Positions 1 through 64,000 of a stretch of DNA of 64,000 bases are shown in pieces (the first letter of the stretch is position 1; each line of letters opens with the position of its first letter). This DNA comes from Aequorivita viscosa. GTDB taxonomy: Bacteria; Bacteroidota; Bacteroidia; Flavobacteriales; Flavobacteriaceae. The stretch lies in the NCBI RefSeq assembly GCF_900106795.1, contig NZ_FNNS01000005.1, positions 1-64,000 on the forward strand, in the 5' to 3' direction. The notes under the pieces were generated by a model. It made no database searches, was not told the origin of the DNA, and worked only from the letters and a program-made list of their open reading frames with translations. A program made the position numbers and the translations under genes.

Positions 1-657
1 CCCGTACACGATAGCTTCGGAATTATATTTGCTGAAGGAAATGACAACGGATTAACCCCTGCCGATGCAGTGAAGCCTATGAACTTCTACGAAAATCTAG
101 GAAGGGACCTAAACGGAACCTACTTAAGCATCGAGCAAAGGGCGTTGCCACAAGCTGCTGAGGTGTACCCAATGTACTCAATAGGTTATACTAAATCTGA
201 TTACACTTTGAAGGTTATTGTTGAAGGTTTGGAAGCTAATTTCTTGTACTTAGATGATCACTTCACTGGTACAAGTATGTTGTTAGAAGCTGGAGAAAAC
301 TCGTACAGCTTTAGGGTTGACCCTAACGATGCGTTGAGCATTGCAACCGACCGTTTCTCAATTAGAACAGCGCAACGTTTAGGAGTTGATGACAACAGTT
401 TATTGGTTGGCATCAGATTGTTCCCGAACCCATTGAATGGAGATACATTCTACATCAATGCACCAAAACTAAACGGGGAGCAATTATCTGTTAGTATTAG
501 CGACCTTACAGGAAGAACAATCTCCGAACAAACCTTAGACTGCCGTGCCAATACAGTAACGGTGCCTATGGGCGACAATGTTGCTTCAGGTGTTTACCTT
601 GTTACCCTTAAAAACGGTGGCGAAGCTCAAACTTATAGATTGATAAAAGAGAAATAA
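1..657 (+). CDS. C-terminal part of a large T9SS-secreted protein (5' end outside window)
   Basis: The reading frame is open from base 1, so the gene begins upstream of the window; the first Met (position 70) is internal. The visible 218 residues end in a T9SS type A sorting domain: a RLFPNPLNGDTFYI strand, then LNGEQLSVSISDLTGR, then GVYLVTLKNG and a basic tail. The segment starting KPMNFYENLG aligns along its whole length with the end of the 1335-residue protein at 1630-5637, so the two are paralogues. The protein should cross the outer membrane through the type IX system and be surface-attached or released. It is followed after 18 bp by a PID-CTERM peptide gene, the same arrangement as in the second copy. 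The N-terminal domains cannot be judged here. Confidence 0.9.
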   Translation, partial: PVHDSFGIIFAEGNDNGLTPADAVKPMNFYENLGRDLNGTYLSIEQRALPQAAEVYPMYSIGYTKSDYTLKVIVEGLEANFLYLDDHFTGTSMLLEAGENSYSFRVDPNDALSIATDRFSIRTAQRLGVDDNSLLVGIRLFPNPLNGDTFYINAPKLNGEQLSVSISDLTGRTISEQTLDCRANTVTVPMGDNVASGVYLVTLKNGGEAQTYRLIKEK

Positions 658-675
658 CCTTAAAGCAAAAGCTAT

Positions 676-909
676 ATGAAAACAAAAACAAATAGTATGA
701 CGTCAAATAAAAGGGACACAAATAAAAAAGTGATGCTGTTATTGACAGGACTCTTGCTCGTAGGTAGCTTAACTGCAAATGCACAAATTGGACTTCCTGG
801 TGGAGATCCAAACATTCCAGATGCCCCTATAGACGGATTCTTGAGTATTGCCCTTATCGCTGGGGCTTGCATTGGCCTGCGAAAGCAGATAAAAGGATTG
901 AAGGAATAA
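676..909 (+). CDS. PID-CTERM-type small sorted peptide, copy 1
   Basis: A 77-residue tripartite protein. It has an N-terminal signal peptide (MLLLTGLLLVGSLTANA then Q), a very short middle containing GLPGGDPNIPDAPIDGF, and a C-terminal hydrophobic helix (LSIALIAGACIGL) ending in a basic tail RKQIKGLKE. The PIDG motif, helix and basic tail match the PID-CTERM class of Bacteroidota sorting signals. By analogy with PEP-CTERM these are thought to be processed by an exosortase-like enzyme; that enzyme is not in this window. After removal of both ends the mature peptide would be only about 15-20 residues. Met at 676 or at 700 could be the start; the paralogue at 5682 supports a start near the signal peptide. 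It probably shares a transcript with the upstream T9SS gene and is followed by a clear terminator. Confidence 0.85.
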   Translation: MKTKTNSMTSNKRDTNKKVMLLLTGLLLVGSLTANAQIGLPGGDPNIPDAPIDGFLSIALIAGACIGLRKQIKGLKE

Positions 910-955
910 TTATCCGGAAAATAAGAACATTTGGTAATATTTAGTGTTTAGTAGA

Positions 956-985
956 AGAAAAGGATCCAGTTTTGGGTCCTTTTCT
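956..985 (+). terminator. Rho-independent terminator after PID-CTERM copy 1
   Basis: A 12-bp stem, AGAAAAGGATCC (956-967) pairing with GGGTCCTTTTCT (974-985) with a single G-T wobble and a six-base loop, followed by TTATTT. It ends the first T9SS/PID-CTERM module. Confidence 0.85.
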
Positions 986-1629
986 TATTTGCTTACTCCA
1001 AGATTTCAGTGTATAAATTCATAGTGGTGAATTCATGCCATAATTATTATAGGTACATTCATGTTGGGTGTATTGCAATAAACCCTAATGAGATTTTTAA
1101 ACGCAACCTTATTATAGTACAATATTTTTTAAACAAATACTTAATCAGCTATTAGTTTTGAAGGAACGGAATTTCAAATATTTAAATCGGTTGTTTATGG
1201 TATAAAATCTTAAAATGATGAGATTTAAAATAATATTCATTATATTAGAGCTAACATCGAAAAAATGAAAATAATTAATACAATTCGTACTCCTGTTTAC
1301 AATATTTTTTGAAGTAGTTGGTTGAACAATACACACGTAGGTGACTTTGCTGGTAGAGAATATCTTACTCTCGTGGCTGTATGATGAATTTTAATACGCT
1401 TCTATTTTAGTTTTCAGAAATGAAAAGAAGGTTTGCGGGTTATTGGTTTACATGTTCGAAAAAATGCTTTTCGAGTTTATATTTTACGGGGAGAGGGTTT
1501 GAAATAGGCACCTCTCTTTTCTAATTATCTAAATGAAATTGATTAATGTTGCACAATAATTTAAAAAGCATTTTTAGGTTGCTAAAGATTTGCGTTTTTA
1601 TAGGTTAAAAAATTACAAGTTAATTAGTT
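986..1629. other. Intergenic leader region with no recognised gene
   Basis: About 640 bp of AT-rich DNA between the terminator of the first module and the second large T9SS gene. I see no convincing ORF; a short antisense frame at 1145-1336 has no recognisable features. It presumably holds the promoter and leader of the gene at 1630. One hairpin followed by T residues (1491-1520) is the only structured element I could find. Confidence 0.5.
1491..1520 (+). terminator. Terminator-like hairpin upstream of the second T9SS gene
   Basis: GAGAGG (1491-1496) pairs with CCTCTC (1511-1516), directly followed by TTTT. No gene ends just before it, so it could end a small transcript or act as a leader attenuator. 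The stem is only 6 bp, so confidence is low. Confidence 0.3.
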
Positions 1630-4600
1630 ATGAAGAAAATTATATTATTGATTTTAATGCTTGCTGGGGCTGTCGGGATATCTCAAACTCCTTCGCTTAG
1701 AGAAAATAGGATTGATAATCCTATGGTGTATAACCAAAACAAAAATGAAAACAGCGGTGCTTTTGTTGGAGCTATAAATGCTAATTTTAATGAAACTTCT
1801 GCTTCAACAGGCTTCGTGAATACTCAAAAACCGAGAACGCTAGCCGATACGCCAGGCGTTGTAAACAATCCTGAGCGGACAGCTGCCTCGTTTAAATCGT
1901 TTAAAACTTCTCCTATTAATGAGCGGCCTTTAAACACCAATACTTTTTGTCAGCAAGAAAATCCAAATGATTTTACTTTTGAAAATGGGTATTACGTTTC
2001 GGCATCAAGTCCATACAAAACAGCGAATGATCTTACTGTGGCGGCTGGAGAAAACTTCACGTTAACTAATATAACAGCGAGTATTTTTGCCAATGGCGGT
2101 ATAACCAATGTTAAAGTAAACTATTACTCTAGTGTTTCTGGGCTACCTGGAACATTAATAGGTTCTGAGGCTTCTGCAACTATTGATAGTCAGACTGTAA
2201 TCGGAAGTAATTTCGGTTTTGATGTGCGTGAAGTTGAAATGACTGTTTCTCCATTTTTGTTTGCAGGACAGAGCAATATATCCACAAAATATTGGATTGA
2301 ACTTTCTGTAACCGATACTGGTGGAACTAGAAATGTACATTGGGTAGTAACTTCCTCTTCATCTGTTGGTAGTCCTTCTGCGCAATACGATAATGGCTGG
2401 TTCATTCCAAATGCAACAATGGATGGTGTTTATATTTGGAAAGGTGATTGCGAAACTATTGGCGGTGGAAATACTTGTGAAACGCCTATTGTAGAGGTAA
2501 ATCAGGATGTAGACACTGGTTGCGTGGCAGATGTAAGCATTGAAGAAGTGGTGCAATCTTACTTGCCACTTGAACCAAATGCAGCGGGTGTGGGTGTAAA
2601 GTTCACCACTCCCTCTTCAGGATTGAATGTGGAGCTTTCTCTTTGGGATGGGCTTCCAGGTACCGGCGGGAACTTGTTAGCTAGTGGAACAACCTTAACA
2701 GATGGCTCAAACTGGGTCGATGTTTATTGGAATACGACCGTTAGTGTAACTGTAGGTAATACTTATTACATAGTTGTTGATGGTGATAGCACGCTTCCTT
2801 GTCTTTCCGGATCTCAAAGTAATTCATATACCGATGGGCAGCTTTTTCTAGATAATTCTCCAACGCTCAATTCCGATTTAACTTTTAGAACTTATAGTTG
2901 TGATGATAGTGGTGGAAATTGTGCAGAAGAAAACCCTAATGACTTTACATTCGAAAATGGTTACGTATGCGCTTCTAACAGTGTGTATAAAGCAGCAAAT
3001 GACTTAACCGTTGCAGCTGGTGAAAATTTCACTTTAACAAATATAACTGCGAGTGTTTTTGCCAATGGCGGAATTGCCAATGTAAATGTTAATTATTATG
3101 CAGATTCATCTGGACTTCCCGGATTATTGATTGGTTCTGAAGCATCGGTTACTATCGACAACCAAACTGTTATCGGGAATAACTTTGAACTTGATGTCAA
3201 CGAATTAGAATTATCTGTAACCCCATTTTTATTTGCGGGAGAGGTTGGTTCCTCCAAAAAATATTGGATTGAATTATCTATTACAGATGCAGCGAATTCA
3301 AACGATGTTTATTGGGTACTTACCTCTTCTACATCGGTGGGCAGCCCTGCAGCACTTTATGACAATACCTGGCGAATAGATGACCCAATTTACGACGGAG
3401 TTTATGTTTGGGAAGGCAATTGCGAGTCAATTGTAACAGAGCCATTTCCTAGTCCGTATTGCGGTCCTTTAAATTTTATTAGAACAATAGAGCCTATAAC
3501 TTTAGTGGAAGTAGCGGGAATAAATAATAGATCCGATGCAGCGATAGGAGGCTCTCCAGCTCACGAAGATTTTACAGCGGTTGAAGGTGTTATGGAATTA
3601 GGGGCAAACTATCTGGTAGCACTCGAAGGAAATACAAATGGTGTCTTTGAAAATCGATTTGTAATATTTATTGATTGGAACCAAAATGGAGTTTTAGATG
3701 ATGCAGGTGAGGTTTATGAAATTGCTGAAACAATTAGTGGTTCTACAGGAACTGATGGACAACAGGCTGCAGGGTTAATTACCGTTCCTGCAGATGCTAT
3801 GTTGGGATCAACAAGAATGCGCGTTAAAAAAATATTTAGAACTTCAAATTACCTGAACCCTTGTCTTGGAGCACATTCTGGACAAGCGGAAGATTACACC
3901 ATCCAAGTGTTAGCTTCAAATACAAATTTTGTATACCAAAACAATACTTGGACGCCTACCAATCCTGCTGGAGTTAGTACTTCAATAGATAATATTCATA
4001 TTGTAAACGGAAGTGTTTCATTTACAACCAATATTACCGCCAATAATTTAAATATTGATTCAGGAGCTACCTTACAGGTTGAGAAAGTGTTGACAGTTGC
4101 AGGCGATATCAATAATAACGGCGATCTTATTTTTGTGAGTAGCGCAACCTCGAATGGTGAGCTTGGTATGTTAACAGGAAGCTCTTCTATAAACGGGACT
4201 GCCACTGTGCAACGGTATATGAAAAACAAGCGTTCTTATAGGATGGTAAGCAGTGCTGTTACTACAACTACTTCTATTCACGAAAATTGGCAAGAAGGAG
4301 CAGTCGGTAATACAGATAATCCTGCCCCAAGTTTTGGAACCCATATTACTGGAAGTACAGTCGACCAGCAAAATGGTTTTGATGGTACAAGTACGGGTAA
4401 TTCTTCAATGTTTAAAGTGAATGTTGCTACCCAGCAGTTTGAAGCAGTTTCAAATACGAATGTAAACACATTAACGGCAGGTGAGGGGTATTTACTTTTC
4501 GTTCGAGGCGACAGAACAATCGATTTGAACGATAACAATGCTTCGAGTGAAACTATTCTTAGGGCTACTGGGTCTTTAGTTACAGGGCCTTATATCCATA

Positions 4601-5637
4601 GCTTTCCTGAAGCAGAATCTGGAGATTTTGTAATGTTTGGAAATCCATACCAGAGCGCCGTAAATATTAATAGTGTATTTACAGGTTCAACAAATGTGAA
4701 TGCTAATCAGTATTATATTTACGATCCGAGTCTTGGAGAATTTGGTTCATACGTAACCGTTTTACTTCCATCTGGTATTAATACATCGGGTTCAAGTGCA
4801 AACCAGTATCTTCAGCCGGGGCAAGGAGCGCAAGCGGCAATTACGGGTAATGCACCAGAAGTAATTTTTAATGAAACCAACAAAGCTCCAGGCAATTTCA
4901 CTTCAACTAATCGCAACACTATAACTTCAAGTAATATGCTTACGGTACAGCTGTTTACCAGTGAAAATTTCAATAATGGAGGGGCTCTACACGATAGTTT
5001 TGGGATTCTTTTTGAAGAAGAATACAATAACGCACTTACAGCATCTGATGCTTTAAAACCGATGAATTTCTATGAAAATTTAGGAATTAACCACAATGGC
5101 ACTTTATTGAGTTTTGAGCAAAGAGAAATGCCTCAGGCTTCGGAAGAGTTTTCGTTGTATATCGCAGGATATCAAAAATCTAATTACACGCTGAAAATAA
5201 CAATCGATGGACTAGAGGGAACCTTGTTTTATCTTGATGATAATTTTACAGGCACAACGACACTTTTAGAGAGTGGTGACAACGTGTATAGTTTTCTTGT
5301 TGATAAAGCCGATGAATTGAGTATCGCTACAGATCGTTTTAAAATTCGTACTCAACATCGGTTAGATGTAGCCGATAGTAATTTGCTTTCTGGTGTTCGT
5401 TTGTATCCTAATCCGTTAAAAGGGAATGTTTTATTTATAAATGCTCCAGGACTAAACGGAGAACAATTATCAGTTAGAATTACAGATATAACGGGTCGGA
5501 CTTTCTTCGAAGAAATCTTGGAATGTAATAACGATACAATTTTTATTTCAATGGCTAATGGTTTATCCTCAGGGGTTTACTTGGTTAACTTAAGTCACCG
5601 AGACGAACAGAGCACATTTAGATTAATAAAAAATTAG
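1630..5637 (+). CDS. Large multidomain T9SS-secreted protein with GEVED domain
   Basis: 1335 residues with a signal peptide at 1-18 (MKKIILLILMLAGAVGIS). Two long internal repeats start at about residues 107 and 431, each beginning C-x-x-ENPNDFTFENGY and running about 165 residues. A different beta-rich segment of about 145 residues, with CVADVSIEEVVQSYLP, lies between them. Around residues 650-765 is a GEVED domain (FVIFIDWNQNGVLDDAGEVYEI), followed by a long beta-rich stretch and a T9SS type A sorting domain in the last ~80 residues (RLYPNPLKGN ... GVYLVNLS). It is the full-length paralogue of the truncated protein at the window start. Likely a cell-surface or secreted adhesin-like or matrix protein; no catalytic motif was seen. 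It lies 44 bp upstream of the second PID-CTERM peptide. Confidence 0.9.
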   Translation: MKKIILLILMLAGAVGISQTPSLRENRIDNPMVYNQNKNENSGAFVGAINANFNETSASTGFVNTQKPRTLADTPGVVNNPERTAASFKSFKTSPINERPLNTNTFCQQENPNDFTFENGYYVSASSPYKTANDLTVAAGENFTLTNITASIFANGGITNVKVNYYSSVSGLPGTLIGSEASATIDSQTVIGSNFGFDVREVEMTVSPFLFAGQSNISTKYWIELSVTDTGGTRNVHWVVTSSSSVGSPSAQYDNGWFIPNATMDGVYIWKGDCETIGGGNTCETPIVEVNQDVDTGCVADVSIEEVVQSYLPLEPNAAGVGVKFTTPSSGLNVELSLWDGLPGTGGNLLASGTTLTDGSNWVDVYWNTTVSVTVGNTYYIVVDGDSTLPCLSGSQSNSYTDGQLFLDNSPTLNSDLTFRTYSCDDSGGNCAEENPNDFTFENGYVCASNSVYKAANDLTVAAGENFTLTNITASVFANGGIANVNVNYYADSSGLPGLLIGSEASVTIDNQTVIGNNFELDVNELELSVTPFLFAGEVGSSKKYWIELSITDAANSNDVYWVLTSSTSVGSPAALYDNTWRIDDPIYDGVYVWEGNCESIVTEPFPSPYCGPLNFIRTIEPITLVEVAGINNRSDAAIGGSPAHEDFTAVEGVMELGANYLVALEGNTNGVFENRFVIFIDWNQNGVLDDAGEVYEIAETISGSTGTDGQQAAGLITVPADAMLGSTRMRVKKIFRTSNYLNPCLGAHSGQAEDYTIQVLASNTNFVYQNNTWTPTNPAGVSTSIDNIHIVNGSVSFTTNITANNLNIDSGATLQVEKVLTVAGDINNNGDLIFVSSATSNGELGMLTGSSSINGTATVQRYMKNKRSYRMVSSAVTTTTSIHENWQEGAVGNTDNPAPSFGTHITGSTVDQQNGFDGTSTGNSSMFKVNVATQQFEAVSNTNVNTLTAGEGYLLFVRGDRTIDLNDNNASSETILRATGSLVTGPYIHSFPEAESGDFVMFGNPYQSAVNINSVFTGSTNVNANQYYIYDPSLGEFGSYVTVLLPSGINTSGSSANQYLQPGQGAQAAITGNAPEVIFNETNKAPGNFTSTNRNTITSSNMLTVQLFTSENFNNGGALHDSFGILFEEEYNNALTASDALKPMNFYENLGINHNGTLLSFEQREMPQASEEFSLYIAGYQKSNYTLKITIDGLEGTLFYLDDNFTGTTTLLESGDNVYSFLVDKADELSIATDRFKIRTQHRLDVADSNLLSGVRLYPNPLKGNVLFINAPGLNGEQLSVRITDITGRTFFEEILECNNDTIFISMANGLSSGVYLVNLSHRDEQSTFRLIKN

Positions 5638-5681
5638 GAGTTTTAAAAATAATACTTATCTTAGCACCAAAATCAAATAGC

Positions 5682-5891
5682 ATGAAAACAAATCAAAGAA
5701 CCATTAACAGAAAGGCAATTCTTTTGCTAACAGGACTCTTAGTAGTTGGAAGTTTAACCGCCAACGCGCAAATAGGACTTCCTGGAGGTGATCCAAATAT
5801 TCCAGATGCTCCAATTGATGGCTTCCTAAGTATTGGATTAATTGCAGGAGCTTGTATCGGTCTTCGTAAGAAAATTAAAGGACTGAAATAA
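5682..5891 (+). CDS. PID-CTERM-type small sorted peptide, copy 2
   Basis: 69 residues, nearly identical in its C-terminal half to the peptide at 676-909: a signal peptide ending SLTANAQ, the stretch IGLPGGDPNIPDAPIDG, a hydrophobic helix LSIGLIAGACIGL and a basic tail RKKIKGLK. The two copies differ mainly in the first 15 residues and at synonymous codon positions, so selection appears to hold the protein sequence. It is paired with the T9SS gene just upstream. A TATCTTAG sequence around 5657 resembles a -7 element and might give it its own promoter, but this is weak. A perfect-stem terminator follows. Confidence 0.85.
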   Translation: MKTNQRTINRKAILLLTGLLVVGSLTANAQIGLPGGDPNIPDAPIDGFLSIGLIAGACIGLRKKIKGLK

Positions 5892-5935
5892 TTTTACTTT
5901 AAATCTCGAGCATTTAAAATGCTTAATAATATATA

Positions 5936-5969
5936 AATAGAGAAGGCTCAAAATGAGTGCTTCTCTATT
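5936..5969 (+). terminator. Terminator after PID-CTERM copy 2
   Basis: A perfect 10-bp stem, AATAGAGAAG (5936-5945) with CTTCTCTATT (5960-5969). Inner GCTC/GAGT bases extend the hairpin. Confidence 0.85.
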
Positions 5970-6739
5970 ATCTTGTTATAATGTTGAGTGTCAATTTTTT
6001 TAATCACCTCTGCATTCTATCTATTTTCTCAGTAATTCTACTCGAGCTTCGCATAATCAAACCAGTTGTGTTTGATTTAGATTCCAAACTTACACTAGAT
6101 CGATTTTTTTTTAAATGAAATATACCCTTCGTCTGCATTCAAGGTACAGTTGATTTACTGATTGTAAAGTGTGTTCGGAACAGGCGAGGTTGCTTTTTTT
6201 ACGGGTTAATTTCCGTTTTGTTTGTATAAACTCCAATTTCCTGATTCTGGAAAACCTCTCTTGTTTCACCAGGTTTGTCTGGGTTTTAAAGGCTCTTCAA
6301 CTGCGGTCAGTTTGGCTAGAGTAAGTATGTACGACTTGGCTGCTTAATCAATTATTCAGAAAATAGATTTCGGTCAGATTGATTTTATAACGTAAGCCAA
6401 TAGTGTTCGGTTAAAATATCCTAAAGTTGCGTTCAGCTATTGTCGACAAACCTTCAAAATATTTATCATAGAAACTAGTTTGCCTTTAAGTTCGCCACTA
6501 AAAATTAATGCTGAAGAAGTGACACTAATCAATTCAGCTAAATTATCAATCAATTAAGAGGTAAGTTTTACGCCTGTCAAGGAACGACAGGTAGGTCTCA
6601 CATCCTGAAGTGCAGCTGTCCGCCCGAATGTATTCGGTACAAAAATACGTCAGTTTGTTGTTTCCGGCGAGTGGAATATCGTAGTCGGCCACGATTACTA
6701 AATAGTGTGTTTTAAACTAGAGGTTGTGCTGTGTGTTTT
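5970..6739. other. 770-bp intergenic region, mostly unexplained
   Basis: No gene is visible between the second PID-CTERM terminator and the 3' end of the minus-strand TPM gene at 6740. The right half (6411-6665) is a diverged copy of an intergenic repeat also found at 34591-34865; the left half (5970-6410) shows nothing I can identify. Both flanking genes end at this region, so no promoter is needed here. Confidence 0.6.
6411..6665. repeat. Diverged intergenic repeat, copy A
   Basis: This stretch aligns with 34591-34865. Shared landmarks in the same order include TGTTCGGkTAAAATAT, AGTTyGC, TTAAGTTC, CTAATCAATT or TTAATCAATT, GCCTGyCA with a hairpin, AGGTyGGTCT-like sequence, GCAGC, and finally AATACG. 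The hairpin here is CCTGTC (6573-6578) with GACAGG (6586-6591). The copies are clearly related but many positions differ, so the repeat is old. No ORF spans it. Confidence 0.7.
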
Positions 6740-7546
6740 CTACCATCCTCCAGAAGCTCCACCTCCTCCAAAGCCACCTCCGCCGAAACCGCCACCAAAG
6801 CCTCCGCCTCCTCCGAAGCTTCCGCCACCGCCAAAACTTCCACCGCCACCACCAAATCCGCCAGAACGGCCGAGGCTTGATAATATTAAAATGTCTAGTA
6901 GTCCACTGCCTTTATTGCCGCCTCCTTTTCCTCCTTTCCCTCCTTTTTTAATCAGGGAAATTAGAATTATGATGAATATAAAAATTATAAAAAATGGAAT
7001 GTGGCCGCCTTCTTTTTTGTTGAAGTTACGGTCTTCTTTGAACTCTCCTTTGAGTGCAGAAAAAATAGCATCGCTACCTTTATCTAAACCAGCATAATAA
7101 TTTTCATTTTTAAACTCCGGAATCATAATGCGGTTAATGATGCGTTCAGACATTAAATCGGTGATGCGATATTCAATTCCATAACCTGTATTAATATCTA
7201 CTTTTCGGTCGTCTTTGGCAAGAGTAATTAAAATACCATTATCTTCTCCTTTTTGGCCGATACCCCATTTTTGTCCCCATTCTGCACCGAGCAGGGAAAT
7301 ATCTTCTCCTTTCGAAGAGGCAATTATAATGCAAACAATTTGTGTAGAAGTAGAATCGGCATAACGAACCAATTTGGTCTCTAAAGCCGATTTTTGAGAT
7401 GGAGTTAATAAGTTTATATAATCATAAACAGAGGTCTCCTTTGATGGTTTCGGAGGAATTTCGTACTGAGCCAATACATTTCCAGAGATAAACCAAACAA
7501 CGATAAATAACAGAATTGAGGAATATTTCTGAAGTGTACTATTCAT
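6740..7546 (-). CDS. TPM-domain membrane protein with Gly-rich tail (YgcG-like)
   Basis: 268 residues. An N-terminal signal peptide or anchor (about 1-26) is followed by a TPM domain (about 35-165), with the characteristic YDYINLLTPSQKSALETKLVRYADST start and the GEDNGILITLAKDDRKVDINTGYGIEYRITD core. A transmembrane helix (FFIIFIFIIILISLI, about 187-201) and a tail made almost entirely of Gly, Phe and Ser (FGGGGxFGGG repeats) complete it. Family members are membrane proteins found with LemA and a second TPM protein, as here, and are implicated in membrane or photosystem repair-like roles; the bacterial function is not established. The three genes form a minus-strand cluster with LemA first. 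The Gly-rich tail gives a long proline-rich antisense frame that is not a gene. Confidence 0.85.
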   Translation of the reverse strand: MNSTLQKYSSILLFIVVWFISGNVLAQYEIPPKPSKETSVYDYINLLTPSQKSALETKLVRYADSTSTQIVCIIIASSKGEDISLLGAEWGQKWGIGQKGEDNGILITLAKDDRKVDINTGYGIEYRITDLMSERIINRIMIPEFKNENYYAGLDKGSDAIFSALKGEFKEDRNFNKKEGGHIPFFIIFIFIIILISLIKKGGKGGKGGGNKGSGLLDILILSSLGRSGGFGGGGGSFGGGGSFGGGGGFGGGFGGGGFGGGGASGGW

Positions 7547-7600
7547 TAAATCTTGTTTTTGACTACTGACTACTACTAGCTAACGTATACTGACCGCTAC

Positions 7601-8065
7601 TTACCCTACTGAAATGTCATCAGGTAGTTCGTTTTTATCATCTTTTTGATGTGGGAAATGTTTTTTTAATTGTTCTCCTGCTTTTAGAATTCCGTTTACT
7701 AATCCCAATTTTATTTCGCCATTCTTAAAATGGTTTATCATAATATCTTTAGTGCTCTCCCAAAAATCTTGCCCTACTTTATCATTGATGCCTTTATCAC
7801 CCATAATAACGAGTGTACGGTCTTCTACTGCAACATAAATCAAAACTCCATTGCTTTCTTTGGTGTTTTGCATATCCAGCATATTAAACACTTCTTCGGC
7901 ACGGTCTATTGCATCTTTTTGCTCGTTTATTTTCGTGTTTGGTGGATTTGAATGCGATTCTAAATGAACTCGAATTTCACCCGAGGTGTTTTTTTCTGAA
8001 ATGCGAATAGCCCCAATTACGGCTGCTTGATCTTCGGAAGAAAGGAAATCTTCTACTTTTGGCAT
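7601..8065 (-). CDS. TPM-domain protein, soluble
   Basis: 154 residues without a signal peptide or membrane helix. It shows the TPM-type core: SGEIRVHLESHSNPPNTKINEQKDAIDRAEEVFNMLDM, then NGVLIYVAVEDRTLVIMGDKGINDKVGQDFW, with the conserved basic DRTLVIMGD segment. It sits between the membrane-bound TPM gene and the LemA gene on the same strand, with about 55-bp gaps, so the three are probably co-transcribed. It is related to the domain in the 6740-7546 protein but lacks the membrane part. The biochemical role is unknown. Confidence 0.85.
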   Translation of the reverse strand: MPKVEDFLSSEDQAAVIGAIRISEKNTSGEIRVHLESHSNPPNTKINEQKDAIDRAEEVFNMLDMQNTKESNGVLIYVAVEDRTLVIMGDKGINDKVGQDFWESTKDIMINHFKNGEIKLGLVNGILKAGEQLKKHFPHQKDDKNELPDDISVG

Positions 8066-8121
8066 GTTTCTATGTTTTTTAACTAGAGCAATTTTTAGCT
8101 AGGTTATTGCCCACTGAATTC

Positions 8122-8730
8122 TTATTTCTTGTCACCTCCAAAATCGAAATCTACGTTAGGAGCAGTTTCGGTTCCCGCTTCAGCTTCAAAATATGGCTTT
8201 TGGTCAAATCCTAAAATTCCTGCTGCAAGATTAGTAGGGAACTTTCTTGTTTCTGGATTATACACCCGCAGTGTCTCGTTGTATCTATTTCGTTCTACAT
8301 TAATACGGTTTTCGGTACGTTCTAACTCGTTAATTAACTCTTTGAAGTTTTCATTGGCTTTTAGGTCTGGATAACGCTCAAATGTTAATAATAATCTAGA
8401 TAATGCAGAAGATAAACCCGATTGAGCTTCTTGAAATTGAGCCATTTGTTCAGGGGTCGCCTTTGATGGATCCACAGTCATAGCCGTCGCTTTACTTCGG
8501 GCTTCAGTAACACGGATTAAGGTTTCTTGTTCAAACTCGGCATATCCTTTTGCGGTGTTCACAATATTCGGAATTAAATCGGCTCTTCGTTGGTATGAGC
8601 TTTCCACATTTCCCCATTGAGCCATTACATTTTCATCTAATTGTACCAAGCGGTTGTTTACAGATGCAAACCAGCCTCCAACAACTACAATGAGACCAAG
8701 GATAATAATTAGGGGTAACCATTTTTTCAT
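8122..8730 (-). CDS. LemA family protein
   Basis: 202 residues. One N-terminal transmembrane helix (WLPLIIILGLIVVVGGWFASV) with a short cytoplasmic start precedes a long helical LemA domain: the NRLVQLDENVMAQWGNVESSYQRRADLIPNIVNTAKGYA motif, then NENFKELINELERTENRINVERNRYNETLRVYNP. LemA proteins are conserved single-span membrane proteins of unknown mechanism, commonly encoded with TPM/YgcG proteins as here. It is the first gene of the minus-strand LemA-TPM-TPM cluster, 12 bp downstream of the MerR regulator gene, which may therefore be in the same transcript. Confidence 0.92.
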   Translation of the reverse strand: MKKWLPLIIILGLIVVVGGWFASVNNRLVQLDENVMAQWGNVESSYQRRADLIPNIVNTAKGYAEFEQETLIRVTEARSKATAMTVDPSKATPEQMAQFQEAQSGLSSALSRLLLTFERYPDLKANENFKELINELERTENRINVERNRYNETLRVYNPETRKFPTNLAAGILGFDQKPYFEAEAGTETAPNVDFDFGGDKK

Positions 8731-8742
8731 AATGAGTAGGTT

Positions 8743-9072
8743 TTATAGTTCTTCTTTAATTTTTAATAATTCTGCTTTAACAGCCTTTAATTTCAGTATG
8801 ATATCAAACTGATCTAGTGATTTTTGTTTGTTTCCTTTAAGGTGAATTTTAGCACCATCAAGTGTAAAACCGCGTTCTTTCACCAAATGATAAATTAGTT
8901 CGAGGTTTTTTATGTCTTCAGGAGTAAATCTTCGGTTTCCTTTGGCGTTTTTCTTTGGTTTTAATACATCGAATTCTTTCTCCCAAAAACGTATTAACGA
9001 TGTATTCACACCGAAAGCCTCGGCGACTTCGCCAATGCTATAATACAATTTTTCAGGTAAATCTACGTGCAT
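8743..9072 (-). CDS. MerR family transcriptional regulator
   Basis: 109 residues. An N-terminal MerR winged helix-turn-helix occupies about 9-78: LYYSIGEVAEAFGVNTSLIRFWEKEF, then LKPKKNAKGNRRFTPEDIKNLELIYHLVKERGFTLDGAKIHL. A short coiled-coil dimerisation helix follows. There is no separate effector-binding domain and no cysteine cluster, so a metal-sensing role is unlikely. This short type is widespread in Flavobacteriia next to LemA. It lies between the M23 peptidase and lemA genes on the same strand. Its upstream region carries a heptamer tandem repeat (9079-9101). Confidence 0.9.
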   Translation of the reverse strand: MHVDLPEKLYYSIGEVAEAFGVNTSLIRFWEKEFDVLKPKKNAKGNRRFTPEDIKNLELIYHLVKERGFTLDGAKIHLKGNKQKSLDQFDIILKLKAVKAELLKIKEEL

Positions 9073-9078
9073 TTTTTA

Positions 9079-9101
9079 TAATGAATAATGAATAATGAAT
9101 A
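9079..9101. repeat. Heptanucleotide tandem repeat upstream of the MerR gene
   Basis: ATAATGA is repeated three times, plus ATA, in the 78-bp gap between the M23 peptidase and MerR genes, just upstream of the MerR start codon. A change in copy number would shift promoter or leader spacing by 7 bp; whether it varies is unknown. Confidence 0.7.
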
Positions 9102-9150
9102 TTTTCCCTCTAACCTCAGACTTATTCTATTAATTCCAATTCTTATTAAA

Positions 9151-10128
9151 TTAGTCTAACGATTGGTTTTCTTGTTGTGCTGTTTGAAGCATTTCATCAA
9201 ACTCTTCTGCTGTTAAACTTCCATAGTAAAAGTTCATTGGGTTAATTCGTTCGCCGTCTTTAAAAACTTCATAGTGTAAATGTGGTCCTTGACTTCGTCC
9301 GGTATTTCCTACAAAACCTATTAAATCGCCACGTTGTACTTTTGCGCCAGGCTTTGTATTGTATTTATACAAATGTGCATATAAACTTTCGTATCCATAG
9401 CCATGGTCTATAACAATGTGTTTTCCGTATCCAGTTGCCCTGCTATCGGCCCTGCTAACAACTCCATCGCCACTAGCATAAACAGGAGTACCACGTGGAG
9501 CACTAAAATCCATTCCGTGATGAAATTTTCGGGCTTTCGTAAATGGATCCCTGCGGTATCCGTATCCTGAGGCAACTCGCGTTAAGTCTTCATTTTTAAC
9601 TGGTTGTATTGCAGGAATAGCGGCTAAAAGCTTTTCTTTATTTTCAGCTAGATTTGCAATTTCATCGAGCGATTTGGATTGTATAACGATTTGCTTTGTT
9701 AGAATATCCAGGTTTCGCGATGTGTTTATTATTAGCTTTGAGTTGTCAAATCCTTCTAAATCTTTATATCGGTTTACTCCTCCAAATCCAGCTCTTCGCT
9801 GTTCTTCGGGAATGGGATTAGATTCAAAATAAACTCGGTAAAGGTTATTGTCGCGTTCTTCAATTTCTGCTAAAACTGCCTGGGCGTGTTCTACCTTTTT
9901 GTTTAAAAGCTCAAACTGAAGCTGCATATTTGTTAACTCCCGTTTCAAGGCAAGTTCTTTGGGAGTTTGAACCGCAGGGAGGTTAAGGTATACTATAAGT
10001 AACAAAAAACCGCTAAGAAACATACCCAAAAAGCTAAGGATGAAAATTCTTAATTTTCTTCCTCGCTTTCTTTCAATTTTTCGATACGAAAGTGTTTCAC
10101 TATCGTAGTAATATTTAACCTTAGACAT
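9151..10128 (-). CDS. M23 family peptidoglycan endopeptidase, membrane anchored
   Basis: 325 residues. A short cytoplasmic N-terminus precedes a transmembrane helix (LRIFILSFLGMFLSGFLLLIVYL, about 26-48). A periplasmic coiled coil (about 60-115) follows, and a C-terminal LytM/M23 domain lies at about 195-305. Zinc ligands are visible in FHHGMDFSAPRGTPVYA, in the LYAHL motif and in GPHLHYEV. It is expected to cleave peptide cross-links in peptidoglycan, or to be involved in cell-wall remodelling; the intact ligands suggest an active enzyme. It is divergent from alaS, with 259 bp between the starts. Confidence 0.92.
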   Translation of the reverse strand: MSKVKYYYDSETLSYRKIERKRGRKLRIFILSFLGMFLSGFLLLIVYLNLPAVQTPKELALKRELTNMQLQFELLNKKVEHAQAVLAEIEERDNNLYRVYFESNPIPEEQRRAGFGGVNRYKDLEGFDNSKLIINTSRNLDILTKQIVIQSKSLDEIANLAENKEKLLAAIPAIQPVKNEDLTRVASGYGYRRDPFTKARKFHHGMDFSAPRGTPVYASGDGVVSRADSRATGYGKHIVIDHGYGYESLYAHLYKYNTKPGAKVQRGDLIGFVGNTGRSQGPHLHYEVFKDGERINPMNFYYGSLTAEEFDEMLQTAQQENQSLD

Positions 10129-10387
10129 GCGTTAAAAATTGCTATTTTTGCACACGCTGTTTTGCGCGAAATAAAGGTAACGTTTTACAAATATAGAAAT
10201 TGTTAGCACTTCTCCATAACCGCCAATTTTAAGAAAATTTTATAATACATGCTATATCCGTCCTTAATTTCCATTATAACAGGTGAGTAGCGATGTAATT
10301 GTTTCAAATTCATTGAGCCATATAATTGATGCTTCTACTAATAAAGTAGTCGTAAAATAGCTTAAAACCAAAAAATATTAAAGTCAC

Positions 10388-13000
10388 ATGAAGTCTAAAG
10401 AAATTCGATCTCAGTTTTTAGAATTTTTTAAATCCAAACAACACGCTATTGTGCCATCAGCGCCAATGGTGGTTAAAAATGACCCAACATTAATGTTCAT
10501 CAATAGTGGAATGGCACCTTTTAAGGAGTATTTTTTGGGAAATGGAAAGCCGAAAAGCAATCGAATAGCAGATACTCAAAAATGTCTGCGGGTTAGTGGA
10601 AAGCACAACGATTTAGAAGAAGTGGGAATGGACACCTACCACCATACCATGTTTGAAATGCTCGGAAATTGGAGTTTTGGCGATTACTTTAAAAAAGAAG
10701 CAATTGAGTGGGCTTGGGAACTATTGACCGAAGTTTATAAAATAGACAAAGATATTCTATACGTAACCATTTTTGAAGGTGACGAAAGTGAAGGGTTAGC
10801 ACGTGACACCGAAGCCTACAACTTGTGGAAACAGTTTGTTCCTGAAGATCGTATTTTAAACGGAAATAAAAAAGATAATTTTTGGGAAATGGGCGATCAA
10901 GGTCCTTGCGGCCCGTGTAGCGAAATTCACGTAGATATTCGTTCTGAAGAAGAGAAAGCAAAAGTAGCTGGAAAAGATTTGGTAAATCAAGACCACCCGC
11001 AAGTAGTCGAAGTTTGGAACCTGGTTTTTATGCAGTTTAACAGAAAAGCTAATGGAAGCCTTGAAAAATTAGCCGAACAGCACGTCGATACAGGAATGGG
11101 CTTTGAACGCTTGTGTACTGTGCTTCAAAACAAGCAAAGTAATTACGACACCGATGTGTTTATGCCGCTAATTCGTGAAATTGAAACCATAACCAATTCA
11201 AAATACGGAGAAGACGAAAAGAAAGACATTGCAACTCGCGTAATTGCAGATCACGTTCGGGCTGTGGCATTTTCTATTGCTGATGGGCAATTGCCAAGCA
11301 ACACTGGTGCTGGCTACGTAATTAGAAGAATTTTAAGACGTGCAATACGTTACGGCTTTACTTTCCTGGAAAAAAAGGAACCTTTTATTTATAAGTTGGT
11401 TGAAACCTTAAGCGACCAAATGGGCGATGCTTTCCCAGAATTGATAAAAGAGAAAAACCTTATTACAAATGTTATTCGAGAAGAAGAACAATCTTTTTTA
11501 AGAACTCTTGACCAAGGGTTGCTTTTACTAGAAAATGTTATTGAAACAGCCGATTCTAAAGAGATTTCAGGAAGAAAAGCGTTTGAATTGTATGACACTT
11601 TTGGCTTCCCGATAGATCTTACTGCTTTAATTCTACGCGAACGTGGCTATTCACTAGATGAAAAGGAATTCGATGCAGAGCTTCAAAAACAAAAAGATCG
11701 TTCTCGTGCCGCAACCAAAGTAAAAACAGGCGATTGGATTGTTTTGGAAGAAGACGATGTAGAAGAGTTCGTGGGTTATGACACCTTAGAAACCCAAGTA
11801 AGAATCACTCGGTACCGAAAAGTAGAAAATAAAAAGGATGGCGAAATGTATCAATTTGTTTTCAACTTAACTCCTTTTTATCCCGAAGGCGGAGGCCAAT
11901 CGGGCGATAAGGGATATTTAAAAGCTGCGGATGGTGGACTTACTTATATCATAGACACCAAAAAAGAGAATAATTTAATTATTCACTTTGCCAAAACACT
12001 GCCTAGAAACCTCGAAGGTACTTTTAATGCCGTAGTTGACGGTTTATACAGAAGTCGTACAGAAGCAAACCACACTGCAACACACTTGCTACATCAAGCA
12101 CTACGAAGTGTATTAGGTACCCACGTTACCCAAAAGGGGAGTATGGTGCACAGCAGGAATTTACGGTTTGACTTCTCACATTTCTCAAAGGTTACCAGTG
12201 AAGAATTAAAACAAATTGAAGATTTTGTAAACGCTCGAATTCGTGAGGGTATAACCTTGGAAGAACGACGAAATATTCCCTACCAACAGGCTATTGACGA
12301 AGGTGCTATTGCATTATTTGGTGAAAAATATGGTGATGCCGTACGGGCAATTAAATTTGGAAACTCCATGGAACTTTGTGGAGGAACACACGTTCAAAAC
12401 ACAAAAGATATATGGCATTTTATAATAACTTCTGAAGGTGCAGTTGCTTCAGGAATTAGAAGGATTGAAGCCTTGACAGGAGATTTCGCAAAACAATATT
12501 TTATAGATAGAAGCGAGTCGTTTGCATCTATCCAGAACGCATTAAACAATGCTCAAGATCCATTAAAAGCAGTGGAATCTTTGCAAGAAGAAAATCAAAA
12601 CTTGCAAAAGCAGGTTAAAGAATTGCTGAAAGATAAAGCTAAAAACTTAAAAGGCGATCTTAAATCTGAAATCGAGCAAATAAACGGAGTAAACTTTCTT
12701 GCTAAAAAGATAGACCTCGATGCCGCAGGACTGAAAGATTTAGCTTTTGAAATGGGTGGCGAAACAGAAAACCTATTCTTGGTTTTTGGTTCCGAACAAG
12801 ATGGAAAAGCATTGCTTGCCTGCTATATTTCGAAAGAGTTGGCTGCTGAAAAAAATCTAGACGCTGGAAAAATTGTCAGGGAATTAGGTAAGTTCATTCA
12901 AGGTGGCGGTGGCGGACAACCTTTCTTTGCAACGGCAGGTGGAAAAAATCCTGCGGGGATTGATGAGGCTTTAGAAAAAGCAAAGGAATTTTTAAAATAA
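10388..13000 (+). CDS. alaS: Alanyl-tRNA synthetase
   Basis: 870 residues, the usual length for a bacterial AlaRS. It attaches alanine to tRNA-Ala in the cytoplasm. The N-terminal class II catalytic core (motif 1 around [15 protein letters not shown]; motif 2 around [27 protein letters not shown]) is followed by the tRNA-binding region with [15 protein letters not shown]. The editing domain has zinc ligands ANHTATHLL (HxxxH) and the CGGTHV motif, so proofreading of Ser/Gly mischarging should be intact. The C-Ala domain has a coiled coil and a Gly-rich end ([16 protein letters not shown]). A TATTTTTG (10143-10150) might be a -7 element, which would give an unusually long leader of about 230 nt. 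The GSCFA gene follows closely. Confidence 0.98.
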
Positions 13001-13031
13001 TTACAAAAACCCTTTGGGGTTTGACCAAACC

Positions 13032-14015
13032 ATGAAACTCCAAACCCAAATACCACTAAACTCAGAAGAAAATCAAATAGATTACTCTTCAAAAATCCTG
13101 TTGCTTGGCAGTTGTTTTTCGGAAAATATTGGTGGGAAGTTTGAATACTTCAAGTTTCAGAATTTGCAGAATCCGTTTGGGGTAATTTTCAATTCAGTTT
13201 CTATAGAAAAACTTATTACAAGGGCAATTACCGATACTCCTTTTTCTAAAGCAGATATTTTTCAACACAACGGAATTTGGCAATGTTTCGAATCGCATTC
13301 AGCACGTTCATCTATAAACAAAAACGGATGCTTAACTAACCTTAATTTGGCATTAAGTAGTTTAAAAGATGCGCTTTTTACTTCCTCACACATTATTGTT
13401 ACATTAGGAACTTCGTGGGTTTATCGACATTTAGAGCGCGATGAAATAGTGGCAAACTGCTATAAACTTCCAAGGAACAACTTCAAAAAAGAATTGCTTT
13501 CGGTTAAAGATATTTCAGAAAGTTTAAAATGTATTTTTGAAAAAATCACAGCCGTAAATCCGAAGGTTTCATTTATCACCACTGTTTCTCCTGTGCGACA
13601 TATAAAAAATGGTTTTGTGGAAAATTCGTTAAGCAAAGCACATCTTATATCAGGAATTCACGACTTCATAAATCGAAAATTACCAATCGATAATAGTCAA
13701 TCTAATATCGAAAAGCAAAAACCTTCCTATTTTCCTTCGTATGAAATTATGATGGATGAGCTTCGCGACTATCGCTTTTATACTGAAGACATGCTTCATC
13801 CAAACAAAACCGCAATAGAAATAATTTGGCAAAAGTTTGCTGAAGTATGGATTTCATCCGAAACAGAATCCCTTCAGAGAGAAATTGCTAGTATTCAATC
13901 TAGTTTGCTTCACAAGCCGTTTAATCCAGAATGCGAAACACATCTTAAATTTCAAAAAAATCTTCAAAATAAAATTGAAGCGGTTCAGCAAAAACATTCA
14001 AACATTTTGTTTTAA
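13032..14015 (+). CDS. GSCFA domain-containing protein
   Basis: About 327 residues from the ATG at 13032. That start is preferred over the upstream one at 13014, because homologues begin with a short strand just before the motif and the extra six residues add nothing. The N-terminus carries the family's hallmark ILLLGSCFSENIGGKFEYFKFQNLQNPFGVIFNS, and TLGTSWVYRHLERDEIVANCYKLP and FITTVSPVRHIKNGFVENSLSKA follow. The fold resembles SGNH hydrolases (GSCFS as nucleophile block; a C-terminal DMLHPN with D and H), so an esterase-like activity is inferred, not shown. It is 31 bp downstream of alaS, with only a small 6-bp hairpin (13004-13019) between, so co-transcription is likely. Confidence 0.9.
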   Translation: MKLQTQIPLNSEENQIDYSSKILLLGSCFSENIGGKFEYFKFQNLQNPFGVIFNSVSIEKLITRAITDTPFSKADIFQHNGIWQCFESHSARSSINKNGCLTNLNLALSSLKDALFTSSHIIVTLGTSWVYRHLERDEIVANCYKLPRNNFKKELLSVKDISESLKCIFEKITAVNPKVSFITTVSPVRHIKNGFVENSLSKAHLISGIHDFINRKLPIDNSQSNIEKQKPSYFPSYEIMMDELRDYRFYTEDMLHPNKTAIEIIWQKFAEVWISSETESLQREIASIQSSLLHKPFNPECETHLKFQKNLQNKIEAVQQKHSNILF

Positions 14016-14050
14016 TCCGTTTAAAGCACTCTCGCATACTCCCTTCAATA

Positions 14051-14097
14051 TACGGCAATTGCCCTATTGTGACACTTTCTCCTTTGTGCCAATTTTG
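14051..14097 (+). promoter_or_regulatory. Palindrome-plus-promoter site 1 of the five-member regulon
   Basis: ATACGGCAATTGCC followed by CTATTG. The palindrome core GGCAATTGCC is at 14054-14063. The -33 TTG is at 14067-14069, then exactly 20 nt, then CAATTTTG (14090-14097) as a degenerate -7 element. The gene start is 50 nt further on. The same arrangement occurs at 15163, 17433, 27417 and 34846. Confidence 0.8.
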
Positions 14098-14147
14098 CTT
14101 CAACATTAATTACGTATCCGTTTTGACGGAGAATTAAACCTTAAATT

Positions 14148-14666
14148 ATGAAAACATTCAAAAAAACAATTTTAGTATTACTGGCTGTAGTTGCTGTAAG
14201 TATTACATCTTGTAGTAAAAGCGACGATGGTGGGGAAGACCCACAAGGCGGGACAGGTACTTTCTCGGCCAAAGTAGATGGAGCTACCTTTACACCTATT
14301 CAGGAAACAATTGTGGCCCAAATGTCAGGCTCAGGGGCGGCTCAGACTTTGGCTGTTAGCGCTGGTACTATGAACTCTGAGAATTTACAGATGATCATTG
14401 TTGGTTATGATGGTGTGGGTACATACGATTTGAATATGACCAATATAGGGACTTATAGCTATTTGCCAAATCCCAGCAATCCAGACCCGAGCACTGTGGT
14501 AATTTATTCTACTATCAATGGGCAAACTTCAAACGGGCAATTAAAAGTGTCAAGTGTTGATGGGAACGTTGTGAAAGGGACTTTTAGCTTTACAGGTTAT
14601 AATCTGAGCAATCCTTCAGAATCAGTTTCGGTAACTGATGGTCAATTCAATATTGAATTGAGATAA
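14148..14666 (+). CDS. Secreted lipoprotein, function unknown
   Basis: 172 residues. The lipoprotein signal peptide ends in SITSC, with Cys as the lipidation residue, then a Ser/Asp/Gly-rich linker (SKSDDGGEDPQGGTG). The rest is a single beta-rich domain beginning FSAKVDGATFTP and containing YDLNMTNIGTYSYLPNPSNP and VVKGTFSFTGYNL. This looks like the small DUF6252-type beta-sandwich lipoproteins common in Flavobacteriia, but the family assignment is tentative. It should sit in the outer or inner membrane. It is the first of the genes driven by the shared palindromic promoter. A strong terminator follows, with a MITE inserted just behind it. Confidence 0.8.
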   Translation: MKTFKKTILVLLAVVAVSITSCSKSDDGGEDPQGGTGTFSAKVDGATFTPIQETIVAQMSGSGAAQTLAVSAGTMNSENLQMIIVGYDGVGTYDLNMTNIGTYSYLPNPSNPDPSTVVIYSTINGQTSNGQLKVSSVDGNVVKGTFSFTGYNLSNPSESVSVTDGQFNIELR

Positions 14667-14794
14667 AACGAGATTTTTTTGTAGGCCGTGTAGTGAGCGA
14701 TTATTGAAAATTTCTATCAACGGTTCTTTAAATTGAATTTTAAACAATTAGAACGTATTTAAGAAAATCTCAAGTTTGAGGTTTTTACGTGGGG

Positions 14795-14831
14795 CCAGGG
14801 ATAAAACGATTGTTTTGTCTCTGGTTTTTTT
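14795..14831 (+). terminator. Terminator of the lipoprotein gene
   Basis: CCAGGGATAAAAC (14795-14807) pairs with GTTTTGTCTCTGG (14812-14824) with two G-T wobbles and a four-base loop, followed by seven T. Confidence 0.9.
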
Positions 14832-14835
14832 ATTG

Positions 14836-15087
14836 AATAAAGTCACTGTTGTCCGATTAAAATTTAGATATTCCTATTAAAGTCAGACCAACAAAGATTT
14901 TAGGCTATTTAGCTTAATGATGACCTTCCTTTTTATCTTATTTATAAACAAAACCAAAATATTAAAATGCAATCTGATTTAAAATATTTAAGTGCTCATT
15001 CACAATGGGTTACGTTTCTAGTCTTGGCTCTTGGTTCTTGTAGCGCAGCGGTCTTGTTTCTTTCCTCGGACAATACTGGAATAAAGT
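14836..15087. mobile_element. MITE copy 1 (236 bp) with 8-bp target-site duplication
   Basis: The element runs 14844-15079. It is flanked by AATAAAGT at 14836-14843 and again at 15080-15087. Left end CACTGTTGTCCGA; right end, read inward, CCAGTATTGTCCGA; the ends share the perfect inverted core TTGTCCGA. The 236-bp body matches 34339-34574 with only two substitutions by my reading. It has no transposase gene; a short frame across it is not a real gene. It was presumably mobilised by an IS transposase encoded elsewhere in the genome. Confidence 0.88.
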
Positions 15088-15123
15088 CCAAAATGTTGTT
15101 TTATAACCCAAACATTTTTTTTT

Positions 15124-15155
15124 ACTACCAACTACCAACTACCAACTACCAACTA
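15124..15155. repeat. Heptanucleotide tandem repeat upstream of the propeller gene
   Basis: ACTACCA is repeated four times plus a partial unit. It ends about 10 bp before the regulon palindrome at 15163. Copy-number change would alter DNA upstream of the operator but not the operator-promoter spacing. Confidence 0.8.
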
Positions 15156-15162
15156 CGGGAAA

Positions 15163-15209
15163 TACGACAATTGCCCTATTGATTCTGGTTTAATTCAGTA
15201 GCATTTTTG
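15163..15209 (+). promoter_or_regulatory. Palindrome-plus-promoter site 2 of the five-member regulon
   Basis: ATACGACAATTGCC then CTATTG. The palindrome core is at 15166-15175, TTG is at 15179-15181, then exactly 20 nt, then CATTTTTG (15202-15209). The start codon of the propeller gene is 27 nt downstream. Confidence 0.8.
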
Positions 15210-15236
15210 ACCTATAAAATTTAAAGAACCACGATT

Positions 15237-17102
15237 ATGAAAACCTCAATATTTTTTTACGCATTCCTTTGCTTTTTACTCGTTGTTGAAGCTCCAGCTT
15301 TAGCTCAACGCGCAGAGCAACCGGACTTTCGATACGACACTGGAGCTAAAATAAATGAAATGACATTAACTCAAGGGGGAACAATGGTGGTTGCTACAAA
15401 TGATGGTCTTGTGGGGATAAAGCCAGGTAGCAACCAACTATTGTTTAATTTTACTGAATATGGCCGTGTTAAACCAGAAGAATTGTTTTTTGTGCCAAAC
15501 GCACCTTATGTAATTGTAACCCAAGGTGGTTTCGCAAATATTACTGCCAAGAAAACGGTGATAGATTATATGTCTGGGCAAGTACTATTTAACACCGAAA
15601 GTAATGGATGGAAAGTGTCATACAGTTGTGATGTTAAAATGCCACAAAACAAATTAGTTGTAATTGGTCAACGCCAATCTGAAGAAAAATATGCAACTGC
15701 AGTTGGCGTCTACGATTTAAATACGGGTAAAGAAGATTATCGCTTTAATCTTGGCGAACCCGGAAAAGTTACTATGGGAGCAGGAATGCAACCTAGCGGT
15801 ACAGTTTTGTTGTTGAAAGATTATTTAATTGTTCCTACAACAAAAGGTTTAGTCGCAAAAAAAGCTCAGACAGGAGAAACGCTTTGGCAAAATGATATGA
15901 AGAATATCAATTGGATGGTAGCAGATGCTTCAGAACAGGAAATCTATGCTTTTGAAAGTGTTAATAACGGAAAAAACACACGTATCCATAAGGTTGGTGT
16001 AAATGGTGCTGAACTTTGGGAAGATGACCACAAAGTGAAAGGTCAAGTAGTAAATTTCGAGATTCTTCCAAAAGGCATTGCTGTGGTTAGTAACCAAAGC
16101 GATGGCGGAAGTAATAGTGTTTTTGCACGTAGCAACGAGTCAAATATCGCTTTTTTAAGCGCTGCTACTGGGGAAGATTTGTGGGATAAAGCTCCCAAAA
16201 CGAAAGGCTATGTGCAGCATTTTTATGTAATGGACGACGGAATTCTCTTCGGAATCTATCAAGGAGGTATCAATAAAATTTCATTTGAAGGAGAAACACT
16301 TTTCAAAAAGCCTTTAAAAACAGGTGAGGATATTCTAACAATGGCGCATACTCCGCAAGGTCTTATCTATATAACTTCAGAAGATGCAAATATTGTAAAT
16401 CTAGATACGGGCGAAGCAGTTTGGGGTAACCCGCTTAAATATAAACGAGCTGCCGCCGTAAGTTCTACTTTCGACAAGAAAAACAATCGTTTTTTATTAA
16501 GTGCAGATGAAACCCTGTATGCAGTCGATGCCACATCGGGCGAAGTTAGCACCTTGGCAAAAACAAAATTTGATGGCAAAGAAGATCCAACCCACGTAGA
16601 AGTTCGCAATGGCGGAATCTTGCTAACTAGCGATCAAAACATGTTACTTATGGATTGGAATGGCGGAACACAGTGGCAAGAATATTATCGCGCTCCAGGA
16701 AAGAGTGCAATGGGAGCAATTTTGGCAGGAGTGTCTGCAGTTGCTACTGCAACGGTTGCTGTGTCTGCAGCGCACTCAGGTATGCAAAATAAATTAGCAG
16801 GATATGACCAACAAGCCGAAACCGATGCTGCATTGGCTGGAGGAATGGCAGCTGCGAGTGGTGCTTCGGTTGTTGAAATGTTGAAACGCTTTAAAGCTAC
16901 CGCTGCCACTAAGAATGATCAATTTATCCTAACAAAACTTGATGACGGCGTTGGTTTAGTAAAAATTAGCAAAGACACAGGAAAAACTCATAAAGAAATT
17001 GTTTTAAAGGATAAAAAACCAGAATACATTGTTGATGAAATAGGCGGTATTCTATACTATAAAGCCGACAACAATTCTATTTATGCTTACAATTTAAAAT
17101 AA
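15237..17102 (+). CDS. Secreted PQQ-like beta-propeller repeat protein
   Basis: 621 residues with a signal peptide at 1-23 (FFYAFLCFLLVVEAPALA). Repeated WD/PQQ-type blades follow, with motifs such as VVATNDGLVGIKPGSNQLLF, LIVPTTKGLVAKKAQTGETLWQNDM, VNLDTGEAVWGNPLKY and LYAVDATSGEVSTLAKT. Near residue 490-545 the propeller is interrupted by an Ala/Gly-rich hydrophobic insertion (MGAILAGVSAVATATVAVSAAHSG), which might touch a membrane. The C-terminus returns to propeller-like strands. No PQQ-enzyme catalytic motif was seen, so it is probably a structural or binding protein in the periplasm or at the surface. It is a single-gene transcript between the regulon promoter and a terminator at 17164. 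Confidence 0.82.
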   Translation: MKTSIFFYAFLCFLLVVEAPALAQRAEQPDFRYDTGAKINEMTLTQGGTMVVATNDGLVGIKPGSNQLLFNFTEYGRVKPEELFFVPNAPYVIVTQGGFANITAKKTVIDYMSGQVLFNTESNGWKVSYSCDVKMPQNKLVVIGQRQSEEKYATAVGVYDLNTGKEDYRFNLGEPGKVTMGAGMQPSGTVLLLKDYLIVPTTKGLVAKKAQTGETLWQNDMKNINWMVADASEQEIYAFESVNNGKNTRIHKVGVNGAELWEDDHKVKGQVVNFEILPKGIAVVSNQSDGGSNSVFARSNESNIAFLSAATGEDLWDKAPKTKGYVQHFYVMDDGILFGIYQGGINKISFEGETLFKKPLKTGEDILTMAHTPQGLIYITSEDANIVNLDTGEAVWGNPLKYKRAAAVSSTFDKKNNRFLLSADETLYAVDATSGEVSTLAKTKFDGKEDPTHVEVRNGGILLTSDQNMLLMDWNGGTQWQEYYRAPGKSAMGAILAGVSAVATATVAVSAAHSGMQNKLAGYDQQAETDAALAGGMAAASGASVVEMLKRFKATAATKNDQFILTKLDDGVGLVKISKDTGKTHKEIVLKDKKPEYIVDEIGGILYYKADNNSIYAYNLK

Positions 17103-17163
17103 AATACGACTAGCCAGATTGTTTTCTGAAACAAAAATGAAGTGAGGAGCATTTTTGATTCAT

Positions 17164-17190
17164 AAGCCCCATATTTAACTGTGGGGCTTT
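17164..17190 (+). terminator. Terminator of the propeller gene
   Basis: AAGCCCCA (17164-17171) pairs with TGGGGCTT (17182-17189) and runs into a T-rich tail (TTTACTTTTT). Confidence 0.85.
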
Positions 17191-17432
17191 TACTTTTTAT
17201 ACATTAAGTAACTCTGAAACTTGTAAAAACATCTTTAAAGTTAAAATGAGACGAAGTCTATGCGTTAACAAAAGACTTATTATAACCATAAACCGAATTA
17301 TTTGCCCTTGTTGACCGACATAGATTTCTGGTTATGAATTGATAGAAATAGAGAGCTAATAAATCGATTTTGTTTGCTATGGTGGGTTGTTTACAGAGTC
17401 TTTCACTTAAACACATCACTATTTTCGAATTA
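17191..17432. other. Intergenic stretch with no recognised feature
   Basis: About 240 bp between the propeller-gene terminator and the regulon palindrome at 17433. It is AT-rich with no plausible gene and no similarity to the other repeats in the window that I could see. Confidence 0.5.
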
Positions 17433-17479
17433 TACGGCAATTGCCTTATTGAATAAAGCACATCAAGAAATGATATTTG
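17433..17479 (+). promoter_or_regulatory. Palindrome-plus-promoter site 3 of the five-member regulon
   Basis: ATACGGCAATTGCC then TTATTG. The palindrome core is at 17436-17445, TTG is at 17449-17451, then exactly 20 nt, then GATATTTG (17472-17479). The TTG within this -7 element opens the upstream extension of the reading frame, which argues that the true start codon is 17525. Confidence 0.78.
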
Positions 17480-17524
17480 TATAACATGTTTCTAAACATT
17501 TATCAATCTTTAAAAGAATCTATT

Positions 17525-18979
17525 ATGAAAACAAATTCCTTATTCACAAAAATTAGCTTAGTGCTATGTGTTTTGGCTACGACCTTAGCAGCAAAAGCAA
17601 ACAACGTTATTGTTGCCAATACAGCCGTATCGGGCAGTGATATTACTTTCGACATTAGCTGGGAAAACAGCTGGAACTCAAATATAGCACCTGCAAACCA
17701 CGATGCGGTATGGGTGTTTGTAAAGTATCAAGATTGTGCTACAAACATTTGGTATCACGCAGATCTTAGCGACACATCAGCAGATCATACTGCCGCATCT
17801 CCCCTACAAGCAGATGCTGTAGCAGATGGCAAAGGTGTTTTTCTTCGTCGTAGCGCCTTAGGGGGTGGGAATATTGCTCCCACAGCTGTTTCATTAGCAA
17901 TGAACATACCGGCTGGAACCTATAATTACAAGGTTTTTGCTATCGAAATGGTATACATTCCACAAGGTGATTTTGAAATTGGTGACGGAACTTCTACAAA
18001 CACCTTTAATAGTATTACTGTTACGGCCGCCTCGCAATCGGGTGGGATTCCTGCCGGTACTATTGGAGGTTCTTCTGTAACTGTTCCCGCAACTTTCCCA
18101 ATGGGCTATAATTCATTTTACAGCATGAAGTATGAAATTACCCAACAACAATACGTAGATTTTTTAAATACACTTACCTACGATCAACAAGTTACGCGTC
18201 AAGGAACAGACCCAATCAATGCACCAGGAACAAAAGCGTTTTCTCCTGGTTTAGGTTTTAGGAATAGTATAGAAATACTTGAATCTGGTAATAATAACGT
18301 GTTGCCAGCAGTTTTCGCTTGTGATCTTACAGATGGAATTCCTGATAACGTGGACGATGGCCAGAATATTGCCATGAACTTTTTAGGCTGGGGAGATCTT
18401 AGTGCTTATTTAGATTGGGCTGGATTACGTCCAATGTCAGAACTGGAATTTGAAAAAATTTGTAGAGGACCAGAAGCGAGAGTTGCAGGAGAATATCCTT
18501 GGGGTACTACAGAAATCTTTGCGTATAACTCAAATAATATCGTAGCATCCACTAAAAACAAACCAGATGAAACTGTTGCCACTGTTAACAATGGATCATC
18601 TTTTTACGGACTTGGATATTCACACATCAATTCTTTTGGACCTTCGCGCGCAGGTATTTTTGCACGTAGTACTACTGGAAGAGCTTCTTCGGGAGCTGCT
18701 TATTATGGAGTAATGGAAATGGCTGGAAATTTATCGGAACGTCCTGTTACCGTTTTTACTGCTGAAGGAGCCGCATTTACAGGAAATAATGGCGATGGCA
18801 CGCTAACTAATACAGGTGAAGCCAACCAAGCAAGCTGGCCAGCTCCAGATACTGCTTTAGGTTCTGGTTTCAAAGGGGGAGATTGGTCTACAGCTGCGAC
18901 TAATTTGAGAACTTCTCAACGTAGCGGCACTGCTTCAGTAGCACGTAACCAAACATACGGTGGGCGCGGTGTTCGTTAA
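17525..18979 (+). CDS. Secreted FGE/SUMF1-fold protein without the catalytic cysteines
   Basis: 484 residues from ATG 17525, which gives a clean signal peptide (MKTNSLFTKISLVLCVLATTLAAKA). The in-frame upstream extension overlaps the promoter. An N-terminal beta domain (about 26-150: VIVANTAVSGSDITFDISWENSWN) is followed by a formylglycine-generating-enzyme fold: MVYIPQGDFEIGDG, YEITQQQYVDFLNTL, LDWAGLRPMSELEFEKICRGPE, MEMAGNLSERPV and GFKGGDWSTAATNLRTSQRSG. The two active-site cysteines of true FGE, expected after the GG-W block, are absent, as in GldJ/GldK-like members, so a structural or binding role is likely. It lies 78 bp upstream of the giant Ig-repeat gene, separated only by a hairpin (about 18998-19025) without a T-tract, so the two may be co-transcribed. 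Confidence 0.85.
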   Translation: MKTNSLFTKISLVLCVLATTLAAKANNVIVANTAVSGSDITFDISWENSWNSNIAPANHDAVWVFVKYQDCATNIWYHADLSDTSADHTAASPLQADAVADGKGVFLRRSALGGGNIAPTAVSLAMNIPAGTYNYKVFAIEMVYIPQGDFEIGDGTSTNTFNSITVTAASQSGGIPAGTIGGSSVTVPATFPMGYNSFYSMKYEITQQQYVDFLNTLTYDQQVTRQGTDPINAPGTKAFSPGLGFRNSIEILESGNNNVLPAVFACDLTDGIPDNVDDGQNIAMNFLGWGDLSAYLDWAGLRPMSELEFEKICRGPEARVAGEYPWGTTEIFAYNSNNIVASTKNKPDETVATVNNGSSFYGLGYSHINSFGPSRAGIFARSTTGRASSGAAYYGVMEMAGNLSERPVTVFTAEGAAFTGNNGDGTLTNTGEANQASWPAPDTALGSGFKGGDWSTAATNLRTSQRSGTASVARNQTYGGRGVR

Positions 18980-18997
18980 TCTCTAATTTGATGTGTA

Positions 18998-19025
18998 TTG
19001 CATTTCAGAAGTACTGAATGCAAAA
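18998..19025 (+). other. Intercistronic hairpin between the FGE-fold gene and the giant repeat gene
   Basis: TTGCATTTCAG pairs with CTGAATGCAA, with a single bulged T and a five-base loop. It is followed by AAATG and not by a T-tract, so it is more likely an RNA stabiliser or processing site than a terminator. Confidence 0.45.
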
Positions 19026-19057
19026 ATGAAATTATTAATTATAAATCAAATTAGACG

Positions 19058-22000
19058 ATGAAAACAACAATAACAACATTGGTTGTTTTGGTTTGCTTTT
19101 TCTTAGTTCCTAGTTCGCTGTTTGCACAGTATGAGGGTGGTATAGCCGATGGGTCTGCTCACGACCACCTCAATAACACGGTTTGTGCAACGCCCGCTCA
19201 GTTTTACGCTTATTTTGGCGGATCTGGTGATGGCGCAGGAATGGAAAGCTTACAAATTACAGCCTGTGGTGCTCCTTCACAATTCTATGCCTATCAAGGC
19301 GGGGTTGGCGATGGAAGTGCCCTAGAAACAATAAACGCAGTCACTTGTGATGCTCCAAGTCAGTTTTATGCCTATTTCGGAGGTGATGCTGCTGGTTCCG
19401 CTGTTGATGCGATAGATGCTGTCGTGTGCGATACACCAACTCAATTCTATGCCTATTTTGGCGGTGATGGCGATGGGTATGGTGCCGATGGAAACCTAAG
19501 TTGCCCTGTAGATCCGCCTGTGGCAGATTTTATGGCAGATAACACAACTATTTGTGTTGGAGATACTGTACAGTTTACAGACACTTCCACAAATGTACCA
19601 ACGGTGTGGGAATGGATCTTCGAAGGTGGTACACCAGCAACTTCAGGATTGGAAAATCCAGAGGTGGTTTATAATACGCCTGGCACGTACGATGTTACTT
19701 TAAAAGCGGTTAATCAGTTTGGAACAAATACTAAAACCCTAACCGATTATATTACGGTAAACGCTATTCCTACCATTGCAACTACCACTCCAGGAACGCG
19801 CTGCGATGCTGGTATTGTTACATTAGAAGCAACTGCAAGCGCTGGAACCTTGAGTTGGTTCAACGATGAAACAGGCGGTACAGCTTTAGGAACTGGTACA
19901 AGTTTTAATACTCCGTCAATTTCAGAAACTACTACATTCTATGTGGAAACTGAAAATAATGGATGTATTTCTACAAGAGTAGCTGTAATTGCAACTGTTA
20001 ATGATACACCTACCATTACAAATACAACTCCAGGAGAGCGTTGTGGGCCAGGTTCGGTTCAGTTAGCCGCTCAAGCTAGTTCGGGTAATATTAAATGGTA
20101 TGATGTGGCTGCTGGCGGAACTTCATTAAGTAACACTGGTACATTTAATACGCCTTCAATTGCTACAACAACAACTTATTATGTTGAAGTTAGTGCGAAT
20201 GGCTGTATTTCACCTAGAACAGCAGTTGTGGCTACAATAAATAGTCAGCCTGCAATAACTTCTACCACAGACGCATCACGTTGCGGCCCTGGTAGTGTAA
20301 CGCTATTGGCTCAATCAGATTTCGGAACGATAAAATGGTATGATGCCGCAACTGGAGGAAATTTAATAACTACGGGCACTAGTTTTACTACACCATCTTT
20401 AGCAAATACAAAAGTGTATTATGTAGAAGCTGCGCAAGGTTCTTGTAGTTCGTCTCGTATAGCTGTTACAGCTGAAATCAATGCTTTTCCTACGATTACG
20501 AACACAACTCCTGCGAGTAGATGTGGTGCGGGAAGCGTAACATTAACTGCCACTGCAAATGCTGGAACGCTAAGTTGGTTTAACGTGGCCTCCGGTGGAA
20601 CTGTTTTGGGATCAGGTACGAGTTTTACAACGCCTTCAATTACCGAAACAACAAGTTTTTATGTTGAATCAAACAATGGAGGATGTATTTCAACACGGGA
20701 AGAAGTAATTGCAACAGTTAATTCTGCTCCTTCGGTTACTAATACTACACCTGCTAGTCGATGCGGAACAGGATCTGTAACTTTAATGGCAACAGCAAGT
20801 TCTGGAACATTGAGTTGGTTTGCTACAGCTGCTGGCGGAACCGTTTTAGGAACTGGAACAAGCTTTACTACACCTGTAATTGCAACAACCAGTACTTTTT
20901 ACGTGCAAGCACAAGCATCTGGTTGTACCTCGACGCGAAATGCTGTGGTAGCTACTGTAAATAATACTCCGGTAATTACCAACACTACACCTGCAAGTCG
21001 TTGCGGAGCTGGAACAGTTACTTTAACAGCTACTGCTAATTCAGGAACACTAATTTGGTTTAATTCAGCTACCGGTGGAACTGCTTTGGGAACAGGAACT
21101 AGTTTCACTACACCTTCCATAACAACCACAACTTCATACTATGTGGAGGCATCAACAGCATCTTGTACTTCAGTTCGGACCGAAGTTGTAGCAACCATAA
21201 ATGCGTTGCCAACTATTACTAGCACGACTCCTGCTGGGCGTTGTGATTCAGGAACGGTAACGTTAATGGCTACAGCAAACGCAGGGACTTTGAGTTGGTA
21301 TAATACCGCAACAGGTGGATCCGCTTTAGGAACTGGCACTAGTTTTACAACTCCAGTTATTACTTCGACTACTACTTTCTATGTAGAAGCTAATAACAAC
21401 GGATGTATTTCAAGTAGAACTGCTGTAATTGCAACAGTGAATGATGCTCCAGAAATTACAGGGACAATACCCGCCGAACGATGTGGCGCTGGAAGTGTAA
21501 CACTATCGGCTGTTGCAGATTACGGAACTATTAACTGGTTTACGAGTGCAAGCGGTGGTACTTCTATATTTACGGGTGCTAGTTTTACAACACCGAGTAT
21601 TTCAGTTACAACTACCTACTATGTTGCTACAAATTCAGGAAGTTGTACGAGCAATCGTGTACCCGTAACTGCAACTATTAATTCAATTCCTGCTATTACA
21701 AGTACTACTCCTGCGAGTAGATGCGATACAGGAACGGTAACCTTAATGGCAACTGCAAGTTCAGGAACATTGAGTTGGTTTAATGTGCCCACTGGCGGAA
21801 CTGCCTTAGGAACAGGTACTAGCTTTACGACACCTGTTATCTCGACTACGACTAATTTTTATGTAGAATCGAATAATGGTAGTTGTACCTCTACTAGAGT
21901 AAAAGTCATTGCAAGTGTAAATGACACTCCATCAATTACAGCTACAACCCCAGCAAGTCGTTGTGGTTCAGGCACAGTGACTCTTGGTGCAACAGCGAGT

Positions 22001-25000
22001 GCTGGAACATTGAGGTGGTTCGCTTCAGCTACTGGTGGTAGTATATTGGCAACTGGTGTAAGTTTTACCACTCCAGTGCTCACTGCCACAACTACGTACT
22101 ACGTACAAGCTACAAATGCAGGATGTACGTCTGGACGTACCGCTGTGGTAGCCACTATTAACACCTTACCTTTAATAACCAACACTACACCAGCGAGTCG
22201 CTGTGGAGCAGGAACAGTTACTTTAACAGCCACTTCTAGTACAGGTACGCTAAGTTGGTTTAATTCAGCTACTGGTGGAACTGCTTTGGGAACAGGTACT
22301 AGTTTTACTACACCTTCCATAACAACTACAACGTCTTACTATGTAGAGGCATCAACAGCCTCTTGTACATCAGTTCGTACCGAAGTTGTAGCCACTGTAA
22401 ATTCAGTGCCAACTATTACAAGTACGACACCTGCAGCACGTTGTGATGCTGGAACAGTAACTTTAATGGCAGCAGCAAGTGCTGGAACATTAAGTTGGTA
22501 TAATACTGCCACTGGTGGAACGGCTTTAGGCACGGGTACTAGCTTTACAACGCCTGTTATTACTTCGTCTACTACTTTTTATGTAGAAGCACAAAATAAC
22601 GGATGTATTTCAAGTAGAACTGCTGTAATTGCAACGGTGAATGATGCACCATCAATTACAAGTACTACTCCTGCCGAACGATGTGGTGCTGGAAGTGTAA
22701 CACTAACAGCTGTTGCAGATTACGGAACAATTAATTGGTTTGCGAGTGCATCTGGCGGTACTTCTATATTTACTGGATCTAGTTTTGCAACTCCAAGTAT
22801 CTCTAGTACGACTACTTATTATGTTTCGGCTAAATCCGGAAGTTGTACAAGTGATCGGGTGGCGGTAACTGCTACAGTAAAAACAGTTCCTACCATAGTA
22901 ACAACTACTCCAGCGAGTAGATGCGATGCTGGAACGGTAACTTTAATGGCAACTGCAAGTGCTGGAACATTAAGTTGGTATAATGTAGCTACGGGCGGAA
23001 CAGCTTTGGGCACAGGTACTAGCTTTACAACACCTGCAATTGCAACTACCACTAGTTATTTTGTGGAAAGTGCGAATGCTGGATGTATTTCAAACAGGGT
23101 GGAAGTAGTTGCAACTGTAAATACAACACCATCTGTTACAAGTACTACACCTGCGAGTAGATGCGACCAAGGTACAGTTACGCTAATGGCAACTGCTAGT
23201 GCAGGTACATTGAGTTGGTTTGCAAATGCAACTGGTGGTACTTCACTTGGCACTGGTACTAGTTTTACAACTCCTGTTATTTCTTCAACCACTACATTTT
23301 ATGTAGAAGCAGAAAATAACGGATGTAATTCTAGCAGAACTGCTGTAATTGCTACGGTGAATGATTCACCAACAATTACAAATTCATCTTCAGCAGAAAG
23401 ATGTGGCACTGGAAGTGTAACACTAACAGCTAGTACAGATTTTGGTACTATTAATTGGTTCGCAAATGCAACTGGTGGTACATCACTATTTACTGGGCCG
23501 AGTTTTACAACCCCGAGTATTTCAAACACGACTACTTATTATGTTTCGGCTACTTCGGGAAGTTGTACGAGCGAACGCGTAGCTGTAACGGCGACTATTA
23601 AAACAATTCCTACCATTATAAGTACTACTCCTGCGAGTAGATGTGATGCTGGAACCGTAACTTTAATGGCACAGGCAAGCGCGGGAACGTTGAGTTGGTT
23701 TAATGTGGCTACTGGCGGAACAGCTTTAGGTACGGGTACTAGTTTTACTACCCCAGTTATTACAGCGACTACCACTTTTTATGTAGAAGCCGAAAATAAT
23801 GGTTGTATTTCTAGCAGAACAGCAGTAGTTGCAACAATAAATGGAGCTCCGACTATTACAGGAACGACTCCAGCAGAAAGATGCGGTCCTGGAAGTGTAA
23901 CGCTATCTGCCACAGCCGATGCTGGCACAATTAACTGGTTCGCAAATGCTACCGGTGGTACGTCACTATTTACTGGAGCTAGTTTTACAACGCCTAGCAT
24001 TTCAAGTACGACTACATATTATGTTTCATCTCACACAGGCAACTGTCAGAGTGACCGTGTGGCTGTAATTGCTACCATTAATGAAGTTCCAGTTATTACA
24101 AGCACTACTCCAGAGAGTAGATGTGATGCAGGAACGGTAACTCTAATGGCAGCGGCAAGCTCTGGAACGTTGAGCTGGTATAATGTAGCGACAGGGGGAA
24201 CAGCCTTAGGTACGGGTACTAGTTTTACAACACCAGTCCTAACAGCTACTACTAGTTTTTATGTAGAAAGCGCAAACGATGATTGTACGTCGGTTAGGGT
24301 TGAAGTAATTGCTACGGTAAATGCTACGCCAACGATTATAAGTACAACACCAGCAAGTAGGTGTGATGAAGGAACCGTAACCTTAATGGCTACTGCAAGT
24401 GCAGGAACCTTAAGTTGGTTTAATGTCGCTACTGGTGGAACTTCGCTTGGTACAGGAACCAGTTTTACAACTCCAGTTATCGCTGCAACAACAAGTTTTT
24501 ATGTTGAAGTAGAAAACAATGGATGTGTTTCTAGCAGAACCGAAGTAGTGGCAACAGTAAACGACTCACCAGAAATAACAGATACTACTCCCGCAGAACG
24601 TTGTGGAGAAGGAACGGTTACTTTAATGGCAGCGACAAATACTGGTAACATAAGTTGGTTTGATGTAGCAACGGGCGGAACTGTCCTTGGTACGGGAACC
24701 ACTTTTACAACGCCGAGTATTTCAGAAACAACTTCGTACTTTGTAGAATCTGAAAGTAATGGATGTATTTCTGAAAGGGTTGAGGTTATTGCAACAGTCA
24801 ATATCACTGAAGCCCCTACAGGAGAAGCAAATCAGACTTTCTGTGCGGGTGAAACTGTTGGATTAATTGTAACAGACGGCGTTGATGTTATTTGGTATGA
24901 TGCACCTACTAATGGGAATATTGTTCCAGACGATACTTTAATCGTCGATGGCACTACCTATTATGGATCTCAAACCATTGATGGATGCGAAAGCACAAAT

Positions 25001-25285
25001 CGACTTGCTGTAACAATGACTACCGGCGGTTGCTTAGGGGTTTCAAATAACCAAATGTTGAGTATTAAAGTATATCCAGTTCCAATGGATGAGGTGCTCA
25101 ACATTCAATCGAACGACATTATAAGTTCTATTGAACTCTATGATGTGTTAGGTAAATTAATTTTCACTACGAAAACCAATAGCCTGACAGCAACGATAGA
25201 CACTTCCTTATTAGCATCTGGTACTTACCTTGTAGTTATTAGAGCAGGGAATAAGGTGGGAACACATAAAGTTTTAAAAATGTAG
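19058..25285 (+). CDS. Giant T9SS-secreted protein: PKD domain plus 21 Ig-like repeats
   Basis: 2075 residues. A signal peptide (1-23) is followed by four repeats of about 35 residues with Q-F-YAYFGGxGDGxA and one Cys each (about 25-150). One PKD domain (about 151-235; VWEWIFEGG, NPEVVYNTPGTYDVTLKAVN) follows. From residue ~248 to ~1927 there are 21 tandem 80-residue Ig-like units of the type often annotated Ig_7/CHU_C-associated. Each starts RC-x-x-G-x-V-x-L, has TLSWF or TINWF and ATGGT, and carries a second Cys near GC-x-S, so one disulphide per unit is likely. A degenerate 22nd unit (FCAGETVGLIVTDG) and a T9SS type A domain (VYPVPMDEVLNIQ ... GTYLVVIRAG) close it. Likely a long surface stalk or adhesin. 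A strong terminator follows. Confidence 0.93.
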   Translation: MKTTITTLVVLVCFFLVPSSLFAQYEGGIADGSAHDHLNNTVCATPAQFYAYFGGSGDGAGMESLQITACGAPSQFYAYQGGVGDGSALETINAVTCDAPSQFYAYFGGDAAGSAVDAIDAVVCDTPTQFYAYFGGDGDGYGADGNLSCPVDPPVADFMADNTTICVGDTVQFTDTSTNVPTVWEWIFEGGTPATSGLENPEVVYNTPGTYDVTLKAVNQFGTNTKTLTDYITVNAIPTIATTTPGTRCDAGIVTLEATASAGTLSWFNDETGGTALGTGTSFNTPSISETTTFYVETENNGCISTRVAVIATVNDTPTITNTTPGERCGPGSVQLAAQASSGNIKWYDVAAGGTSLSNTGTFNTPSIATTTTYYVEVSANGCISPRTAVVATINSQPAITSTTDASRCGPGSVTLLAQSDFGTIKWYDAATGGNLITTGTSFTTPSLANTKVYYVEAAQGSCSSSRIAVTAEINAFPTITNTTPASRCGAGSVTLTATANAGTLSWFNVASGGTVLGSGTSFTTPSITETTSFYVESNNGGCISTREEVIATVNSAPSVTNTTPASRCGTGSVTLMATASSGTLSWFATAAGGTVLGTGTSFTTPVIATTSTFYVQAQASGCTSTRNAVVATVNNTPVITNTTPASRCGAGTVTLTATANSGTLIWFNSATGGTALGTGTSFTTPSITTTTSYYVEASTASCTSVRTEVVATINALPTITSTTPAGRCDSGTVTLMATANAGTLSWYNTATGGSALGTGTSFTTPVITSTTTFYVEANNNGCISSRTAVIATVNDAPEITGTIPAERCGAGSVTLSAVADYGTINWFTSASGGTSIFTGASFTTPSISVTTTYYVATNSGSCTSNRVPVTATINSIPAITSTTPASRCDTGTVTLMATASSGTLSWFNVPTGGTALGTGTSFTTPVISTTTNFYVESNNGSCTSTRVKVIASVNDTPSITATTPASRCGSGTVTLGATASAGTLRWFASATGGSILATGVSFTTPVLTATTTYYVQATNAGCTSGRTAVVATINTLPLITNTTPASRCGAGTVTLTATSSTGTLSWFNSATGGTALGTGTSFTTPSITTTTSYYVEASTASCTSVRTEVVATVNSVPTITSTTPAARCDAGTVTLMAAASAGTLSWYNTATGGTALGTGTSFTTPVITSSTTFYVEAQNNGCISSRTAVIATVNDAPSITSTTPAERCGAGSVTLTAVADYGTINWFASASGGTSIFTGSSFATPSISSTTTYYVSAKSGSCTSDRVAVTATVKTVPTIVTTTPASRCDAGTVTLMATASAGTLSWYNVATGGTALGTGTSFTTPAIATTTSYFVESANAGCISNRVEVVATVNTTPSVTSTTPASRCDQGTVTLMATASAGTLSWFANATGGTSLGTGTSFTTPVISSTTTFYVEAENNGCNSSRTAVIATVNDSPTITNSSSAERCGTGSVTLTASTDFGTINWFANATGGTSLFTGPSFTTPSISNTTTYYVSATSGSCTSERVAVTATIKTIPTIISTTPASRCDAGTVTLMAQASAGTLSWFNVATGGTALGTGTSFTTPVITATTTFYVEAENNGCISSRTAVVATINGAPTITGTTPAERCGPGSVTLSATADAGTINWFANATGGTSLFTGASFTTPSISSTTTYYVSSHTGNCQSDRVAVIATINEVPVITSTTPESRCDAGTVTLMAAASSGTLSWYNVATGGTALGTGTSFTTPVLTATTSFYVESANDDCTSVRVEVIATVNATPTIISTTPASRCDEGTVTLMATASAGTLSWFNVATGGTSLGTGTSFTTPVIAATTSFYVEVENNGCVSSRTEVVATVNDSPEITDTTPAERCGEGTVTLMAATNTGNISWFDVATGGTVLGTGTTFTTPSISETTSYFVESESNGCISERVEVIATVNITEAPTGEANQTFCAGETVGLIVTDGVDVIWYDAPTNGNIVPDDTLIVDGTTYYGSQTIDGCESTNRLAVTMTTGGCLGVSNNQMLSIKVYPVPMDEVLNIQSNDIISSIELYDVLGKLIFTTKTNSLTATIDTSLLASGTYLVVIRAGNKVGTHKVLKM
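19799..24838 (+). repeat. 21 coding tandem repeats of exactly 240 bp
   Basis: The Arg-Cys codon pair that opens each Ig-like unit recurs at 19799, 20039, 20279 and every 240 bp up to 24599, with no insertion or deletion in 21 units. Units differ at many positions. Units 6-8 (from 20999) and 11-13 (from 22199) are much more alike than neighbours, indicating a five-unit (1200-bp) internal duplication. Confidence 0.95.
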
Positions 25286-25307
25286 TTCCATAAATAATTT
25301 TTATTTG

Positions 25308-25342
25308 AAAGAGGCTTCTGTTAATTCGGAAGCCTCTTTTTT
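25308..25342 (+). terminator. Terminator of the giant repeat gene
   Basis: AAAGAGGCTTC (25308-25318) pairs perfectly with GAAGCCTCTTT (25329-25339), followed by more T. It lies only about 25 bp before the next start codon, so the downstream kinase gene must be expressed by read-through or from a promoter overlapping the hairpin. Confidence 0.92.
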
Positions 25343-25364
25343 GTATTTTGGTTAAAAATTTACA

Positions 25365-27359
25365 ATGTATTTAAAACACAAACGTCTTTTTATCATTTTT
25401 CTGTTAGTGAGTGTTTCACTCTGCTCGCAGTCTGCACAGAAGAAAATCGACAGCCTTATGCAGGTTGCCGAAGTATCTAATGATTCTGTTAGACTTCGGA
25501 TATATAATAAAGTCAGTTTTTACTACATCTTCAATAATCCCGAAAAAGCAAGGGATCTTCTTCTAAAAGGAATAGAACAAGCTAAAACAAAAAAAGTTTC
25601 ATTCTCAGAGGCCGAACTGGTTAATACCTACGGAATTTATAACGACGTTTCAGGAAAATCAGATTCAGCAAAATATTATTTTGAAAAAGCATTAGCGCTA
25701 AGCGAAGCCCACAACTATAGAATAATTACCGTAATGATAATTAATAACCTGGGCATGTTCCATTGGAATAAGGGAAATTATCAGGTAGCATTGGATTACT
25801 TTTTTCAGGCATTAGAGATCAATAAAGAGAATTCTGTTGATTCTGGCGATGGAACTTACTTCAACAATATCGGACTTATTTACCAGGAAATGGGACAAAG
25901 TGATAAAGCACTGGAATATCACAAAAAAGCACTTGAAGTTCGGGAGCGATACAATAATAAAAGTGAAATAGCCACCTCTTTATCCAATATTGCCATAGTG
26001 CTGAAAGCGCAAGGAAATTATGTCGAATCTGAACAGAATTTCAAAAGGGCGATTGAAATGGCAAAGGCCGAAAATGAGCTGGGCAAATACTACGACGCCC
26101 TTGACGGTTTAGGCGATACTTATCTCGAGCAAAATCAACCACAACTAGCGATACCACTTTTGGAAGAATTGCTGGAAGGAAGAAATGAAAATAATATTGA
26201 CAGAAGATCAAATCTGAATACTATTTCAAATTTAATACGAGCCTTTAATGCTACTGGCAATTTAACCACGGCTTTAAAATATGTTGAAAAGGGAAATGCT
26301 TTTCTAAATGAATTTCCCGATAAAAAAACGGCTACAATTGAGTTTTATCAACACGCTTCCGAAACTTATTTCAGACTCAATAATCCTGAAAATGGAGCTG
26401 CTTATTTACAACAAGCGCTTTTAATGAAAGAAGATATTTTCTCGAATGAAAACGCAGATGCAATTGCAAATCTCGAAACCAAATTTAAGGTTGCTGAAAA
26501 AGAAAGAGATCTTGCCGAAACCCGCGCTAATCTTGCCGAAAGCGAATTGGAAAATGAGCAAAAAAATATTTTCATTTTTGGAATGATAGCCTTGGCAATC
26601 GTTCTTACACTTTTGGGTTATCTTTTTTACAACCAACAAAAATTGAAAAACAGTCAGTTGCGAAAGGAAAGTGAGCTGAGGTCTGCCTTGGCAAAAATTG
26701 AAACTCAAAATCAATTGCAAGAACAACGACTTCGGATTTCGCGAGATCTTCATGACAATATCGGATCCCAACTTACTTTCATCATTTCGTCTATAGACAA
26801 TTTGAAATTTGGATTGAAGGACGCCGATGCATCGATTAAAGGCAAATTAAAATACATCAGCAATTTTACCTCACAAACCATTTATGAACTTCGGGATACA
26901 ATTTGGGCAATGAACAAAACCGATATTTCGGTGGAAGATTTGCAAGCCCGTATTTCAAATTTTATTGAAAAGGCCAAGATAGCGAGCGATGTTAATTTTC
27001 AGTTTAATGTGGCTAACAGTGTTTTACAAGAAGCTCAATTTAATTCGGTTCAAGGCATGAATATTTATAGAATCATTCAAGAAGCAGTAAACAACGCATT
27101 AAAATATTCGGATGCCACGCAGGTTTCAGTTGAAATTTCTAAGCTGTCCGATTCTAATTCTGAAGATTCCTGTAAGGAGAAGGAAAAAAAATTTTCAAAT
27201 AAAGTTGAAATTCGAGATAACGGAAAAGGTTTCAATATGGATGAAATATGCTTTGGGAATGGGCTTCAAAACATTAAAAAACGAGCGACCGATTTAGGAG
27301 GAAAAGTTAAAATCACTTCCGAAGTAGGCAAGGGTACTATGGTTCAACTTCTATTTTAG
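25365..27359 (+). CDS. TPR-containing sensor histidine kinase (HisKA_3 type)
   Basis: 664 residues. A signal peptide or first membrane segment (1-24) leads into a periplasmic array of tetratricopeptide repeats (about 30-370; e.g. NNLGMFHWNKGNYQVALDYF, NNIGLIYQEMGQSDKALEYH). A transmembrane helix (FIFGMIALAIVLTLLGYLF, about 402-422) and a short coiled coil follow. The HisKA_3 dimerisation domain has phosphorylatable His463 in ISRDLHDNIGSQLTF, and an HATPase domain follows (NNALKYSD; DNGKGF; GNGLQNIKKRA). This class normally signals to NarL/LuxR-type regulators, and the only such regulator in the window is at 35062. It is closely similar to the kinase at 27859. The region between NALKYSD and DNGKGF carries a Ser/Lys-rich insertion not seen in the paralogue. 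Confidence 0.9.
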   Translation: MYLKHKRLFIIFLLVSVSLCSQSAQKKIDSLMQVAEVSNDSVRLRIYNKVSFYYIFNNPEKARDLLLKGIEQAKTKKVSFSEAELVNTYGIYNDVSGKSDSAKYYFEKALALSEAHNYRIITVMIINNLGMFHWNKGNYQVALDYFFQALEINKENSVDSGDGTYFNNIGLIYQEMGQSDKALEYHKKALEVRERYNNKSEIATSLSNIAIVLKAQGNYVESEQNFKRAIEMAKAENELGKYYDALDGLGDTYLEQNQPQLAIPLLEELLEGRNENNIDRRSNLNTISNLIRAFNATGNLTTALKYVEKGNAFLNEFPDKKTATIEFYQHASETYFRLNNPENGAAYLQQALLMKEDIFSNENADAIANLETKFKVAEKERDLAETRANLAESELENEQKNIFIFGMIALAIVLTLLGYLFYNQQKLKNSQLRKESELRSALAKIETQNQLQEQRLRISRDLHDNIGSQLTFIISSIDNLKFGLKDADASIKGKLKYISNFTSQTIYELRDTIWAMNKTDISVEDLQARISNFIEKAKIASDVNFQFNVANSVLQEAQFNSVQGMNIYRIIQEAVNNALKYSDATQVSVEISKLSDSNSEDSCKEKEKKFSNKVEIRDNGKGFNMDEICFGNGLQNIKKRATDLGGKVKITSEVGKGTMVQLLF

Positions 27360-27416
27360 GAATGAGGGTTTTTAAGTTTTTGATTCTCGATTTAGGCTAA
27401 AGGATGTTTAAAAATT

Positions 27417-27464
27417 ATAGGGCAATTGCCCTATTTCAATTTTGAAGGAAGGTTTTTATTTTTA
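27417..27464 (+). promoter_or_regulatory. Palindrome-plus-promoter site 4 of the five-member regulon
   Basis: ATAGGGCAATTGCCCTAT (27417-27434) is a perfect 18-bp palindrome. The -33 equivalent is TTT (27434-27436), then exactly 20 nt, then TATTTTTA (27457-27464). The start of the small membrane protein gene is 24 nt downstream. This site has the best palindrome of the five. Confidence 0.8.
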
Positions 27465-27488
27465 GGCTTTTAAACTAATTTTTAAAAT

Positions 27489-27734
27489 ATGTTTCTGCAA
27501 ACTGTTATAACCATCGTACTGCTGCTTTCCATTGTTGGAATAGCTATTTGGTTTTATAATAGGAGGAACGAAATAGAACGAATACACCGTCAAACTATTT
27601 CGGAATTGGAAAGAGCTATAGGCACTAACGGAAACCAGATAAGGTATAGAAATTCAAACCTAAATGGCTATGATTTCCAACAGTACAATCTTGATGAGGC
27701 ATTAGTTGTTCAGTCAGATATTGAAATTCATTAA
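27489..27734 (+). CDS. Small single-span membrane protein, unknown function
   Basis: 81 residues. An N-terminal transmembrane helix (TVITIVLLLSIVGIAIWFY, about 5-23) is followed by a positively charged juxtamembrane stretch (NRRNEIERIHR), a short helix and a polar tail rich in Asn, Tyr and Gln. I recognise no family. It has its own regulon promoter 24 nt upstream and lies between the two paralogous sensor kinases, 124 bp upstream of the second. That suggests a role connected to kinase signalling, for instance as an accessory membrane subunit, but this is inference from position only. Confidence 0.7.
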   Translation: MFLQTVITIVLLLSIVGIAIWFYNRRNEIERIHRQTISELERAIGTNGNQIRYRNSNLNGYDFQQYNLDEALVVQSDIEIH

Positions 27735-27858
27735 CAATATTCCGAAACGCATTTTTGTTTATTTTTCCAGAATTAAATTCACTTATTTAAAACGAGCATT
27801 ACATTAATTATATGAAGCGGCTTCCTTTCATTTCTAAATTAAAAAAATATACGCTGTA

Positions 27859-29742
27859 ATGAAACTTCTTGTTAGACTTTTTTTACCTATTTGCCTATTC
27901 ATTGCTGCAAGTTGTTTTTCGCAAACGAACGTTGAGAAAATAAATGATTCAATTATATCTGTCTATAAAACAGATCCTCAAAAGTCGTTAGCCTTTTTAC
28001 TTAAACTAAATAAAAACATAGCAAATAGTAAGCGCTATGATAAAGGTTTAACAACAAATAATATTGCGATAATTTACAGGGAGCTTGGAGATTTTCAAAA
28101 TGCCAAAAAACTTTCGCAAAAAGCCCTGACAATAACAGATGACCAAAAAATAAAAGCATCGGCTTATAATAATATTGGTGCTGTTAATAGAAGTTTAGGA
28201 TTGTACGAGGAAGCATTGGAGAATTATCTTGAGGCATTATCTATTTATGAAAAAAGTAATGACCGTAAAAGCGAAAATACGGTTATTAACAACATCGGCA
28301 ATGTTTATAGCTATTTGGGCATGACCGATAAGGCACTCGAATATTTTAATAAAGCCAAAGAAAATTCAGTTAAACTGAAGGATAAAAAAGGTCAGTCAGA
28401 AGCATTCAACAACATCGCCATTATCTATGCAAATGAAGGTAAACTACAACAAGCATTAGATTATTTTAAATTTTCGCTAGATGTAGAAAACGATTTAAAC
28501 GATAAAAAAGGTATTGCCGAATCGGCCAATAATGTGGGCGTGGTTTTTTACTATATGCAAGAAATAGATTCTGCTTTGTATTATATCGAACAGGCGGTAA
28601 CCATTGAAAAATCAATAAAAAACTATACAGCTATTAGTTCGAGCTATAATAATATTGCAACAATCTTAATCGAAAATAACAGGATAGAGGAGGCTGAAAA
28701 ATATATAGATAGTGCATATAGTATCGCAAACAACGCGAAAATCACTGCTGATATTGAGGCAGCATTAGAAACCTATTCAAATTATTTCGAAGCAAAAAAC
28801 GATTTAAAATCGGCACTAGCATATCAAAAAAAACTCATTGCTTTTAAGGATAGCACCTTAACAATTGAAACAAATAATAAGGTTGCTGAGTTAGAAATAA
28901 AATACGAGACCGAAAAAAAGGAAAATCAAATCTTACAACAACGCGCCCAACTAGCCGAAAAAGATTTAGAAGTCCGAAGAAAAAACACACTTATCTACGG
29001 AAGTCTAGGATTGGCATTGGTTCTCGCACTATTAGGGTATTTATTTTACAGTCAGCAAAAACTTAAAAACCGTCAACTTCAAAAGGAATCCGAATTAAAA
29101 GCTGCATTGGTAAAAATTGAAACCCAAAACAAGCTACAGGAACAACGTTTGCGTATTTCCCGCGATCTTCACGATAATATCGGTGCCCAACTTACTTTTA
29201 TTATTTCCAGTATTGATAATTTGAAGTATGGATTTACAGATATTAGTGAGAAACTAGGGTCCAAACTTAGTAGCATTAGCGGTTTTACACAACAAACAAT
29301 TTATGAACTGCGCGATACTATATGGGCAATGAACAAGGAAAATATAACGCTGGAAGACTTGCAGGCGCGAATTGCGAACTTTATTGAACACGCTAAAAAC
29401 GCTTCAGAACAAACCGACTTTTCGTTTACTATAGATAATAGCGTTACTGAAGCACACGATTTCTCATCGGTAGAAGGAATGAATATTTACAGAATCATCC
29501 AAGAGGCAGTTAATAACGCATTAAAATACGCTTCGGCAGATAAAATTGAAGTGAATATTTTAAAAGTTGAAAATCAATACCGAATTGAAATAATTGATAA
29601 CGGCATAGGTTTTAATCAAGCTGCAATTGATATGGGCAATGGCTTGAACAATATGAAAAAACGGGCTCGAGAAATTGGTGGAAGTATAGAAATTACTTCA
29701 AATGCAGGAGATGGGACGCGTATTGTTTTGATTTTGAAATAA
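27859..29742 (+). CDS. TPR-containing sensor histidine kinase (HisKA_3 type), paralogue
   Basis: 627 residues, same architecture as the kinase at 25365. It has a signal peptide (1-21, LFLPICLFIAASCFS), TPR array (about 30-330; NNIAIIYRELGDFQNAKKL, NNIGNVYSYLGMTDKALEYFNKA), transmembrane helix (TLIYGSLGLALVLALLGYLF), HisKA_3 domain with His438 in ISRDLHDNIGAQLTF, and HATPase motifs NNALKYAS, DNGIGF and GNGLNNMKKRA. The cytoplasmic halves of the two kinases are far more alike than the TPR sensor halves, indicating duplication followed by sensor divergence. It may be read from the regulon promoter at 27417 through the small membrane protein gene. It converges, with a 10-bp gap, on a minus-strand gene. 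Confidence 0.9.
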   Translation: MKLLVRLFLPICLFIAASCFSQTNVEKINDSIISVYKTDPQKSLAFLLKLNKNIANSKRYDKGLTTNNIAIIYRELGDFQNAKKLSQKALTITDDQKIKASAYNNIGAVNRSLGLYEEALENYLEALSIYEKSNDRKSENTVINNIGNVYSYLGMTDKALEYFNKAKENSVKLKDKKGQSEAFNNIAIIYANEGKLQQALDYFKFSLDVENDLNDKKGIAESANNVGVVFYYMQEIDSALYYIEQAVTIEKSIKNYTAISSSYNNIATILIENNRIEEAEKYIDSAYSIANNAKITADIEAALETYSNYFEAKNDLKSALAYQKKLIAFKDSTLTIETNNKVAELEIKYETEKKENQILQQRAQLAEKDLEVRRKNTLIYGSLGLALVLALLGYLFYSQQKLKNRQLQKESELKAALVKIETQNKLQEQRLRISRDLHDNIGAQLTFIISSIDNLKYGFTDISEKLGSKLSSISGFTQQTIYELRDTIWAMNKENITLEDLQARIANFIEHAKNASEQTDFSFTIDNSVTEAHDFSSVEGMNIYRIIQEAVNNALKYASADKIEVNILKVENQYRIEIIDNGIGFNQAAIDMGNGLNNMKKRAREIGGSIEITSNAGDGTRIVLILK

Positions 29743-29752
29743 TTTTTCTCGA

Positions 29753-30424
29753 CTAAAAAAACGGTTCTATTTTAGAAACGTAAAAAACATAATTGCCCGC
29801 TAATATTTTCCAAACTCCTTCGTAACTCATAAGTTGCCCTTCAACAGGTTTAGCGTAGGTTGCCGTTTTTGGCACATTTTCAAAGTTTATCAAAACGCCA
29901 TTTCCATATTTGTTTGAATAGCATGTATCCGTAACCTTAGCATCTATACTTTTGGCGACACCGTCCGCAACCATTTCGGCAATGGTAAAGAAACAGCCTG
30001 TTTTAGTATTCGAGTTATACTGCAATACAATTCCGCCTAAGGTTTCTGTTTTATCGCTTCTTCTTTTTAACTTCCAGCCATCTCCAATTTGCTTTAAATC
30101 GCCATCGATTTCAAATACCCAAATGTGGTTATCTTCGTAATAGTCTATTTGATAGGCGTTAACATCATCAGCGATTACATAAAAACTAAATATACAATTG
30201 GTGTCACTTTGCCCGTTCCAATTTATGGTTTCGATTACTTCAAAATCAGACCAATTTGAATCGCCTTTATTTGCGAATTTCACATCTTCGGCAATTTCAT
30301 TATTTACCACGAACATCACCGAGAATTCATTGTTGTCATAAACTTCGTACTCTTGCGAAATAGCATTTGTAATTGCCATAAGGAACGAGAGCAGTACGAT
30401 AACATTTTTTCTATTTAAAATCAT
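29753..30424 (-). CDS. Secreted protein of unknown function, long paralogue
   Basis: 223 residues with a signal peptide (about 1-23, VIVLLSFLMAITNAISQ). The N-terminal half (24-125: EYEVYDNNEFSVMFVVNNEIAEDVKFA ... NWNGQSDTNCIFSFYVI ... QIDYYEDNHIWVFEIDGDLKQIGDGWKL) is shared with the neighbour at 30541-30915. The C-terminal half (126-223), with three further Cys (CFFTIAEMVADGV; DTCYSNKYG), is unique to this copy. I recognise no family. The two genes are tandem on the minus strand with a strong terminator between them. Probably periplasmic or secreted. Confidence 0.75.
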   Translation of the reverse strand: MILNRKNVIVLLSFLMAITNAISQEYEVYDNNEFSVMFVVNNEIAEDVKFANKGDSNWSDFEVIETINWNGQSDTNCIFSFYVIADDVNAYQIDYYEDNHIWVFEIDGDLKQIGDGWKLKRRSDKTETLGGIVLQYNSNTKTGCFFTIAEMVADGVAKSIDAKVTDTCYSNKYGNGVLINFENVPKTATYAKPVEGQLMSYEGVWKILAGNYVFYVSKIEPFF

Positions 30425-30480
30425 TTTGAGTTTTTATAATGTGGTAAAAGCTATCTTGGAATATGTGCATTTTTCATTGA

Positions 30481-30532
30481 AAAATTCGGGGTAAAATTGA
30501 AGATTATCTGCTTCAATTTTACCCCGAATTTT
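30481..30532 (-). terminator. Very strong terminator between the two secreted paralogues
   Basis: A perfect 22-bp stem: 30481-30502 pairs base for base with 30511-30532, starting AAAATTCGGGG and ending CCCCGAATTTT, with an 8-base loop. It lies 9 bp after the stop of the minus-strand gene at 30541-30915. The AAAA/TTTT ends make it usable on either strand. Confidence 0.9.
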
Positions 30533-30540
30533 AAAAATAA

Positions 30541-30915
30541 TTATCTCAGGTTTAGCTTCCAGCCATCGCCAATTTGTTCTAAATTGTCATCGATTTGAAA
30601 TACCCAAATATGATTGTTTTCGTAGTAATCTATTTGATACGCGTTAATTTCACCATCAATTACATAAAATGTGAATAAACAGTTCGTGTCACTTTGCCCG
30701 TTCCAGTTTTTGGTTTCGATTACTTCAAACCCGGTCCATTGTGAATCTCCTCTCGTTGCAAATTTTACATCGTGAGCAACTTCATTTTTAACGACAAACA
30801 TTACTGAAAAATCTTGCCCGTCATACACTTCGTAGTTTTGTGAGTAAGCACTTACAGTTGTAGCCAATATTACAACCATTGTGATAAAAAGCTTTTTAAA
30901 AGTTCTTGTTTCCAT
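30541..30915 (-). CDS. Secreted protein of unknown function, short paralogue
   Basis: 124 residues with a signal peptide (about 1-25, LFITMVVILATTVSAYSQ). It is homologous to the first 125 residues of the protein at 29753-30424, with nearly the same blocks: YEVYDGQDFSVMFVVKNEVAHDVKFA, NWNGQSDTNCLFTFYVI, INAYQIDYYENNHIWVF and IGDGWKLNLR. It stops exactly where the longer paralogue continues into its C-terminal half. The clean stop and strong terminator suggest either that this is the basic form or that a C-terminal domain was lost. Function unknown. Confidence 0.75.
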   Translation of the reverse strand: METRTFKKLFITMVVILATTVSAYSQNYEVYDGQDFSVMFVVKNEVAHDVKFATRGDSQWTGFEVIETKNWNGQSDTNCLFTFYVIDGEINAYQIDYYENNHIWVFQIDDNLEQIGDGWKLNLR

Positions 30916-31059
30916 AATAATTAAGTTTTGGTTATATGCATTGCCTTCTTGACAACATCACTGCAAACTTATGACGGAAATGAACTTCGAACAGGGTAAA
31001 AATTCTGCATTTATATGGAAAAATTCCGCATAAATGGGTTGCGTACTTTTTTTAAATGT

Positions 31060-34000
31060 CTAAATAGTAGTGTGTTCTGAAGGGGCAACACCAAAGTGCC
31101 GTTTAAACACCTTAGAGAAATATTGAGGGTCTTCAAAACCAACGGCCCAAGCAGATTCGGCCACGTTATTCCCTTCTCTAAGAAATTGGAGAGCCTTATT
31201 TAGTCGCGAAACTTTAATTAAATCGGAAGGGGTTTGTCCAGTAATTGCTTTCAATTTTCGGGTTAATTGACTTTGACTTAAACAAGCTATTTCTGCCAAG
31301 TTTCCTACACTAAACTTTGGATCTGAAATATTTTCGTCAATTGCGGTTTTTACTTTCTTAACAAGCTCAAAGTCTCTTTTTGGCAGTCCTTTAATTTCGT
31401 TTTCTTTGGGAATTCCACCTAGGTTAAACTTACTCTGAATGTTTTGAAGTAGCTTAAATACATTTCGAATTCGCAATCGAAGCTCTTCCACCGAAAAAGG
31501 CTTTTCTAAATATGCGTCGGCGCCCATTTCTATTCCTTTAATTTTATCGCTTTGATCTGTCATTCCCGTAAGTAAGATGATTGGAATATGCGAAGTAGCA
31601 TCTGTGTTTTTTAGATGTTGACACAATTCAAAACCATCGGTCTTTGGCATCATAACATCGCTAATAATTAAATTGGGCATGTATTTTTCGGCAAGCCTGA
31701 CTCCTTCTGTGCCGTTTGAGGCTTCAATCAACTCAAATTCATCACCTATACTATTACAAATAAATTTTCTTAGTTCTGCTTGGTCTTCTACAACTAAAAT
31801 AAGTGGTTTTTCTCCATTGGAAATAGGGGTAGCGGTTGCTATTTCAAGAGCTTCTACTGGATGGCATTTTAGAAATACCGTAAAGCAAGCCCCTTTTTCT
31901 GGATTATTACTCACTATGGCATCGCCTTGATGTAGCATTGCTAATTCTTTTACTAAAGACAAACCAATTCCAGAGCCCTTTTGTAATCTACTTGAAGGTG
32001 AATCTATTTGATAAAAACGATCGAAAATTTTAGGAATATCTGTTTCTAAAATTCCTGCTCCCGAATCTGATACCGATAACTTTAATGTCTCGTCAGTAAA
32101 GTCGATAGTGGTTCTAACTTCACCATTATTTGGGGTGAATTTAATTGCGTTTGAAAGTAAATTTGAAACGATTATTTGCAACGCATCTGCCGAAAAACTC
32201 CATATTTGGGCTTCAAGGTTTTGGCGTGCGTTTTCAGTAATGTTAACTTGAAAACTTAGATTTTTCTTAGTGGCAAACGATTCAAAAGAATAAATATAAC
32301 CTTGTAATTTTTCGAGTAAGTTTCCTTCTTCGTAAATTAAAACATACTTGCCATTTTCCATTTTAGATAAATCCAAAAGCTGATTTACCAGCTCCAATAA
32401 CCGATCGCCGTTTTGGTTCATTGCGGCTAATGGTTTTATATTACTGGATTCTAAGTCGTGGTTAAGCACTTCAATGTCGCCTTTAATCAATGTTAAAAGC
32501 GTTCTAAACTCGTGCGAAATATTCGCGATAAACTTCGATTTAAATCGTTCTGTTTCTTTTATGGCTTCGGCTTCACTTCGTTTTAACTCTAAATTCTGTC
32601 TTTCAATTTCAATCTTCTTGCTTCTCAATCTGAATAAATAAATTACTGCAATTGTTAAAAGAACCATCAGGCCTAAACCAATAATGGCGGCATTTCGTTC
32701 AACTTGCTTCTTTTTTAATTCCTGACTCGTAAGTAAATCTTTTTGTTGTTGCTCAGACTTTAATTGTGCTGCTTTTTTTTCGGCTTCGTATAAAAACGCT
32801 AATTGTGCTGCTTTTTGGGTTTCCCGACTATTGTAAAAATCTTCTGAATTTTTTTGATAGTTAAAAGCCGATTCAAAATCTCCAACGGCCGCTTCGGCAT
32901 TAGATAAAAGCTTGTACTCGGCAAATAAATTTACGCCAGTTTCCATCTTTTTTTGCATTTCGATAGCTTTAAGCAACCATTTTTTAGCTTCTTTTGGTTG
33001 TTCCAGTTGTAAATTAATTTCGCCTAATTGCTTGCTTAAAATTGCTTCAAAATAACTTAAATTGTATAGTGTAGCTAAACGCATCGTTTTTTCGGCAATA
33101 ATTAATGCTTGTGCTAAATTTGCTGTTCTTAAATGTGCCTCGGCTATAAAATAATTTGCTTTAACAATTCCGCCTACACTTTCGATTGTTTCGCTAATTT
33201 TTAGTGCTTTGTTGCCATATTCCAATGCTTTTTCATATTCTTCCGAAGCAATAAAAGCCCGTCCCAAAAGACTGTATAGTTCTGAAATATCTACCTGATT
33301 ATTCAGTTTTTGCTCAATTTCGAGAGAACGATTATAATATTCTTTTGCTTTATCAAGGTTTCCAGAATCATCTAACACCTCGCCAATACTCCTGTACATC
33401 CAAGATACTCCCTGTTCATTGTTCATTGAAGTGTAATTTTCAAGGGCTTTGTAATAGCACAACAACGAAGCAGGATATTTTCCTTGTAAATAAAGCTGTA
33501 GACCAACATTGGCGGTAGATAGCGTTTCTCTCGAAATATCGCCCACTTTTCTAAAAACATTTTGGGAGCGCATAAAATATTTCATGGCGTCTTGATACCT
33601 ATTTTGCGAAGAATATATATGAGCAATATTGTCTGCAGAATTTCCAATGCCATAGTTGTCGCCTACTTCTTCTCTTATTTTTAGAGCTGTAAAGTGGTTT
33701 TTTAGTGCGAGAGCCAAATTTCCTTGCTCGTAATATATGTGCGCTAAGTTATCGTAGGCATCACCTTTTCTAATCGGTTCATTTTCCGTTTCGCATAAAA
33801 TAATAAGCTGTTGGGTGTGTGCAATAGCTTCTGGGTACATTTTTAGCTCTCTATACGTGCTGGCGAAGTTTAGTAAAACAGCAATTTCACCTTTCGGATA
33901 CGTTAAATTATCGGTGATTAGCTTGGCTTCATTGGTATATAACAACGATTTTTCCAGTAAGCCTACCTTTCTAGATTCGTAGCTTAATTGATTTAATAAA

Positions 34001-34140
34001 TCTACCTTTTCTATTTCAGATGAAGCTTTTTTATACGAAACCAACAAGGAATCAACTATTTGTAGGTTTTCCGATTGCGAAAGCATGTGCGAAACGCTAC
34101 ACAGGAAGAGAATTACAATTAATAAACGTTTATATCGCAC
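31060..34140 (-). CDS. Hybrid two-component system protein with TPR sensor and AraC output
   Basis: 1026 residues. A signal peptide (1-22) is followed by periplasmic TPR repeats (about 30-440) and a transmembrane helix (NAAIIGLGLMVLLTIAVIYLF, about 482-502). Then come HisKA with His543 in ISHEFRTLLTLI, HATPase (NLLSNAIKFTPNNG; DSGAGI; GSGIGLSLVKELA), a receiver domain with phospho-acceptor Asp828 in LIISDVMMPKTDGF and the KPFS block, and a C-terminal AraC-type HTH (about 925-1026; CLSQSQLTRKLKAITGQTPSDLIK; AWAVGFEDPQYFSKVFKRHFG). Sensor, kinase, receiver and DNA-binding output are all in one chain, as in Bacteroidota hybrid systems. The H-box lacks the usual Pro after Arg-Thr (RTLLT in place of RTPLT). 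The target genes are unknown; the secreted paralogues just downstream are candidates. Confidence 0.92.
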   Translation of the reverse strand: MRYKRLLIVILFLCSVSHMLSQSENLQIVDSLLVSYKKASSEIEKVDLLNQLSYESRKVGLLEKSLLYTNEAKLITDNLTYPKGEIAVLLNFASTYRELKMYPEAIAHTQQLIILCETENEPIRKGDAYDNLAHIYYEQGNLALALKNHFTALKIREEVGDNYGIGNSADNIAHIYSSQNRYQDAMKYFMRSQNVFRKVGDISRETLSTANVGLQLYLQGKYPASLLCYYKALENYTSMNNEQGVSWMYRSIGEVLDDSGNLDKAKEYYNRSLEIEQKLNNQVDISELYSLLGRAFIASEEYEKALEYGNKALKISETIESVGGIVKANYFIAEAHLRTANLAQALIIAEKTMRLATLYNLSYFEAILSKQLGEINLQLEQPKEAKKWLLKAIEMQKKMETGVNLFAEYKLLSNAEAAVGDFESAFNYQKNSEDFYNSRETQKAAQLAFLYEAEKKAAQLKSEQQQKDLLTSQELKKKQVERNAAIIGLGLMVLLTIAVIYLFRLRSKKIEIERQNLELKRSEAEAIKETERFKSKFIANISHEFRTLLTLIKGDIEVLNHDLESSNIKPLAAMNQNGDRLLELVNQLLDLSKMENGKYVLIYEEGNLLEKLQGYIYSFESFATKKNLSFQVNITENARQNLEAQIWSFSADALQIIVSNLLSNAIKFTPNNGEVRTTIDFTDETLKLSVSDSGAGILETDIPKIFDRFYQIDSPSSRLQKGSGIGLSLVKELAMLHQGDAIVSNNPEKGACFTVFLKCHPVEALEIATATPISNGEKPLILVVEDQAELRKFICNSIGDEFELIEASNGTEGVRLAEKYMPNLIISDVMMPKTDGFELCQHLKNTDATSHIPIILLTGMTDQSDKIKGIEMGADAYLEKPFSVEELRLRIRNVFKLLQNIQSKFNLGGIPKENEIKGLPKRDFELVKKVKTAIDENISDPKFSVGNLAEIACLSQSQLTRKLKAITGQTPSDLIKVSRLNKALQFLREGNNVAESAWAVGFEDPQYFSKVFKRHFGVAPSEHTTI

Positions 34141-34330
34141 AGCTACGTTGATGGATTGTTTTTCGAGATTGTTTTATAAATCAATTACGCGCCCGATGCG
34201 GTTGATTGTTGAATCTCCATACAACATTACTGAATTAAATTTAAATTCTATCAATTGATTGTCGTGTTATTCTGAGCTAGCTTTACGTTAAAAAGCAGTT
34301 AAGGAGGCTTTTGTTTTACGAAAAATGAGG

Positions 34331-34582
34331 TTTTATTTCACTGTTGTCCGATTAAAATTTAGATATTCCTATTAAAGTCAGACCAACAAAGATTTTAGGC
34401 TATTTAGCTTAATGATGACCTTCCTTTTTATCTTATTTTTAAACAAAACCAAAATATTAAAATGCAATCTGATTTAAAATATTTAAGTGCTCATTCATAA
34501 TGGGTTACGTTTCTAGTCTTGGCTCTTGGTTCTTGTAGCGCAGCGGTCTTGTTTCTTTCCTCGGACAATACTGGTTTTATTT
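34331..34582. mobile_element. MITE copy 2 (236 bp) with 8-bp target-site duplication
   Basis: The element runs 34339-34574, flanked by TTTTATTT at 34331-34338 and again at 34575-34582. It has the same ends and body as copy 1; the two substitutions I found are in the TTTATAAAC/TTTTTAAAC and CATTCAC/CATTCAT segments. Near-identity with different target duplications means two recent, independent insertions. Confidence 0.88.
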
Positions 34583-34590
34583 ATAATCAT

Positions 34591-34865
34591 TAATGTTCGG
34601 GTAAAATATTTCAAAATTCCGTTTAGCCATAGCCGAAAAGGGCTTAAAGCATTTTATAATATACTAGTTCGCTATTAAGTTCACTACTATAATTTATTAA
34701 ATATGAAGCCCTGCTTAATCAATTTAACTTAATTGTAAGTGAAGTAAGAATCAGGCCTGCCACGGCACGATAGGTTGGTCTTAGGTCTTTCAGCACAGCA
34801 GTCAAACACCTTAGTCGGGCAAGATTAAATTATAATAAGAATAAATACGCCATTTGCCCTATTGG
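34591..34865. repeat. Diverged intergenic repeat, copy B
   Basis: Partner of 6411-6665. The internal hairpin is CCTGCC (34756-34761) with GATAGG (34769-34774), a changed but partly compensated version of the copy A stem. Its right end coincides with the regulon palindrome; copy A ends in a decayed version of the same sequence (AATACGTCAGTTTG). MITE copy 2 lies at its left edge. Confidence 0.68.
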
Positions 34866-34892
34866 AAGCTATTTTTTAATGTATCATCTTTG
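34846..34892 (+). promoter_or_regulatory. Palindrome-plus-promoter site 5 of the five-member regulon
   Basis: ATACGCCATTTGCC then CTATTG. The palindrome is weaker here. TTG is at 34862-34864, then exactly 20 nt, then CATCTTTG (34885-34892). It lies upstream of the LuxR-type response regulator, with a leader of about 165 nt. Confidence 0.75.
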
Positions 34893-35061
34893 AAAAGCAT
34901 CTTTTTATTGCAAATCAATATTTTGATGTTTTATGGATACATTAGATTCCCTCAGTCAATTAATCCAGTTGAAAGTAATGTGATGAATTTTTGCTAAGGT
35001 GCTACTTGCGCACGATATAATAATTAAAACAGTATCTTTAAACTAACTAACCTATATACCG

Positions 35062-35709
35062 ATGATCAAAGTAGCCATTGTTGACGATAACACTTTTCTT
35101 CTCCACGCCATAAAAGAAAAACTCTCTTTTTTTGATGATGTAATTGTGAAACACGCCTCGATAAATGGTAGTGATCTGCTTATTAAATTGGAAGAAAATC
35201 ACAATCTAGATTTAATTTTAATGGATATTGAAATGCCCGTTTTAAATGGTATAGAAACCACTCAAATGGTAAAACAGAAATATCCACATATTAAAATTGT
35301 AATGCTCACAGCTTTTGATAACGATGAGCATATTTTTAACGCCATAAAAGCGGGTGCTGATGGATATTTATTGAAAGAAATTAATCCGAAAGATTTATAC
35401 GAAGGAATTAAAGAAACCCTAAATGGAGGCGCAGCAATGAATCCGTCTATTGCAATGAAGACGTTGAAATTGCTAAGAAATCCGATTGATATTAAAAACC
35501 CTTGCGATCAAGAGGAAATTTCACTCTCAGATCGGGAAGTTGAGGTTTTAGAACAATTAAGCAAAGGATTGAGTTATACGGTTATCGCGAGCAACCTTTT
35601 TTTGTCGCCAAGTACAGTGCGAAAACACATAGAAAACATCTACAAAAAACTACAAGTTCACAGTAAGATTGAAGCCGTTCAAAAAGCTAAAAATCATAAT
35701 ATTATTTAA
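35062..35709 (+). CDS. NarL/LuxR-family response regulator
   Basis: 215 residues. The receiver domain (about 1-120) has an acidic pocket in VDDN, phospho-acceptor Asp55 in LILMDIEMPVLNG, a conserved Thr in VMLTAF and Lys in LLKE. A LuxR-type helix-turn-helix (about 148-210) follows: LSDREVEVLEQLSKGLSYTVIASNLFLSPSTVRKHIENIYKKLQVHSKIEAV. It is the only free-standing response regulator in the window and of the class that pairs with HisKA_3 kinases, two of which lie at 25365 and 27859. Its own promoter carries the same palindrome as one kinase operon and three surface-protein genes, so it is the best candidate for the binder of that site. A two-way terminator follows. Confidence 0.93.
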   Translation: MIKVAIVDDNTFLLHAIKEKLSFFDDVIVKHASINGSDLLIKLEENHNLDLILMDIEMPVLNGIETTQMVKQKYPHIKIVMLTAFDNDEHIFNAIKAGADGYLLKEINPKDLYEGIKETLNGGAAMNPSIAMKTLKLLRNPIDIKNPCDQEEISLSDREVEVLEQLSKGLSYTVIASNLFLSPSTVRKHIENIYKKLQVHSKIEAVQKAKNHNII

Positions 35710-35845
35710 GGCTTTAATCACACCTAAAAGTTGTCAAAACTTATCCGCCAAAGCATTTTTAAGGCAAGGAGGAAGCTGTGTTAGGTCTTAATTTCTATAA
35801 TAAAGTGTTTTGAGTAGGTGAAAACAACCTCTGAATTAATTGCAT

Positions 35846-35874
35846 AAAAAAACCATCAACGTTAAATTGATGGC
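35846..35874 (-). terminator. Terminator of the lipocalin-like gene (possibly bidirectional)
   Basis: TTGATGG and CCATCAA (35854-35860 and 35868-35874) form a 7-bp stem. On the minus strand it is followed by a run of seven T (35847-35853 read in reverse). It lies between two convergent genes and could serve both. Confidence 0.8.
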
Positions 35875-35900
35875 TTTAGTTTTGTTTGGGAGTGTGTTAC

Positions 35901-36299
35901 TTATTGTCTAGCAAAAGTAGTAACATATACGTCACCGTCATCGGTGTCAGTTACCACTAAAGTACTTGCAGTAAGTGTAGTGATTTCTGCTGAATCAACT
36001 TCCGCTCCTAGGATTGAAAATTTTAGGGTGTTTCCACTTCTAGTGTAGTCAACTGTGAAAGATTCAGACGACATACAGTCTGTTCCATAATAATCAGTTG
36101 TAGTCATTGTTGTTTCAGTAAAAACTACGGTAGTTTTTAAATCGCATTCTTCTAAATCTGGTTGTCCATTCCAAGTTGCAGCAGTTAATTTCCATGTTCC
36201 AACAAGTGAAGCACTATCTCCACCATTGTCGTCTTTACTGCAGCCAATAAGAGCGACTGCCACTAATAAAATAAGACTAAGGTTTTTTACAATTTTCAT
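35901..36299 (-). CDS. Lipocalin-like lipoprotein
   Basis: 132 residues. The lipoprotein signal peptide ends in VALIGC, followed by SKDDNGGDSA. The domain starts LVGTWKLTAATWNGQ and is a small beta-barrel-like sequence with VVFTETTMTTTDYYG and NTLKFSILGAEVDSAEITTLTASTLVVTD, typical of the short lipocalin-like lipoproteins (lipocalin_4 type) abundant in Flavobacteriia. Three further Cys (ECDL, TDCMS) could give a disulphide. It is membrane-anchored; the ligand is unknown. It is convergent with the response regulator and separated from the M28 peptidase by a divergent 305-bp gap. Confidence 0.85.
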   Translation of the reverse strand: MKIVKNLSLILLVAVALIGCSKDDNGGDSASLVGTWKLTAATWNGQPDLEECDLKTTVVFTETTMTTTDYYGTDCMSSESFTVDYTRSGNTLKFSILGAEVDSAEITTLTASTLVVTDTDDGDVYVTTFARQ

Positions 36300-36604
36300 A
36301 ATAATTTGTTTTTAAATTAAACGTGCGCAAAAATAGATTTTATTTGTTAGTAAGAAAGAAAACTTTCAAAAAAAAGATTGGGCAGTTGTAATAAAGTGAT
36401 TTTATGTAATAAGCTGAAATGAATACAATTCGGAATGTAAAAGGCTTGTCGCCTATTTTTAAAGGCTCATAACTGTTCCCTTCGCTTCTTGAAAATAATG
36501 TTTTTAGCATTTGTGGAGTTATTTGAACCTTTCCTAAATTAAAATATATTGTATTTTTACCTCTTTCGCCAAGTAAAAACTACCACAAACACAAAATCTA
36601 ATTT
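36300..36604. other. Divergent promoter region, nothing distinctive
   Basis: 305 bp between the lipocalin-like lipoprotein (minus) and the M28 peptidase (plus). It must contain both promoters, but I could not assign convincing -33/-7 elements, repeats or hairpins. Confidence 0.4.
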
Positions 36605-38155
36605 ATGAAGAACTTTTTTACACTTAGTCTTTCCTTCTATTTCGTTGCAACCTTTTCACTGTTTTCTCAAGAAAAAGATAGGGTCGTTCAAGGAATCCTA
36701 GATGAAGGATATAACAATTCGCAACTCGAAATTTTAGGGCACGAATTAATGGACGATATTGGACCACGATTGGTTGGTACACCTCAAATGCAAAAAGCGC
36801 ACGATTGGGCTGTTGCAAAGTACAAGTCTTGGGGAATTCCTGCCGAAAACCAACAATATGGCGAATGGAAAGGCTGGGAGCGGGGAATTACCCATATCGA
36901 TATGATGCATCCTAGAGTGCAATCTTTAAGAGGAACACAATTGGCCTGGAACCCAGGAACTTCAAAAAAAGGTGTAACAGCTGAATGTATCGTACTTCCA
37001 GAAATAAAAGATTCTATAGCTTTCCAAAAATGGCTTCCCAACGTAAAGGGAAAATTCGTGTTGGTTGCAATGAAACAACCTACAGGACGTCCTGATTATA
37101 ATTGGGAAGAATGGGCAACACCAGAATCTTTTGAAAAGATGAAGAATGAAAGAAAAGCGCAAACAGAAGCTTGGAATGATAATATGAGACGTAGCGGATA
37201 CGACCGAAGAAGTATTATTGCTGCCTTAGAAAATGCTGGAGCAGCCGGAATTGTCGACAGCTACTGGTCTAAAGGTTTTGGAGCTAATAAAATTTTTGCC
37301 GCTCGTACCAAAAAAATTCCAACAGTAGATGTTCAGTTGGAAGATTATACAATGTTATACAGAATGGTAGAGCACGGCGATAAACCAAAAATACATATAG
37401 TAGCGGAATCTAAAGATTTGGGTGTAGCTCCCGCTTTCAATACGATTGCTGAAATTAAAGGAACTGAAAAACCTGACGAATATGTAATTCTTTCTGCTCA
37501 TTTCGATTCTTGGGATGGAGGTACAGGCGCAACCGACAACGGAACAGGAACGCTTGTAATGATGGAGGCAATGCGAATTCTTAAAAAAGTATATCCAAAC
37601 CCTAAACGTACAATCCTAGCTGGACATTGGGGAAGTGAAGAACAAGGCCTAAATGGGTCGTCTGCATTTGTTGAAGATAATCCAAAAATCGTAAAAAACC
37701 TGCAAGCTGCTTTTAACCAAGATAATGGTACGGGTAGAGCGGTAAAAATTAATGGCGCTGGCTTTTTACATTCATACGATTATATTTCGCGTTGGTTACA
37801 AGCTGTTCCAGATACAATTAGCAAACATATTGAAACCACTTTCCCAGGATGGCCAGCTAGTGGTGGGTCAGATAATGCAACGTTTGTAGCTGCGGGCGCA
37901 CCTGCTTTCAATTTGAGTTCTTTAAGCTGGAGCTACTGGAATTATACGTGGCATACCAATCTTGATACTTATGACAAGATTGTATTCGACGATGTGCAAA
38001 ACAACGCAATCCTTGCAGCAATTATGGCGTATATGGCTTCCGAAGATCCCGGAACTACTTCTCGAGAACAGATTAATTTGCCGATAAACGAACGAACAGG
38101 AGAGCAACAAAAATGGCCAACGCCAAGAACTCCAGAACGTAAGGGTGGGATGTAA
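36605..38155 (+). CDS. Secreted M28 family metallopeptidase
   Basis: 516 residues with a signal peptide (1-21, FYFVATFSLFSQ). The N-terminal part has GHELMDDIGPRLVGTPQMQKAHDWAVAKY, and a protease-associated-type insertion follows (about 110-270). The catalytic M28 domain shows ILSAHFDSWDGGTGATDNGTG (His/Asp zinc ligands and bridging Asp), GHWGSEEQGLNGSSAF (catalytic Glu and zinc Glu), FNQDNGTGR and, near the end, YTWHTNLDTYDKI (last His ligand). All expected metal ligands are present, so it should be an active zinc aminopeptidase or carboxypeptidase-like enzyme in the periplasm or outside the cell. No T9SS domain was seen. A long terminator follows. Confidence 0.92.
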   Translation: MKNFFTLSLSFYFVATFSLFSQEKDRVVQGILDEGYNNSQLEILGHELMDDIGPRLVGTPQMQKAHDWAVAKYKSWGIPAENQQYGEWKGWERGITHIDMMHPRVQSLRGTQLAWNPGTSKKGVTAECIVLPEIKDSIAFQKWLPNVKGKFVLVAMKQPTGRPDYNWEEWATPESFEKMKNERKAQTEAWNDNMRRSGYDRRSIIAALENAGAAGIVDSYWSKGFGANKIFAARTKKIPTVDVQLEDYTMLYRMVEHGDKPKIHIVAESKDLGVAPAFNTIAEIKGTEKPDEYVILSAHFDSWDGGTGATDNGTGTLVMMEAMRILKKVYPNPKRTILAGHWGSEEQGLNGSSAFVEDNPKIVKNLQAAFNQDNGTGRAVKINGAGFLHSYDYISRWLQAVPDTISKHIETTFPGWPASGGSDNATFVAAGAPAFNLSSLSWSYWNYTWHTNLDTYDKIVFDDVQNNAILAAIMAYMASEDPGTTSREQINLPINERTGEQQKWPTPRTPERKGGM

Positions 38156-38176
38156 CCATTAAATGCACCAAATAAC

Positions 38177-38224
38177 AAATCCCAAATTCCAAAAGGCTAA
38201 CCTTTGGAATTTGGGATTTTTTTT
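38177..38224 (+). terminator. Terminator of the M28 peptidase gene
   Basis: AAATCCCAAATTCCAAA (38177-38193) pairs with TTTGGAATTTGGGATTT (38203-38219), followed by five more T. A 17-bp perfect stem. Confidence 0.92.
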
Positions 38225-38364
38225 ATCGAATCTAGACTCATAAAACAGACCCAAAAGTTTTTAAAATCTTTGGGTCTAGCAATCAATTGAAATGTTTTTA
38301 TCCCAAATCGGATTATTGGGATATATTTGTTTTCGATATTTTCCCGAATTAACGGGGTTGTAAT

Positions 38365-39621
38365 TTAAATACCAAAAGCTTCCTTCACTTTATCAACATA
38401 GTTCAGCTTTTCCCACGTAAAAAGTTCTACTTCTCTTTCAATTTTACCGTTGTAAGGACTTTCGAAAGTTTTAGTAATTACCTCAGGATTTCTTCCCATA
38501 TGGCCGTAAGCAGCAGTTTCAGAATAAATAGGATTTCTCAGTTTTAATCTTTCTTCAATGGCAGCTGGGCGCATATCAAAAATCTTTGCAACTTTTTCAG
38601 CAATCTCACCATCGGTAAGATTTACGTTCTTAGAGTTGTATGTATTAACAAAAATTGAAGTAGGTTCTACAACTCCAATGGCATAACTCACTTGAACTAA
38701 AATTTCATCGGCAACTCCTGCAGCAACTAGGTTTTTAGCGATGTGTCGCGAAGCATAAGCTGCGCTTCTATCCACTTTGCTCGGGTCCTTTCCGCTAAAA
38801 GCTCCACCACCGTGAGCCCCTTTTCCACCGTAAGTGTCAACGATAATTTTTCTTCCCGTTAAACCTGAATCTCCATGTGGCCCACCAATTACAAACTTTC
38901 CGGTTGGATTAATATGATAGGTAATAGCATCATTGAATAATTTCTGAACGTGATCTGGAAATAATTTTTTAACTCGTGGAATCAGAATTTCTTTAATGTC
39001 TTTCTTAATTCTATCGAGCATTACGTTATCATCTGCGTCAAAGTCGTCGTGCTGGGTTGAAACTACAATTGCAACAATTTTCTGTGGTACATTGTCATCG
39101 CTGTATTCAATGGTAACTTGACTTTTCGAGTCGGGACGTAAATATTTAATTTCGTCGTCCTCTCTTCGAAGTGCTGCCAATTCAATCATTATTTTATGCG
39201 AAATATCTAATGCCAAAGGCATATAGTTTTCGGTTTCTTTAGTGGCATAACCAAACATCATTCCTTGGTCTCCCGCTCCTTGCTCTTCCTTGTTTGCGCG
39301 GTCAACACCTTGGTTAATGTCTTGAGATTGTTCGTGTATAAGCGAAATAACACCACACGAGTCACCACTAAATTTATAAGCCCCTTTTGTATATCCAATT
39401 TTGTTAATTACATCCCGGGCAATGGTCTGTACGTCGAGGTAGGTGTTGCTTTTTACTTCACCGGCCAAAACAACTTGTCCTGTGGTTACTAAGGTTTCGC
39501 AAGCAACTTTACTTTCTGGATCGAACGCTAAAAAATTATCTAAAAGCGCATCGCTAATTTGATCCGCAACTTTATCTGGGTGTCCTTCAGAAACACTTTC
39601 TGAGGTAAATAAATAAGCCAT
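38365..39621 (-). CDS. metK: S-adenosylmethionine synthetase
   Basis: 418 residues, normal length for bacterial MetK. It makes S-adenosylmethionine from methionine and ATP. Visible family blocks are [28 protein letters not shown] at the start, [36 protein letters not shown] (P-loop-like), [32 protein letters not shown] and [12 protein letters not shown]. It is divergent from the riboswitch-controlled metY-metX-hom operon, so the product of this gene is the ligand that controls its neighbours. I saw no SAM riboswitch on the metK side. Confidence 0.98.
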
Positions 39622-39982
39622 AATCTGTAATTTAAAATTTTGTAAAAATAGTAAACGACGTAGGATTAAATGATTTAAGATGTACGACCAAAAATGAAAT
39701 TGAAAAGTATTTAGTCTTATAGTCTCACGTCAAGCAGTCATAAGTCATTTTTTTTCAGAAGATTTGACGGTCGCGACCAAGGGGAGTTTGCACTGCCTTT
39801 AGCATTTTTAGCCTCGCATTTAATGCGGGGTCTCATCCTCGGAAATCCCGATTCAGAAGAGGTTGCAATCAGTCAAATCTTTCCTCTAAAATTGTCCTCG
39901 GCAAAAATAGATAATTTATACGAATCATCGTTTTATTTAAAGAATTTTGACAGAACATTAGGTTATTAAATTTTTCCGATGC
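39622..39982. other. Intergenic region between metK and the met riboswitch
   Basis: About 360 bp holding the presumed metK promoter and, at its right edge, the promoter of the riboswitch transcript. A loose inverted repeat CCTCGCATTtaATGCGGGG lies near 39812-39831. Nothing else was recognised. Confidence 0.4.
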
Positions 39983-39990
39983 TATATTTG
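39983..39990 (+). promoter_or_regulatory. -7 element of the met operon promoter
   Basis: TATATTTG fits the Bacteroidota -7 consensus TAnnTTTG. Transcription would start near 39997, about 25 nt before the SAM aptamer. No clear -33 TTG lies at the usual spacing, so the assignment rests on the -7 match and position. Confidence 0.6.
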
Positions 39991-40020
39991 CACTCACAAA
40001 GTTCAAATTATTATTGAAAT

Positions 40021-40137
40021 GTTATCAAGAAAGGCCGAGGGATTAGACCCTATGACGCCTTAGCAACCCTTTCTCCGGAATGAAGGTGCTACATTCTACA
40101 ACGATCGCGACAATTATCGAGATCAACGATAGATAAC
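40021..40137 (+). promoter_or_regulatory. SAM-I (S-box) riboswitch aptamer
   Basis: P1 is GTTATC (40021-40026) with GATAAC (40132-40137). The S-box core follows the consensus: AAGAAAGGCCGAGGGA, then AGACCCTATGA, GCCTTAGCAACC and CTTTCTCC closing P2. P3 is GAATGAAGGTGCTACATTC, with the conserved GGTGCTA. P4 is GATCGCGA-loop-TCGAGATC. It lies directly upstream of metY, metX and hom, the methionine branch. High SAM should switch expression off through the terminator at 40201. Confidence 0.93.
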
Positions 40138-40200
40138 GACAAGACTATTTCTTTTTCTAGAAATTGCTTTTCATTTATTCTTTTTAACATTTTTCTATTG

Positions 40201-40235
40201 TTCCGAACTTTTTTCGGAATTGATCTTTTGTTTTA
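40201..40235 (+). terminator. Expression-platform terminator of the SAM riboswitch
   Basis: TTCCGAA (40201-40207) pairs with TTCGGAA (40213-40219), followed by T-rich sequence (TTGATCTTTTGTTTT). It is placed 63 nt after the aptamer and about 30 nt before the metY start codon, so premature termination is the likely control mechanism. The alternative antiterminator pairing was not worked out. Confidence 0.75.
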
Positions 40236-40266
40236 ATCTTTTTTATTAACTCAAAAAACTAGAAAA

Positions 40267-41562
40267 ATGAGTACACAAAACAAATTTGCGACAAACTTGT
40301 TGCACGCAGGACACGATGTAACCGCTAACGGAGGAACCCGAGCGGTGCCAATTTACCAAACTACCAGTTACGTATTTAAAAACAGCGACCACGCCGCAAA
40401 CCTATTTAATCTCTCTGAGGCTGGATACATTTATTCGCGCCTAAACAATCCAACTTGCGACGTGTTGGAAAAGCGCTTAGCAGCTTTGGAGGGCGGTATT
40501 GGGGCTGTTACAACGGCTTCTGGGGCAGCTGCCGTTTCCACTGCATTGTTAACGTTGCTTACAACTGGCGATCATATAGTTGCATCGAGCAGTCTGTATG
40601 GCGGAACTTTCAACTTGCTCAATGTTACATTGGCGCGTTTAGGAATTACAACAACCTTTGTAGATGCTTCTAATCCTGAGAATTTCGGAAACGCAGTCAA
40701 AGAAAATACGAGAGCTGTTTTTATCGAATCGGTAGGAAATCCAAAATTAGATGTTCTAGATTTAGAAGCTATTGCCGCTGAAGCAAAAGAGAATAAAATT
40801 CCGCTGATTGTAGATAATACCGTTGCCTCTCCAGCATTGCTAAGGCCTATTGAATACGGCGCAAACATTGTAATCCATTCCCTTACCAAATATATTAACG
40901 GGAACGGAACAACCCTTGGAGGCGTGATAATTGACGCAGGGAATTTTGATTGGACCAACGGGAAATTCCCAGAATTCACAGAGCCCTCTGCCGGATATCA
41001 CGGCTTGGTGTATTCCGAAGTTTTAAAAGAAGCTGCTTTTATTGCCAAAGCACGCCTTGAAGGACTTCGCGATTTTGGTGCTGCTCTAAGTCCGTTTAGC
41101 GCTTTCCAGATTTTACAAGGCTTAGAAACTTTAGAAATCAGAATTAAAAAGCACAGTGAAAATGCGTTAAATTTCGCTCAATGGCTGCAAACTAAAAATG
41201 AAGTAGCTTGGGTAAACTACCCTGGATTGGCGAATAATGAATATTACAATCTTGCACAAAAATACCTTCCCGAAGGACAAAGTGGACTAGTTACTTTCGG
41301 CGTAAAAGGCGGCTATGAAACCGCTAAAAAAGTAGTTGATAATGTGAAAATATTTTCACTCCTTGCCAATTTTGGCGATTCAAAATCATTGATAATTCAC
41401 CCAGCAAGTACAACGCATCAACAATTGAGCGTGGCCGATCAGGCTTCTACTGGAGTGAGCCAGGATTTAATCAGACTCTCTGTTGGTTTGGAGAATATTG
41501 AAGATTTAAAAACTGATTTAAAACAAGCTTTCGAAAGTGCTTTTAAAGAACAATTGGTATAA
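40267..41562 (+). CDS. metY: O-acetylhomoserine sulfhydrylase (PLP-dependent)
   Basis: 431 residues of the Cys/Met metabolism PLP-enzyme family. It converts O-acetylhomoserine plus sulfide to homocysteine (or the equivalent transfer). Visible blocks are FATNLLHAGHDVTANGGTRAVPIYQTTSYVF near the start, YSRLNNPTCDVLEKRLAALEGG, PLIVDNTVASP, the PLP lysine in IVIHSLTKYINGNGTTLGGVIIDAG, and LIIHPASTTHQQLS. It is the first gene behind the SAM-I riboswitch, followed by metX and hom, which make its substrate. Cystathionine gamma-synthase or lyase activity is less likely given the family signature and the neighbours. Confidence 0.93.
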   Translation: MSTQNKFATNLLHAGHDVTANGGTRAVPIYQTTSYVFKNSDHAANLFNLSEAGYIYSRLNNPTCDVLEKRLAALEGGIGAVTTASGAAAVSTALLTLLTTGDHIVASSSLYGGTFNLLNVTLARLGITTTFVDASNPENFGNAVKENTRAVFIESVGNPKLDVLDLEAIAAEAKENKIPLIVDNTVASPALLRPIEYGANIVIHSLTKYINGNGTTLGGVIIDAGNFDWTNGKFPEFTEPSAGYHGLVYSEVLKEAAFIAKARLEGLRDFGAALSPFSAFQILQGLETLEIRIKKHSENALNFAQWLQTKNEVAWVNYPGLANNEYYNLAQKYLPEGQSGLVTFGVKGGYETAKKVVDNVKIFSLLANFGDSKSLIIHPASTTHQQLSVADQASTGVSQDLIRLSVGLENIEDLKTDLKQAFESAFKEQLV

Positions 41563-41600
41563 TTCGTTAGCTGTCTCAATACTCAATTCAATTCTATTCA

Positions 41601-42608
41601 ATGTCAAAAGTCAAACAACTAAAAATAAAAGAATACACCTCACAAAGTGGTGCCTACCTAAAAAACCTTCCCTTAACGTATCAAGTTTTTGGAAAGGAAT
41701 TAAGGGAAGCTCCTGTTGTTTTAGTAACTCACGCCCTGTCTGGTAACAGCAATGTATGTGGTGAAAATGGGTGGTGGAAAGCTTTGATTGGTCCTAAAAA
41801 GTGTATAGATACTTCAAAATATACCATTCTATCATTCAATATTCCAGGCAATGGGTACGATGGTTTTTTAATTAAGAACTATGAAGCTGTTTCAATTTAC
41901 GATGTTGCCCAATGGTTTTTAGAGGGCTTAAATCAATTGAAAATAACATCGGTTTTTGCCGCAATAGGTGGCTCTTTAGGAGGTAGTATTCTTTGGCAAA
42001 TGGCAATCTTAAAGCCTGATTTGTTTCAGAATTTAATTCCCATTGCCACAGATTGGAAACCTACCGATTGGTTAATTGCGCAGTGTAGCGTGCAAAAGCA
42101 GATTTTAAATAATTCCGAAAACCCTGTTCACGATGCCCGAATTCACGCAATGACTTTTTACAGAAGTCCCCTGTCTTTTAAACAGAAATTTAATAGAAGT
42201 TTAAGTGAAGTCGCACCGATTTATAACGTAGAAAGTTGGCTGCTACATCACGGTGAAAGTTTAAATAAACGCTTTCACCTACAGGCCTATAAATTGATGA
42301 ATCACCTATTGATGACGACAGGTTTCAAATCTGATGATGAGTTTTTCAACTTAGCTTCAAAAGTTGAAGGAAATGTTCATTTAGTGGGAATAGACAGTGA
42401 TGGGTTTTATTTAAACGAAGAAATAAAAGAGACCTATTCACTATTAAAAAATAAAAAGAGCAATGTGCATTTTTCCGAAATTACCTCAATTCACGGACAC
42501 GATGCTTTTTTAATAGAATACGATCAATTAACGGGAATTCTGAATCCCATATTTAATTCAGACGAAATTTCGAAAATAAAAAATTATGAGCACGCAAATA
42601 GTAAGTAG
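41601..42608 (+). CDS. metX: Homoserine O-acetyltransferase-like alpha/beta hydrolase
   Basis: 335 residues with an alpha/beta-hydrolase fold. It has VLVTHALSGNSNVCG (oxyanion region), the nucleophile elbow GGSLGGSILWQMA with catalytic Ser, DWKPTDWLIAQC, HDARIHAMTFYRSP, a late Asp (VGIDSDGFY) and His (SIHGHDAFLIEYDQL). The block order is that of MetX, which acetylates homoserine for metY next door. It lies 39 bp after metY and overlaps the hom start by 23 bp, so it is in the same operon and probably translationally coupled. The acyl specificity (acetyl or succinyl) cannot be read from the sequence by eye. Confidence 0.88.
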   Translation: MSKVKQLKIKEYTSQSGAYLKNLPLTYQVFGKELREAPVVLVTHALSGNSNVCGENGWWKALIGPKKCIDTSKYTILSFNIPGNGYDGFLIKNYEAVSIYDVAQWFLEGLNQLKITSVFAAIGGSLGGSILWQMAILKPDLFQNLIPIATDWKPTDWLIAQCSVQKQILNNSENPVHDARIHAMTFYRSPLSFKQKFNRSLSEVAPIYNVESWLLHHGESLNKRFHLQAYKLMNHLLMTTGFKSDDEFFNLASKVEGNVHLVGIDSDGFYLNEEIKETYSLLKNKKSNVHFSEITSIHGHDAFLIEYDQLTGILNPIFNSDEISKIKNYEHANSK

Positions 42609-43728
42609 TCCGGTTTTAGACCGAATTGACCTAAACAATATAAAAAAGAAGAAAATAAACATCGCAATATTTGGTCACGGAAATGTTGGCCGTCATTTGG
42701 TAAATCAAATCATATCCTCGAAAGAGGAAATCTCCCGACGACGCGATGTAGATTTGAATATTTTCGCCGTTGCAAATTCAAAAACTGTTTTGATTCAACC
42801 TAATGGAATAAATAACAATTGGTTGGATGAAAAGAAGAAGTCAGGACATACGTATAGTGTAGAAGAAGTGATTCGTTTCGCAAAAAACAACAACCTTCAA
42901 AACTTGATTTTGGTTGATAATACAGCCGATGCCGACTTTGTTCAGAATTACCCAACCTTTGTAGAAAACGGTTTTCATTTGGTTTCGTCAAATAAAATTG
43001 CAAATACATTGGGTTTAAAATTCTATAAACACCTTCGTGATAAATTAACTGTAAATAGGCGTCAGTATTTATACGAAACCAATGTGGGCGCCGGACTACC
43101 GTTAATAGATACCATTAAACTTTTACATCTGTCAGGAGAAAACATCACGCGGATTCGTGGTGTTTTTTCAGGTTCGTTGAGTTATATTTTTAATACTTTT
43201 TCTGAAGAAGATCGACTGTTCAGTTCTGTTTTAAGGTCGGCAATTAACAAAGGTTATACCGAGCCAGACCCACGCGAAGACCTCTGTGGTAACGACGTTG
43301 GAAGGAAATTGCTTATCTTGGCGCGTGAATTGGATTTACACAATGAGTTTGAAGATATTTCGATTCAGAATTTAATTCCGAAAGACTTACGAAATGTTTC
43401 AAAAGAAGAGTTTTTTGAACGGTTGATAGAATTGGATGTGCCATTTCAAATTAAAAAAAAGAATCAATCAAAAGATTCTGTTTTTAGATACGTGGCAGAT
43501 TTGCACGGCGATTTGTCAAAAGAAACTGGAGGGTTATTGAATGTAAACTTAGTAAGCGTTCCTAAAAACAGCATGTTGGGAGCCTTAAAAGGGAGTGATT
43601 CAATTTTTGAAATATATACCGAAAGTTATGGCGATAATCCCATTGTAATTCAAGGAGCCGGAGCAGGCGCAGCCGTGACAGCTCGTGGTGTATTTGGAGA
43701 CATTTTGAGGATAAGCGATAAAGATTGA
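42586..43728 (+). CDS. hom: Homoserine dehydrogenase
   Basis: 380 residues. An N-terminal NAD(P)-binding Rossmann motif IAIFGHGNVGRHLVNQI is followed by LILVDNTADADFVQ, VSSNKIANTLGL and the catalytic region YETNVGAGLPLIDTIKLL...GVFSGSLSYIFNTF, with KGYTEPDPREDLCGNDVGRKLLILARELDL and the C-terminal GAGAAVTARGVFGDILRI. It reduces aspartate semialdehyde to homoserine, the substrate of MetX. There is no aspartate kinase domain, unlike ThrA. It overlaps metX by 23 bp. The leader before the Rossmann fold is about 25 residues, so a slightly later start is possible. A terminator follows. Confidence 0.93.
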   Translation: MSTQIVSSPVLDRIDLNNIKKKKINIAIFGHGNVGRHLVNQIISSKEEISRRRDVDLNIFAVANSKTVLIQPNGINNNWLDEKKKSGHTYSVEEVIRFAKNNNLQNLILVDNTADADFVQNYPTFVENGFHLVSSNKIANTLGLKFYKHLRDKLTVNRRQYLYETNVGAGLPLIDTIKLLHLSGENITRIRGVFSGSLSYIFNTFSEEDRLFSSVLRSAINKGYTEPDPREDLCGNDVGRKLLILARELDLHNEFEDISIQNLIPKDLRNVSKEEFFERLIELDVPFQIKKKNQSKDSVFRYVADLHGDLSKETGGLLNVNLVSVPKNSMLGALKGSDSIFEIYTESYGDNPIVIQGAGAGAAVTARGVFGDILRISDKD

Positions 43729-43753
43729 TAAAAACGACAATTAAAAGTCCTGC

Positions 43754-43788
43754 AAGGTGTTCCCCGCTTTTTCTGTGGAGCGCCTTTT
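43754..43788 (+). terminator. Terminator of the met operon
   Basis: AAGGTGTTCC (43754-43763) pairs with GGAGCGCCTT (43777-43786) including two G-T pairs, followed by TT. It is the likely end of the metY-metX-hom transcript. Confidence 0.65.
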
Positions 43789-43806
43789 AGGTATAAACAT
43801 ATAACT

Positions 43807-44256
43807 ATGAAAGTAACCCTAGAAAGAAGAAACGACACTTATTTATTCGAAGCAAAAGGTGATTCTGGTGTCCCAGTATATATAGATAGTAAAACCGACG
43901 AACCTACTTCGACAGGCTCAGTACAGCGTTCAAATGGCGCAAGCCCAATGGAGCTTTTATTGATGGGAGTTGGTGGCTGTAGCGCAATAGATGTTGTTTC
44001 AATATTGAAAAAGCAAAGGCAGGAAATCACTTCGTATAAAATGGAAGTGGAAGGGCAACGAAGGCAAGTCCGCGAAGCTAAACCGTTTGAATCCATACAC
44101 GTTAAACTATTTTTAGAAGGCGAAATCGACGAAGCAAAAGCAATTCGAGCAGCACAATTGAGCTTTGAAAAATATTGTTCGGTGTCTATTACAATGGAAG
44201 CTTCTGTGAAAGTAACCTTTAGTATTGTTCTGAATGGTATTGAAATATCACTTTAA
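43807..44256 (+). CDS. OsmC family peroxiredoxin-like protein with an in-frame repeat insertion
   Basis: 149 residues of the OsmC/Ohr fold. Visible are the ASPMELLLMGVGGCSAIDVVSILKKQRQEITSYKMEVEGQRR block with the first redox Cys, and FEKYCSVSITMEA with the second. Members reduce organic hydroperoxides in the cytoplasm. Between VYIDSK and ASPMELL, where relatives have a short stretch, this protein has TDEPTSTGSVQRSNG. That stretch is encoded by a dispersed hairpin repeat of the CTTCGACAGGCTCAG type at 43900-43931, inserted without breaking the frame. The loop lies ahead of the first catalytic helix, so activity may be retained. Monocistronic, after the met operon terminator. Confidence 0.88.
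   Translation: MKVTLERRNDTYLFEAKGDSGVPVYIDSKTDEPTSTGSVQRSNGASPMELLLMGVGGCSAIDVVSILKKQRQEITSYKMEVEGQRRQVREAKPFESIHVKLFLEGEIDEAKAIRAAQLSFEKYCSVSITMEASVKVTFSIVLNGIEISL
43900..43931. repeat. Dispersed CTTCGACAGGCTCAG-type repeat inside the OsmC gene
   Basis: TACT-TCGACAGGCTC-AGTA (43905-43923), with outer GAAC (43900-43903) and GTTC (43928-43931). The core matches the widely dispersed short repeat that on its other strand encodes TEPVEV in spurious frames. Here it lies fully within a real gene and keeps it in frame. Confidence 0.65.
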
Positions 44257-44309
44257 ACATCATATTGAAAACAATAAATAGCTTTAAGACTCATTCGTGA
44301 AGATTGATA

Positions 44310-44317
44310 TATCTTTG
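44310..44317 (+). promoter_or_regulatory. -7 element upstream of the PagL-like gene
   Basis: TATCTTTG matches TAnnTTTG exactly, 17 nt before the start codon. No TTG lies at the ideal spacing, so confidence is moderate. It would give a leader of about 11 nt. Confidence 0.45.
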
Positions 44318-44334
44318 CTGGCGTTTTAAAAAAT

Positions 44335-45444
44335 ATGAAGCAATTTCTTGCCGCCTTATTACTCATTCTTCTGAATTTCTCGCTTTTTTCACAAGAAGAA
44401 GAAAAGAAGCCCATTTCCTTGGAAGCCGACTTTTTCTATGGAAACATTGTAGAACACAATCCGAGTATTCAACACTTAATTACAGGACATCCCACTGGTT
44501 TTGTGCTTTCCTATAACAGAAAAACCTATGGTTTTAACGAATGGGAGCGCAGGTACAATTTCCCAGATTGGGGGTTTTCTATGAGCTATCAAAATTTGCA
44601 CAATGAGTATTTGGGGCATGCCGTAGGTGTGTATGGGCATATAAATTGGTATTTTTTCAATCGTCATCTTAGATTCCAAATAGGCGAAGGAATTGCGTAT
44701 GTTTCCAAGCCTTACAATTCCGAAACAAACTACAATAATACAGTTTACGGCAGTCAGCTATTAAGTTCAACATTTATAAAAGCAAATTTTGTCCGCGAGA
44801 ATATTTGGAAAGGCTTGGGTTTTCACGCAGGATTTATTTTTATCCATTATAGTAACGGAAGTTTTAAAGCGCCAAATACCAGTACAAATACATTGGCAGT
44901 AAACGCAGGACTTAACTATCAATTGAATTACAAAGAATTCCCAGATTTTATCCACAAGGAGGATTCTCTCAGCTCGACTTACGCGGAAAGAATTGCATAT
45001 AATTTCGTTTTTCGAGGGGGCGTGAATGAAGCTGGTGTAATTGGCCTTGGACAAGATCCATTTTATGTGTTGTCTTTTTTTGCTGATAAACGAATCAATT
45101 ATAAAAGTACGTTCCAACTTGGAGTAGATGTTTTCTTTTCAACTTTTTTAAAAGAATTGATTAATTTTCGCTCTATCGCCTATCCCGAAGATGGCCTTTC
45201 AGGGGATGAAGATTATAAGCGTGTGGGGCTTTTTGTGGGCCACGAATTGCGGTTTAACAGAGTCGCTGCCGTTACTCAATTAGGCTATTATCTTTATTGG
45301 CCCTATGAATTTGAAAATAGGGTTTATACCCGCTTAGGATTAAAACGCTATTTTTTCGACGATAATTTCTTTGCTACGGTCTCCGTTCATTCCCATTGGG
45401 CAAAAGCGGAAGCGGTGGAATTTGGAGTGGGAGTAAGATTATAG
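44335..45444 (+). CDS. Acyloxyacyl hydrolase / lipid A deacylase-like outer-membrane protein (PagL family)
   Basis: 369 residues with a signal peptide (1-20, FLAALLLILLNFSLFSQ). The rest is a series of amphipathic strands rich in Tyr, Phe and Trp, fitting an outer-membrane beta-barrel. The PagL-type active-site motif is visible as FIFIHYSNGSFKAPNTSTNT (His-Ser dyad with the SNG turn). It is predicted to remove an acyl chain from lipid A in the outer membrane. At 369 residues it is about twice the length of classical PagL; the N- and C-terminal parts form further strands, as in other Bacteroidota homologues. It is followed after 8 bp by the head-GIN lipoprotein, probably in one transcript. Confidence 0.82.
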   Translation: MKQFLAALLLILLNFSLFSQEEEKKPISLEADFFYGNIVEHNPSIQHLITGHPTGFVLSYNRKTYGFNEWERRYNFPDWGFSMSYQNLHNEYLGHAVGVYGHINWYFFNRHLRFQIGEGIAYVSKPYNSETNYNNTVYGSQLLSSTFIKANFVRENIWKGLGFHAGFIFIHYSNGSFKAPNTSTNTLAVNAGLNYQLNYKEFPDFIHKEDSLSSTYAERIAYNFVFRGGVNEAGVIGLGQDPFYVLSFFADKRINYKSTFQLGVDVFFSTFLKELINFRSIAYPEDGLSGDEDYKRVGLFVGHELRFNRVAAVTQLGYYLYWPYEFENRVYTRLGLKRYFFDDNFFATVSVHSHWAKAEAVEFGVGVRL

Positions 45445-45451
45445 GAATGCT

Positions 45452-46201
45452 ATGAAGAACCTCGTTTATCTATTTTCGATTTTATTTTTTGCTGGATGTA
45501 GTTCCGAGAAAATAGCAGATTGTTTCAAAAGTTCAGGAGCCATTGTACAGCGTGAAGTTGGGGTGTCGCCTTTCACCAAAATCCTGGTCTGGGATCGGAC
45601 AAAACTTTTTATTCAGCAAGGACAGGAACAGAAAGTGGTTGTAGAATCGGGAAAAAACCTGATTGAAAATGTAAAAGTTTCTGTCGTTGACGGGCAATTG
45701 GAAATACACAACAATAATTCCTGCAATTTGGCGCGCGATTATGGAATCACAAAAATATATGTTACCGCACCAAATATTACTGAAATTAGAAGCAGTACGG
45801 GCTATCTTATAGAAAGTATAGGCACCTTGCACTACCCAGATTTAACACTTCTCTCTGAAGATGCTAACTCAGGAGGTATTTACCACACCGATGGGGATTT
45901 TAAGCTAGATTTAAATGTGGAAACCCTGAATGTTGTTGCGAACGGATTGTCAAAGTTTTATTTGAGCGGAAAGGCCACAACCGCCAGTTTTGGTCTGTAC
46001 GCTGGCGATTGTAGAATCTATTCTGAAGATTTAATTGTTCAGGATTTAACAATTTATCACCGCGGCTCGGGGCCAATGGTAGTAAATCCACAGCAGTCTA
46101 TCAAAGGAAAAATAGTGAGTTTGGGCGATGTTATCTCCAAAAATAGACCGCCAGTTGTTGAAGTGGAAGCGTTATATCGTGGGAGGTTGATTTTTGATTG
46201 A
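45452..46201 (+). CDS. Head-GIN domain lipoprotein (DUF2807)
   Basis: 249 residues. The lipoprotein signal peptide ends in LFFAGC. A head-GIN-type beta-helix domain follows: REVGVSPFTKILVWDRTKLFIQQGQEQKVVVESGKNLIENVKVSVVDGQLEIHN, then repeated short strands (ITEIRSSTGYLIESIG; LNVVANGLSKFYLSGKATTASFGLYAGDCRIYSEDL). Such proteins are anchored at the cell envelope in Bacteroidota; function unknown. It starts 8 bp after the PagL-like gene, so the two are likely co-expressed. It converges on gldA with a hairpin repeat between them. Confidence 0.87.
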   Translation: MKNLVYLFSILFFAGCSSEKIADCFKSSGAIVQREVGVSPFTKILVWDRTKLFIQQGQEQKVVVESGKNLIENVKVSVVDGQLEIHNNNSCNLARDYGITKIYVTAPNITEIRSSTGYLIESIGTLHYPDLTLLSEDANSGGIYHTDGDFKLDLNVETLNVVANGLSKFYLSGKATTASFGLYAGDCRIYSEDLIVQDLTIYHRGSGPMVVNPQQSIKGKIVSLGDVISKNRPPVVEVEALYRGRLIFD

Positions 46202-46322
46202 GAATTCTCGTTGGATGTTGGTTAATTTTTTGAGCAATATTCCATCTTTAAAGTTGCATTTTTAACTAAACACCTCAAAATTAATCCGCAATTATTCCAT
46301 CAATTTTGAGCTATAGATGGAA

Positions 46323-46355
46323 AGACCCCACGGGTCTCAGAGACCTGTGGGGTCT
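46323..46355. repeat. Hairpin repeat at the 3' end of gldA
   Basis: AGACCCCACGGGTCT (46323-46337) pairs with AGACCTGTGGGGTCT (46341-46355), one wobble, three-base loop. It has no T-tract, so it is not a typical terminator. It looks like the dispersed GGTCTCAGAGACC-type hairpins of Flavobacteriia. The last residues and stop codon of gldA lie inside it. Confidence 0.7.
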
Positions 46356-47248
46356 GGTGAAGTCAATTCCCCAAAAAGCTTTTCTAAGGTAGTGTTTTTG
46401 TTGTGTAGTTGTAGAATTTTCAAGCCATTGTCGTGTGCAAAATCAAAAACCTTTGCTCGCATATCTTGATTAGTCGTAAAGTGTAGCTGATATACAAACC
46501 CAATTATATTTTCAACTTTTTCAATCTTTGGCAGTTGTTGAAGTGCAACCTCCTCAACACGGTAATCAAACTCAACCTCAATGATTTGTTTTTTGTTGTT
46601 TTGTAAGTCTTCCAGCTTTTTATCGAGCACAATTTCACCTTTATTAATGATAATTACACGGTCGCAGATTGCTTCAACTTCTTGCATTATATGACTAGAA
46701 AGCAATACCGTTTTTTCTTTCCCCGCATTTTTTATCAAACTCCTGATTTCGATTAATTGGTTTGGATCCAAACCAGTGGTAGGTTCATCGAGAATTAAAA
46801 CATCGGGATTGTGCAAAAGCGCACAAGCAAGGCCAACACGTTGTCTATACCCTTTAGAAAGTTGTCCGATTTTTTTATTTGCTTCAGGAATTAATCCAGT
46901 CTGGGCAATCACTTTTTCAACTTCCGCTTTTGTTGTAGCATAGATTCCCGCATTAAAAAGAAGGTATTCCCGAACATACATTTCTAAGTATAACGGATTG
47001 TGTTCTGGTAAATATCCTACGCTTTTTTTAATTTCGATGTCGTCTTTTCCTACTTCGAAACCATTCACAAACGCAACGCCTTCCGAAGGGGAAAGATACG
47101 TGGTTAAAATCTTCATCATCGAAGATTTTCCAGCGCCATTTGGACCTAGAAAACCAACAATTTCTCCTTTCTCTATTGAGAAAGAAACATTGTTCAGCGC
47201 TTTTTGTTCGCCGTAGGTTTTGGTGATATTTTCTACTTTTATCGACAT
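46337..47248 (-). CDS. gldA: Gliding-motility ABC transporter ATP-binding protein GldA
   Basis: 303 residues. ABC ATPase motifs are Walker A GPNGAGKSS, Q-loop-region VGYLPEHNPLYLEMYVREYLLFNAGIYA, signature LSKGYRQRVGLA, Walker B VLILDEPTTGLDP and switch His in LLSSHIMQEVE. The N-terminus MSIKVENITKTYGEQKALNNVSFSIEKGEIVGFLGPNG and overall length match GldA, which with GldF and GldG forms a transporter needed for gliding motility and/or T9SS function in Flavobacteriia. gldF and gldG are not adjacent here. The extreme C-terminus (PDPTGL and the stop) is encoded by a hairpin repeat, so the natural end of the protein has been replaced. Confidence 0.88.
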   Translation of the reverse strand: MSIKVENITKTYGEQKALNNVSFSIEKGEIVGFLGPNGAGKSSMMKILTTYLSPSEGVAFVNGFEVGKDDIEIKKSVGYLPEHNPLYLEMYVREYLLFNAGIYATTKAEVEKVIAQTGLIPEANKKIGQLSKGYRQRVGLACALLHNPDVLILDEPTTGLDPNQLIEIRSLIKNAGKEKTVLLSSHIMQEVEAICDRVIIINKGEIVLDKKLEDLQNNKKQIIEVEFDYRVEEVALQQLPKIEKVENIIGFVYQLHFTTNQDMRAKVFDFAHDNGLKILQLHNKNTTLEKLFGELTSPDPTGL

Positions 47249-47434
47249 ATTTTCAGATTGACAAAACTACATAAATTTTCTTCTCAAGAAGCGACCGTCC
47301 CGAACATTAAATTTTAATTAAAACGTTTCCATAATGACATTTATTGGGTAATTTAGCATCGATGAAATTTAGATTTACTTCCTTATCATTTCTTAATTTA
47401 AAGTTCATAGGAAGTTACAAACCATAGATTGGGA

Positions 47435-47442
47435 TAATTTTG
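47435..47442 (+). promoter_or_regulatory. -7 element upstream of the DAHP synthase gene
   Basis: TAATTTTG matches TAnnTTTG. Transcription would start near 47449, just ahead of the terminator-like hairpin at 47457. A clear -33 TTG was not found. Confidence 0.5.
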
Positions 47443-47456
47443 GTTTAACGTCTTTA

Positions 47457-47485
47457 AAAAGTCCTTTCTTGGGGCTTTTCTTTTT
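47457..47485 (+). terminator. Terminator-like hairpin in the leader of the DAHP synthase gene
   Basis: AAAAGTCC (47457-47464) pairs with GGGCTTTT (47472-47479) with one G-T pair, followed by CTTTTT. It lies between the predicted promoter and the start codon at 47500, so it could be an attenuator; no leader peptide with aromatic codons fits in the short leader. Confidence 0.5.
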
Positions 47486-47499
47486 CTGAAAAGTTATTT

Positions 47500-48582
47500 A
47501 TGGAAAACAAAAAAGAATTCCGCAATTGGTTGGACGCACTTGAGCTAAGCCATCCGCTAGTTATTGCTGGCCCTTGTAGTGCCGAAACAGAAGAGCAGTT
47601 ATTAAACATAGCACATCAATTAAAGAATACGAAAACATCGGTGTTACGCGCCGGAATTTGGAAGCCTCGAAGCCGCCCGGGAAATTTTGAAGGAAGTGGC
47701 GCTCCAGGCCTAAAATGGCTTCAAAAAGCCAAACAAGAAACGGGACTTTTAACAACAACTGAAGTGGCAAATGCAGCGCACGTGGAGTTGGCATTAAAGC
47801 ACGATGTTGATATTCTATGGATAGGTGCTAGAACAACTGTTTCTCCTTTTATCGTTCAGGAAATTGCTGAAGCAGTAAGAGGAACTGATAAAATTATTCT
47901 AGTCAAAAACCCGGTTAACCCAGATTTAGCATTGTGGTTAGGCGCTGTAGAGCGATTTTATGCCGTTGGAATTTCTAAACTTGGGGTGATTCATCGCGGT
48001 TTTTCTACGTATGAAAAAACTCGCTATAGAAACAATCCGGAGTGGCAGATTCCAATCGATTTACAAAACAAATTTCCTGATCTGCCTTTGATTCTCGATC
48101 CCTCACACATTGCTGGCAGGCGCGATATTATCTTTGACCTTTGCCAAACTGCATTAGATTTAAATTATGACGGGTTAATGATTGAAACCCACAACGACCC
48201 CGATAATGCGTGGAGCGATGCCGATCAACAAATTACACCTGCATCTTTAAAAAAAGGACTACACAGGTTAAAAATTCGTAAATCTGAAGGGGATCAAATT
48301 GAATTCAAAAACCAGCTGAACACCTTACGTTCCCAGATTGATTTAATCGACGATCAGATTATGGATATGATGGGAAAACGAATGAAAGTAGTTGATGCTA
48401 TTGGAGGGATGAAACGGAAAAATAACGTTGCTATTCTTCAGGTGAAACGCTGGAACCAAATTCTCGACAGAATGATTCAATTGGGAAGTGAAAACCAGCT
48501 GAGTGAAGAGTTTGTGCTGAAAATTTATAAAGCGATCCATCAAGAATCTATTGATCATCAGAAGAAGGTAATGGACGATTAG
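47500..48582 (+). CDS. Bifunctional DAHP synthase / chorismate mutase (type II)
   Basis: 360 residues. The N-terminal two-thirds is a DAHP synthase of the KDPG-aldolase-like class: HPLVIAGPCSAETEEQLL, TSVLRAGIWKPRSRPGNFEGSGAPGLKWL, DILWIGARTTVSPFIVQEIAEAV, VKNPVNPDLALWLGAVERFYAVG, LILDPSHIAGRRD and MIETHNDPDNAWSDADQQITP. The C-terminal ~90 residues are an AroQ-type chorismate mutase helix bundle: LNTLRSQIDLIDDQIMDMMGKRMKVVDAIGGMKRKNNVAILQVKRWNQIL. It combines the first step of the shikimate pathway with the branch point to Phe/Tyr, which allows feedback through the mutase domain. aroA, a later step in the pathway, is at 57419. Confidence 0.95.
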   Translation: MENKKEFRNWLDALELSHPLVIAGPCSAETEEQLLNIAHQLKNTKTSVLRAGIWKPRSRPGNFEGSGAPGLKWLQKAKQETGLLTTTEVANAAHVELALKHDVDILWIGARTTVSPFIVQEIAEAVRGTDKIILVKNPVNPDLALWLGAVERFYAVGISKLGVIHRGFSTYEKTRYRNNPEWQIPIDLQNKFPDLPLILDPSHIAGRRDIIFDLCQTALDLNYDGLMIETHNDPDNAWSDADQQITPASLKKGLHRLKIRKSEGDQIEFKNQLNTLRSQIDLIDDQIMDMMGKRMKVVDAIGGMKRKNNVAILQVKRWNQILDRMIQLGSENQLSEEFVLKIYKAIHQESIDHQKKVMDD

Positions 48583-49168
48583 AGATTGCTTTTCATGATT
48601 TTAGGAACCAGCCATTAAAAAGCGTGGTAAAAGTCAATTTGTAGCTGTATAATTATTTTAGGATATATTATCTGCATAGTTATTTTATGACGGGTTAAGG
48701 ATAGGTAAAAGACGTGTCAAACCCATATTTACTCCATAGACACTCCCATAAATGTCTAGGTTAAGTCCGGGTTAAGTCCGGGTCAGGTCTGGGTGAAATT
48801 TCCGTTTTTTTAGATAAAAATTGAAGCTTGTTAAGGGAAATTCGGTAAACAATAGAACGAATTCAGAAATTTCGTGCTATGGTTGATAAAGTCGTTACGG
48901 CACCTGTCTTAACAGAGACAGAACTTGCTAATATACACAATTACATGCTAAATGTCAAGTTTTTAATGAAAATCGATTTTGAAATCTTTGGACATTGGTC
49001 AACTGTAATCTGTAATCTAAGTTTTTGGCAATAGACTTGAGGCTTTCTTAAATTTATTTTATTCCTGAATCACCTTGCTATTTGGTGCGATAGATTAATT
49101 ATTAGGTAACCCTTCCAACAAAATAGTGCGGTTTATTATAATTTTCAGATTTTTAGAACAATGCAATG
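48583..49168. other. 665-bp intergenic region (to 49247) with a short tandem repeat
   Basis: Between the DAHP synthase gene and the rsgA promoter. The only structure I see is an 11-bp tandem repeat at 48759-48791. No terminator with a convincing stem was found after the DAHP synthase gene, and no ORF has recognisable content. Confidence 0.45.
48759..48797. repeat. 11-bp tandem repeat, three and a half units
   Basis: GGTTAAGTCCG (48759-48769), GGTTAAGTCCG (48770-48780), GGTCAGGTCTG (48781-48791), then GGTGAA. The first two units are identical; the third has drifted. Confidence 0.75.
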
Positions 49169-49176
49169 TACCTTTG
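49169..49176 (+). promoter_or_regulatory. -7 element upstream of rsgA
   Basis: TACCTTTG matches TAnnTTTG. Predicted transcription start near 49183, giving a leader of about 65 nt that contains a 14-codon upstream frame (49207-49251). Confidence 0.5.
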
Positions 49177-49206
49177 TAATTCGAAAAACCAACAGATATA
49201 AATAAT

Positions 49207-49251
49207 ATGAATATTCTTTTTTCTTCTGTATCAGCTATTTTATTAAAATGA
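49207..49251 (+). CDS. Possible 14-codon upstream reading frame overlapping the rsgA start
   Basis: ATG at 49207 opens MNILFSSVSAILLK, and its TGA stop (49249-49251) overlaps the ATG of rsgA as ATGA, the classic arrangement for translational coupling. It is inside the predicted leader. It may be only a chance frame; there is no homology to judge by. Confidence 0.3.
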   Translation: MNILFSSVSAILLK

Positions 49252-50195
49252 AAGGACTCGTATATAAATCCACCGGAAGTTGGTACTCTGTAAAGGCAGG
49301 GAATGGTACTTTTTATAATTGCCGTCTGAAAGGAAGATTCCGAATAGGAGGAATTAAAAGCACGAACCCTGTAGCCGTTGGAGACAGCGTGGAGTTTGAA
49401 ATAGATAAAAAAGGAGCTGAAGCCGAAGGAGTTATAACCAATATCGAGCCTCGGGAAAACTATATTATTCGTAAATCTGTAAATCTCTCAAAACAAACTC
49501 ATATCATCGCTGCCAATGTTGATTTGGCTTTTCTGTTAATCACCTATAACAATCCTCCTACTTTTACAAGTTTCATAGACCGGTTTTTGGTTACTGCCGA
49601 AGCCTATCACATTAAAGCTGTACTTCTTTTTAATAAAATTGATACGTATAACGAAGATGAATTATTGGAAATAAAATTGCTCGCTGCCCTGTATCGTGAT
49701 ATAGGGTATGAGTGCATCGGCATTTCTGCAATGACTGGGAAAAATGTAGATAAGGTAAAAGCCTTGATGCAGGATAAAGTAAGTATGTTTTCAGGTCATA
49801 GCGGTACGGGAAAGTCTACACTAGTAAATGCCTTAGAACCTGGTCTTGATTTGAAAACATCGAAGATTTCCGATCAACATTTACAAGGACAGCACACTAC
49901 AACTTTTGCCGAAATGTTCGACCTTTCTTTTGGCGGAAAAATCATAGATACGCCCGGAATAAAAGGGTTTGGTGTGGTAGAAATAGAAAAAGAAGAACTT
50001 GGCGATTATTTCCCAGAGTTTTTTAGGCTTAAAGATAAATGTAAGTTCAACAACTGTATGCATATTGAAGAACCGCAATGTGCAATAAAAGAAGCCTTGG
50101 AAACCGAAGAAATAGCTTGGTCAAGATATAGAAGCTATTTGCAAATTTTGGATGGGGAAGAAGAACATTTTAGAAAGGATATCTACGAGAAGTAA
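49248..50195 (+). CDS. rsgA: Ribosome small-subunit-dependent GTPase A
   Basis: 315 residues. An N-terminal OB fold (KGLVYKSTGSWYSVKAGNGTFYNCRLKGRFR) leads into a circularly permuted GTPase domain: G4 LLFNKIDTY, then G1 FSGHSGTGKSTLVN, then G3 IDTPGIKGFG. The C-terminal zinc-binding region has CKFNNCMHIEEPQCAIKEAL. RsgA matures the 30S subunit in the cytoplasm. The length is normal. It is followed 81 bp later by dtd. A very short upstream frame overlaps the start codon. Confidence 0.96.
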   Translation: MKGLVYKSTGSWYSVKAGNGTFYNCRLKGRFRIGGIKSTNPVAVGDSVEFEIDKKGAEAEGVITNIEPRENYIIRKSVNLSKQTHIIAANVDLAFLLITYNNPPTFTSFIDRFLVTAEAYHIKAVLLFNKIDTYNEDELLEIKLLAALYRDIGYECIGISAMTGKNVDKVKALMQDKVSMFSGHSGTGKSTLVNALEPGLDLKTSKISDQHLQGQHTTTFAEMFDLSFGGKIIDTPGIKGFGVVEIEKEELGDYFPEFFRLKDKCKFNNCMHIEEPQCAIKEALETEEIAWSRYRSYLQILDGEEEHFRKDIYEK

Positions 50196-50276
50196 CCGTT
50201 TAAATTCCGAGCCCCAAATCGCAAATCTCAAACTTTACTAACCCAGTTGTCAACAACAATTAACTTTTAACCTCCA

Positions 50277-50729
50277 ATGAGAGCGCTAATTCAAAGAGTG
50301 AAAAAAGCATCTGTTACTATAGACGGAAAAGTATTTTCTGAAATAAACCAGGGCTTGCTTATTCTTTTAGGAATTGAAGCCGGAGACACTCATGAAGATA
50401 TTAATTGGTTAGTCGGCAAAATAGCACGTCTTCGAATTTTCCCGGATGAAAACGAAGCGATGAATCTTTCCGTTCAAGATGTAAAAGGGAATTGTCTGGT
50501 TGTAAGTCAGTTTACACTTCACGCCAGCACTAAAAAAGGAAACAGGCCTTCATTTATAAAAGCCGCTCGACCCGAAATAGCTATTCCGTTATATGATAAC
50601 TTTATTCTTCAGTTAGAAAACGAAATCGAAAAAAAAGTAGCAACTGGAAGTTTTGGCGCTATGATGGATGTTGCCTTACTAAACGATGGACCGGTGACTA
50701 TTTGGATAGATTCAAAAAACAAAGAATAA
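50277..50729 (+). CDS. dtd: D-aminoacyl-tRNA deacylase
   Basis: 150 residues, the standard Dtd length. It hydrolyses D-amino acids (and Gly) from mischarged tRNAs. The start [34 protein letters not shown], the [23 protein letters not shown] block (SQFTL-type active site) and the [20 protein letters not shown] block with the Gly-Pro gate (NDGPVT) are all present. It lies after rsgA on the same strand and probably forms an operon with it. Confidence 0.96.
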
Positions 50730-50868
50730 CGTCATTAACTTTTTTTTAACCTTTAGGGATTTATTATCTTGCCAAACAATATTCCTCTTGATTTTAGGCA
50801 TCATCAAAAATCCTCCCGTGCCCAATTGATAGCGAATAAGTTTATATTTTATTTAAAAAATATTTTAA

Positions 50869-52773
50869 ATGATGAAAGGTATTTTTTGTCTGGCATGGTT
50901 GCTCTGCACGATTCCTTTATTTGCTCAGGATAATTACTCTATTTTAGCTATTCCAAAAGACCTCACAGAAAGGTCTAACAGTGTTGTGTTGGACGAACTA
51001 ATTGAAATTGACGTAACCGATATTTCCAAAATGAAGGTTACCAAAAAAAGGGTGGTAGCAGTTTTAAATAAACAAGGTGATAACGATCCCAAACTTTATG
51101 AATTTTACAGCAAGAATTCGCGCGTAAAAAAAATTGAAGCGAAGGTGTACGACGCTTTTGGAAAGAGAACCAATTATTTCAAAAAAAGGGATTTTTCTGA
51201 TGTGAGCCGAACTGGTAACGACATGTACGTAGACTCTAGAGTGTTGTATTTAAACTATACGCCTACCAAATATCCATACATTATCGTTTTTGAAAGCGAA
51301 GTTGAGTCTGGCGATTCGGCATTTATAGAATCTTGGGTTCCAATTAACGGATATGCAGAGAGCACCAAAAAAAGTGTATTCAAAGTTAAATATGACCCTA
51401 CTAATAAACCGCGATATAAACCTCGAAATTTAGAAGGTTACGATATAACTATAGAAGAAACCCCTGAAGAAATAATCTTCTCGGCAACTAATCTCAAGGC
51501 CATTCGCTATGAGGAGCATAGCCCCATAATGTCTAAAATATTCCCCAACGTATTGGTGGCGTTAGATAACTTTTATTTGAAAGGTGCCTTAGGTTCTGCT
51601 CACAATTGGGATCAGTTCGGAAAATGGATGGAAAAAGAACTTCTGTCTGATGTTAGGGACATTCCCGAAGGAACCATAGCAAGAGTTCGAAGTTTGGTAG
51701 CCAATGAAACCACCAACGAAGGAAAAGCTCGAAAAGTGTATGAGTTTGTTCAAAATAAAGTGAGATACATAAGCGTACAAATAGGGATTGGCGGTTGGAA
51801 ACCCATGCCAGCTTCCGAAGTTGATAAACTCAGCTATGGAGATTGTAAAGCCTTGACTAATTATACCAAAGCCTTGCTAGATGCTGTTGGTGTACCGTCT
51901 TACTACACAATTTTGTACGGGGATGTAAACAAATGGGATATTATGGACGATTTCGCTTCTGTTCAAGGAAACCACGTAATATTAGGAGTGCCAGATGGCG
52001 ATAAAATTACTTGGTTGGAATGTACAAGCCAAGACACTCCGTATGGATATATAGGAAGTTTTACCGATGACAGAAATGTACTAATCATTACTCCCGAAGG
52101 TGGGAAAATTGTACGAACCAAAATATACGAAGCCTCCGAAAACACTCAAATAAACAATATAGCGGTTAAAGTTGAACCAGACGGTAGTGTAGCTGCCCAA
52201 TTTAGCAGCGTTTCCAACGGAATACAGTACGAGGATAAATATTTACTTCCGAAGAAAAAAGCCGACGAAATCGATAATTATTATAAAAATCGATGGAGCC
52301 ACATTAACGGATTTTCTATTGCTGATATCAATTTTAATGATGATAAAAAGGGTATTGCATTTACCGAAACAATGAATATTCATATTCCGAACTATGCAAA
52401 CGCTGTGGGGAACGATTACCTTTTTAGTCCCAATATTTTTAATCAGAACAGTTATATTCCGCCTCGCGTGCTAGACAGAAATCAAAAACTATATATTGGC
52501 CATAGCTATGTAGATGTAGATACAGCCGAAATAGAAATTCCAGAAAACTTCATAATAGAAGCCATTCCAGAACCTACTGTACTCGAAACACAATTTGGAA
52601 AATACGAAGTCAATTTTACCAAAACCACCGAAAATAAATTGCGATATACCCGTAAAATTAAAATTGAAAAAGGCGAATATCCTCCTTCAGAATACGATAA
52701 TTATAGAGACTTTCTCCGTACAATAGCCCGTTTGGATAAAACGAAAGTCCTGTTAAAACAGAACGTACAATAG
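50869..52773 (+). CDS. DUF3857/transglutaminase-like secreted protein, catalytic triad intact
   Basis: 634 residues with a signal peptide (1-20, FCLAWLLCTIPLFAQ). An N-terminal DUF3857 domain (about 50-220) is followed by a transglutaminase-like core (about 260-400). The triad is visible: Cys326 in SYGDCKALTNYTKALLDAVGVPSYY, His369 in QGNHVILGV and Asp389 in LECTSQD. A C-terminal beta domain ends the protein. It is expected in the periplasm; the substrate is unknown. It heads a tandem group with two further DUF3857 proteins at 52778 and 54837, with a gap of only 4 bp to the next gene, so it is in the same operon. Confidence 0.88.
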   Translation: MMKGIFCLAWLLCTIPLFAQDNYSILAIPKDLTERSNSVVLDELIEIDVTDISKMKVTKKRVVAVLNKQGDNDPKLYEFYSKNSRVKKIEAKVYDAFGKRTNYFKKRDFSDVSRTGNDMYVDSRVLYLNYTPTKYPYIIVFESEVESGDSAFIESWVPINGYAESTKKSVFKVKYDPTNKPRYKPRNLEGYDITIEETPEEIIFSATNLKAIRYEEHSPIMSKIFPNVLVALDNFYLKGALGSAHNWDQFGKWMEKELLSDVRDIPEGTIARVRSLVANETTNEGKARKVYEFVQNKVRYISVQIGIGGWKPMPASEVDKLSYGDCKALTNYTKALLDAVGVPSYYTILYGDVNKWDIMDDFASVQGNHVILGVPDGDKITWLECTSQDTPYGYIGSFTDDRNVLIITPEGGKIVRTKIYEASENTQINNIAVKVEPDGSVAAQFSSVSNGIQYEDKYLLPKKKADEIDNYYKNRWSHINGFSIADINFNDDKKGIAFTETMNIHIPNYANAVGNDYLFSPNIFNQNSYIPPRVLDRNQKLYIGHSYVDVDTAEIEIPENFIIEAIPEPTVLETQFGKYEVNFTKTTENKLRYTRKIKIEKGEYPPSEYDNYRDFLRTIARLDKTKVLLKQNVQ

Positions 52774-52777
52774 TTAA

Positions 52778-54802
52778 ATGAACACTATGAAATTAAGATT
52801 CCTAACTGTCGTGCTCTTTTTGGTGATTTGTGGTGTTTCAAACGCTCAAAACTATAAGTTTGGTAAGGTGTCAAAAGAGGAATTACTTCAAAAAGAACAT
52901 CCTCTAGATCCCACTGCAAACGCCGCTATACTTTATCGTGAAACCAAAACCGATTTTCAATATACGCAAGATTCAGGATGGTTTATGGTAACTGAATATT
53001 TTGAACGCGTAAAGATTTATGCTAAAGAAGGCTTTGAAAAGGCAAATATTACCATCGATCTTTATAAAGATGAAGGCGAAGACAAACTGCTCGGACTTAG
53101 GGGGTACACATATTATATAGGCGACAACGGAAAGATAGAAGAGGTAAAGCTTAGAAATGATGGAATTTTTGAGGAGGAAACAAATAAATATATTACACAA
53201 ACTAAAATTACAATGCCCGATGTTCGGGAGGGTTGTGTTATTGAATACAAATACACTATCAATTCCCCTTTTATTTTCAATATTGATGAGTTTAGATTTC
53301 AAGAAACCATTCCAGTAGATAAAGTGAGCGTGCTTTTTACGACTCCAGAATATTTTGTTTACAAAACGCATCGAAGAGGCTGGGTGCCTTACAACGTGGA
53401 TATTTATTCTCGTGATAGATCAATTAGCTTTAGACAAACGGAGCAGGATTCTAGGAACTTTGGTGTTGGAATTCCGCAAACTACAACTAGAGAGATTAAA
53501 TTCAAGGAGGATAATTATACCGTAGAACTGGAAAACGTTCCTGCTCTAAAGAAAGAAGCATTTACAGGTAATTTGGACAACTACACAACAGCCCTACAGT
53601 TTGAAATGAACTATATTGACATTCCTGGCGTGCCGCTTAAAACGTATGCCACAAATTGGGAAAACGTTTCAAAAAGTATATACAGAGTAAGTGAATTTGG
53701 AACAGAATTAAATCGAAATAATTATTTTGAAAATGATATCGATAACCTTTTAAGTGGAGTAACTGCGCCAGAGGAAAAGATTGCAATGATTTTTTATTAC
53801 GTTTTAAACAAAATGAATTGGAATGGTTACAATGGTTTATACACCTACGAAGGTGTGAAAACTGCCTATAAAAAAGGTTCAGGAAATGTAGCAGATATAA
53901 ACCTTATGTTAGTGGCAATGCTACGGCATGCAGACCTAAATGCCAATCCAGTTTTGGTAAGTACAAAGTCACACGGAATTCCGTTGTTTCCTACGCGTAA
54001 TGGTTTTAATTACGTAATTGCAGCTGTAGAACTTCCGCAAGGTTTAATTCTTCTCGACGGTACAAACAAGAATGCTGAAATTGGAGTTTTGAAATCAGAT
54101 ATCACCAATGGAGATGGACGATTGATTAAAGAAGAAGGTGTTTCTTCTTGGATTTCATTGCGTTCTCAAATCCCTGCTGTAAAAAGCAGTATGTTAAATG
54201 TAACTATTCAACCCGACTTTTCGGTAACTGGAGAGGCTCGAAATAGATTTACGGGCAATTATGCTTTTCAGTATAGAGCCAAATACAAAGGTCTCAATGG
54301 TGAAACTCAATTAAAGTCGTTAGAAGAAAACCTTAATCAAACTGAACTATCCAATCATTCATTTAAAAACTTGGAGCAATTGGGGCAGCCGGTTTCATTG
54401 GAATATAACTTTAAATCGTTCGAAGGGGTAGAGGAAGTGGCAGGAAAACTGTATTTCTCGCCTATGGTATTTTTGGCGACAAAGGAAAATCCTTTCAAAT
54501 CAGAAACACGCGAATATCCAATCGATTTTGGGTTTCCAATGAAGGATCGTTATATCGTGAACATCGCATTGCCTGAAGGATATCAAGTGGAATCACTGCC
54601 CGAAAATGCTGTTTATACGCTGGGTGACAACGTTGGAAATTATAAGTACTTAATTACCCAAATGGCAAATAAACTACAACTTTCTGTTGAATTTGCAATT
54701 GTCCAATCGTTTATTGCCGCCGAAGATTACAGCAACCTTAAAAAATTCTTTGAACTTTTAATTGCAAAGGAAAACGAAAAGGTTGTTCTTGTAAAAGTGT
54801 AA
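52778..54802 (+). CDS. DUF3857 secreted protein with degenerate transglutaminase core, copy 1
   Basis: 674 residues (a start at 52787 is equally possible) with a signal peptide (MKLRFLTVVLFLVICGVSNA). It has DUF3857, then a transglutaminase-like core, then a C-terminal domain. Aligned to the protein upstream, the catalytic Cys position is Val371 (GSGNVADINLML), the His is Tyr412 (GFNYVIAAV) and the Asp is Asn (GTNKN), so it cannot be a thiol enzyme. It is very similar to the next protein (54837), including long identical stretches such as KSETREYPIDFGFPMKDRY; the two are a tandem duplicate. The likely role is as a non-catalytic partner or binding protein. Confidence 0.87.
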   Translation: MNTMKLRFLTVVLFLVICGVSNAQNYKFGKVSKEELLQKEHPLDPTANAAILYRETKTDFQYTQDSGWFMVTEYFERVKIYAKEGFEKANITIDLYKDEGEDKLLGLRGYTYYIGDNGKIEEVKLRNDGIFEEETNKYITQTKITMPDVREGCVIEYKYTINSPFIFNIDEFRFQETIPVDKVSVLFTTPEYFVYKTHRRGWVPYNVDIYSRDRSISFRQTEQDSRNFGVGIPQTTTREIKFKEDNYTVELENVPALKKEAFTGNLDNYTTALQFEMNYIDIPGVPLKTYATNWENVSKSIYRVSEFGTELNRNNYFENDIDNLLSGVTAPEEKIAMIFYYVLNKMNWNGYNGLYTYEGVKTAYKKGSGNVADINLMLVAMLRHADLNANPVLVSTKSHGIPLFPTRNGFNYVIAAVELPQGLILLDGTNKNAEIGVLKSDITNGDGRLIKEEGVSSWISLRSQIPAVKSSMLNVTIQPDFSVTGEARNRFTGNYAFQYRAKYKGLNGETQLKSLEENLNQTELSNHSFKNLEQLGQPVSLEYNFKSFEGVEEVAGKLYFSPMVFLATKENPFKSETREYPIDFGFPMKDRYIVNIALPEGYQVESLPENAVYTLGDNVGNYKYLITQMANKLQLSVEFAIVQSFIAAEDYSNLKKFFELLIAKENEKVVLVKV

Positions 54803-54836
54803 AAGACTCTAAAAACTAGGCTTAAAAATTATTTTT

Positions 54837-56852
54837 ATGAAAACAAAAATTACACTTACCCTATTATTTTTATCAATCTTTAGTTTTTCTGTTGCTCAAG
54901 ACTTCAGATTTGGAAAAGTTTCAGAAGAGGAGCTCCTTCAGAAGGAACATCCCATTGACCCTACCGCAAATGCCGCCATACTTTATCGCGAAACAAAAAC
55001 AGAGTTTCAGTACTCGCAAGGTTCAGGATGGTATATGGTAACCGATTATTTTGAACGTGTAAAAATCTATAATAAAGAAGGTTTTGATTGGGCCAACATC
55101 AGTATCGATCTATATAAAGGGTCTAGTGAAGACAAATTAATAGGCCTAAGAGGCTATACGTATTTCCTAAATGCGAAAGGAAAAGTAGATAAGGAGAAGC
55201 TGGGGAAAGACGGAATTTTTGATCAAGAAACGAGCAAGTATTTAACGCAGACAAAAATAACGATGCCCGATGTTAAAGAAGGCAGTGTTATTGAATACAA
55301 ATACACCATAGAATCGCCGTTTATCTATAATATTGATGAATTCCGACTTCAAGAAGAAATTCCGTTAGACAAAGTAAGTGTGGTTTTTAAATCTCCAGAA
55401 TATTTTCAGTACAAAACCCATCAACGCGGGTGGATCCCATATCAGGTAAATTCAACTGTAAAAGATCGAAGTATGAGCATTAGTATAACTGAACGCGACA
55501 ACGCTCGATTATCCGAAATGAAGTCTAAAACTCGAATTCAACAGGTAAAATTTAAAGAAAATGCCTACGAAATTGAAATGGAATCTGTTCCTGCAATGAA
55601 AAAAGAACCTTTCGCCGGAAACATCAACAATTACACTACTGCGCTTCAATTTGAAATGAGCTATCAAGATTTTAATGGTAGTTCTATAAAAACTTACTCC
55701 ACAACTTGGGAAGCCGTGTCAAAAAGTATTTATGATATTGAAGCGTTCGGACAAGAATTAAATCGCCGAAATTATTTCGAAAAAGACATAGATGCGCTTT
55801 TAGAGGGAGTAAGTAAACCCGAAGAAAAAGCCGCTCGAATATTTCTGTACGTTTTAACAAAAATGAACTGGAATGGATATTACGGATATTTCTCTAATGA
55901 TGGCGTGAAAGCCGCGTATAAAAGAGGTTCTGGAAACGTTGCCGATATCAATTTAATGTTGACCGCAATGCTCCGTTACGCAAATTTAGAAGCCAATCCC
56001 GTTTTGGTGAGTACAAAATCGCACGGAATTCCGTTGTTTCCAACGCGTAATGGGTTTAATTACGTTATTACGGCAGTAGAATTGCCACAAGGGGTAATTC
56101 TTTTAGATGCAACAAATAAAGACGCCGAAGTGGGAGTGTTAAAGTCGGATATAATCAATGGCGATGGTCGCTTAATTAAGGAAGGTGGTATATCTTCTTG
56201 GATTTCATTGCGATCACTTGTTCCTGCGGTAAAAAGCAGCATGCTCAGTATGGAAATACAACCAGATTTATCAGTAACAGGCAAATCTAGAAATAGATAT
56301 ACTGGTAATTACGCCTTTCAATACAGAACGAGATATAAAAACTTAAGTAAAGAGGCACAATTAAAATCGCTCGAGAAGAATTTAAACCAAACTGAATTAT
56401 CAGCGGTTGAATTTGAAAATTTGAATAAATTAGGACAACCAGTATCATTGCAATACGATTTTGAAACACTCGAAGGAATAGAAGATGTGGCAGGAAAACT
56501 TTATTTTTCTCCTATGTTGTTTTTAGCCACTGAAGAAAACCCTTTTAAATCAGAAACACGCGAATATCCAATAGATTTTGGATTTCCAATGAAAGATCGC
56601 TACATCTTGAACATTGCACTGCCTGAAGGGTACCAAGTAGAATCGTTACCCGAAAATATAGTTTATGATTTGGGTCAAAACATTGGCGGTTATAAATATT
56701 TAATCTCGCAAATGGGCAATAATTTACAGCTCTCTGTAGAACTATCGATAGATCAATCGTTTATTTCGCCTGAAGAATATGGAAATTTGAAAAAATTCTT
56801 TGAACTATTAGTTTCAAAAGAAAAAGAAAAAGTTGTACTTATAAAAGCGTAA
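54837..56852 (+). CDS. DUF3857 secreted protein with degenerate transglutaminase core, copy 2
   Basis: 671 residues with a signal peptide (1-20, LTLLFLSIFSFSVAQ). It is a close paralogue of the protein at 52778 along the whole length (shared FRFGKVSEEELLQKEHP, DPTANAAILYRETKT, TQTKITMPDV). The Cys position is Val and the His is Tyr, as in copy 1, but the third position keeps Asp (ATNKDAEVG). So the loss of Cys and His predates the duplication. Secreted to the periplasm. Its stop overlaps the start of the MazG-like gene by one base, so the operon continues. Confidence 0.87.
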   Translation: MKTKITLTLLFLSIFSFSVAQDFRFGKVSEEELLQKEHPIDPTANAAILYRETKTEFQYSQGSGWYMVTDYFERVKIYNKEGFDWANISIDLYKGSSEDKLIGLRGYTYFLNAKGKVDKEKLGKDGIFDQETSKYLTQTKITMPDVKEGSVIEYKYTIESPFIYNIDEFRLQEEIPLDKVSVVFKSPEYFQYKTHQRGWIPYQVNSTVKDRSMSISITERDNARLSEMKSKTRIQQVKFKENAYEIEMESVPAMKKEPFAGNINNYTTALQFEMSYQDFNGSSIKTYSTTWEAVSKSIYDIEAFGQELNRRNYFEKDIDALLEGVSKPEEKAARIFLYVLTKMNWNGYYGYFSNDGVKAAYKRGSGNVADINLMLTAMLRYANLEANPVLVSTKSHGIPLFPTRNGFNYVITAVELPQGVILLDATNKDAEVGVLKSDIINGDGRLIKEGGISSWISLRSLVPAVKSSMLSMEIQPDLSVTGKSRNRYTGNYAFQYRTRYKNLSKEAQLKSLEKNLNQTELSAVEFENLNKLGQPVSLQYDFETLEGIEDVAGKLYFSPMLFLATEENPFKSETREYPIDFGFPMKDRYILNIALPEGYQVESLPENIVYDLGQNIGGYKYLISQMGNNLQLSVELSIDQSFISPEEYGNLKKFFELLVSKEKEKVVLIKA

Positions 56853-57178
56853 TGGATATAAAAAATGCACAAAAGGCAGTCGATGTCTGGATAAAACAAC
56901 ACGGAGTTCGCTATTTTAACGAACTTACAAATATGGCACAGCTTACCGAAGAAGTTGGTGAAGTTGCCCGAATTATAGCTCGTCGATATGGCGAGCAAAG
57001 CGAAAAGGAAAGTGACAAAAATAAAGATTTGGGCGAAGAACTTGCAGATGTTATTTTTGTGGTGCTTTGTCTGGCAAATCAAACGGGTGTAAATCTGGAA
57101 GAAGCTTTTAATAAAAAACTAGACATTAAAACCAAACGCGACCACGATAGACATCACAACAACGAAAAACTAAAATAA
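56852..57178 (+). CDS. MazG-like nucleotide pyrophosphohydrolase
   Basis: 108 residues. It is an all-alpha NTP pyrophosphatase of the MazG-like superfamily. The metal-binding pattern ExxE ... ExxD is visible as QLTEEVGEVARIIARRYGEQSE and DLGEELADVIFVVLCLANQ. It is predicted to hydrolyse (d)NTPs, possibly damaged ones, to monophosphates. Its start codon overlaps the stop of the DUF3857 gene (TAATG) and it is followed 1 bp later by a small membrane protein gene, so it is in the middle of an operon running to aroA. Confidence 0.9.
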   Translation: MDIKNAQKAVDVWIKQHGVRYFNELTNMAQLTEEVGEVARIIARRYGEQSEKESDKNKDLGEELADVIFVVLCLANQTGVNLEEAFNKKLDIKTKRDHDRHHNNEKLK

Positions 57179-57179
57179 A

Positions 57180-57422
57180 ATGTTTAAGAAAGTAATTAAC
57201 ACTAAAGGTTTTTGGAAATCTGTATTTTCATTGGCACTCGCCTTTGGTGTGCTGTTTGCTCTAATAAAATGGGCTATCGAAGGTTTTGAAATTGCTTACT
57301 TTACCGAAAGAAATCCTTGGGTGTTCTTCTTAACCTTAGCTGTAGCTGGTTTTATTTATGGTTTTTTTGTCACCTACGGAAAGTTTAGCGCGAAGCTTAA
57401 AGAAAATAATCCTCGAAAATGA
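57180..57422 (+). CDS. Small two-span membrane protein
   Basis: 80 residues with two predicted transmembrane helices (VFSLALAFGVLFALIKWAI, about 15-33, and WVFFLTLAVAGFIYGFFVTYG, about 47-67) and basic ends. I do not assign a family. It is sandwiched between the MazG-like gene (1-bp gap) and aroA (4-bp overlap, ATGA), so it is co-translated with both. The position is probably an accident of operon packing, not evidence for a role in the shikimate pathway. Confidence 0.8.
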   Translation: MFKKVINTKGFWKSVFSLALAFGVLFALIKWAIEGFEIAYFTERNPWVFFLTLAVAGFIYGFFVTYGKFSAKLKENNPRK

Positions 57423-58660
57423 AAGCTATTCTCGGACGTGGCAAATTTCCGAAGAACAGCATTATCAATATTGGTGGCTCTAAAAGCGAATCGAATCGGT
57501 TATTGATTTTAAAAGCGCAATTTCAGAACATTACTATTAAAAATCTATCCGAAAGTGACGATACAAATGTTCTTCAGCAGGGTTTGAAAACAGTAAATGG
57601 AACCGTAAACGTTCACCATGCAGGAACGGCTATGCGGTTTTTAACGGCATATTTCGCTGCAAAAGAAGGCGCCGAGATAATTTTAACAGGCAGTAGCCGA
57701 ATGCAAGAACGTCCCATTGGTGTTTTGGTCGATGCGTTAAACAATTTGGGAGCCGATATTCAGTATCTTCAAAACGAAGGATATCCACCGCTAAAAATTA
57801 AAGGCAAAAAACTTCAAAAAAGAAATGTTGCGGTTCAGGCAGACATTAGCAGTCAGTATATATCAGCTTTAATGCTAATTGCGCCAATGCTTCCTAATGG
57901 TCTTGAAATTACATTGAAGGGAAAAACAATTTCGAAGCCGTATATTGAAATGACTCTTTCCCTATTGAAACAAATAGGAGTACAGGCGAACTTTCATAAC
58001 AATATAGTTTCCATTTCATCTTTAGACAAAATTGAAGCCATCGAAATAATTGTCGAATCCGATTGGAGTGCTGCTTCATATTTCTATAGCCTAGTGGCAC
58101 TTTCCGAAGATTTAGAAATCACGCTCACTAGTTTTTCAGAAGATAGTTTGCAGGGCGATGCGGCGCTTTCATCTATTTATAAAAAATTGGGTGTTCAGAC
58201 GGTTTTCAACACTTTCGATAACTCTATTTCACTTTCAAAAAAGAATAAGCAACTGCCAGATTCTTTAAAATTAAATCTTACAAACACACCAGATTTGGCG
58301 CAAACAGTTGCTGTAACTTGTTTCGGATTAGGAATAGCTTGTGAACTCACGGGGCTTCAAACCTTAAAAATTAAAGAAACTGATAGGCTTTCGGCTTTAC
58401 AAATTGAATTGACAAAACTAGGTGCCGTTGTTCACATTGATTGTGCTTCAATTAGAATAAGGAAATCAACTCAACTCGTTCCAAATGTTATTATCGAGAC
58501 CTACCAAGATCACCGAATGGCAATGGCTTTTGCTCCTTTAGCACTTAAAACACCACTTAGAATTAACAATGCAGGCGTTGTTTCAAAATCCTATCCCAAT
58601 TTTTGGAAAGACCTTAAAAAGACGGGGATTTCTTGTGAATTGTTAAAAACAACACCTTAA
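57419..58660 (+). CDS. aroA: 3-Phosphoshikimate 1-carboxyvinyltransferase (EPSP synthase)
   Basis: 413 residues. It transfers enolpyruvate from PEP to shikimate-3-phosphate. Visible are the N-terminal GSKSESNRLLILKA block, NVHHAGTAMRFLTAYFA, the GSSRMQERPIGVLVDALNNLGADI active-site stretch, ADISSQYISALMLIAP, ESDWSAASYFYSL, the late LKIKETDRLSALQIELTKLGA and YQDHRMAMAFAPLAL, and the PNFWKDLKKTG end. The length is slightly below the usual ~430, but the blocks are complete. Overlaps the preceding small gene by 4 bp. Confidence 0.95.
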   Translation: MKAILGRGKFPKNSIINIGGSKSESNRLLILKAQFQNITIKNLSESDDTNVLQQGLKTVNGTVNVHHAGTAMRFLTAYFAAKEGAEIILTGSSRMQERPIGVLVDALNNLGADIQYLQNEGYPPLKIKGKKLQKRNVAVQADISSQYISALMLIAPMLPNGLEITLKGKTISKPYIEMTLSLLKQIGVQANFHNNIVSISSLDKIEAIEIIVESDWSAASYFYSLVALSEDLEITLTSFSEDSLQGDAALSSIYKKLGVQTVFNTFDNSISLSKKNKQLPDSLKLNLTNTPDLAQTVAVTCFGLGIACELTGLQTLKIKETDRLSALQIELTKLGAVVHIDCASIRIRKSTQLVPNVIIETYQDHRMAMAFAPLALKTPLRINNAGVVSKSYPNFWKDLKKTGISCELLKTTP

Positions 58661-58727
58661 GCAACTTTCCTAATCCTATGCCCAGTAAAGGTTCGCGGGG
58701 GTTCAATAATAATAAACAGCCATTTAC

Positions 58728-58759
58728 TTGACAACGCCTATCTGCAAGTTGTATCTTTG
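58728..58759 (+). promoter_or_regulatory. queA promoter
   Basis: -33 TTG at 58728-58730, 21-nt spacer, -7 TATCTTTG at 58752-58759. Transcription would start near 58766, which rules out the in-frame start at 58728 and places the queA start at ATG 58791. Confidence 0.75.
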
Positions 58760-58790
58760 CAGACTTTTAAACATATATACAGGATACACT

Positions 58791-59846
58791 ATGGGTAGAA
58801 AACTTTCTAATTTCAATTTTGATCTTCCACCAGAATTATTGGCCGAACATCCGGCTCCAAACAGAGACGAATCTCGCTTAATGGTTTTAAATCGAAAAGA
58901 TAAAACCATTGAACACAAAACTTTTAAAGATTTAATAGATTACTTTGAAGAGGACGATGTGCTTATAACAAACAACACTAAGGTTTTTCCAGCTCGTTTG
59001 TTTGGTAATAAAGAAAAAACAGGGGCGCGTATTGAAGTTTTCTTATTACGTGAACTCAATTCGGAAACTCGACTTTGGGACGTTCTGGTAGATCCTGCTC
59101 GTAAAATTAGAATAGGAAATAAATTATATTTCGGCGAAGACGAATCTTTGGTCGCTGAGGTTATCGACAATACAACTTCACGCGGAAGAACATTGCGTTT
59201 TCTTTTTGACGGATCGTATGAAGAATTCCGTAATAAGTTAACCGAATTGGGTGAAACTCCATTACCTAAATACATTAAACGCGATGTAGAACCAGAAGAT
59301 GCAGAGCGCTACCAAACTATTTTCGCTAAAAATGAAGGGGCAGTAGCAGCACCTACAGCTGGTTTACACTTTTCGAAGCACCTTTTGAAACGAATGGAAA
59401 TTAAAGGTGTAAATATTGCAGAAATTACGCTTCACGTAGGACTTGGTACTTTTAGCAGCGTAGAAGTAGAAGACTTGTCAAAGCACAAAATGGATTCGGA
59501 AGAAATGATGATCGACCAAGTAGCTGCAGATATTATAAACAAAGGAATTGAAAATAAAAGACGTGTATGCGCTGTTGGAACAACTGCAATGCGCGCGGTA
59601 GAGAGTTCGGTTTCTTCAAACCACAGACTTAATCCATTTTCAGGATGGACAAACAAGTTTATTTTCCCTCCGTACGATTTTAGTATTGCCAATGCAATGA
59701 TAACTAACTTTCATACACCGAAATCTACATTGTTAATGATGACATCGGCATTTGCTGGTCACGAATTCATCAAAGAAGCATACGAAGTAGCGATTAAAGA
59801 AAAATACAATTTCTATTCCTACGGAGATGCTATGCTAATTATATAG
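58791..59846 (+). CDS. queA: S-adenosylmethionine:tRNA ribosyltransferase-isomerase
   Basis: 351 residues from ATG 58791. This start is chosen because the protein begins [21 protein letters not shown] as in homologues, and because the promoter lies over the longer frame. QueA adds the epoxyqueuosine-forming ring from SAM onto 7-aminomethyl-7-deazaguanine in tRNA. Family blocks seen are [113 protein letters not shown] and [21 protein letters not shown]. It consumes SAM made by metK. A terminator follows. Confidence 0.96.
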
Positions 59847-59868
59847 TTGTGTCTTATTAATTGTTTTT

Positions 59869-59896
59869 AAAATCCCGATGCGAGTCGGGATTTTTT
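59869..59896 (+). terminator. Terminator of queA
   Basis: AAAATCCCGA (59869-59878) pairs with TCGGGATTTT (59885-59894), six-base loop, followed by further T. Confidence 0.92.
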
Positions 59897-59966
59897 ATTT
59901 TTAAGCATCTCATTGTCAAATATCAAAATAAAAAATTATCTTAGTGTCCCCATTTAGGCTTAGATA

Positions 59967-61628
59967 ATGAGAAAACGTATACTTTTCTTCTTTTCTTTAT
60001 TTTTAGTTTGCGCCGTCTTTTCACAAGAAGGTCAAATTCCTATGCCTAAAAGTTGGGGATTAAACCTTACCAATTCCCCAAAGGTAGAACAGCTCAACCC
60101 AATTAATTTAGCTTTAATTAGAAAGCAGGACAGTATCAACGACCTCGATAAAAGTATTCCGTGGCGCTATGGCATCGAGCGTAATTTGAACCTGAATAGC
60201 AATAGTGGCGGCCTTTGGAATGACTTAGCAGATGGAGGGAGGATTTGGCGAGCCGTGGTCCAGTCGCAAAACGCAATAAACCTTAGCTTAAACTTTAACG
60301 ACTTTTACCTGCCCGAAGGAGCTAGGCTTCAAATTTATAATGATGATCAAACCGAAATAGCCCAAACCTTAAATAGTTCGCATAATCGAGATTCTAAGAA
60401 GCTAGGAACTTGGTTTGTCAATGGCGATATTATTTGGATAGAGTATTATCAACCGCCGCATGTTTCCGAAGCACCACGATTAGATATTAAAAGTGTGGTT
60501 CACGGATATAGATTAGGAGAAATAGATATTTCTAATCCAGAGGGCAATAGAATCAATGGTTCTGGAAATTGTAATTACGACGTAAATTGTCCGATAGGTT
60601 CAGATTTCGAGTCGCAGAAAAACATTTTAAAAAAATCTGTTGCTTTTGTAAATTTAGGTAATGGATATCTTTGTTCTGCTGTGTTGATTAATAACGCCAA
60701 AGCCGATAAAACTCCTTATCTTCTTACTGCAAATCATTGTGTAGTAAACAGCGATCCTTCTTTTTGGTCTATTCGTTTTAATTGGATAAGCCCAAATCCT
60801 GTTTGTGGTACTGATGAAGAAAGTGGCGATTTACAAAATAACTTTACCGTGAGTGGAGCCGAATTAATCGCAAGTAATAGCCTAAGCGATTTTGCATTAG
60901 TAAAATTATACGACGATATTCCCGAATCTTGGGATGTTGCCTTTGCTGGCTGGGATAACTCCGATACCGACCCGGTTTTTGAAGTGGGAATCCATCACCC
61001 AAACGGTGATATTATGAAAATTTGTAGAGATAATTCTGGAGCAACTAAGGAAAATGCCAATGGCACCGAAGTTTGGTTAATTGGCGGTGGCCAGCACGGA
61101 ACAGGAAACGGTTGGGAAATCGGTACAACAGAAAGTGGCTCTTCGGGTTCGCCACTTTTTAATGAAAATGGCAAAATTATCGGCCAATTATATGCAGGTG
61201 AATCTGCGTGTACTGGTTTTGAAAATAATCAGAATTACGACATTTACGGACGCTTTGGTGTTTCTTGGAACGCTGGGAACTCACCCGAAACACGGTTAAA
61301 AGATTGGCTAGACCCAGACAATTCTGGAGAAACTTCTATTGAAACGCTTCAGAATATTTTGAACGTTCCTGACTTTCAAACTATAGGTGAATTAAAAGTT
61401 TATCCAAATCCGGTAAGCACATCAATTACTGTGCAGAACGATCGTTATCCGCATCTTTCATATCAATTTTCAAATATGATGGGACAGCAAATACAGGCTG
61501 GTTCCTTGTCTAATACAATGAATACAATTTCTGTAGAAGATCTTGCCGAAGGAATTTATTTGCTTGTACTAACAGATAATGACAGTAGTGATTCCATAAC
61601 TAAAAAAATTGTGGTAAAGCGACAATAG
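59967..61628 (+). CDS. Secreted trypsin-like serine protease with T9SS domain
   Basis: 553 residues with a signal peptide (1-19, FFFSLFLVCAVFSQ). A beta-rich propeptide region (about 20-205) is followed by a chymotrypsin/lysyl-endopeptidase-type domain (about 206-440). The catalytic triad is in TPYLLTANHCVV (His), SLSDFALVKL (Asp) and TTESGSSGSPLFNENGKIIGQLYAG (Ser). Six or more Cys suggest disulphides. The C-terminus (about 480-553) is a T9SS type A domain: LKVYPNPVSTSITVQN and LAEGIYLLVLTDND. An exported, probably surface-bound or released protease. Monocistronic between the queA terminator and the rlmN promoter. Confidence 0.93.
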   Translation: MRKRILFFFSLFLVCAVFSQEGQIPMPKSWGLNLTNSPKVEQLNPINLALIRKQDSINDLDKSIPWRYGIERNLNLNSNSGGLWNDLADGGRIWRAVVQSQNAINLSLNFNDFYLPEGARLQIYNDDQTEIAQTLNSSHNRDSKKLGTWFVNGDIIWIEYYQPPHVSEAPRLDIKSVVHGYRLGEIDISNPEGNRINGSGNCNYDVNCPIGSDFESQKNILKKSVAFVNLGNGYLCSAVLINNAKADKTPYLLTANHCVVNSDPSFWSIRFNWISPNPVCGTDEESGDLQNNFTVSGAELIASNSLSDFALVKLYDDIPESWDVAFAGWDNSDTDPVFEVGIHHPNGDIMKICRDNSGATKENANGTEVWLIGGGQHGTGNGWEIGTTESGSSGSPLFNENGKIIGQLYAGESACTGFENNQNYDIYGRFGVSWNAGNSPETRLKDWLDPDNSGETSIETLQNILNVPDFQTIGELKVYPNPVSTSITVQNDRYPHLSYQFSNMMGQQIQAGSLSNTMNTISVEDLAEGIYLLVLTDNDSSDSITKKIVVKRQ

Positions 61629-61665
61629 CGCATTCACCGCACTTTTCTTATCTTAAAAACTCCAA

Positions 61666-61698
61666 TTGACCATCCTAACATAAAATGCTGTAATTTTG
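61666..61698 (+). promoter_or_regulatory. rlmN promoter, predicting a leaderless or near-leaderless mRNA
   Basis: -33 TTG at 61666-61668, 22-nt spacer, -7 TAATTTTG at 61691-61698. Only four bases separate the -7 element from the ATG at 61703, so transcription probably starts at or next to the start codon. Confidence 0.6.
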
Positions 61699-61702
61699 CA
61701 GC

Positions 61703-62743
61703 ATGATTTCAGATAAAAAAGATATACGTGCGCTTTCAAAGCAACAACTCCAAGACTTCTTTGTAAGTATTGGAGATAAACCTTTTCGAGGAACACAAGT
61801 GTATGAGTGGCTTTGGAATAAGGGTGCTCACGATTTCGATGAAATGACAAATATTTCAAAGGAAACTAGGGCGCATTTAAACGACAATTTTGTTATTAAC
61901 CACATCAAGGTAGATCAGCTGCAAAAGAGCGCAGACGGCACTATTAAAAACGCTGTCCGGCTGCACGATGACTTAGTGGTGGAATCTGTATTGATTCCTA
62001 CCAAGAAAAGAACCACCGCCTGTGTTTCTTCTCAAGTAGGGTGTAGTTTAGATTGTGCGTTTTGTGCGACGGCTAGATTGAAACGTATGCGAAACCTGAA
62101 TCCAGATGAAATCTACGACCAAGTAGTTGCTATAGACCGTGAAAGTAGATTGTATCACGACAAACCGCTTTCCAATATCGTTTTTATGGGCATGGGCGAA
62201 CCGTTGATGAATTATAAAAATGTACTGGAATCTATCGAGAAAATAACTTCGAATGAAGGATTGGGTATGTCGCCAAAACGAATTACAGTTTCAACTTCGG
62301 GCGTTCCTAAAATGATAAAAAAATTGGCCGATGACGAAGTGAAGTTTCATTTAGCTGTTTCATTACATTCCGCCATTCAAGAAACAAGAGAGCAAATTAT
62401 GCCTTTTGCCAAAAATTTTACCTTGCCAGATTTACGGGAAGCTTTAGAGTATTGGTACAGCAAAACAAATCGAAAAATTACGTACGAATATATTGTTTGG
62501 AAAGATATTAACGACAAACGAGAAGATATTGATGCCCTTGTAGCTTTTTGCAAATACGTTCCTTGCAAAGTCAATTTAATCGAGTACAACCCAATAGACG
62601 ATGGCAACTTTCAACAAGCCTCATCGGAAGCCACACAAAGCTATATAGACAGTCTAGAACGCAACAGAATCCCGGTTACTGTAAGACGCAGCCGCGGAAA
62701 AGATATTGACGCTGCTTGTGGGCAATTGGCGAATAAGCAATAA
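61703..62743 (+). CDS. rlmN: 23S rRNA (adenine-2503-C2)-methyltransferase
   Basis: 346 residues, normal length. A radical SAM enzyme that methylates A2503 of 23S rRNA and A37 of some tRNAs. The radical SAM cysteines are in GCSLDCAFCATARL (CxxxCxxC), with FMGMGEPLMNYKNVL (SAM-binding), SLHSAIQETREQIMPF and a late Cys in SRGKDIDAACGQLANKQ needed for the methyl-transfer intermediate. The N-terminal accessory domain (FRGTQVYEWLWNKGAHDFDEMTNISKETR) is present. It uses SAM, as queA does. A two-way terminator follows. Confidence 0.97.
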   Translation: MISDKKDIRALSKQQLQDFFVSIGDKPFRGTQVYEWLWNKGAHDFDEMTNISKETRAHLNDNFVINHIKVDQLQKSADGTIKNAVRLHDDLVVESVLIPTKKRTTACVSSQVGCSLDCAFCATARLKRMRNLNPDEIYDQVVAIDRESRLYHDKPLSNIVFMGMGEPLMNYKNVLESIEKITSNEGLGMSPKRITVSTSGVPKMIKKLADDEVKFHLAVSLHSAIQETREQIMPFAKNFTLPDLREALEYWYSKTNRKITYEYIVWKDINDKREDIDALVAFCKYVPCKVNLIEYNPIDDGNFQQASSEATQSYIDSLERNRIPVTVRRSRGKDIDAACGQLANKQ

Positions 62744-62747
62744 CAAA

Positions 62748-62774
62748 AAAAGAGCGACCATTGGCCGCTCTTTT
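62748..62774 (+). terminator. Bidirectional terminator between rlmN and the T9SS adhesin-like gene
   Basis: AAAAGAGCG (62748-62756) pairs with CGCTCTTTT (62766-62774), 9-base loop. The A- and T-runs at both ends let it serve both converging genes. Confidence 0.9.
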
Positions 62775-62794
62775 CAAATAAGAGAAATTGTAAA

Positions 62795-63604
62795 TTAGTT
62801 CTTTACAATTTTGAAGCTTTTTGTAGCTCCATCAATAGTTACAGTAGCAATATAAACAGAAGACTGTAAACCAGAAAGGTTAATAGCTTCTGTGTTGCTG
62901 TCTAACTTCTGTGAAAGAACTTCTTGACCTAACATGTTGAATAGACTGATGTTTTGGATTGGAGTTTTAGATGATAGATTAAGTACATTGCTGTTTACAA
63001 AATATGAGAATCCTTCAAATTCATTTGATTCTACTGATAATGCATCAGCAGTAACCATTACGTCGTCGATAGATAGAAAATCCATATCAGAAACATCGTG
63101 ATGTCTGAATGCAACGTAAACTGTTTGACCTGCTAAGCTAGAAATGTCTAATGTTCTATCGTACTGTGTTCCAAGATCATCTGGATCGTCGTAAACTTCA
63201 GTGAACATAACTGGAGAAGCCTCTAAAACTGTAATGTCGTCGCTTGCCGCAACATAAACACTGTAGTTTTCGTTATCCCAAGATGCAGCAGCAGCTAAAA
63301 CTTTCCAAGAAAGTTCAATTGTACCAGAAGCAGCTGTTAAATCAATTGCTGGAGTCACCGCCCAATTGTCTGGAAATAACGGTGAACCTAGCCAAGATCT
63401 AGAAATAAGTGAAACTGGAGTTACAGGGTTTCCATCTTGATCATCAACGGTAAACTGGTCTCCCCAATTATTTCCATCCCCATCTTCATCATAAAGCTCC
63501 CATCCTGAAAGATCTTGAGCTTCAAAGTCTTCAAAATACACGCCTACTTGTGCATTCATTGCAAACGCAGCAAACATTGCTGCTACTAAAGTAATTTTTT
63601 TCAT
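62795..63604 (-). CDS. T9SS-secreted protein with choice-of-anchor J (cleaved-adhesin-like) domain
   Basis: 269 residues with a signal peptide (1-18, ITLVAAMFAAFAMNA). A jelly-roll domain of the choice-of-anchor J/cleaved adhesin type fills about 22-190: YFEDFEAQDLSGWELYDEDGDGNNWG, SRSWLGSPLFPDNWAVTPAIDLTAASGTIELSWKVLA, VYVAFRHHDVSDMDFLSIDDVMV. A T9SS type A sorting domain follows (about 200-269; ISLFNMLGQEVLSQKL, YIATVTIDGATKSFKIVKN). Probably binds carbohydrate or protein ligands at the cell surface. It converges on rlmN across a shared terminator. Confidence 0.92.
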   Translation of the reverse strand: MKKITLVAAMFAAFAMNAQVGVYFEDFEAQDLSGWELYDEDGDGNNWGDQFTVDDQDGNPVTPVSLISRSWLGSPLFPDNWAVTPAIDLTAASGTIELSWKVLAAAASWDNENYSVYVAASDDITVLEASPVMFTEVYDDPDDLGTQYDRTLDISSLAGQTVYVAFRHHDVSDMDFLSIDDVMVTADALSVESNEFEGFSYFVNSNVLNLSSKTPIQNISLFNMLGQEVLSQKLDSNTEAINLSGLQSSVYIATVTIDGATKSFKIVKN

Positions 63605-63777
63605 AGTTTAAGTTTTTAGAAAAGTTATTATTGGGTAAAAATACGACATTTCATTGGTTTCTACATAGCGTTTATGACAGTTTTAGGTATAAAAAGATTG
63701 TTTTGGCTTATTTTTATTGTAGGGAGAAGATAAAAAACCTAGCTTTTAAAATGTTCAGTCCTCTTTTGTTTTTTCCA

Positions 63778-63785
63778 TATCTTTG
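63778..63785 (+). promoter_or_regulatory. -7 element of the polyprenyl synthetase gene
   Basis: TATCTTTG, exact TAnnTTTG match, ending 7 bases before the ATG at 63793, so the mRNA should have almost no leader. The -33 element is unclear. Confidence 0.5.
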
Positions 63786-63792
63786 ACCTTTT

Positions 63793-64000
63793 ATGAAGAT
63801 AGTCTCACGCATCAAACTTCCCATTGAAAAAGAGATGGACCTTTTTGAGAAAAAATTCTCTGAGTCCATGTCTTCCAAGGTTTCGCTTCTCAATAGAATT
63901 ACGCATTATGTCGTAAATCGAAAAGGGAAACAGATGCGTCCCATGTTTGTATTTCTTATTGCAAAAATGACGGGCGATGGCCAAGTAAACGAACGCACCT
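63793..64000 (+). CDS. Polyprenyl synthetase family protein (3' end outside window)
   Basis: The first 69 codons are visible: MKIVSRIKLPIEKEMDLFEKKFSESMSS at the start, then the conserved GKQMRPMFVFLIAKMTG block, the G-K-x-x-R-P motif that binds isopentenyl diphosphate in trans-prenyltransferases. The DDxxD motifs lie beyond the window. It likely makes the polyprenyl diphosphate side chain of menaquinone (an IspB-like role), but chain length cannot be judged. The ATG at 63793 is supported by a -7 element just upstream. Confidence 0.85.
   Translation, partial: MKIVSRIKLPIEKEMDLFEKKFSESMSSKVSLLNRITHYVVNRKGKQMRPMFVFLIAKMTGDGQVNERT

Follow-up and report, generated by a model that had tools for sequence, protein, structure and literature searches.

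A candidate local two-component regulon in Aequorivita viscosa, with five promoters that carry a 7-2-7 operator at a fixed position

Five promoters in the window, by which we mean the whole 64,000-nucleotide stretch of Aequorivita viscosa DNA that was analysed, share one layout: a 7-2-7 palindrome (TAcGGCA-AT-TGCCcTA), an abutting TTG or TTT, exactly 20 nt, and the octamer NAnnTTTR. Their geometry is fixed, they are restricted to one gene cluster in the A. viscosa genome, they are conserved among relatives and they co-occur with a response regulator gene. We read them, with a probability of about 0.8, as the operator-promoters of a local two-component regulon under its own control, for which we infer binding, phosphorylation, activation, operon membership and a surface or adhesion role. 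A signal sensed by one or more TPR kinases would lead to phosphorylation of the response regulator encoded at 35062-35709, and a dimer of this regulator would bind the inverted repeat TACGGCA-AT-TGCCGTA, which adjoins the -33 element and has its centre near -43.5. The bound regulator would activate sigma-A promoters with a weakened -7 box, in which the first base is usually C for T. Such activation would have the kinase and regulator genes transcribed more strongly and would raise the output of exported proteins, namely a Riean_0653-family lipoprotein, a beta-propeller protein and an FGE-domain protein; a giant T9SS-tailed Ig-repeat protein encoded behind the FGE gene would probably be raised as well.

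All five sites lie on the forward strand and, judged by the open reading frames of the window, between likely genes, as had been predicted. The first (14051..14097) consists of an operator at 14051-14066, the -33 TTG at 14067-14069, the 20-nt spacer and the -7 box CAATTTTG at 14090-14097. Its transcription start is predicted near 14102, with the operator centre at about -43.5; the start predictions place the -7 box at -12 to -5, a position taken from the available text of PMC9723704. The second (15163..15209; operator 15163-15178, TTG) and the third (17433..17479; operator 17433-17448, TTG) have the same spacer length, with -7 boxes CATTTTTG at 15202-15209 and GATATTTG at 17472-17479 and predicted starts near 15214 and 17484. 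In the fourth (27417..27464), a perfect 18-bp palindrome (27417-27434) holds the 16-bp operator 27418-27433, and TTT at 27434 is followed by the 20 nt and by TATTTTTA at 27457-27464 (predicted start about 27469). The fifth (34846..34892) has its operator at 34846-34861, TTG, the spacer and CATCTTTG at 34885-34892; its predicted start, near 34897, would give a 165-nt leader. The two half-sites agree at 6, 5, 6, 7 and 5 of 7 positions in sites 1 to 5, respectively, and the candidate operator has the features of the 7-2-7 class, that is, two inverted heptamers 2 bp apart with TAC...GTA ends.

The genes of the cluster are likewise encoded on the forward strand. The lipoprotein gene (14148..14666, 172 aa; Riean_0653 family, DUF6252, Pfam PF19765) passes the cut-off of NCBIfam NF052634 (70.0 vs 57 bits) and is the most conserved target, with orthologues behind 82 of 253 sites in a set for which a -7 box at 20 nt was required and identical site contexts were collapsed. 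In this set, orthologues of the exported PQQ/BamB-like beta-propeller protein (15237..17102, 621 aa, PF13360) stand behind 39 sites and those of the FGE-sulfatase-domain protein (17525..18979, PF03781) behind seven. The FGE-domain gene starts at ATG 17525, downstream of promoter 3; the mechanical start of its reading frame, 17477, falls inside the -7 box. The giant surface protein (19058..25285, 2075 aa) contains 22 Ig-like repeats, a PKD domain and a T9SS sorting tail (Pfam, TIGR04183); its gene is probably read from promoter 3, as the 78-bp gap suggests, and the same operon probably includes the gene of the first TPR sensor histidine kinase (25365..27359; HisKA_3, HATPase_c). A small protein of 81 aa with a hydrophobic N-terminus (27489..27734) had no match in Pfam or NCBIfam, and a gene of 90-94 aa occupies the same place in all four lean clusters examined. 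The second TPR sensor histidine kinase (27859..29742; HisKA_3, HATPase_c) is the conserved partner that adjoins the regulator. The window also holds a TPR hybrid kinase with AraC-type output (31060-34140).

When the spacing was left free, 164 matches were found at TTG plus 20 nt and at most four at any other offset, among 497 distinct palindrome contexts that include both-strand readings of one palindrome; a search for the -7 octamer on the upstream side of the palindrome yielded a single minor peak, with 14 matches at one offset. The operator centre thus falls near -42 to -45 of a predicted start with a fixed spacing, as at activator-dependent promoters. The original prediction had taken the loss of the initial T from the -7 box as a sign that an activator is needed. 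Of 86 lipoprotein promoters, 76 have C at this base, a long conservation that strengthens the argument, and dependence on an activator is still what we infer from it. In the favoured reading the regulator would activate from about -43.5, much as NarL does from -44.5 at E. coli ogt. The same regulator might instead sit on the palindrome as a repressor and hinder RNA polymerase beside the -33 element, which the palindrome does abut; at frdA, NarL acts as a repressor through a 7-2-7 site close to the start (PMC4549865). We consider such repression unlikely, since the predicted operator, from about -51 to -36, leaves the -33 element, the -7 box and +1 free, its fixed spacing to the -7 box is as expected for polymerase contact, the non-consensus first base has been kept over long evolution and NarL activates from this very position (PMC7419079).

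The proposed activator of all five promoters is the NarL/LuxR-type response regulator at 35062..35709 (+). It carries the receiver domain (PF00072, 84.8 bits against a cut-off of 30.2) and the C-terminal GerE/LuxR helix-turn-helix (PF00196, 65.9 against 23.5) of the NarL/FixJ family, and its solved relatives over the full length are VraR and NarL. HisKA_3-type kinases are encoded nearby (25365-27359 and 27859-29742), and a kinase adjoins the regulator in most loci. Its best NCBIfam match is NarL, with a score of 130.4 bits against an equivalog cut-off of 250, so that it falls outside the NarL equivalog. In Bacteroidota it is common to find NarL-type regulators together with TPR sensor kinases. 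The regulator was found in 28 of 28 Aequorivita genomes, and no other match at E <= 1e-30 was obtained in the A. viscosa genome, which leaves it without a close paralogue there. The distance from the -7 box of promoter 5 to its ATG is 169 nt, as compared with a median of 29.

Among 299 genomes of the family, 66 had both the regulator (E <= 1e-75) and the promoter pattern, nine the regulator only, four the pattern only and 220 neither (Fisher p 5e-51, relatedness not being corrected for). At most 10 regulator candidates per genome were scored, and the first 20 of the 224 genomes without a match were listed. In five of the nine regulator-only genomes a diverged operator (up to 3 mismatches) with the same spacing was found before the lipoprotein or the regulator gene; in the genomes G132, G191 and G251, which contain the regulator, the stretch inspected yielded no operator that was convincing. 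Co-inheritance of the cluster could also cause such co-occurrence without binding. Of 108 sites, 90 are no more than 25 kb from the regulator gene, 14 are far from it or on another contig and four are in genomes that lack it. These outlying sites, and the AraC-type output of the hybrid kinase noted above, would fit a different transcription factor, encoded elsewhere, that binds the sites and has the two-component genes merely among its targets. Such a factor is distinctly unlikely in view of the co-occurrence with the regulator, the absence of a close paralogue in A. viscosa and the 7-2-7 form, which suits the GerE family. Moreover, the ATG open reading frames of at least 60 aa on the coding strand of all four lean clusters encode the lipoprotein, the small protein, the kinase and the regulator, so that the regulator is the only recognisable DNA-binding protein in them.

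The proposed operator-promoters are present in 28 of 28 Aequorivita genomes searched (reversed control 0), and operators orthologous to that of promoter 5 precede the regulator in 27 of 28 Aequorivita loci. The family-wide search again found the pattern conserved, with a reversed control of 0 among the genomes listed. Many Flavobacteriaceae carry it, mostly at one syntenic cluster of a Riean_0653-family lipoprotein, a beta-propeller protein, one or more TPR sensor kinases and a NarL/LuxR-type response regulator, and the layout is kept across genera before orthologous genes with unrelated spacers. At first, Bizionia, Winogradskyella, Algibacter and relatives appeared to lack the operator in a search that tolerated at most 3 mismatches relative to its Aequorivita version. 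This impression was wrong: the operator interior has diverged there, and ATACG...CGTATTG-N20-NAnnTTTG is kept. In 80 wider loci, few kinase or regulator genes have an operator of their own (22 of 72 and 25 of 79 loci, respectively), and it is mainly in Aequorivita that the proposed direct autoregulation is clear.

With up to 1 mismatch, the full pattern had five matches in the 3.54-Mb A. viscosa genome, all in the window (reversed control 0). A scattered genome-wide regulon can be rejected for A. viscosa because all five full sites fall in the window; the regulon would be a local one, confined to a single gene cluster. Sixty shuffles of the window that preserved its dinucleotides gave no match to the full layout, as against five observed, and palindromes with up to 3 mismatches averaged 0.017 per shuffle, as against nine readings on both strands. 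Neither occurrence at chance frequency genome-wide nor location in coding DNA was found. The only long repeat nearby is an interspersed 237-bp element, 99% identical between 14843-15079 and 34338-34574, which lies upstream of two sites and has 18 matches in the genome; its copies end before the palindromes and do not include the operator, so the sites are not duplicates of one DNA segment, as their unrelated spacers had suggested. A structural or recombination element, a chance occurrence or an interspersed repeat is hardly credible as an explanation of the palindrome, the nearby repeat notwithstanding, when the palindrome is absent from that repeat, the layout is conserved across genera before orthologous genes with unrelated spacers, the 80 loci yield 166 sites against two in reversed sequence, and the shuffles of the window give none.

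Among the closest known systems is NarX/NarL of E. coli (ogt, yeaR-yoaG), which shares with the A. viscosa system a GerE/NarL-type response regulator and a 16-bp 7-2-7 inverted repeat. NarL sites have the TAC...GTA form, and the interior bases differ, the engineered NarL site reading TACCCCT, as compared with TACGGCA in A. viscosa (PMC4549865). At ogt, NarL exerts activation through a 7-2-7 site that adjoins the -35 element and has its centre at -44.5 (PMC7419079), close to the -43.5 predicted here. Unlike the E. coli system, A. viscosa has a Bacteroidota sigma-A promoter (-33 TTG, -7 TAnnTTTG), TPR kinases in place of NarX, a regulon confined to one cluster where that of NarL is global, and a regulator that scores below the NarL cut-off. 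In the FimS/FimR system of Porphyromonas gingivalis, FimR is a LuxR-type regulator, and FimS is the best NCBIfam model for both A. viscosa kinases, at 79.8 and 97.1 bits, which is far below the 600-bit equivalog cut-off and does not make them FimS. FimS/R activates the surface fimbriae fimA and mfa1 (PMC5431200), whereas the targets here would be lipoprotein, beta-propeller and Ig-repeat proteins. The sigma-A motifs SM1-3 of Flavobacterium psychrophilum include the -7 box TAnnTTTG at -12 to -5; the available main text of PMC9723704 reports sigma-factor motifs and contains neither LuxR nor palindrom nor histidine kinase. Riean_0653 of Riemerella anatipestifer gives its name to the NCBIfam family of the first target gene. 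Haemolysis fell when transposons were inserted in this gene, its recombinant product had no haemolytic activity, and the accessible part of the report describes no regulation of the gene (PMC7881567).

The promoter architecture is already known. In the open-access papers searched, no description was found of this regulon, its operator or its regulator, nor of an operator of a NarL-type regulator with a TPR kinase in Flavobacteriaceae. The proposal of an undescribed regulon with an activator upstream of the -33 element gains support from the genome specificity, the presence in all 28 genus genomes, the conservation in the family and the fixed spacing. The most far-reaching reading, somewhat more likely than not, is an undescribed two-component regulon that is widespread in Flavobacteriaceae: its NarL-type regulator, acting through a defined 7-2-7 operator, would control its own kinases and exported surface proteins (lipoprotein, beta-propeller, OmpA-like and T9SS-tailed), operator and recognition helix would change together between lineages, and the C at the first -7 base would be a built-in lock. 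If the proposed regulon is real, it would define an operator to the base, the geometry of its promoter and the regulator by name, all readily testable. It would also open a way into a conserved family of lipoproteins, the founding member of which influences a phenotype in another genus (PMC7881567), and offer a natural series for the joint change of regulator and operator.

Operator bases were found to vary with a pair of residues where the recognition helix begins (Fisher p 5e-11 for 86 loci, some species being present twice). When relatedness was allowed for, three supported independent contrasts remained and the covariation was not significant; on average 1.4 contrasts went in the same direction and 0.0 in the opposite one at base 6, and 1.9 and 0.8, respectively, at base 8. 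The covariation was therefore rejected as proof of binding and kept as suggestive only. Helices with SPST occur with TACGNCA half-sites, and those with SxGT occur with TACGTAATT or TACGNCATT.

The layout claimed for five plus-strand sites between 14051 and 34892 of the window was read directly and measured, and it was borne out: in each, a palindrome runs straight into TTG (TTT in one case), and a -7-like octamer follows after a spacer of exactly 20 nt. The operator is a 16-bp unit in which 2 bp separate a pair of inverted heptamers; it reads TACGGCA-AT-TGCCCTA at 14051 (site 1), TACGACA-AT-TGCCCTA at 15163 (site 2), TACGGCA-AT-TGCCTTA at 17433 (site 3), TAGGGCA-AT-TGCCCTA at 27418 (site 4) and TACGCCA-TT-TGCCCTA at 34846 (site 5), and by the ORF list of the window all five lie between likely genes. 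Shuffling the window 60 times with its dinucleotide composition preserved gave 0 occurrences of the full layout. The original prediction would have failed had the pattern occurred genome-wide at chance frequency; in the 3.54-Mb genome, with up to 1 mismatch, it was found five times, exactly at the five reported sites, and the reversed control gave 0. The pattern is real and well beyond chance, and it is in all likelihood functional.

All 28 Aequorivita genomes carried the pattern, with a reversed control of 0 in every one. The gene for the proposed binder, a NarL/LuxR-type response regulator (window 35062-35709, +), was likewise present in 28/28 (85-92% identical), and a palindrome was found 5′ of it in 27 of the 28 genus loci with up to 4 mismatches, locus L058 being the sole exception at this threshold. 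Named relatives of the regulator among the best matches listed were Aequorivita species. An out-of-cluster site of identical sequence was seen in two Aequorivita genomes (genome:contig:position G016:C1:2734206 and G024:C12:92660), in G016 before the gene for a 298-aa exported protein; it is a possible distant target of the regulon.

Among 299 family genomes, the strict Aequorivita-type pattern matched in 39 and a more general one (up to 1 mismatch) in 70, and the reversed controls of both were 0 among the matches listed. That the operator is absent from some family genera proved wrong, as ATACG...CGTATTG-N20-NAnnTTTG is kept there with inner bases changed. The 80 regulator loci held 166 sites, versus 2 in reversed sequence. 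When regulator presence was scored at E <= 1e-75, regulator and pattern occurred together in 66 genomes, regulator only in 9, pattern only in 4 and neither in 220 (p 5e-51, kinship between the genomes being ignored). No more than 25 kb separated the regulator gene from 90/108 sites; 14/108 were far from it or on a different contig, and 4/108 came from genomes that lack it.

The nine regulator-only genomes were rescanned with up to 3 mismatches. In five (G032, G059, G065, G134, G199) the lipoprotein or regulator gene was preceded by a diverged operator of unchanged spacing, and in G228 one preceded a different gene; no convincing operator was found in the stretches scanned of G132, G191 and G251, that of G251 being 3.2 kb long. 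Two pattern-only genomes, G340 (84% complete) and G090 (93% complete), have cluster targets behind the site; in the other two, G131 and G137, the palindrome differs (TACGTAACGTTACGTA). This related palindrome and its variants show the same TTG-N20--7 arrangement at positions distant from the regulator gene (G131:C2:75630, G137:C51:20926, G087:C4:617074, G087:C20:133, G087:C29:14798, G078:C5:139131, G206:C1:2718557, G139:C5:95879), and a different NarL-type regulator may use it as its operator. In 4/4 lean clusters examined, the coding-strand ATG ORFs of at least 60 aa were those of lipoprotein, small protein, TPR kinase and regulator, so no second recognisable DNA-binding protein was found there. 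Two residues near the beginning of the recognition helix (PS/PA or xG) vary with the operator sequence: base 6 was C in 60/60 PS/PA loci versus 10/26 xG loci, an association not significant once relatedness was allowed for.

The spacing was measured without requiring the -7 box, at offsets 10 to 35 from the palindrome: NAnnTTTG started 23 nt past it (TTG plus N20) in 164 contexts, and at any other single offset in at most 4. Since start-site work in F. psychrophilum places TAnnTTTG at -12 to -5 (PMC9723704), the operator centre is predicted at about -43.5. The first base of the -7 box was C in 76/86 lipoprotein and 38/39 beta-propeller promoters, and T in 28/46 kinase and 27/34 regulator promoters, which also tend towards TTT and a final A. 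We infer that the promoters of surface-protein genes form a tight class and those of the signalling genes a leakier one. In this genome 169 nt separate the -7 box from the regulator ATG, versus a median of 29.

The regulon most likely represents NarL-type activation on a Bacteroidota promoter. The regulator has receiver and GerE domains; VraR and NarL are full-length relatives with solved structures, and its best NCBIfam match is NarL, with a score under the NarL cut-off. A NarL dimer is reported to bind 7-2-7 inverted heptamers (PMC4549865), and at ogt NarL is described as activating from such a site abutting the -35 element, centred at -44.5 (PMC7419079). A TPR kinase would phosphorylate the regulator in response to a signal; by analogy with NarL at ogt, the phosphorylated regulator would bind the operator and, once bound, contact RNA polymerase and activate transcription. 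Judged by kinase score, FimS/FimR is the closest Bacteroidota system with a name; its reported activation of fimbriae (PMC5431200) makes a surface-protein role plausible, though not more than that. No description of the regulon was found in the open-access papers searched.

First genes behind 253 sites were those for the lipoprotein (82; window 14148-14666), TPR kinase (46; 25365-27359 and 27859-29742), beta-propeller (39; 15237-17102), response regulator (34) and FGE-domain protein (7; 17525-18979), and smaller groups. Ten smaller-group proteins scanned for domains included a PQQ propeller, FG-GAP, OmpA with PD40, a T9SS-tailed protein, an outer-membrane beta-barrel, MORN and a CHAT protein, with no match for 3/10. 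In the 80 wider loci the operator promoter preceded the lipoprotein in 52/55, which marks the lipoprotein as the core target; the promoter also stood before a kinase in 22/72, the regulator in 25/79, the beta-propeller in 15/36 and the FGE gene in 6/6. It is mostly in Aequorivita that kinase and regulator genes have promoters of their own. Disruption of Riean_0653, the lipoprotein family's founder, is reported to have reduced haemolysis in Riemerella, the protein not being haemolytic itself (PMC7881567).

No family match was found for the 81-aa product of 27489-27734, whose N-terminus is hydrophobic; the same position holds a small gene (90-94 aa) in 4/4 lean clusters examined. The adjacent minus-strand ORFs 29753-30424 and 30541-30915, without a Pfam match, have a 293-bp stretch in common (80% identity). 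Between the cluster's kinase and regulator sits a 1026-aa TPR hybrid kinase (31060-34140, -), a single protein that combines a receiver with an AraC-type output. The two cluster TPR kinases are likely duplicates, because about 520 bp (26592-27106 and 29011-29528) are shared at 72% DNA identity. A 237-bp interspersed repeat, matched 18 times across the genome over differing lengths, contains no operator; it lies upstream of sites 2 and 5 (14843-15079 and 34338-34574, 99% identical), the latter copy 272 bp upstream of the regulator promoter.
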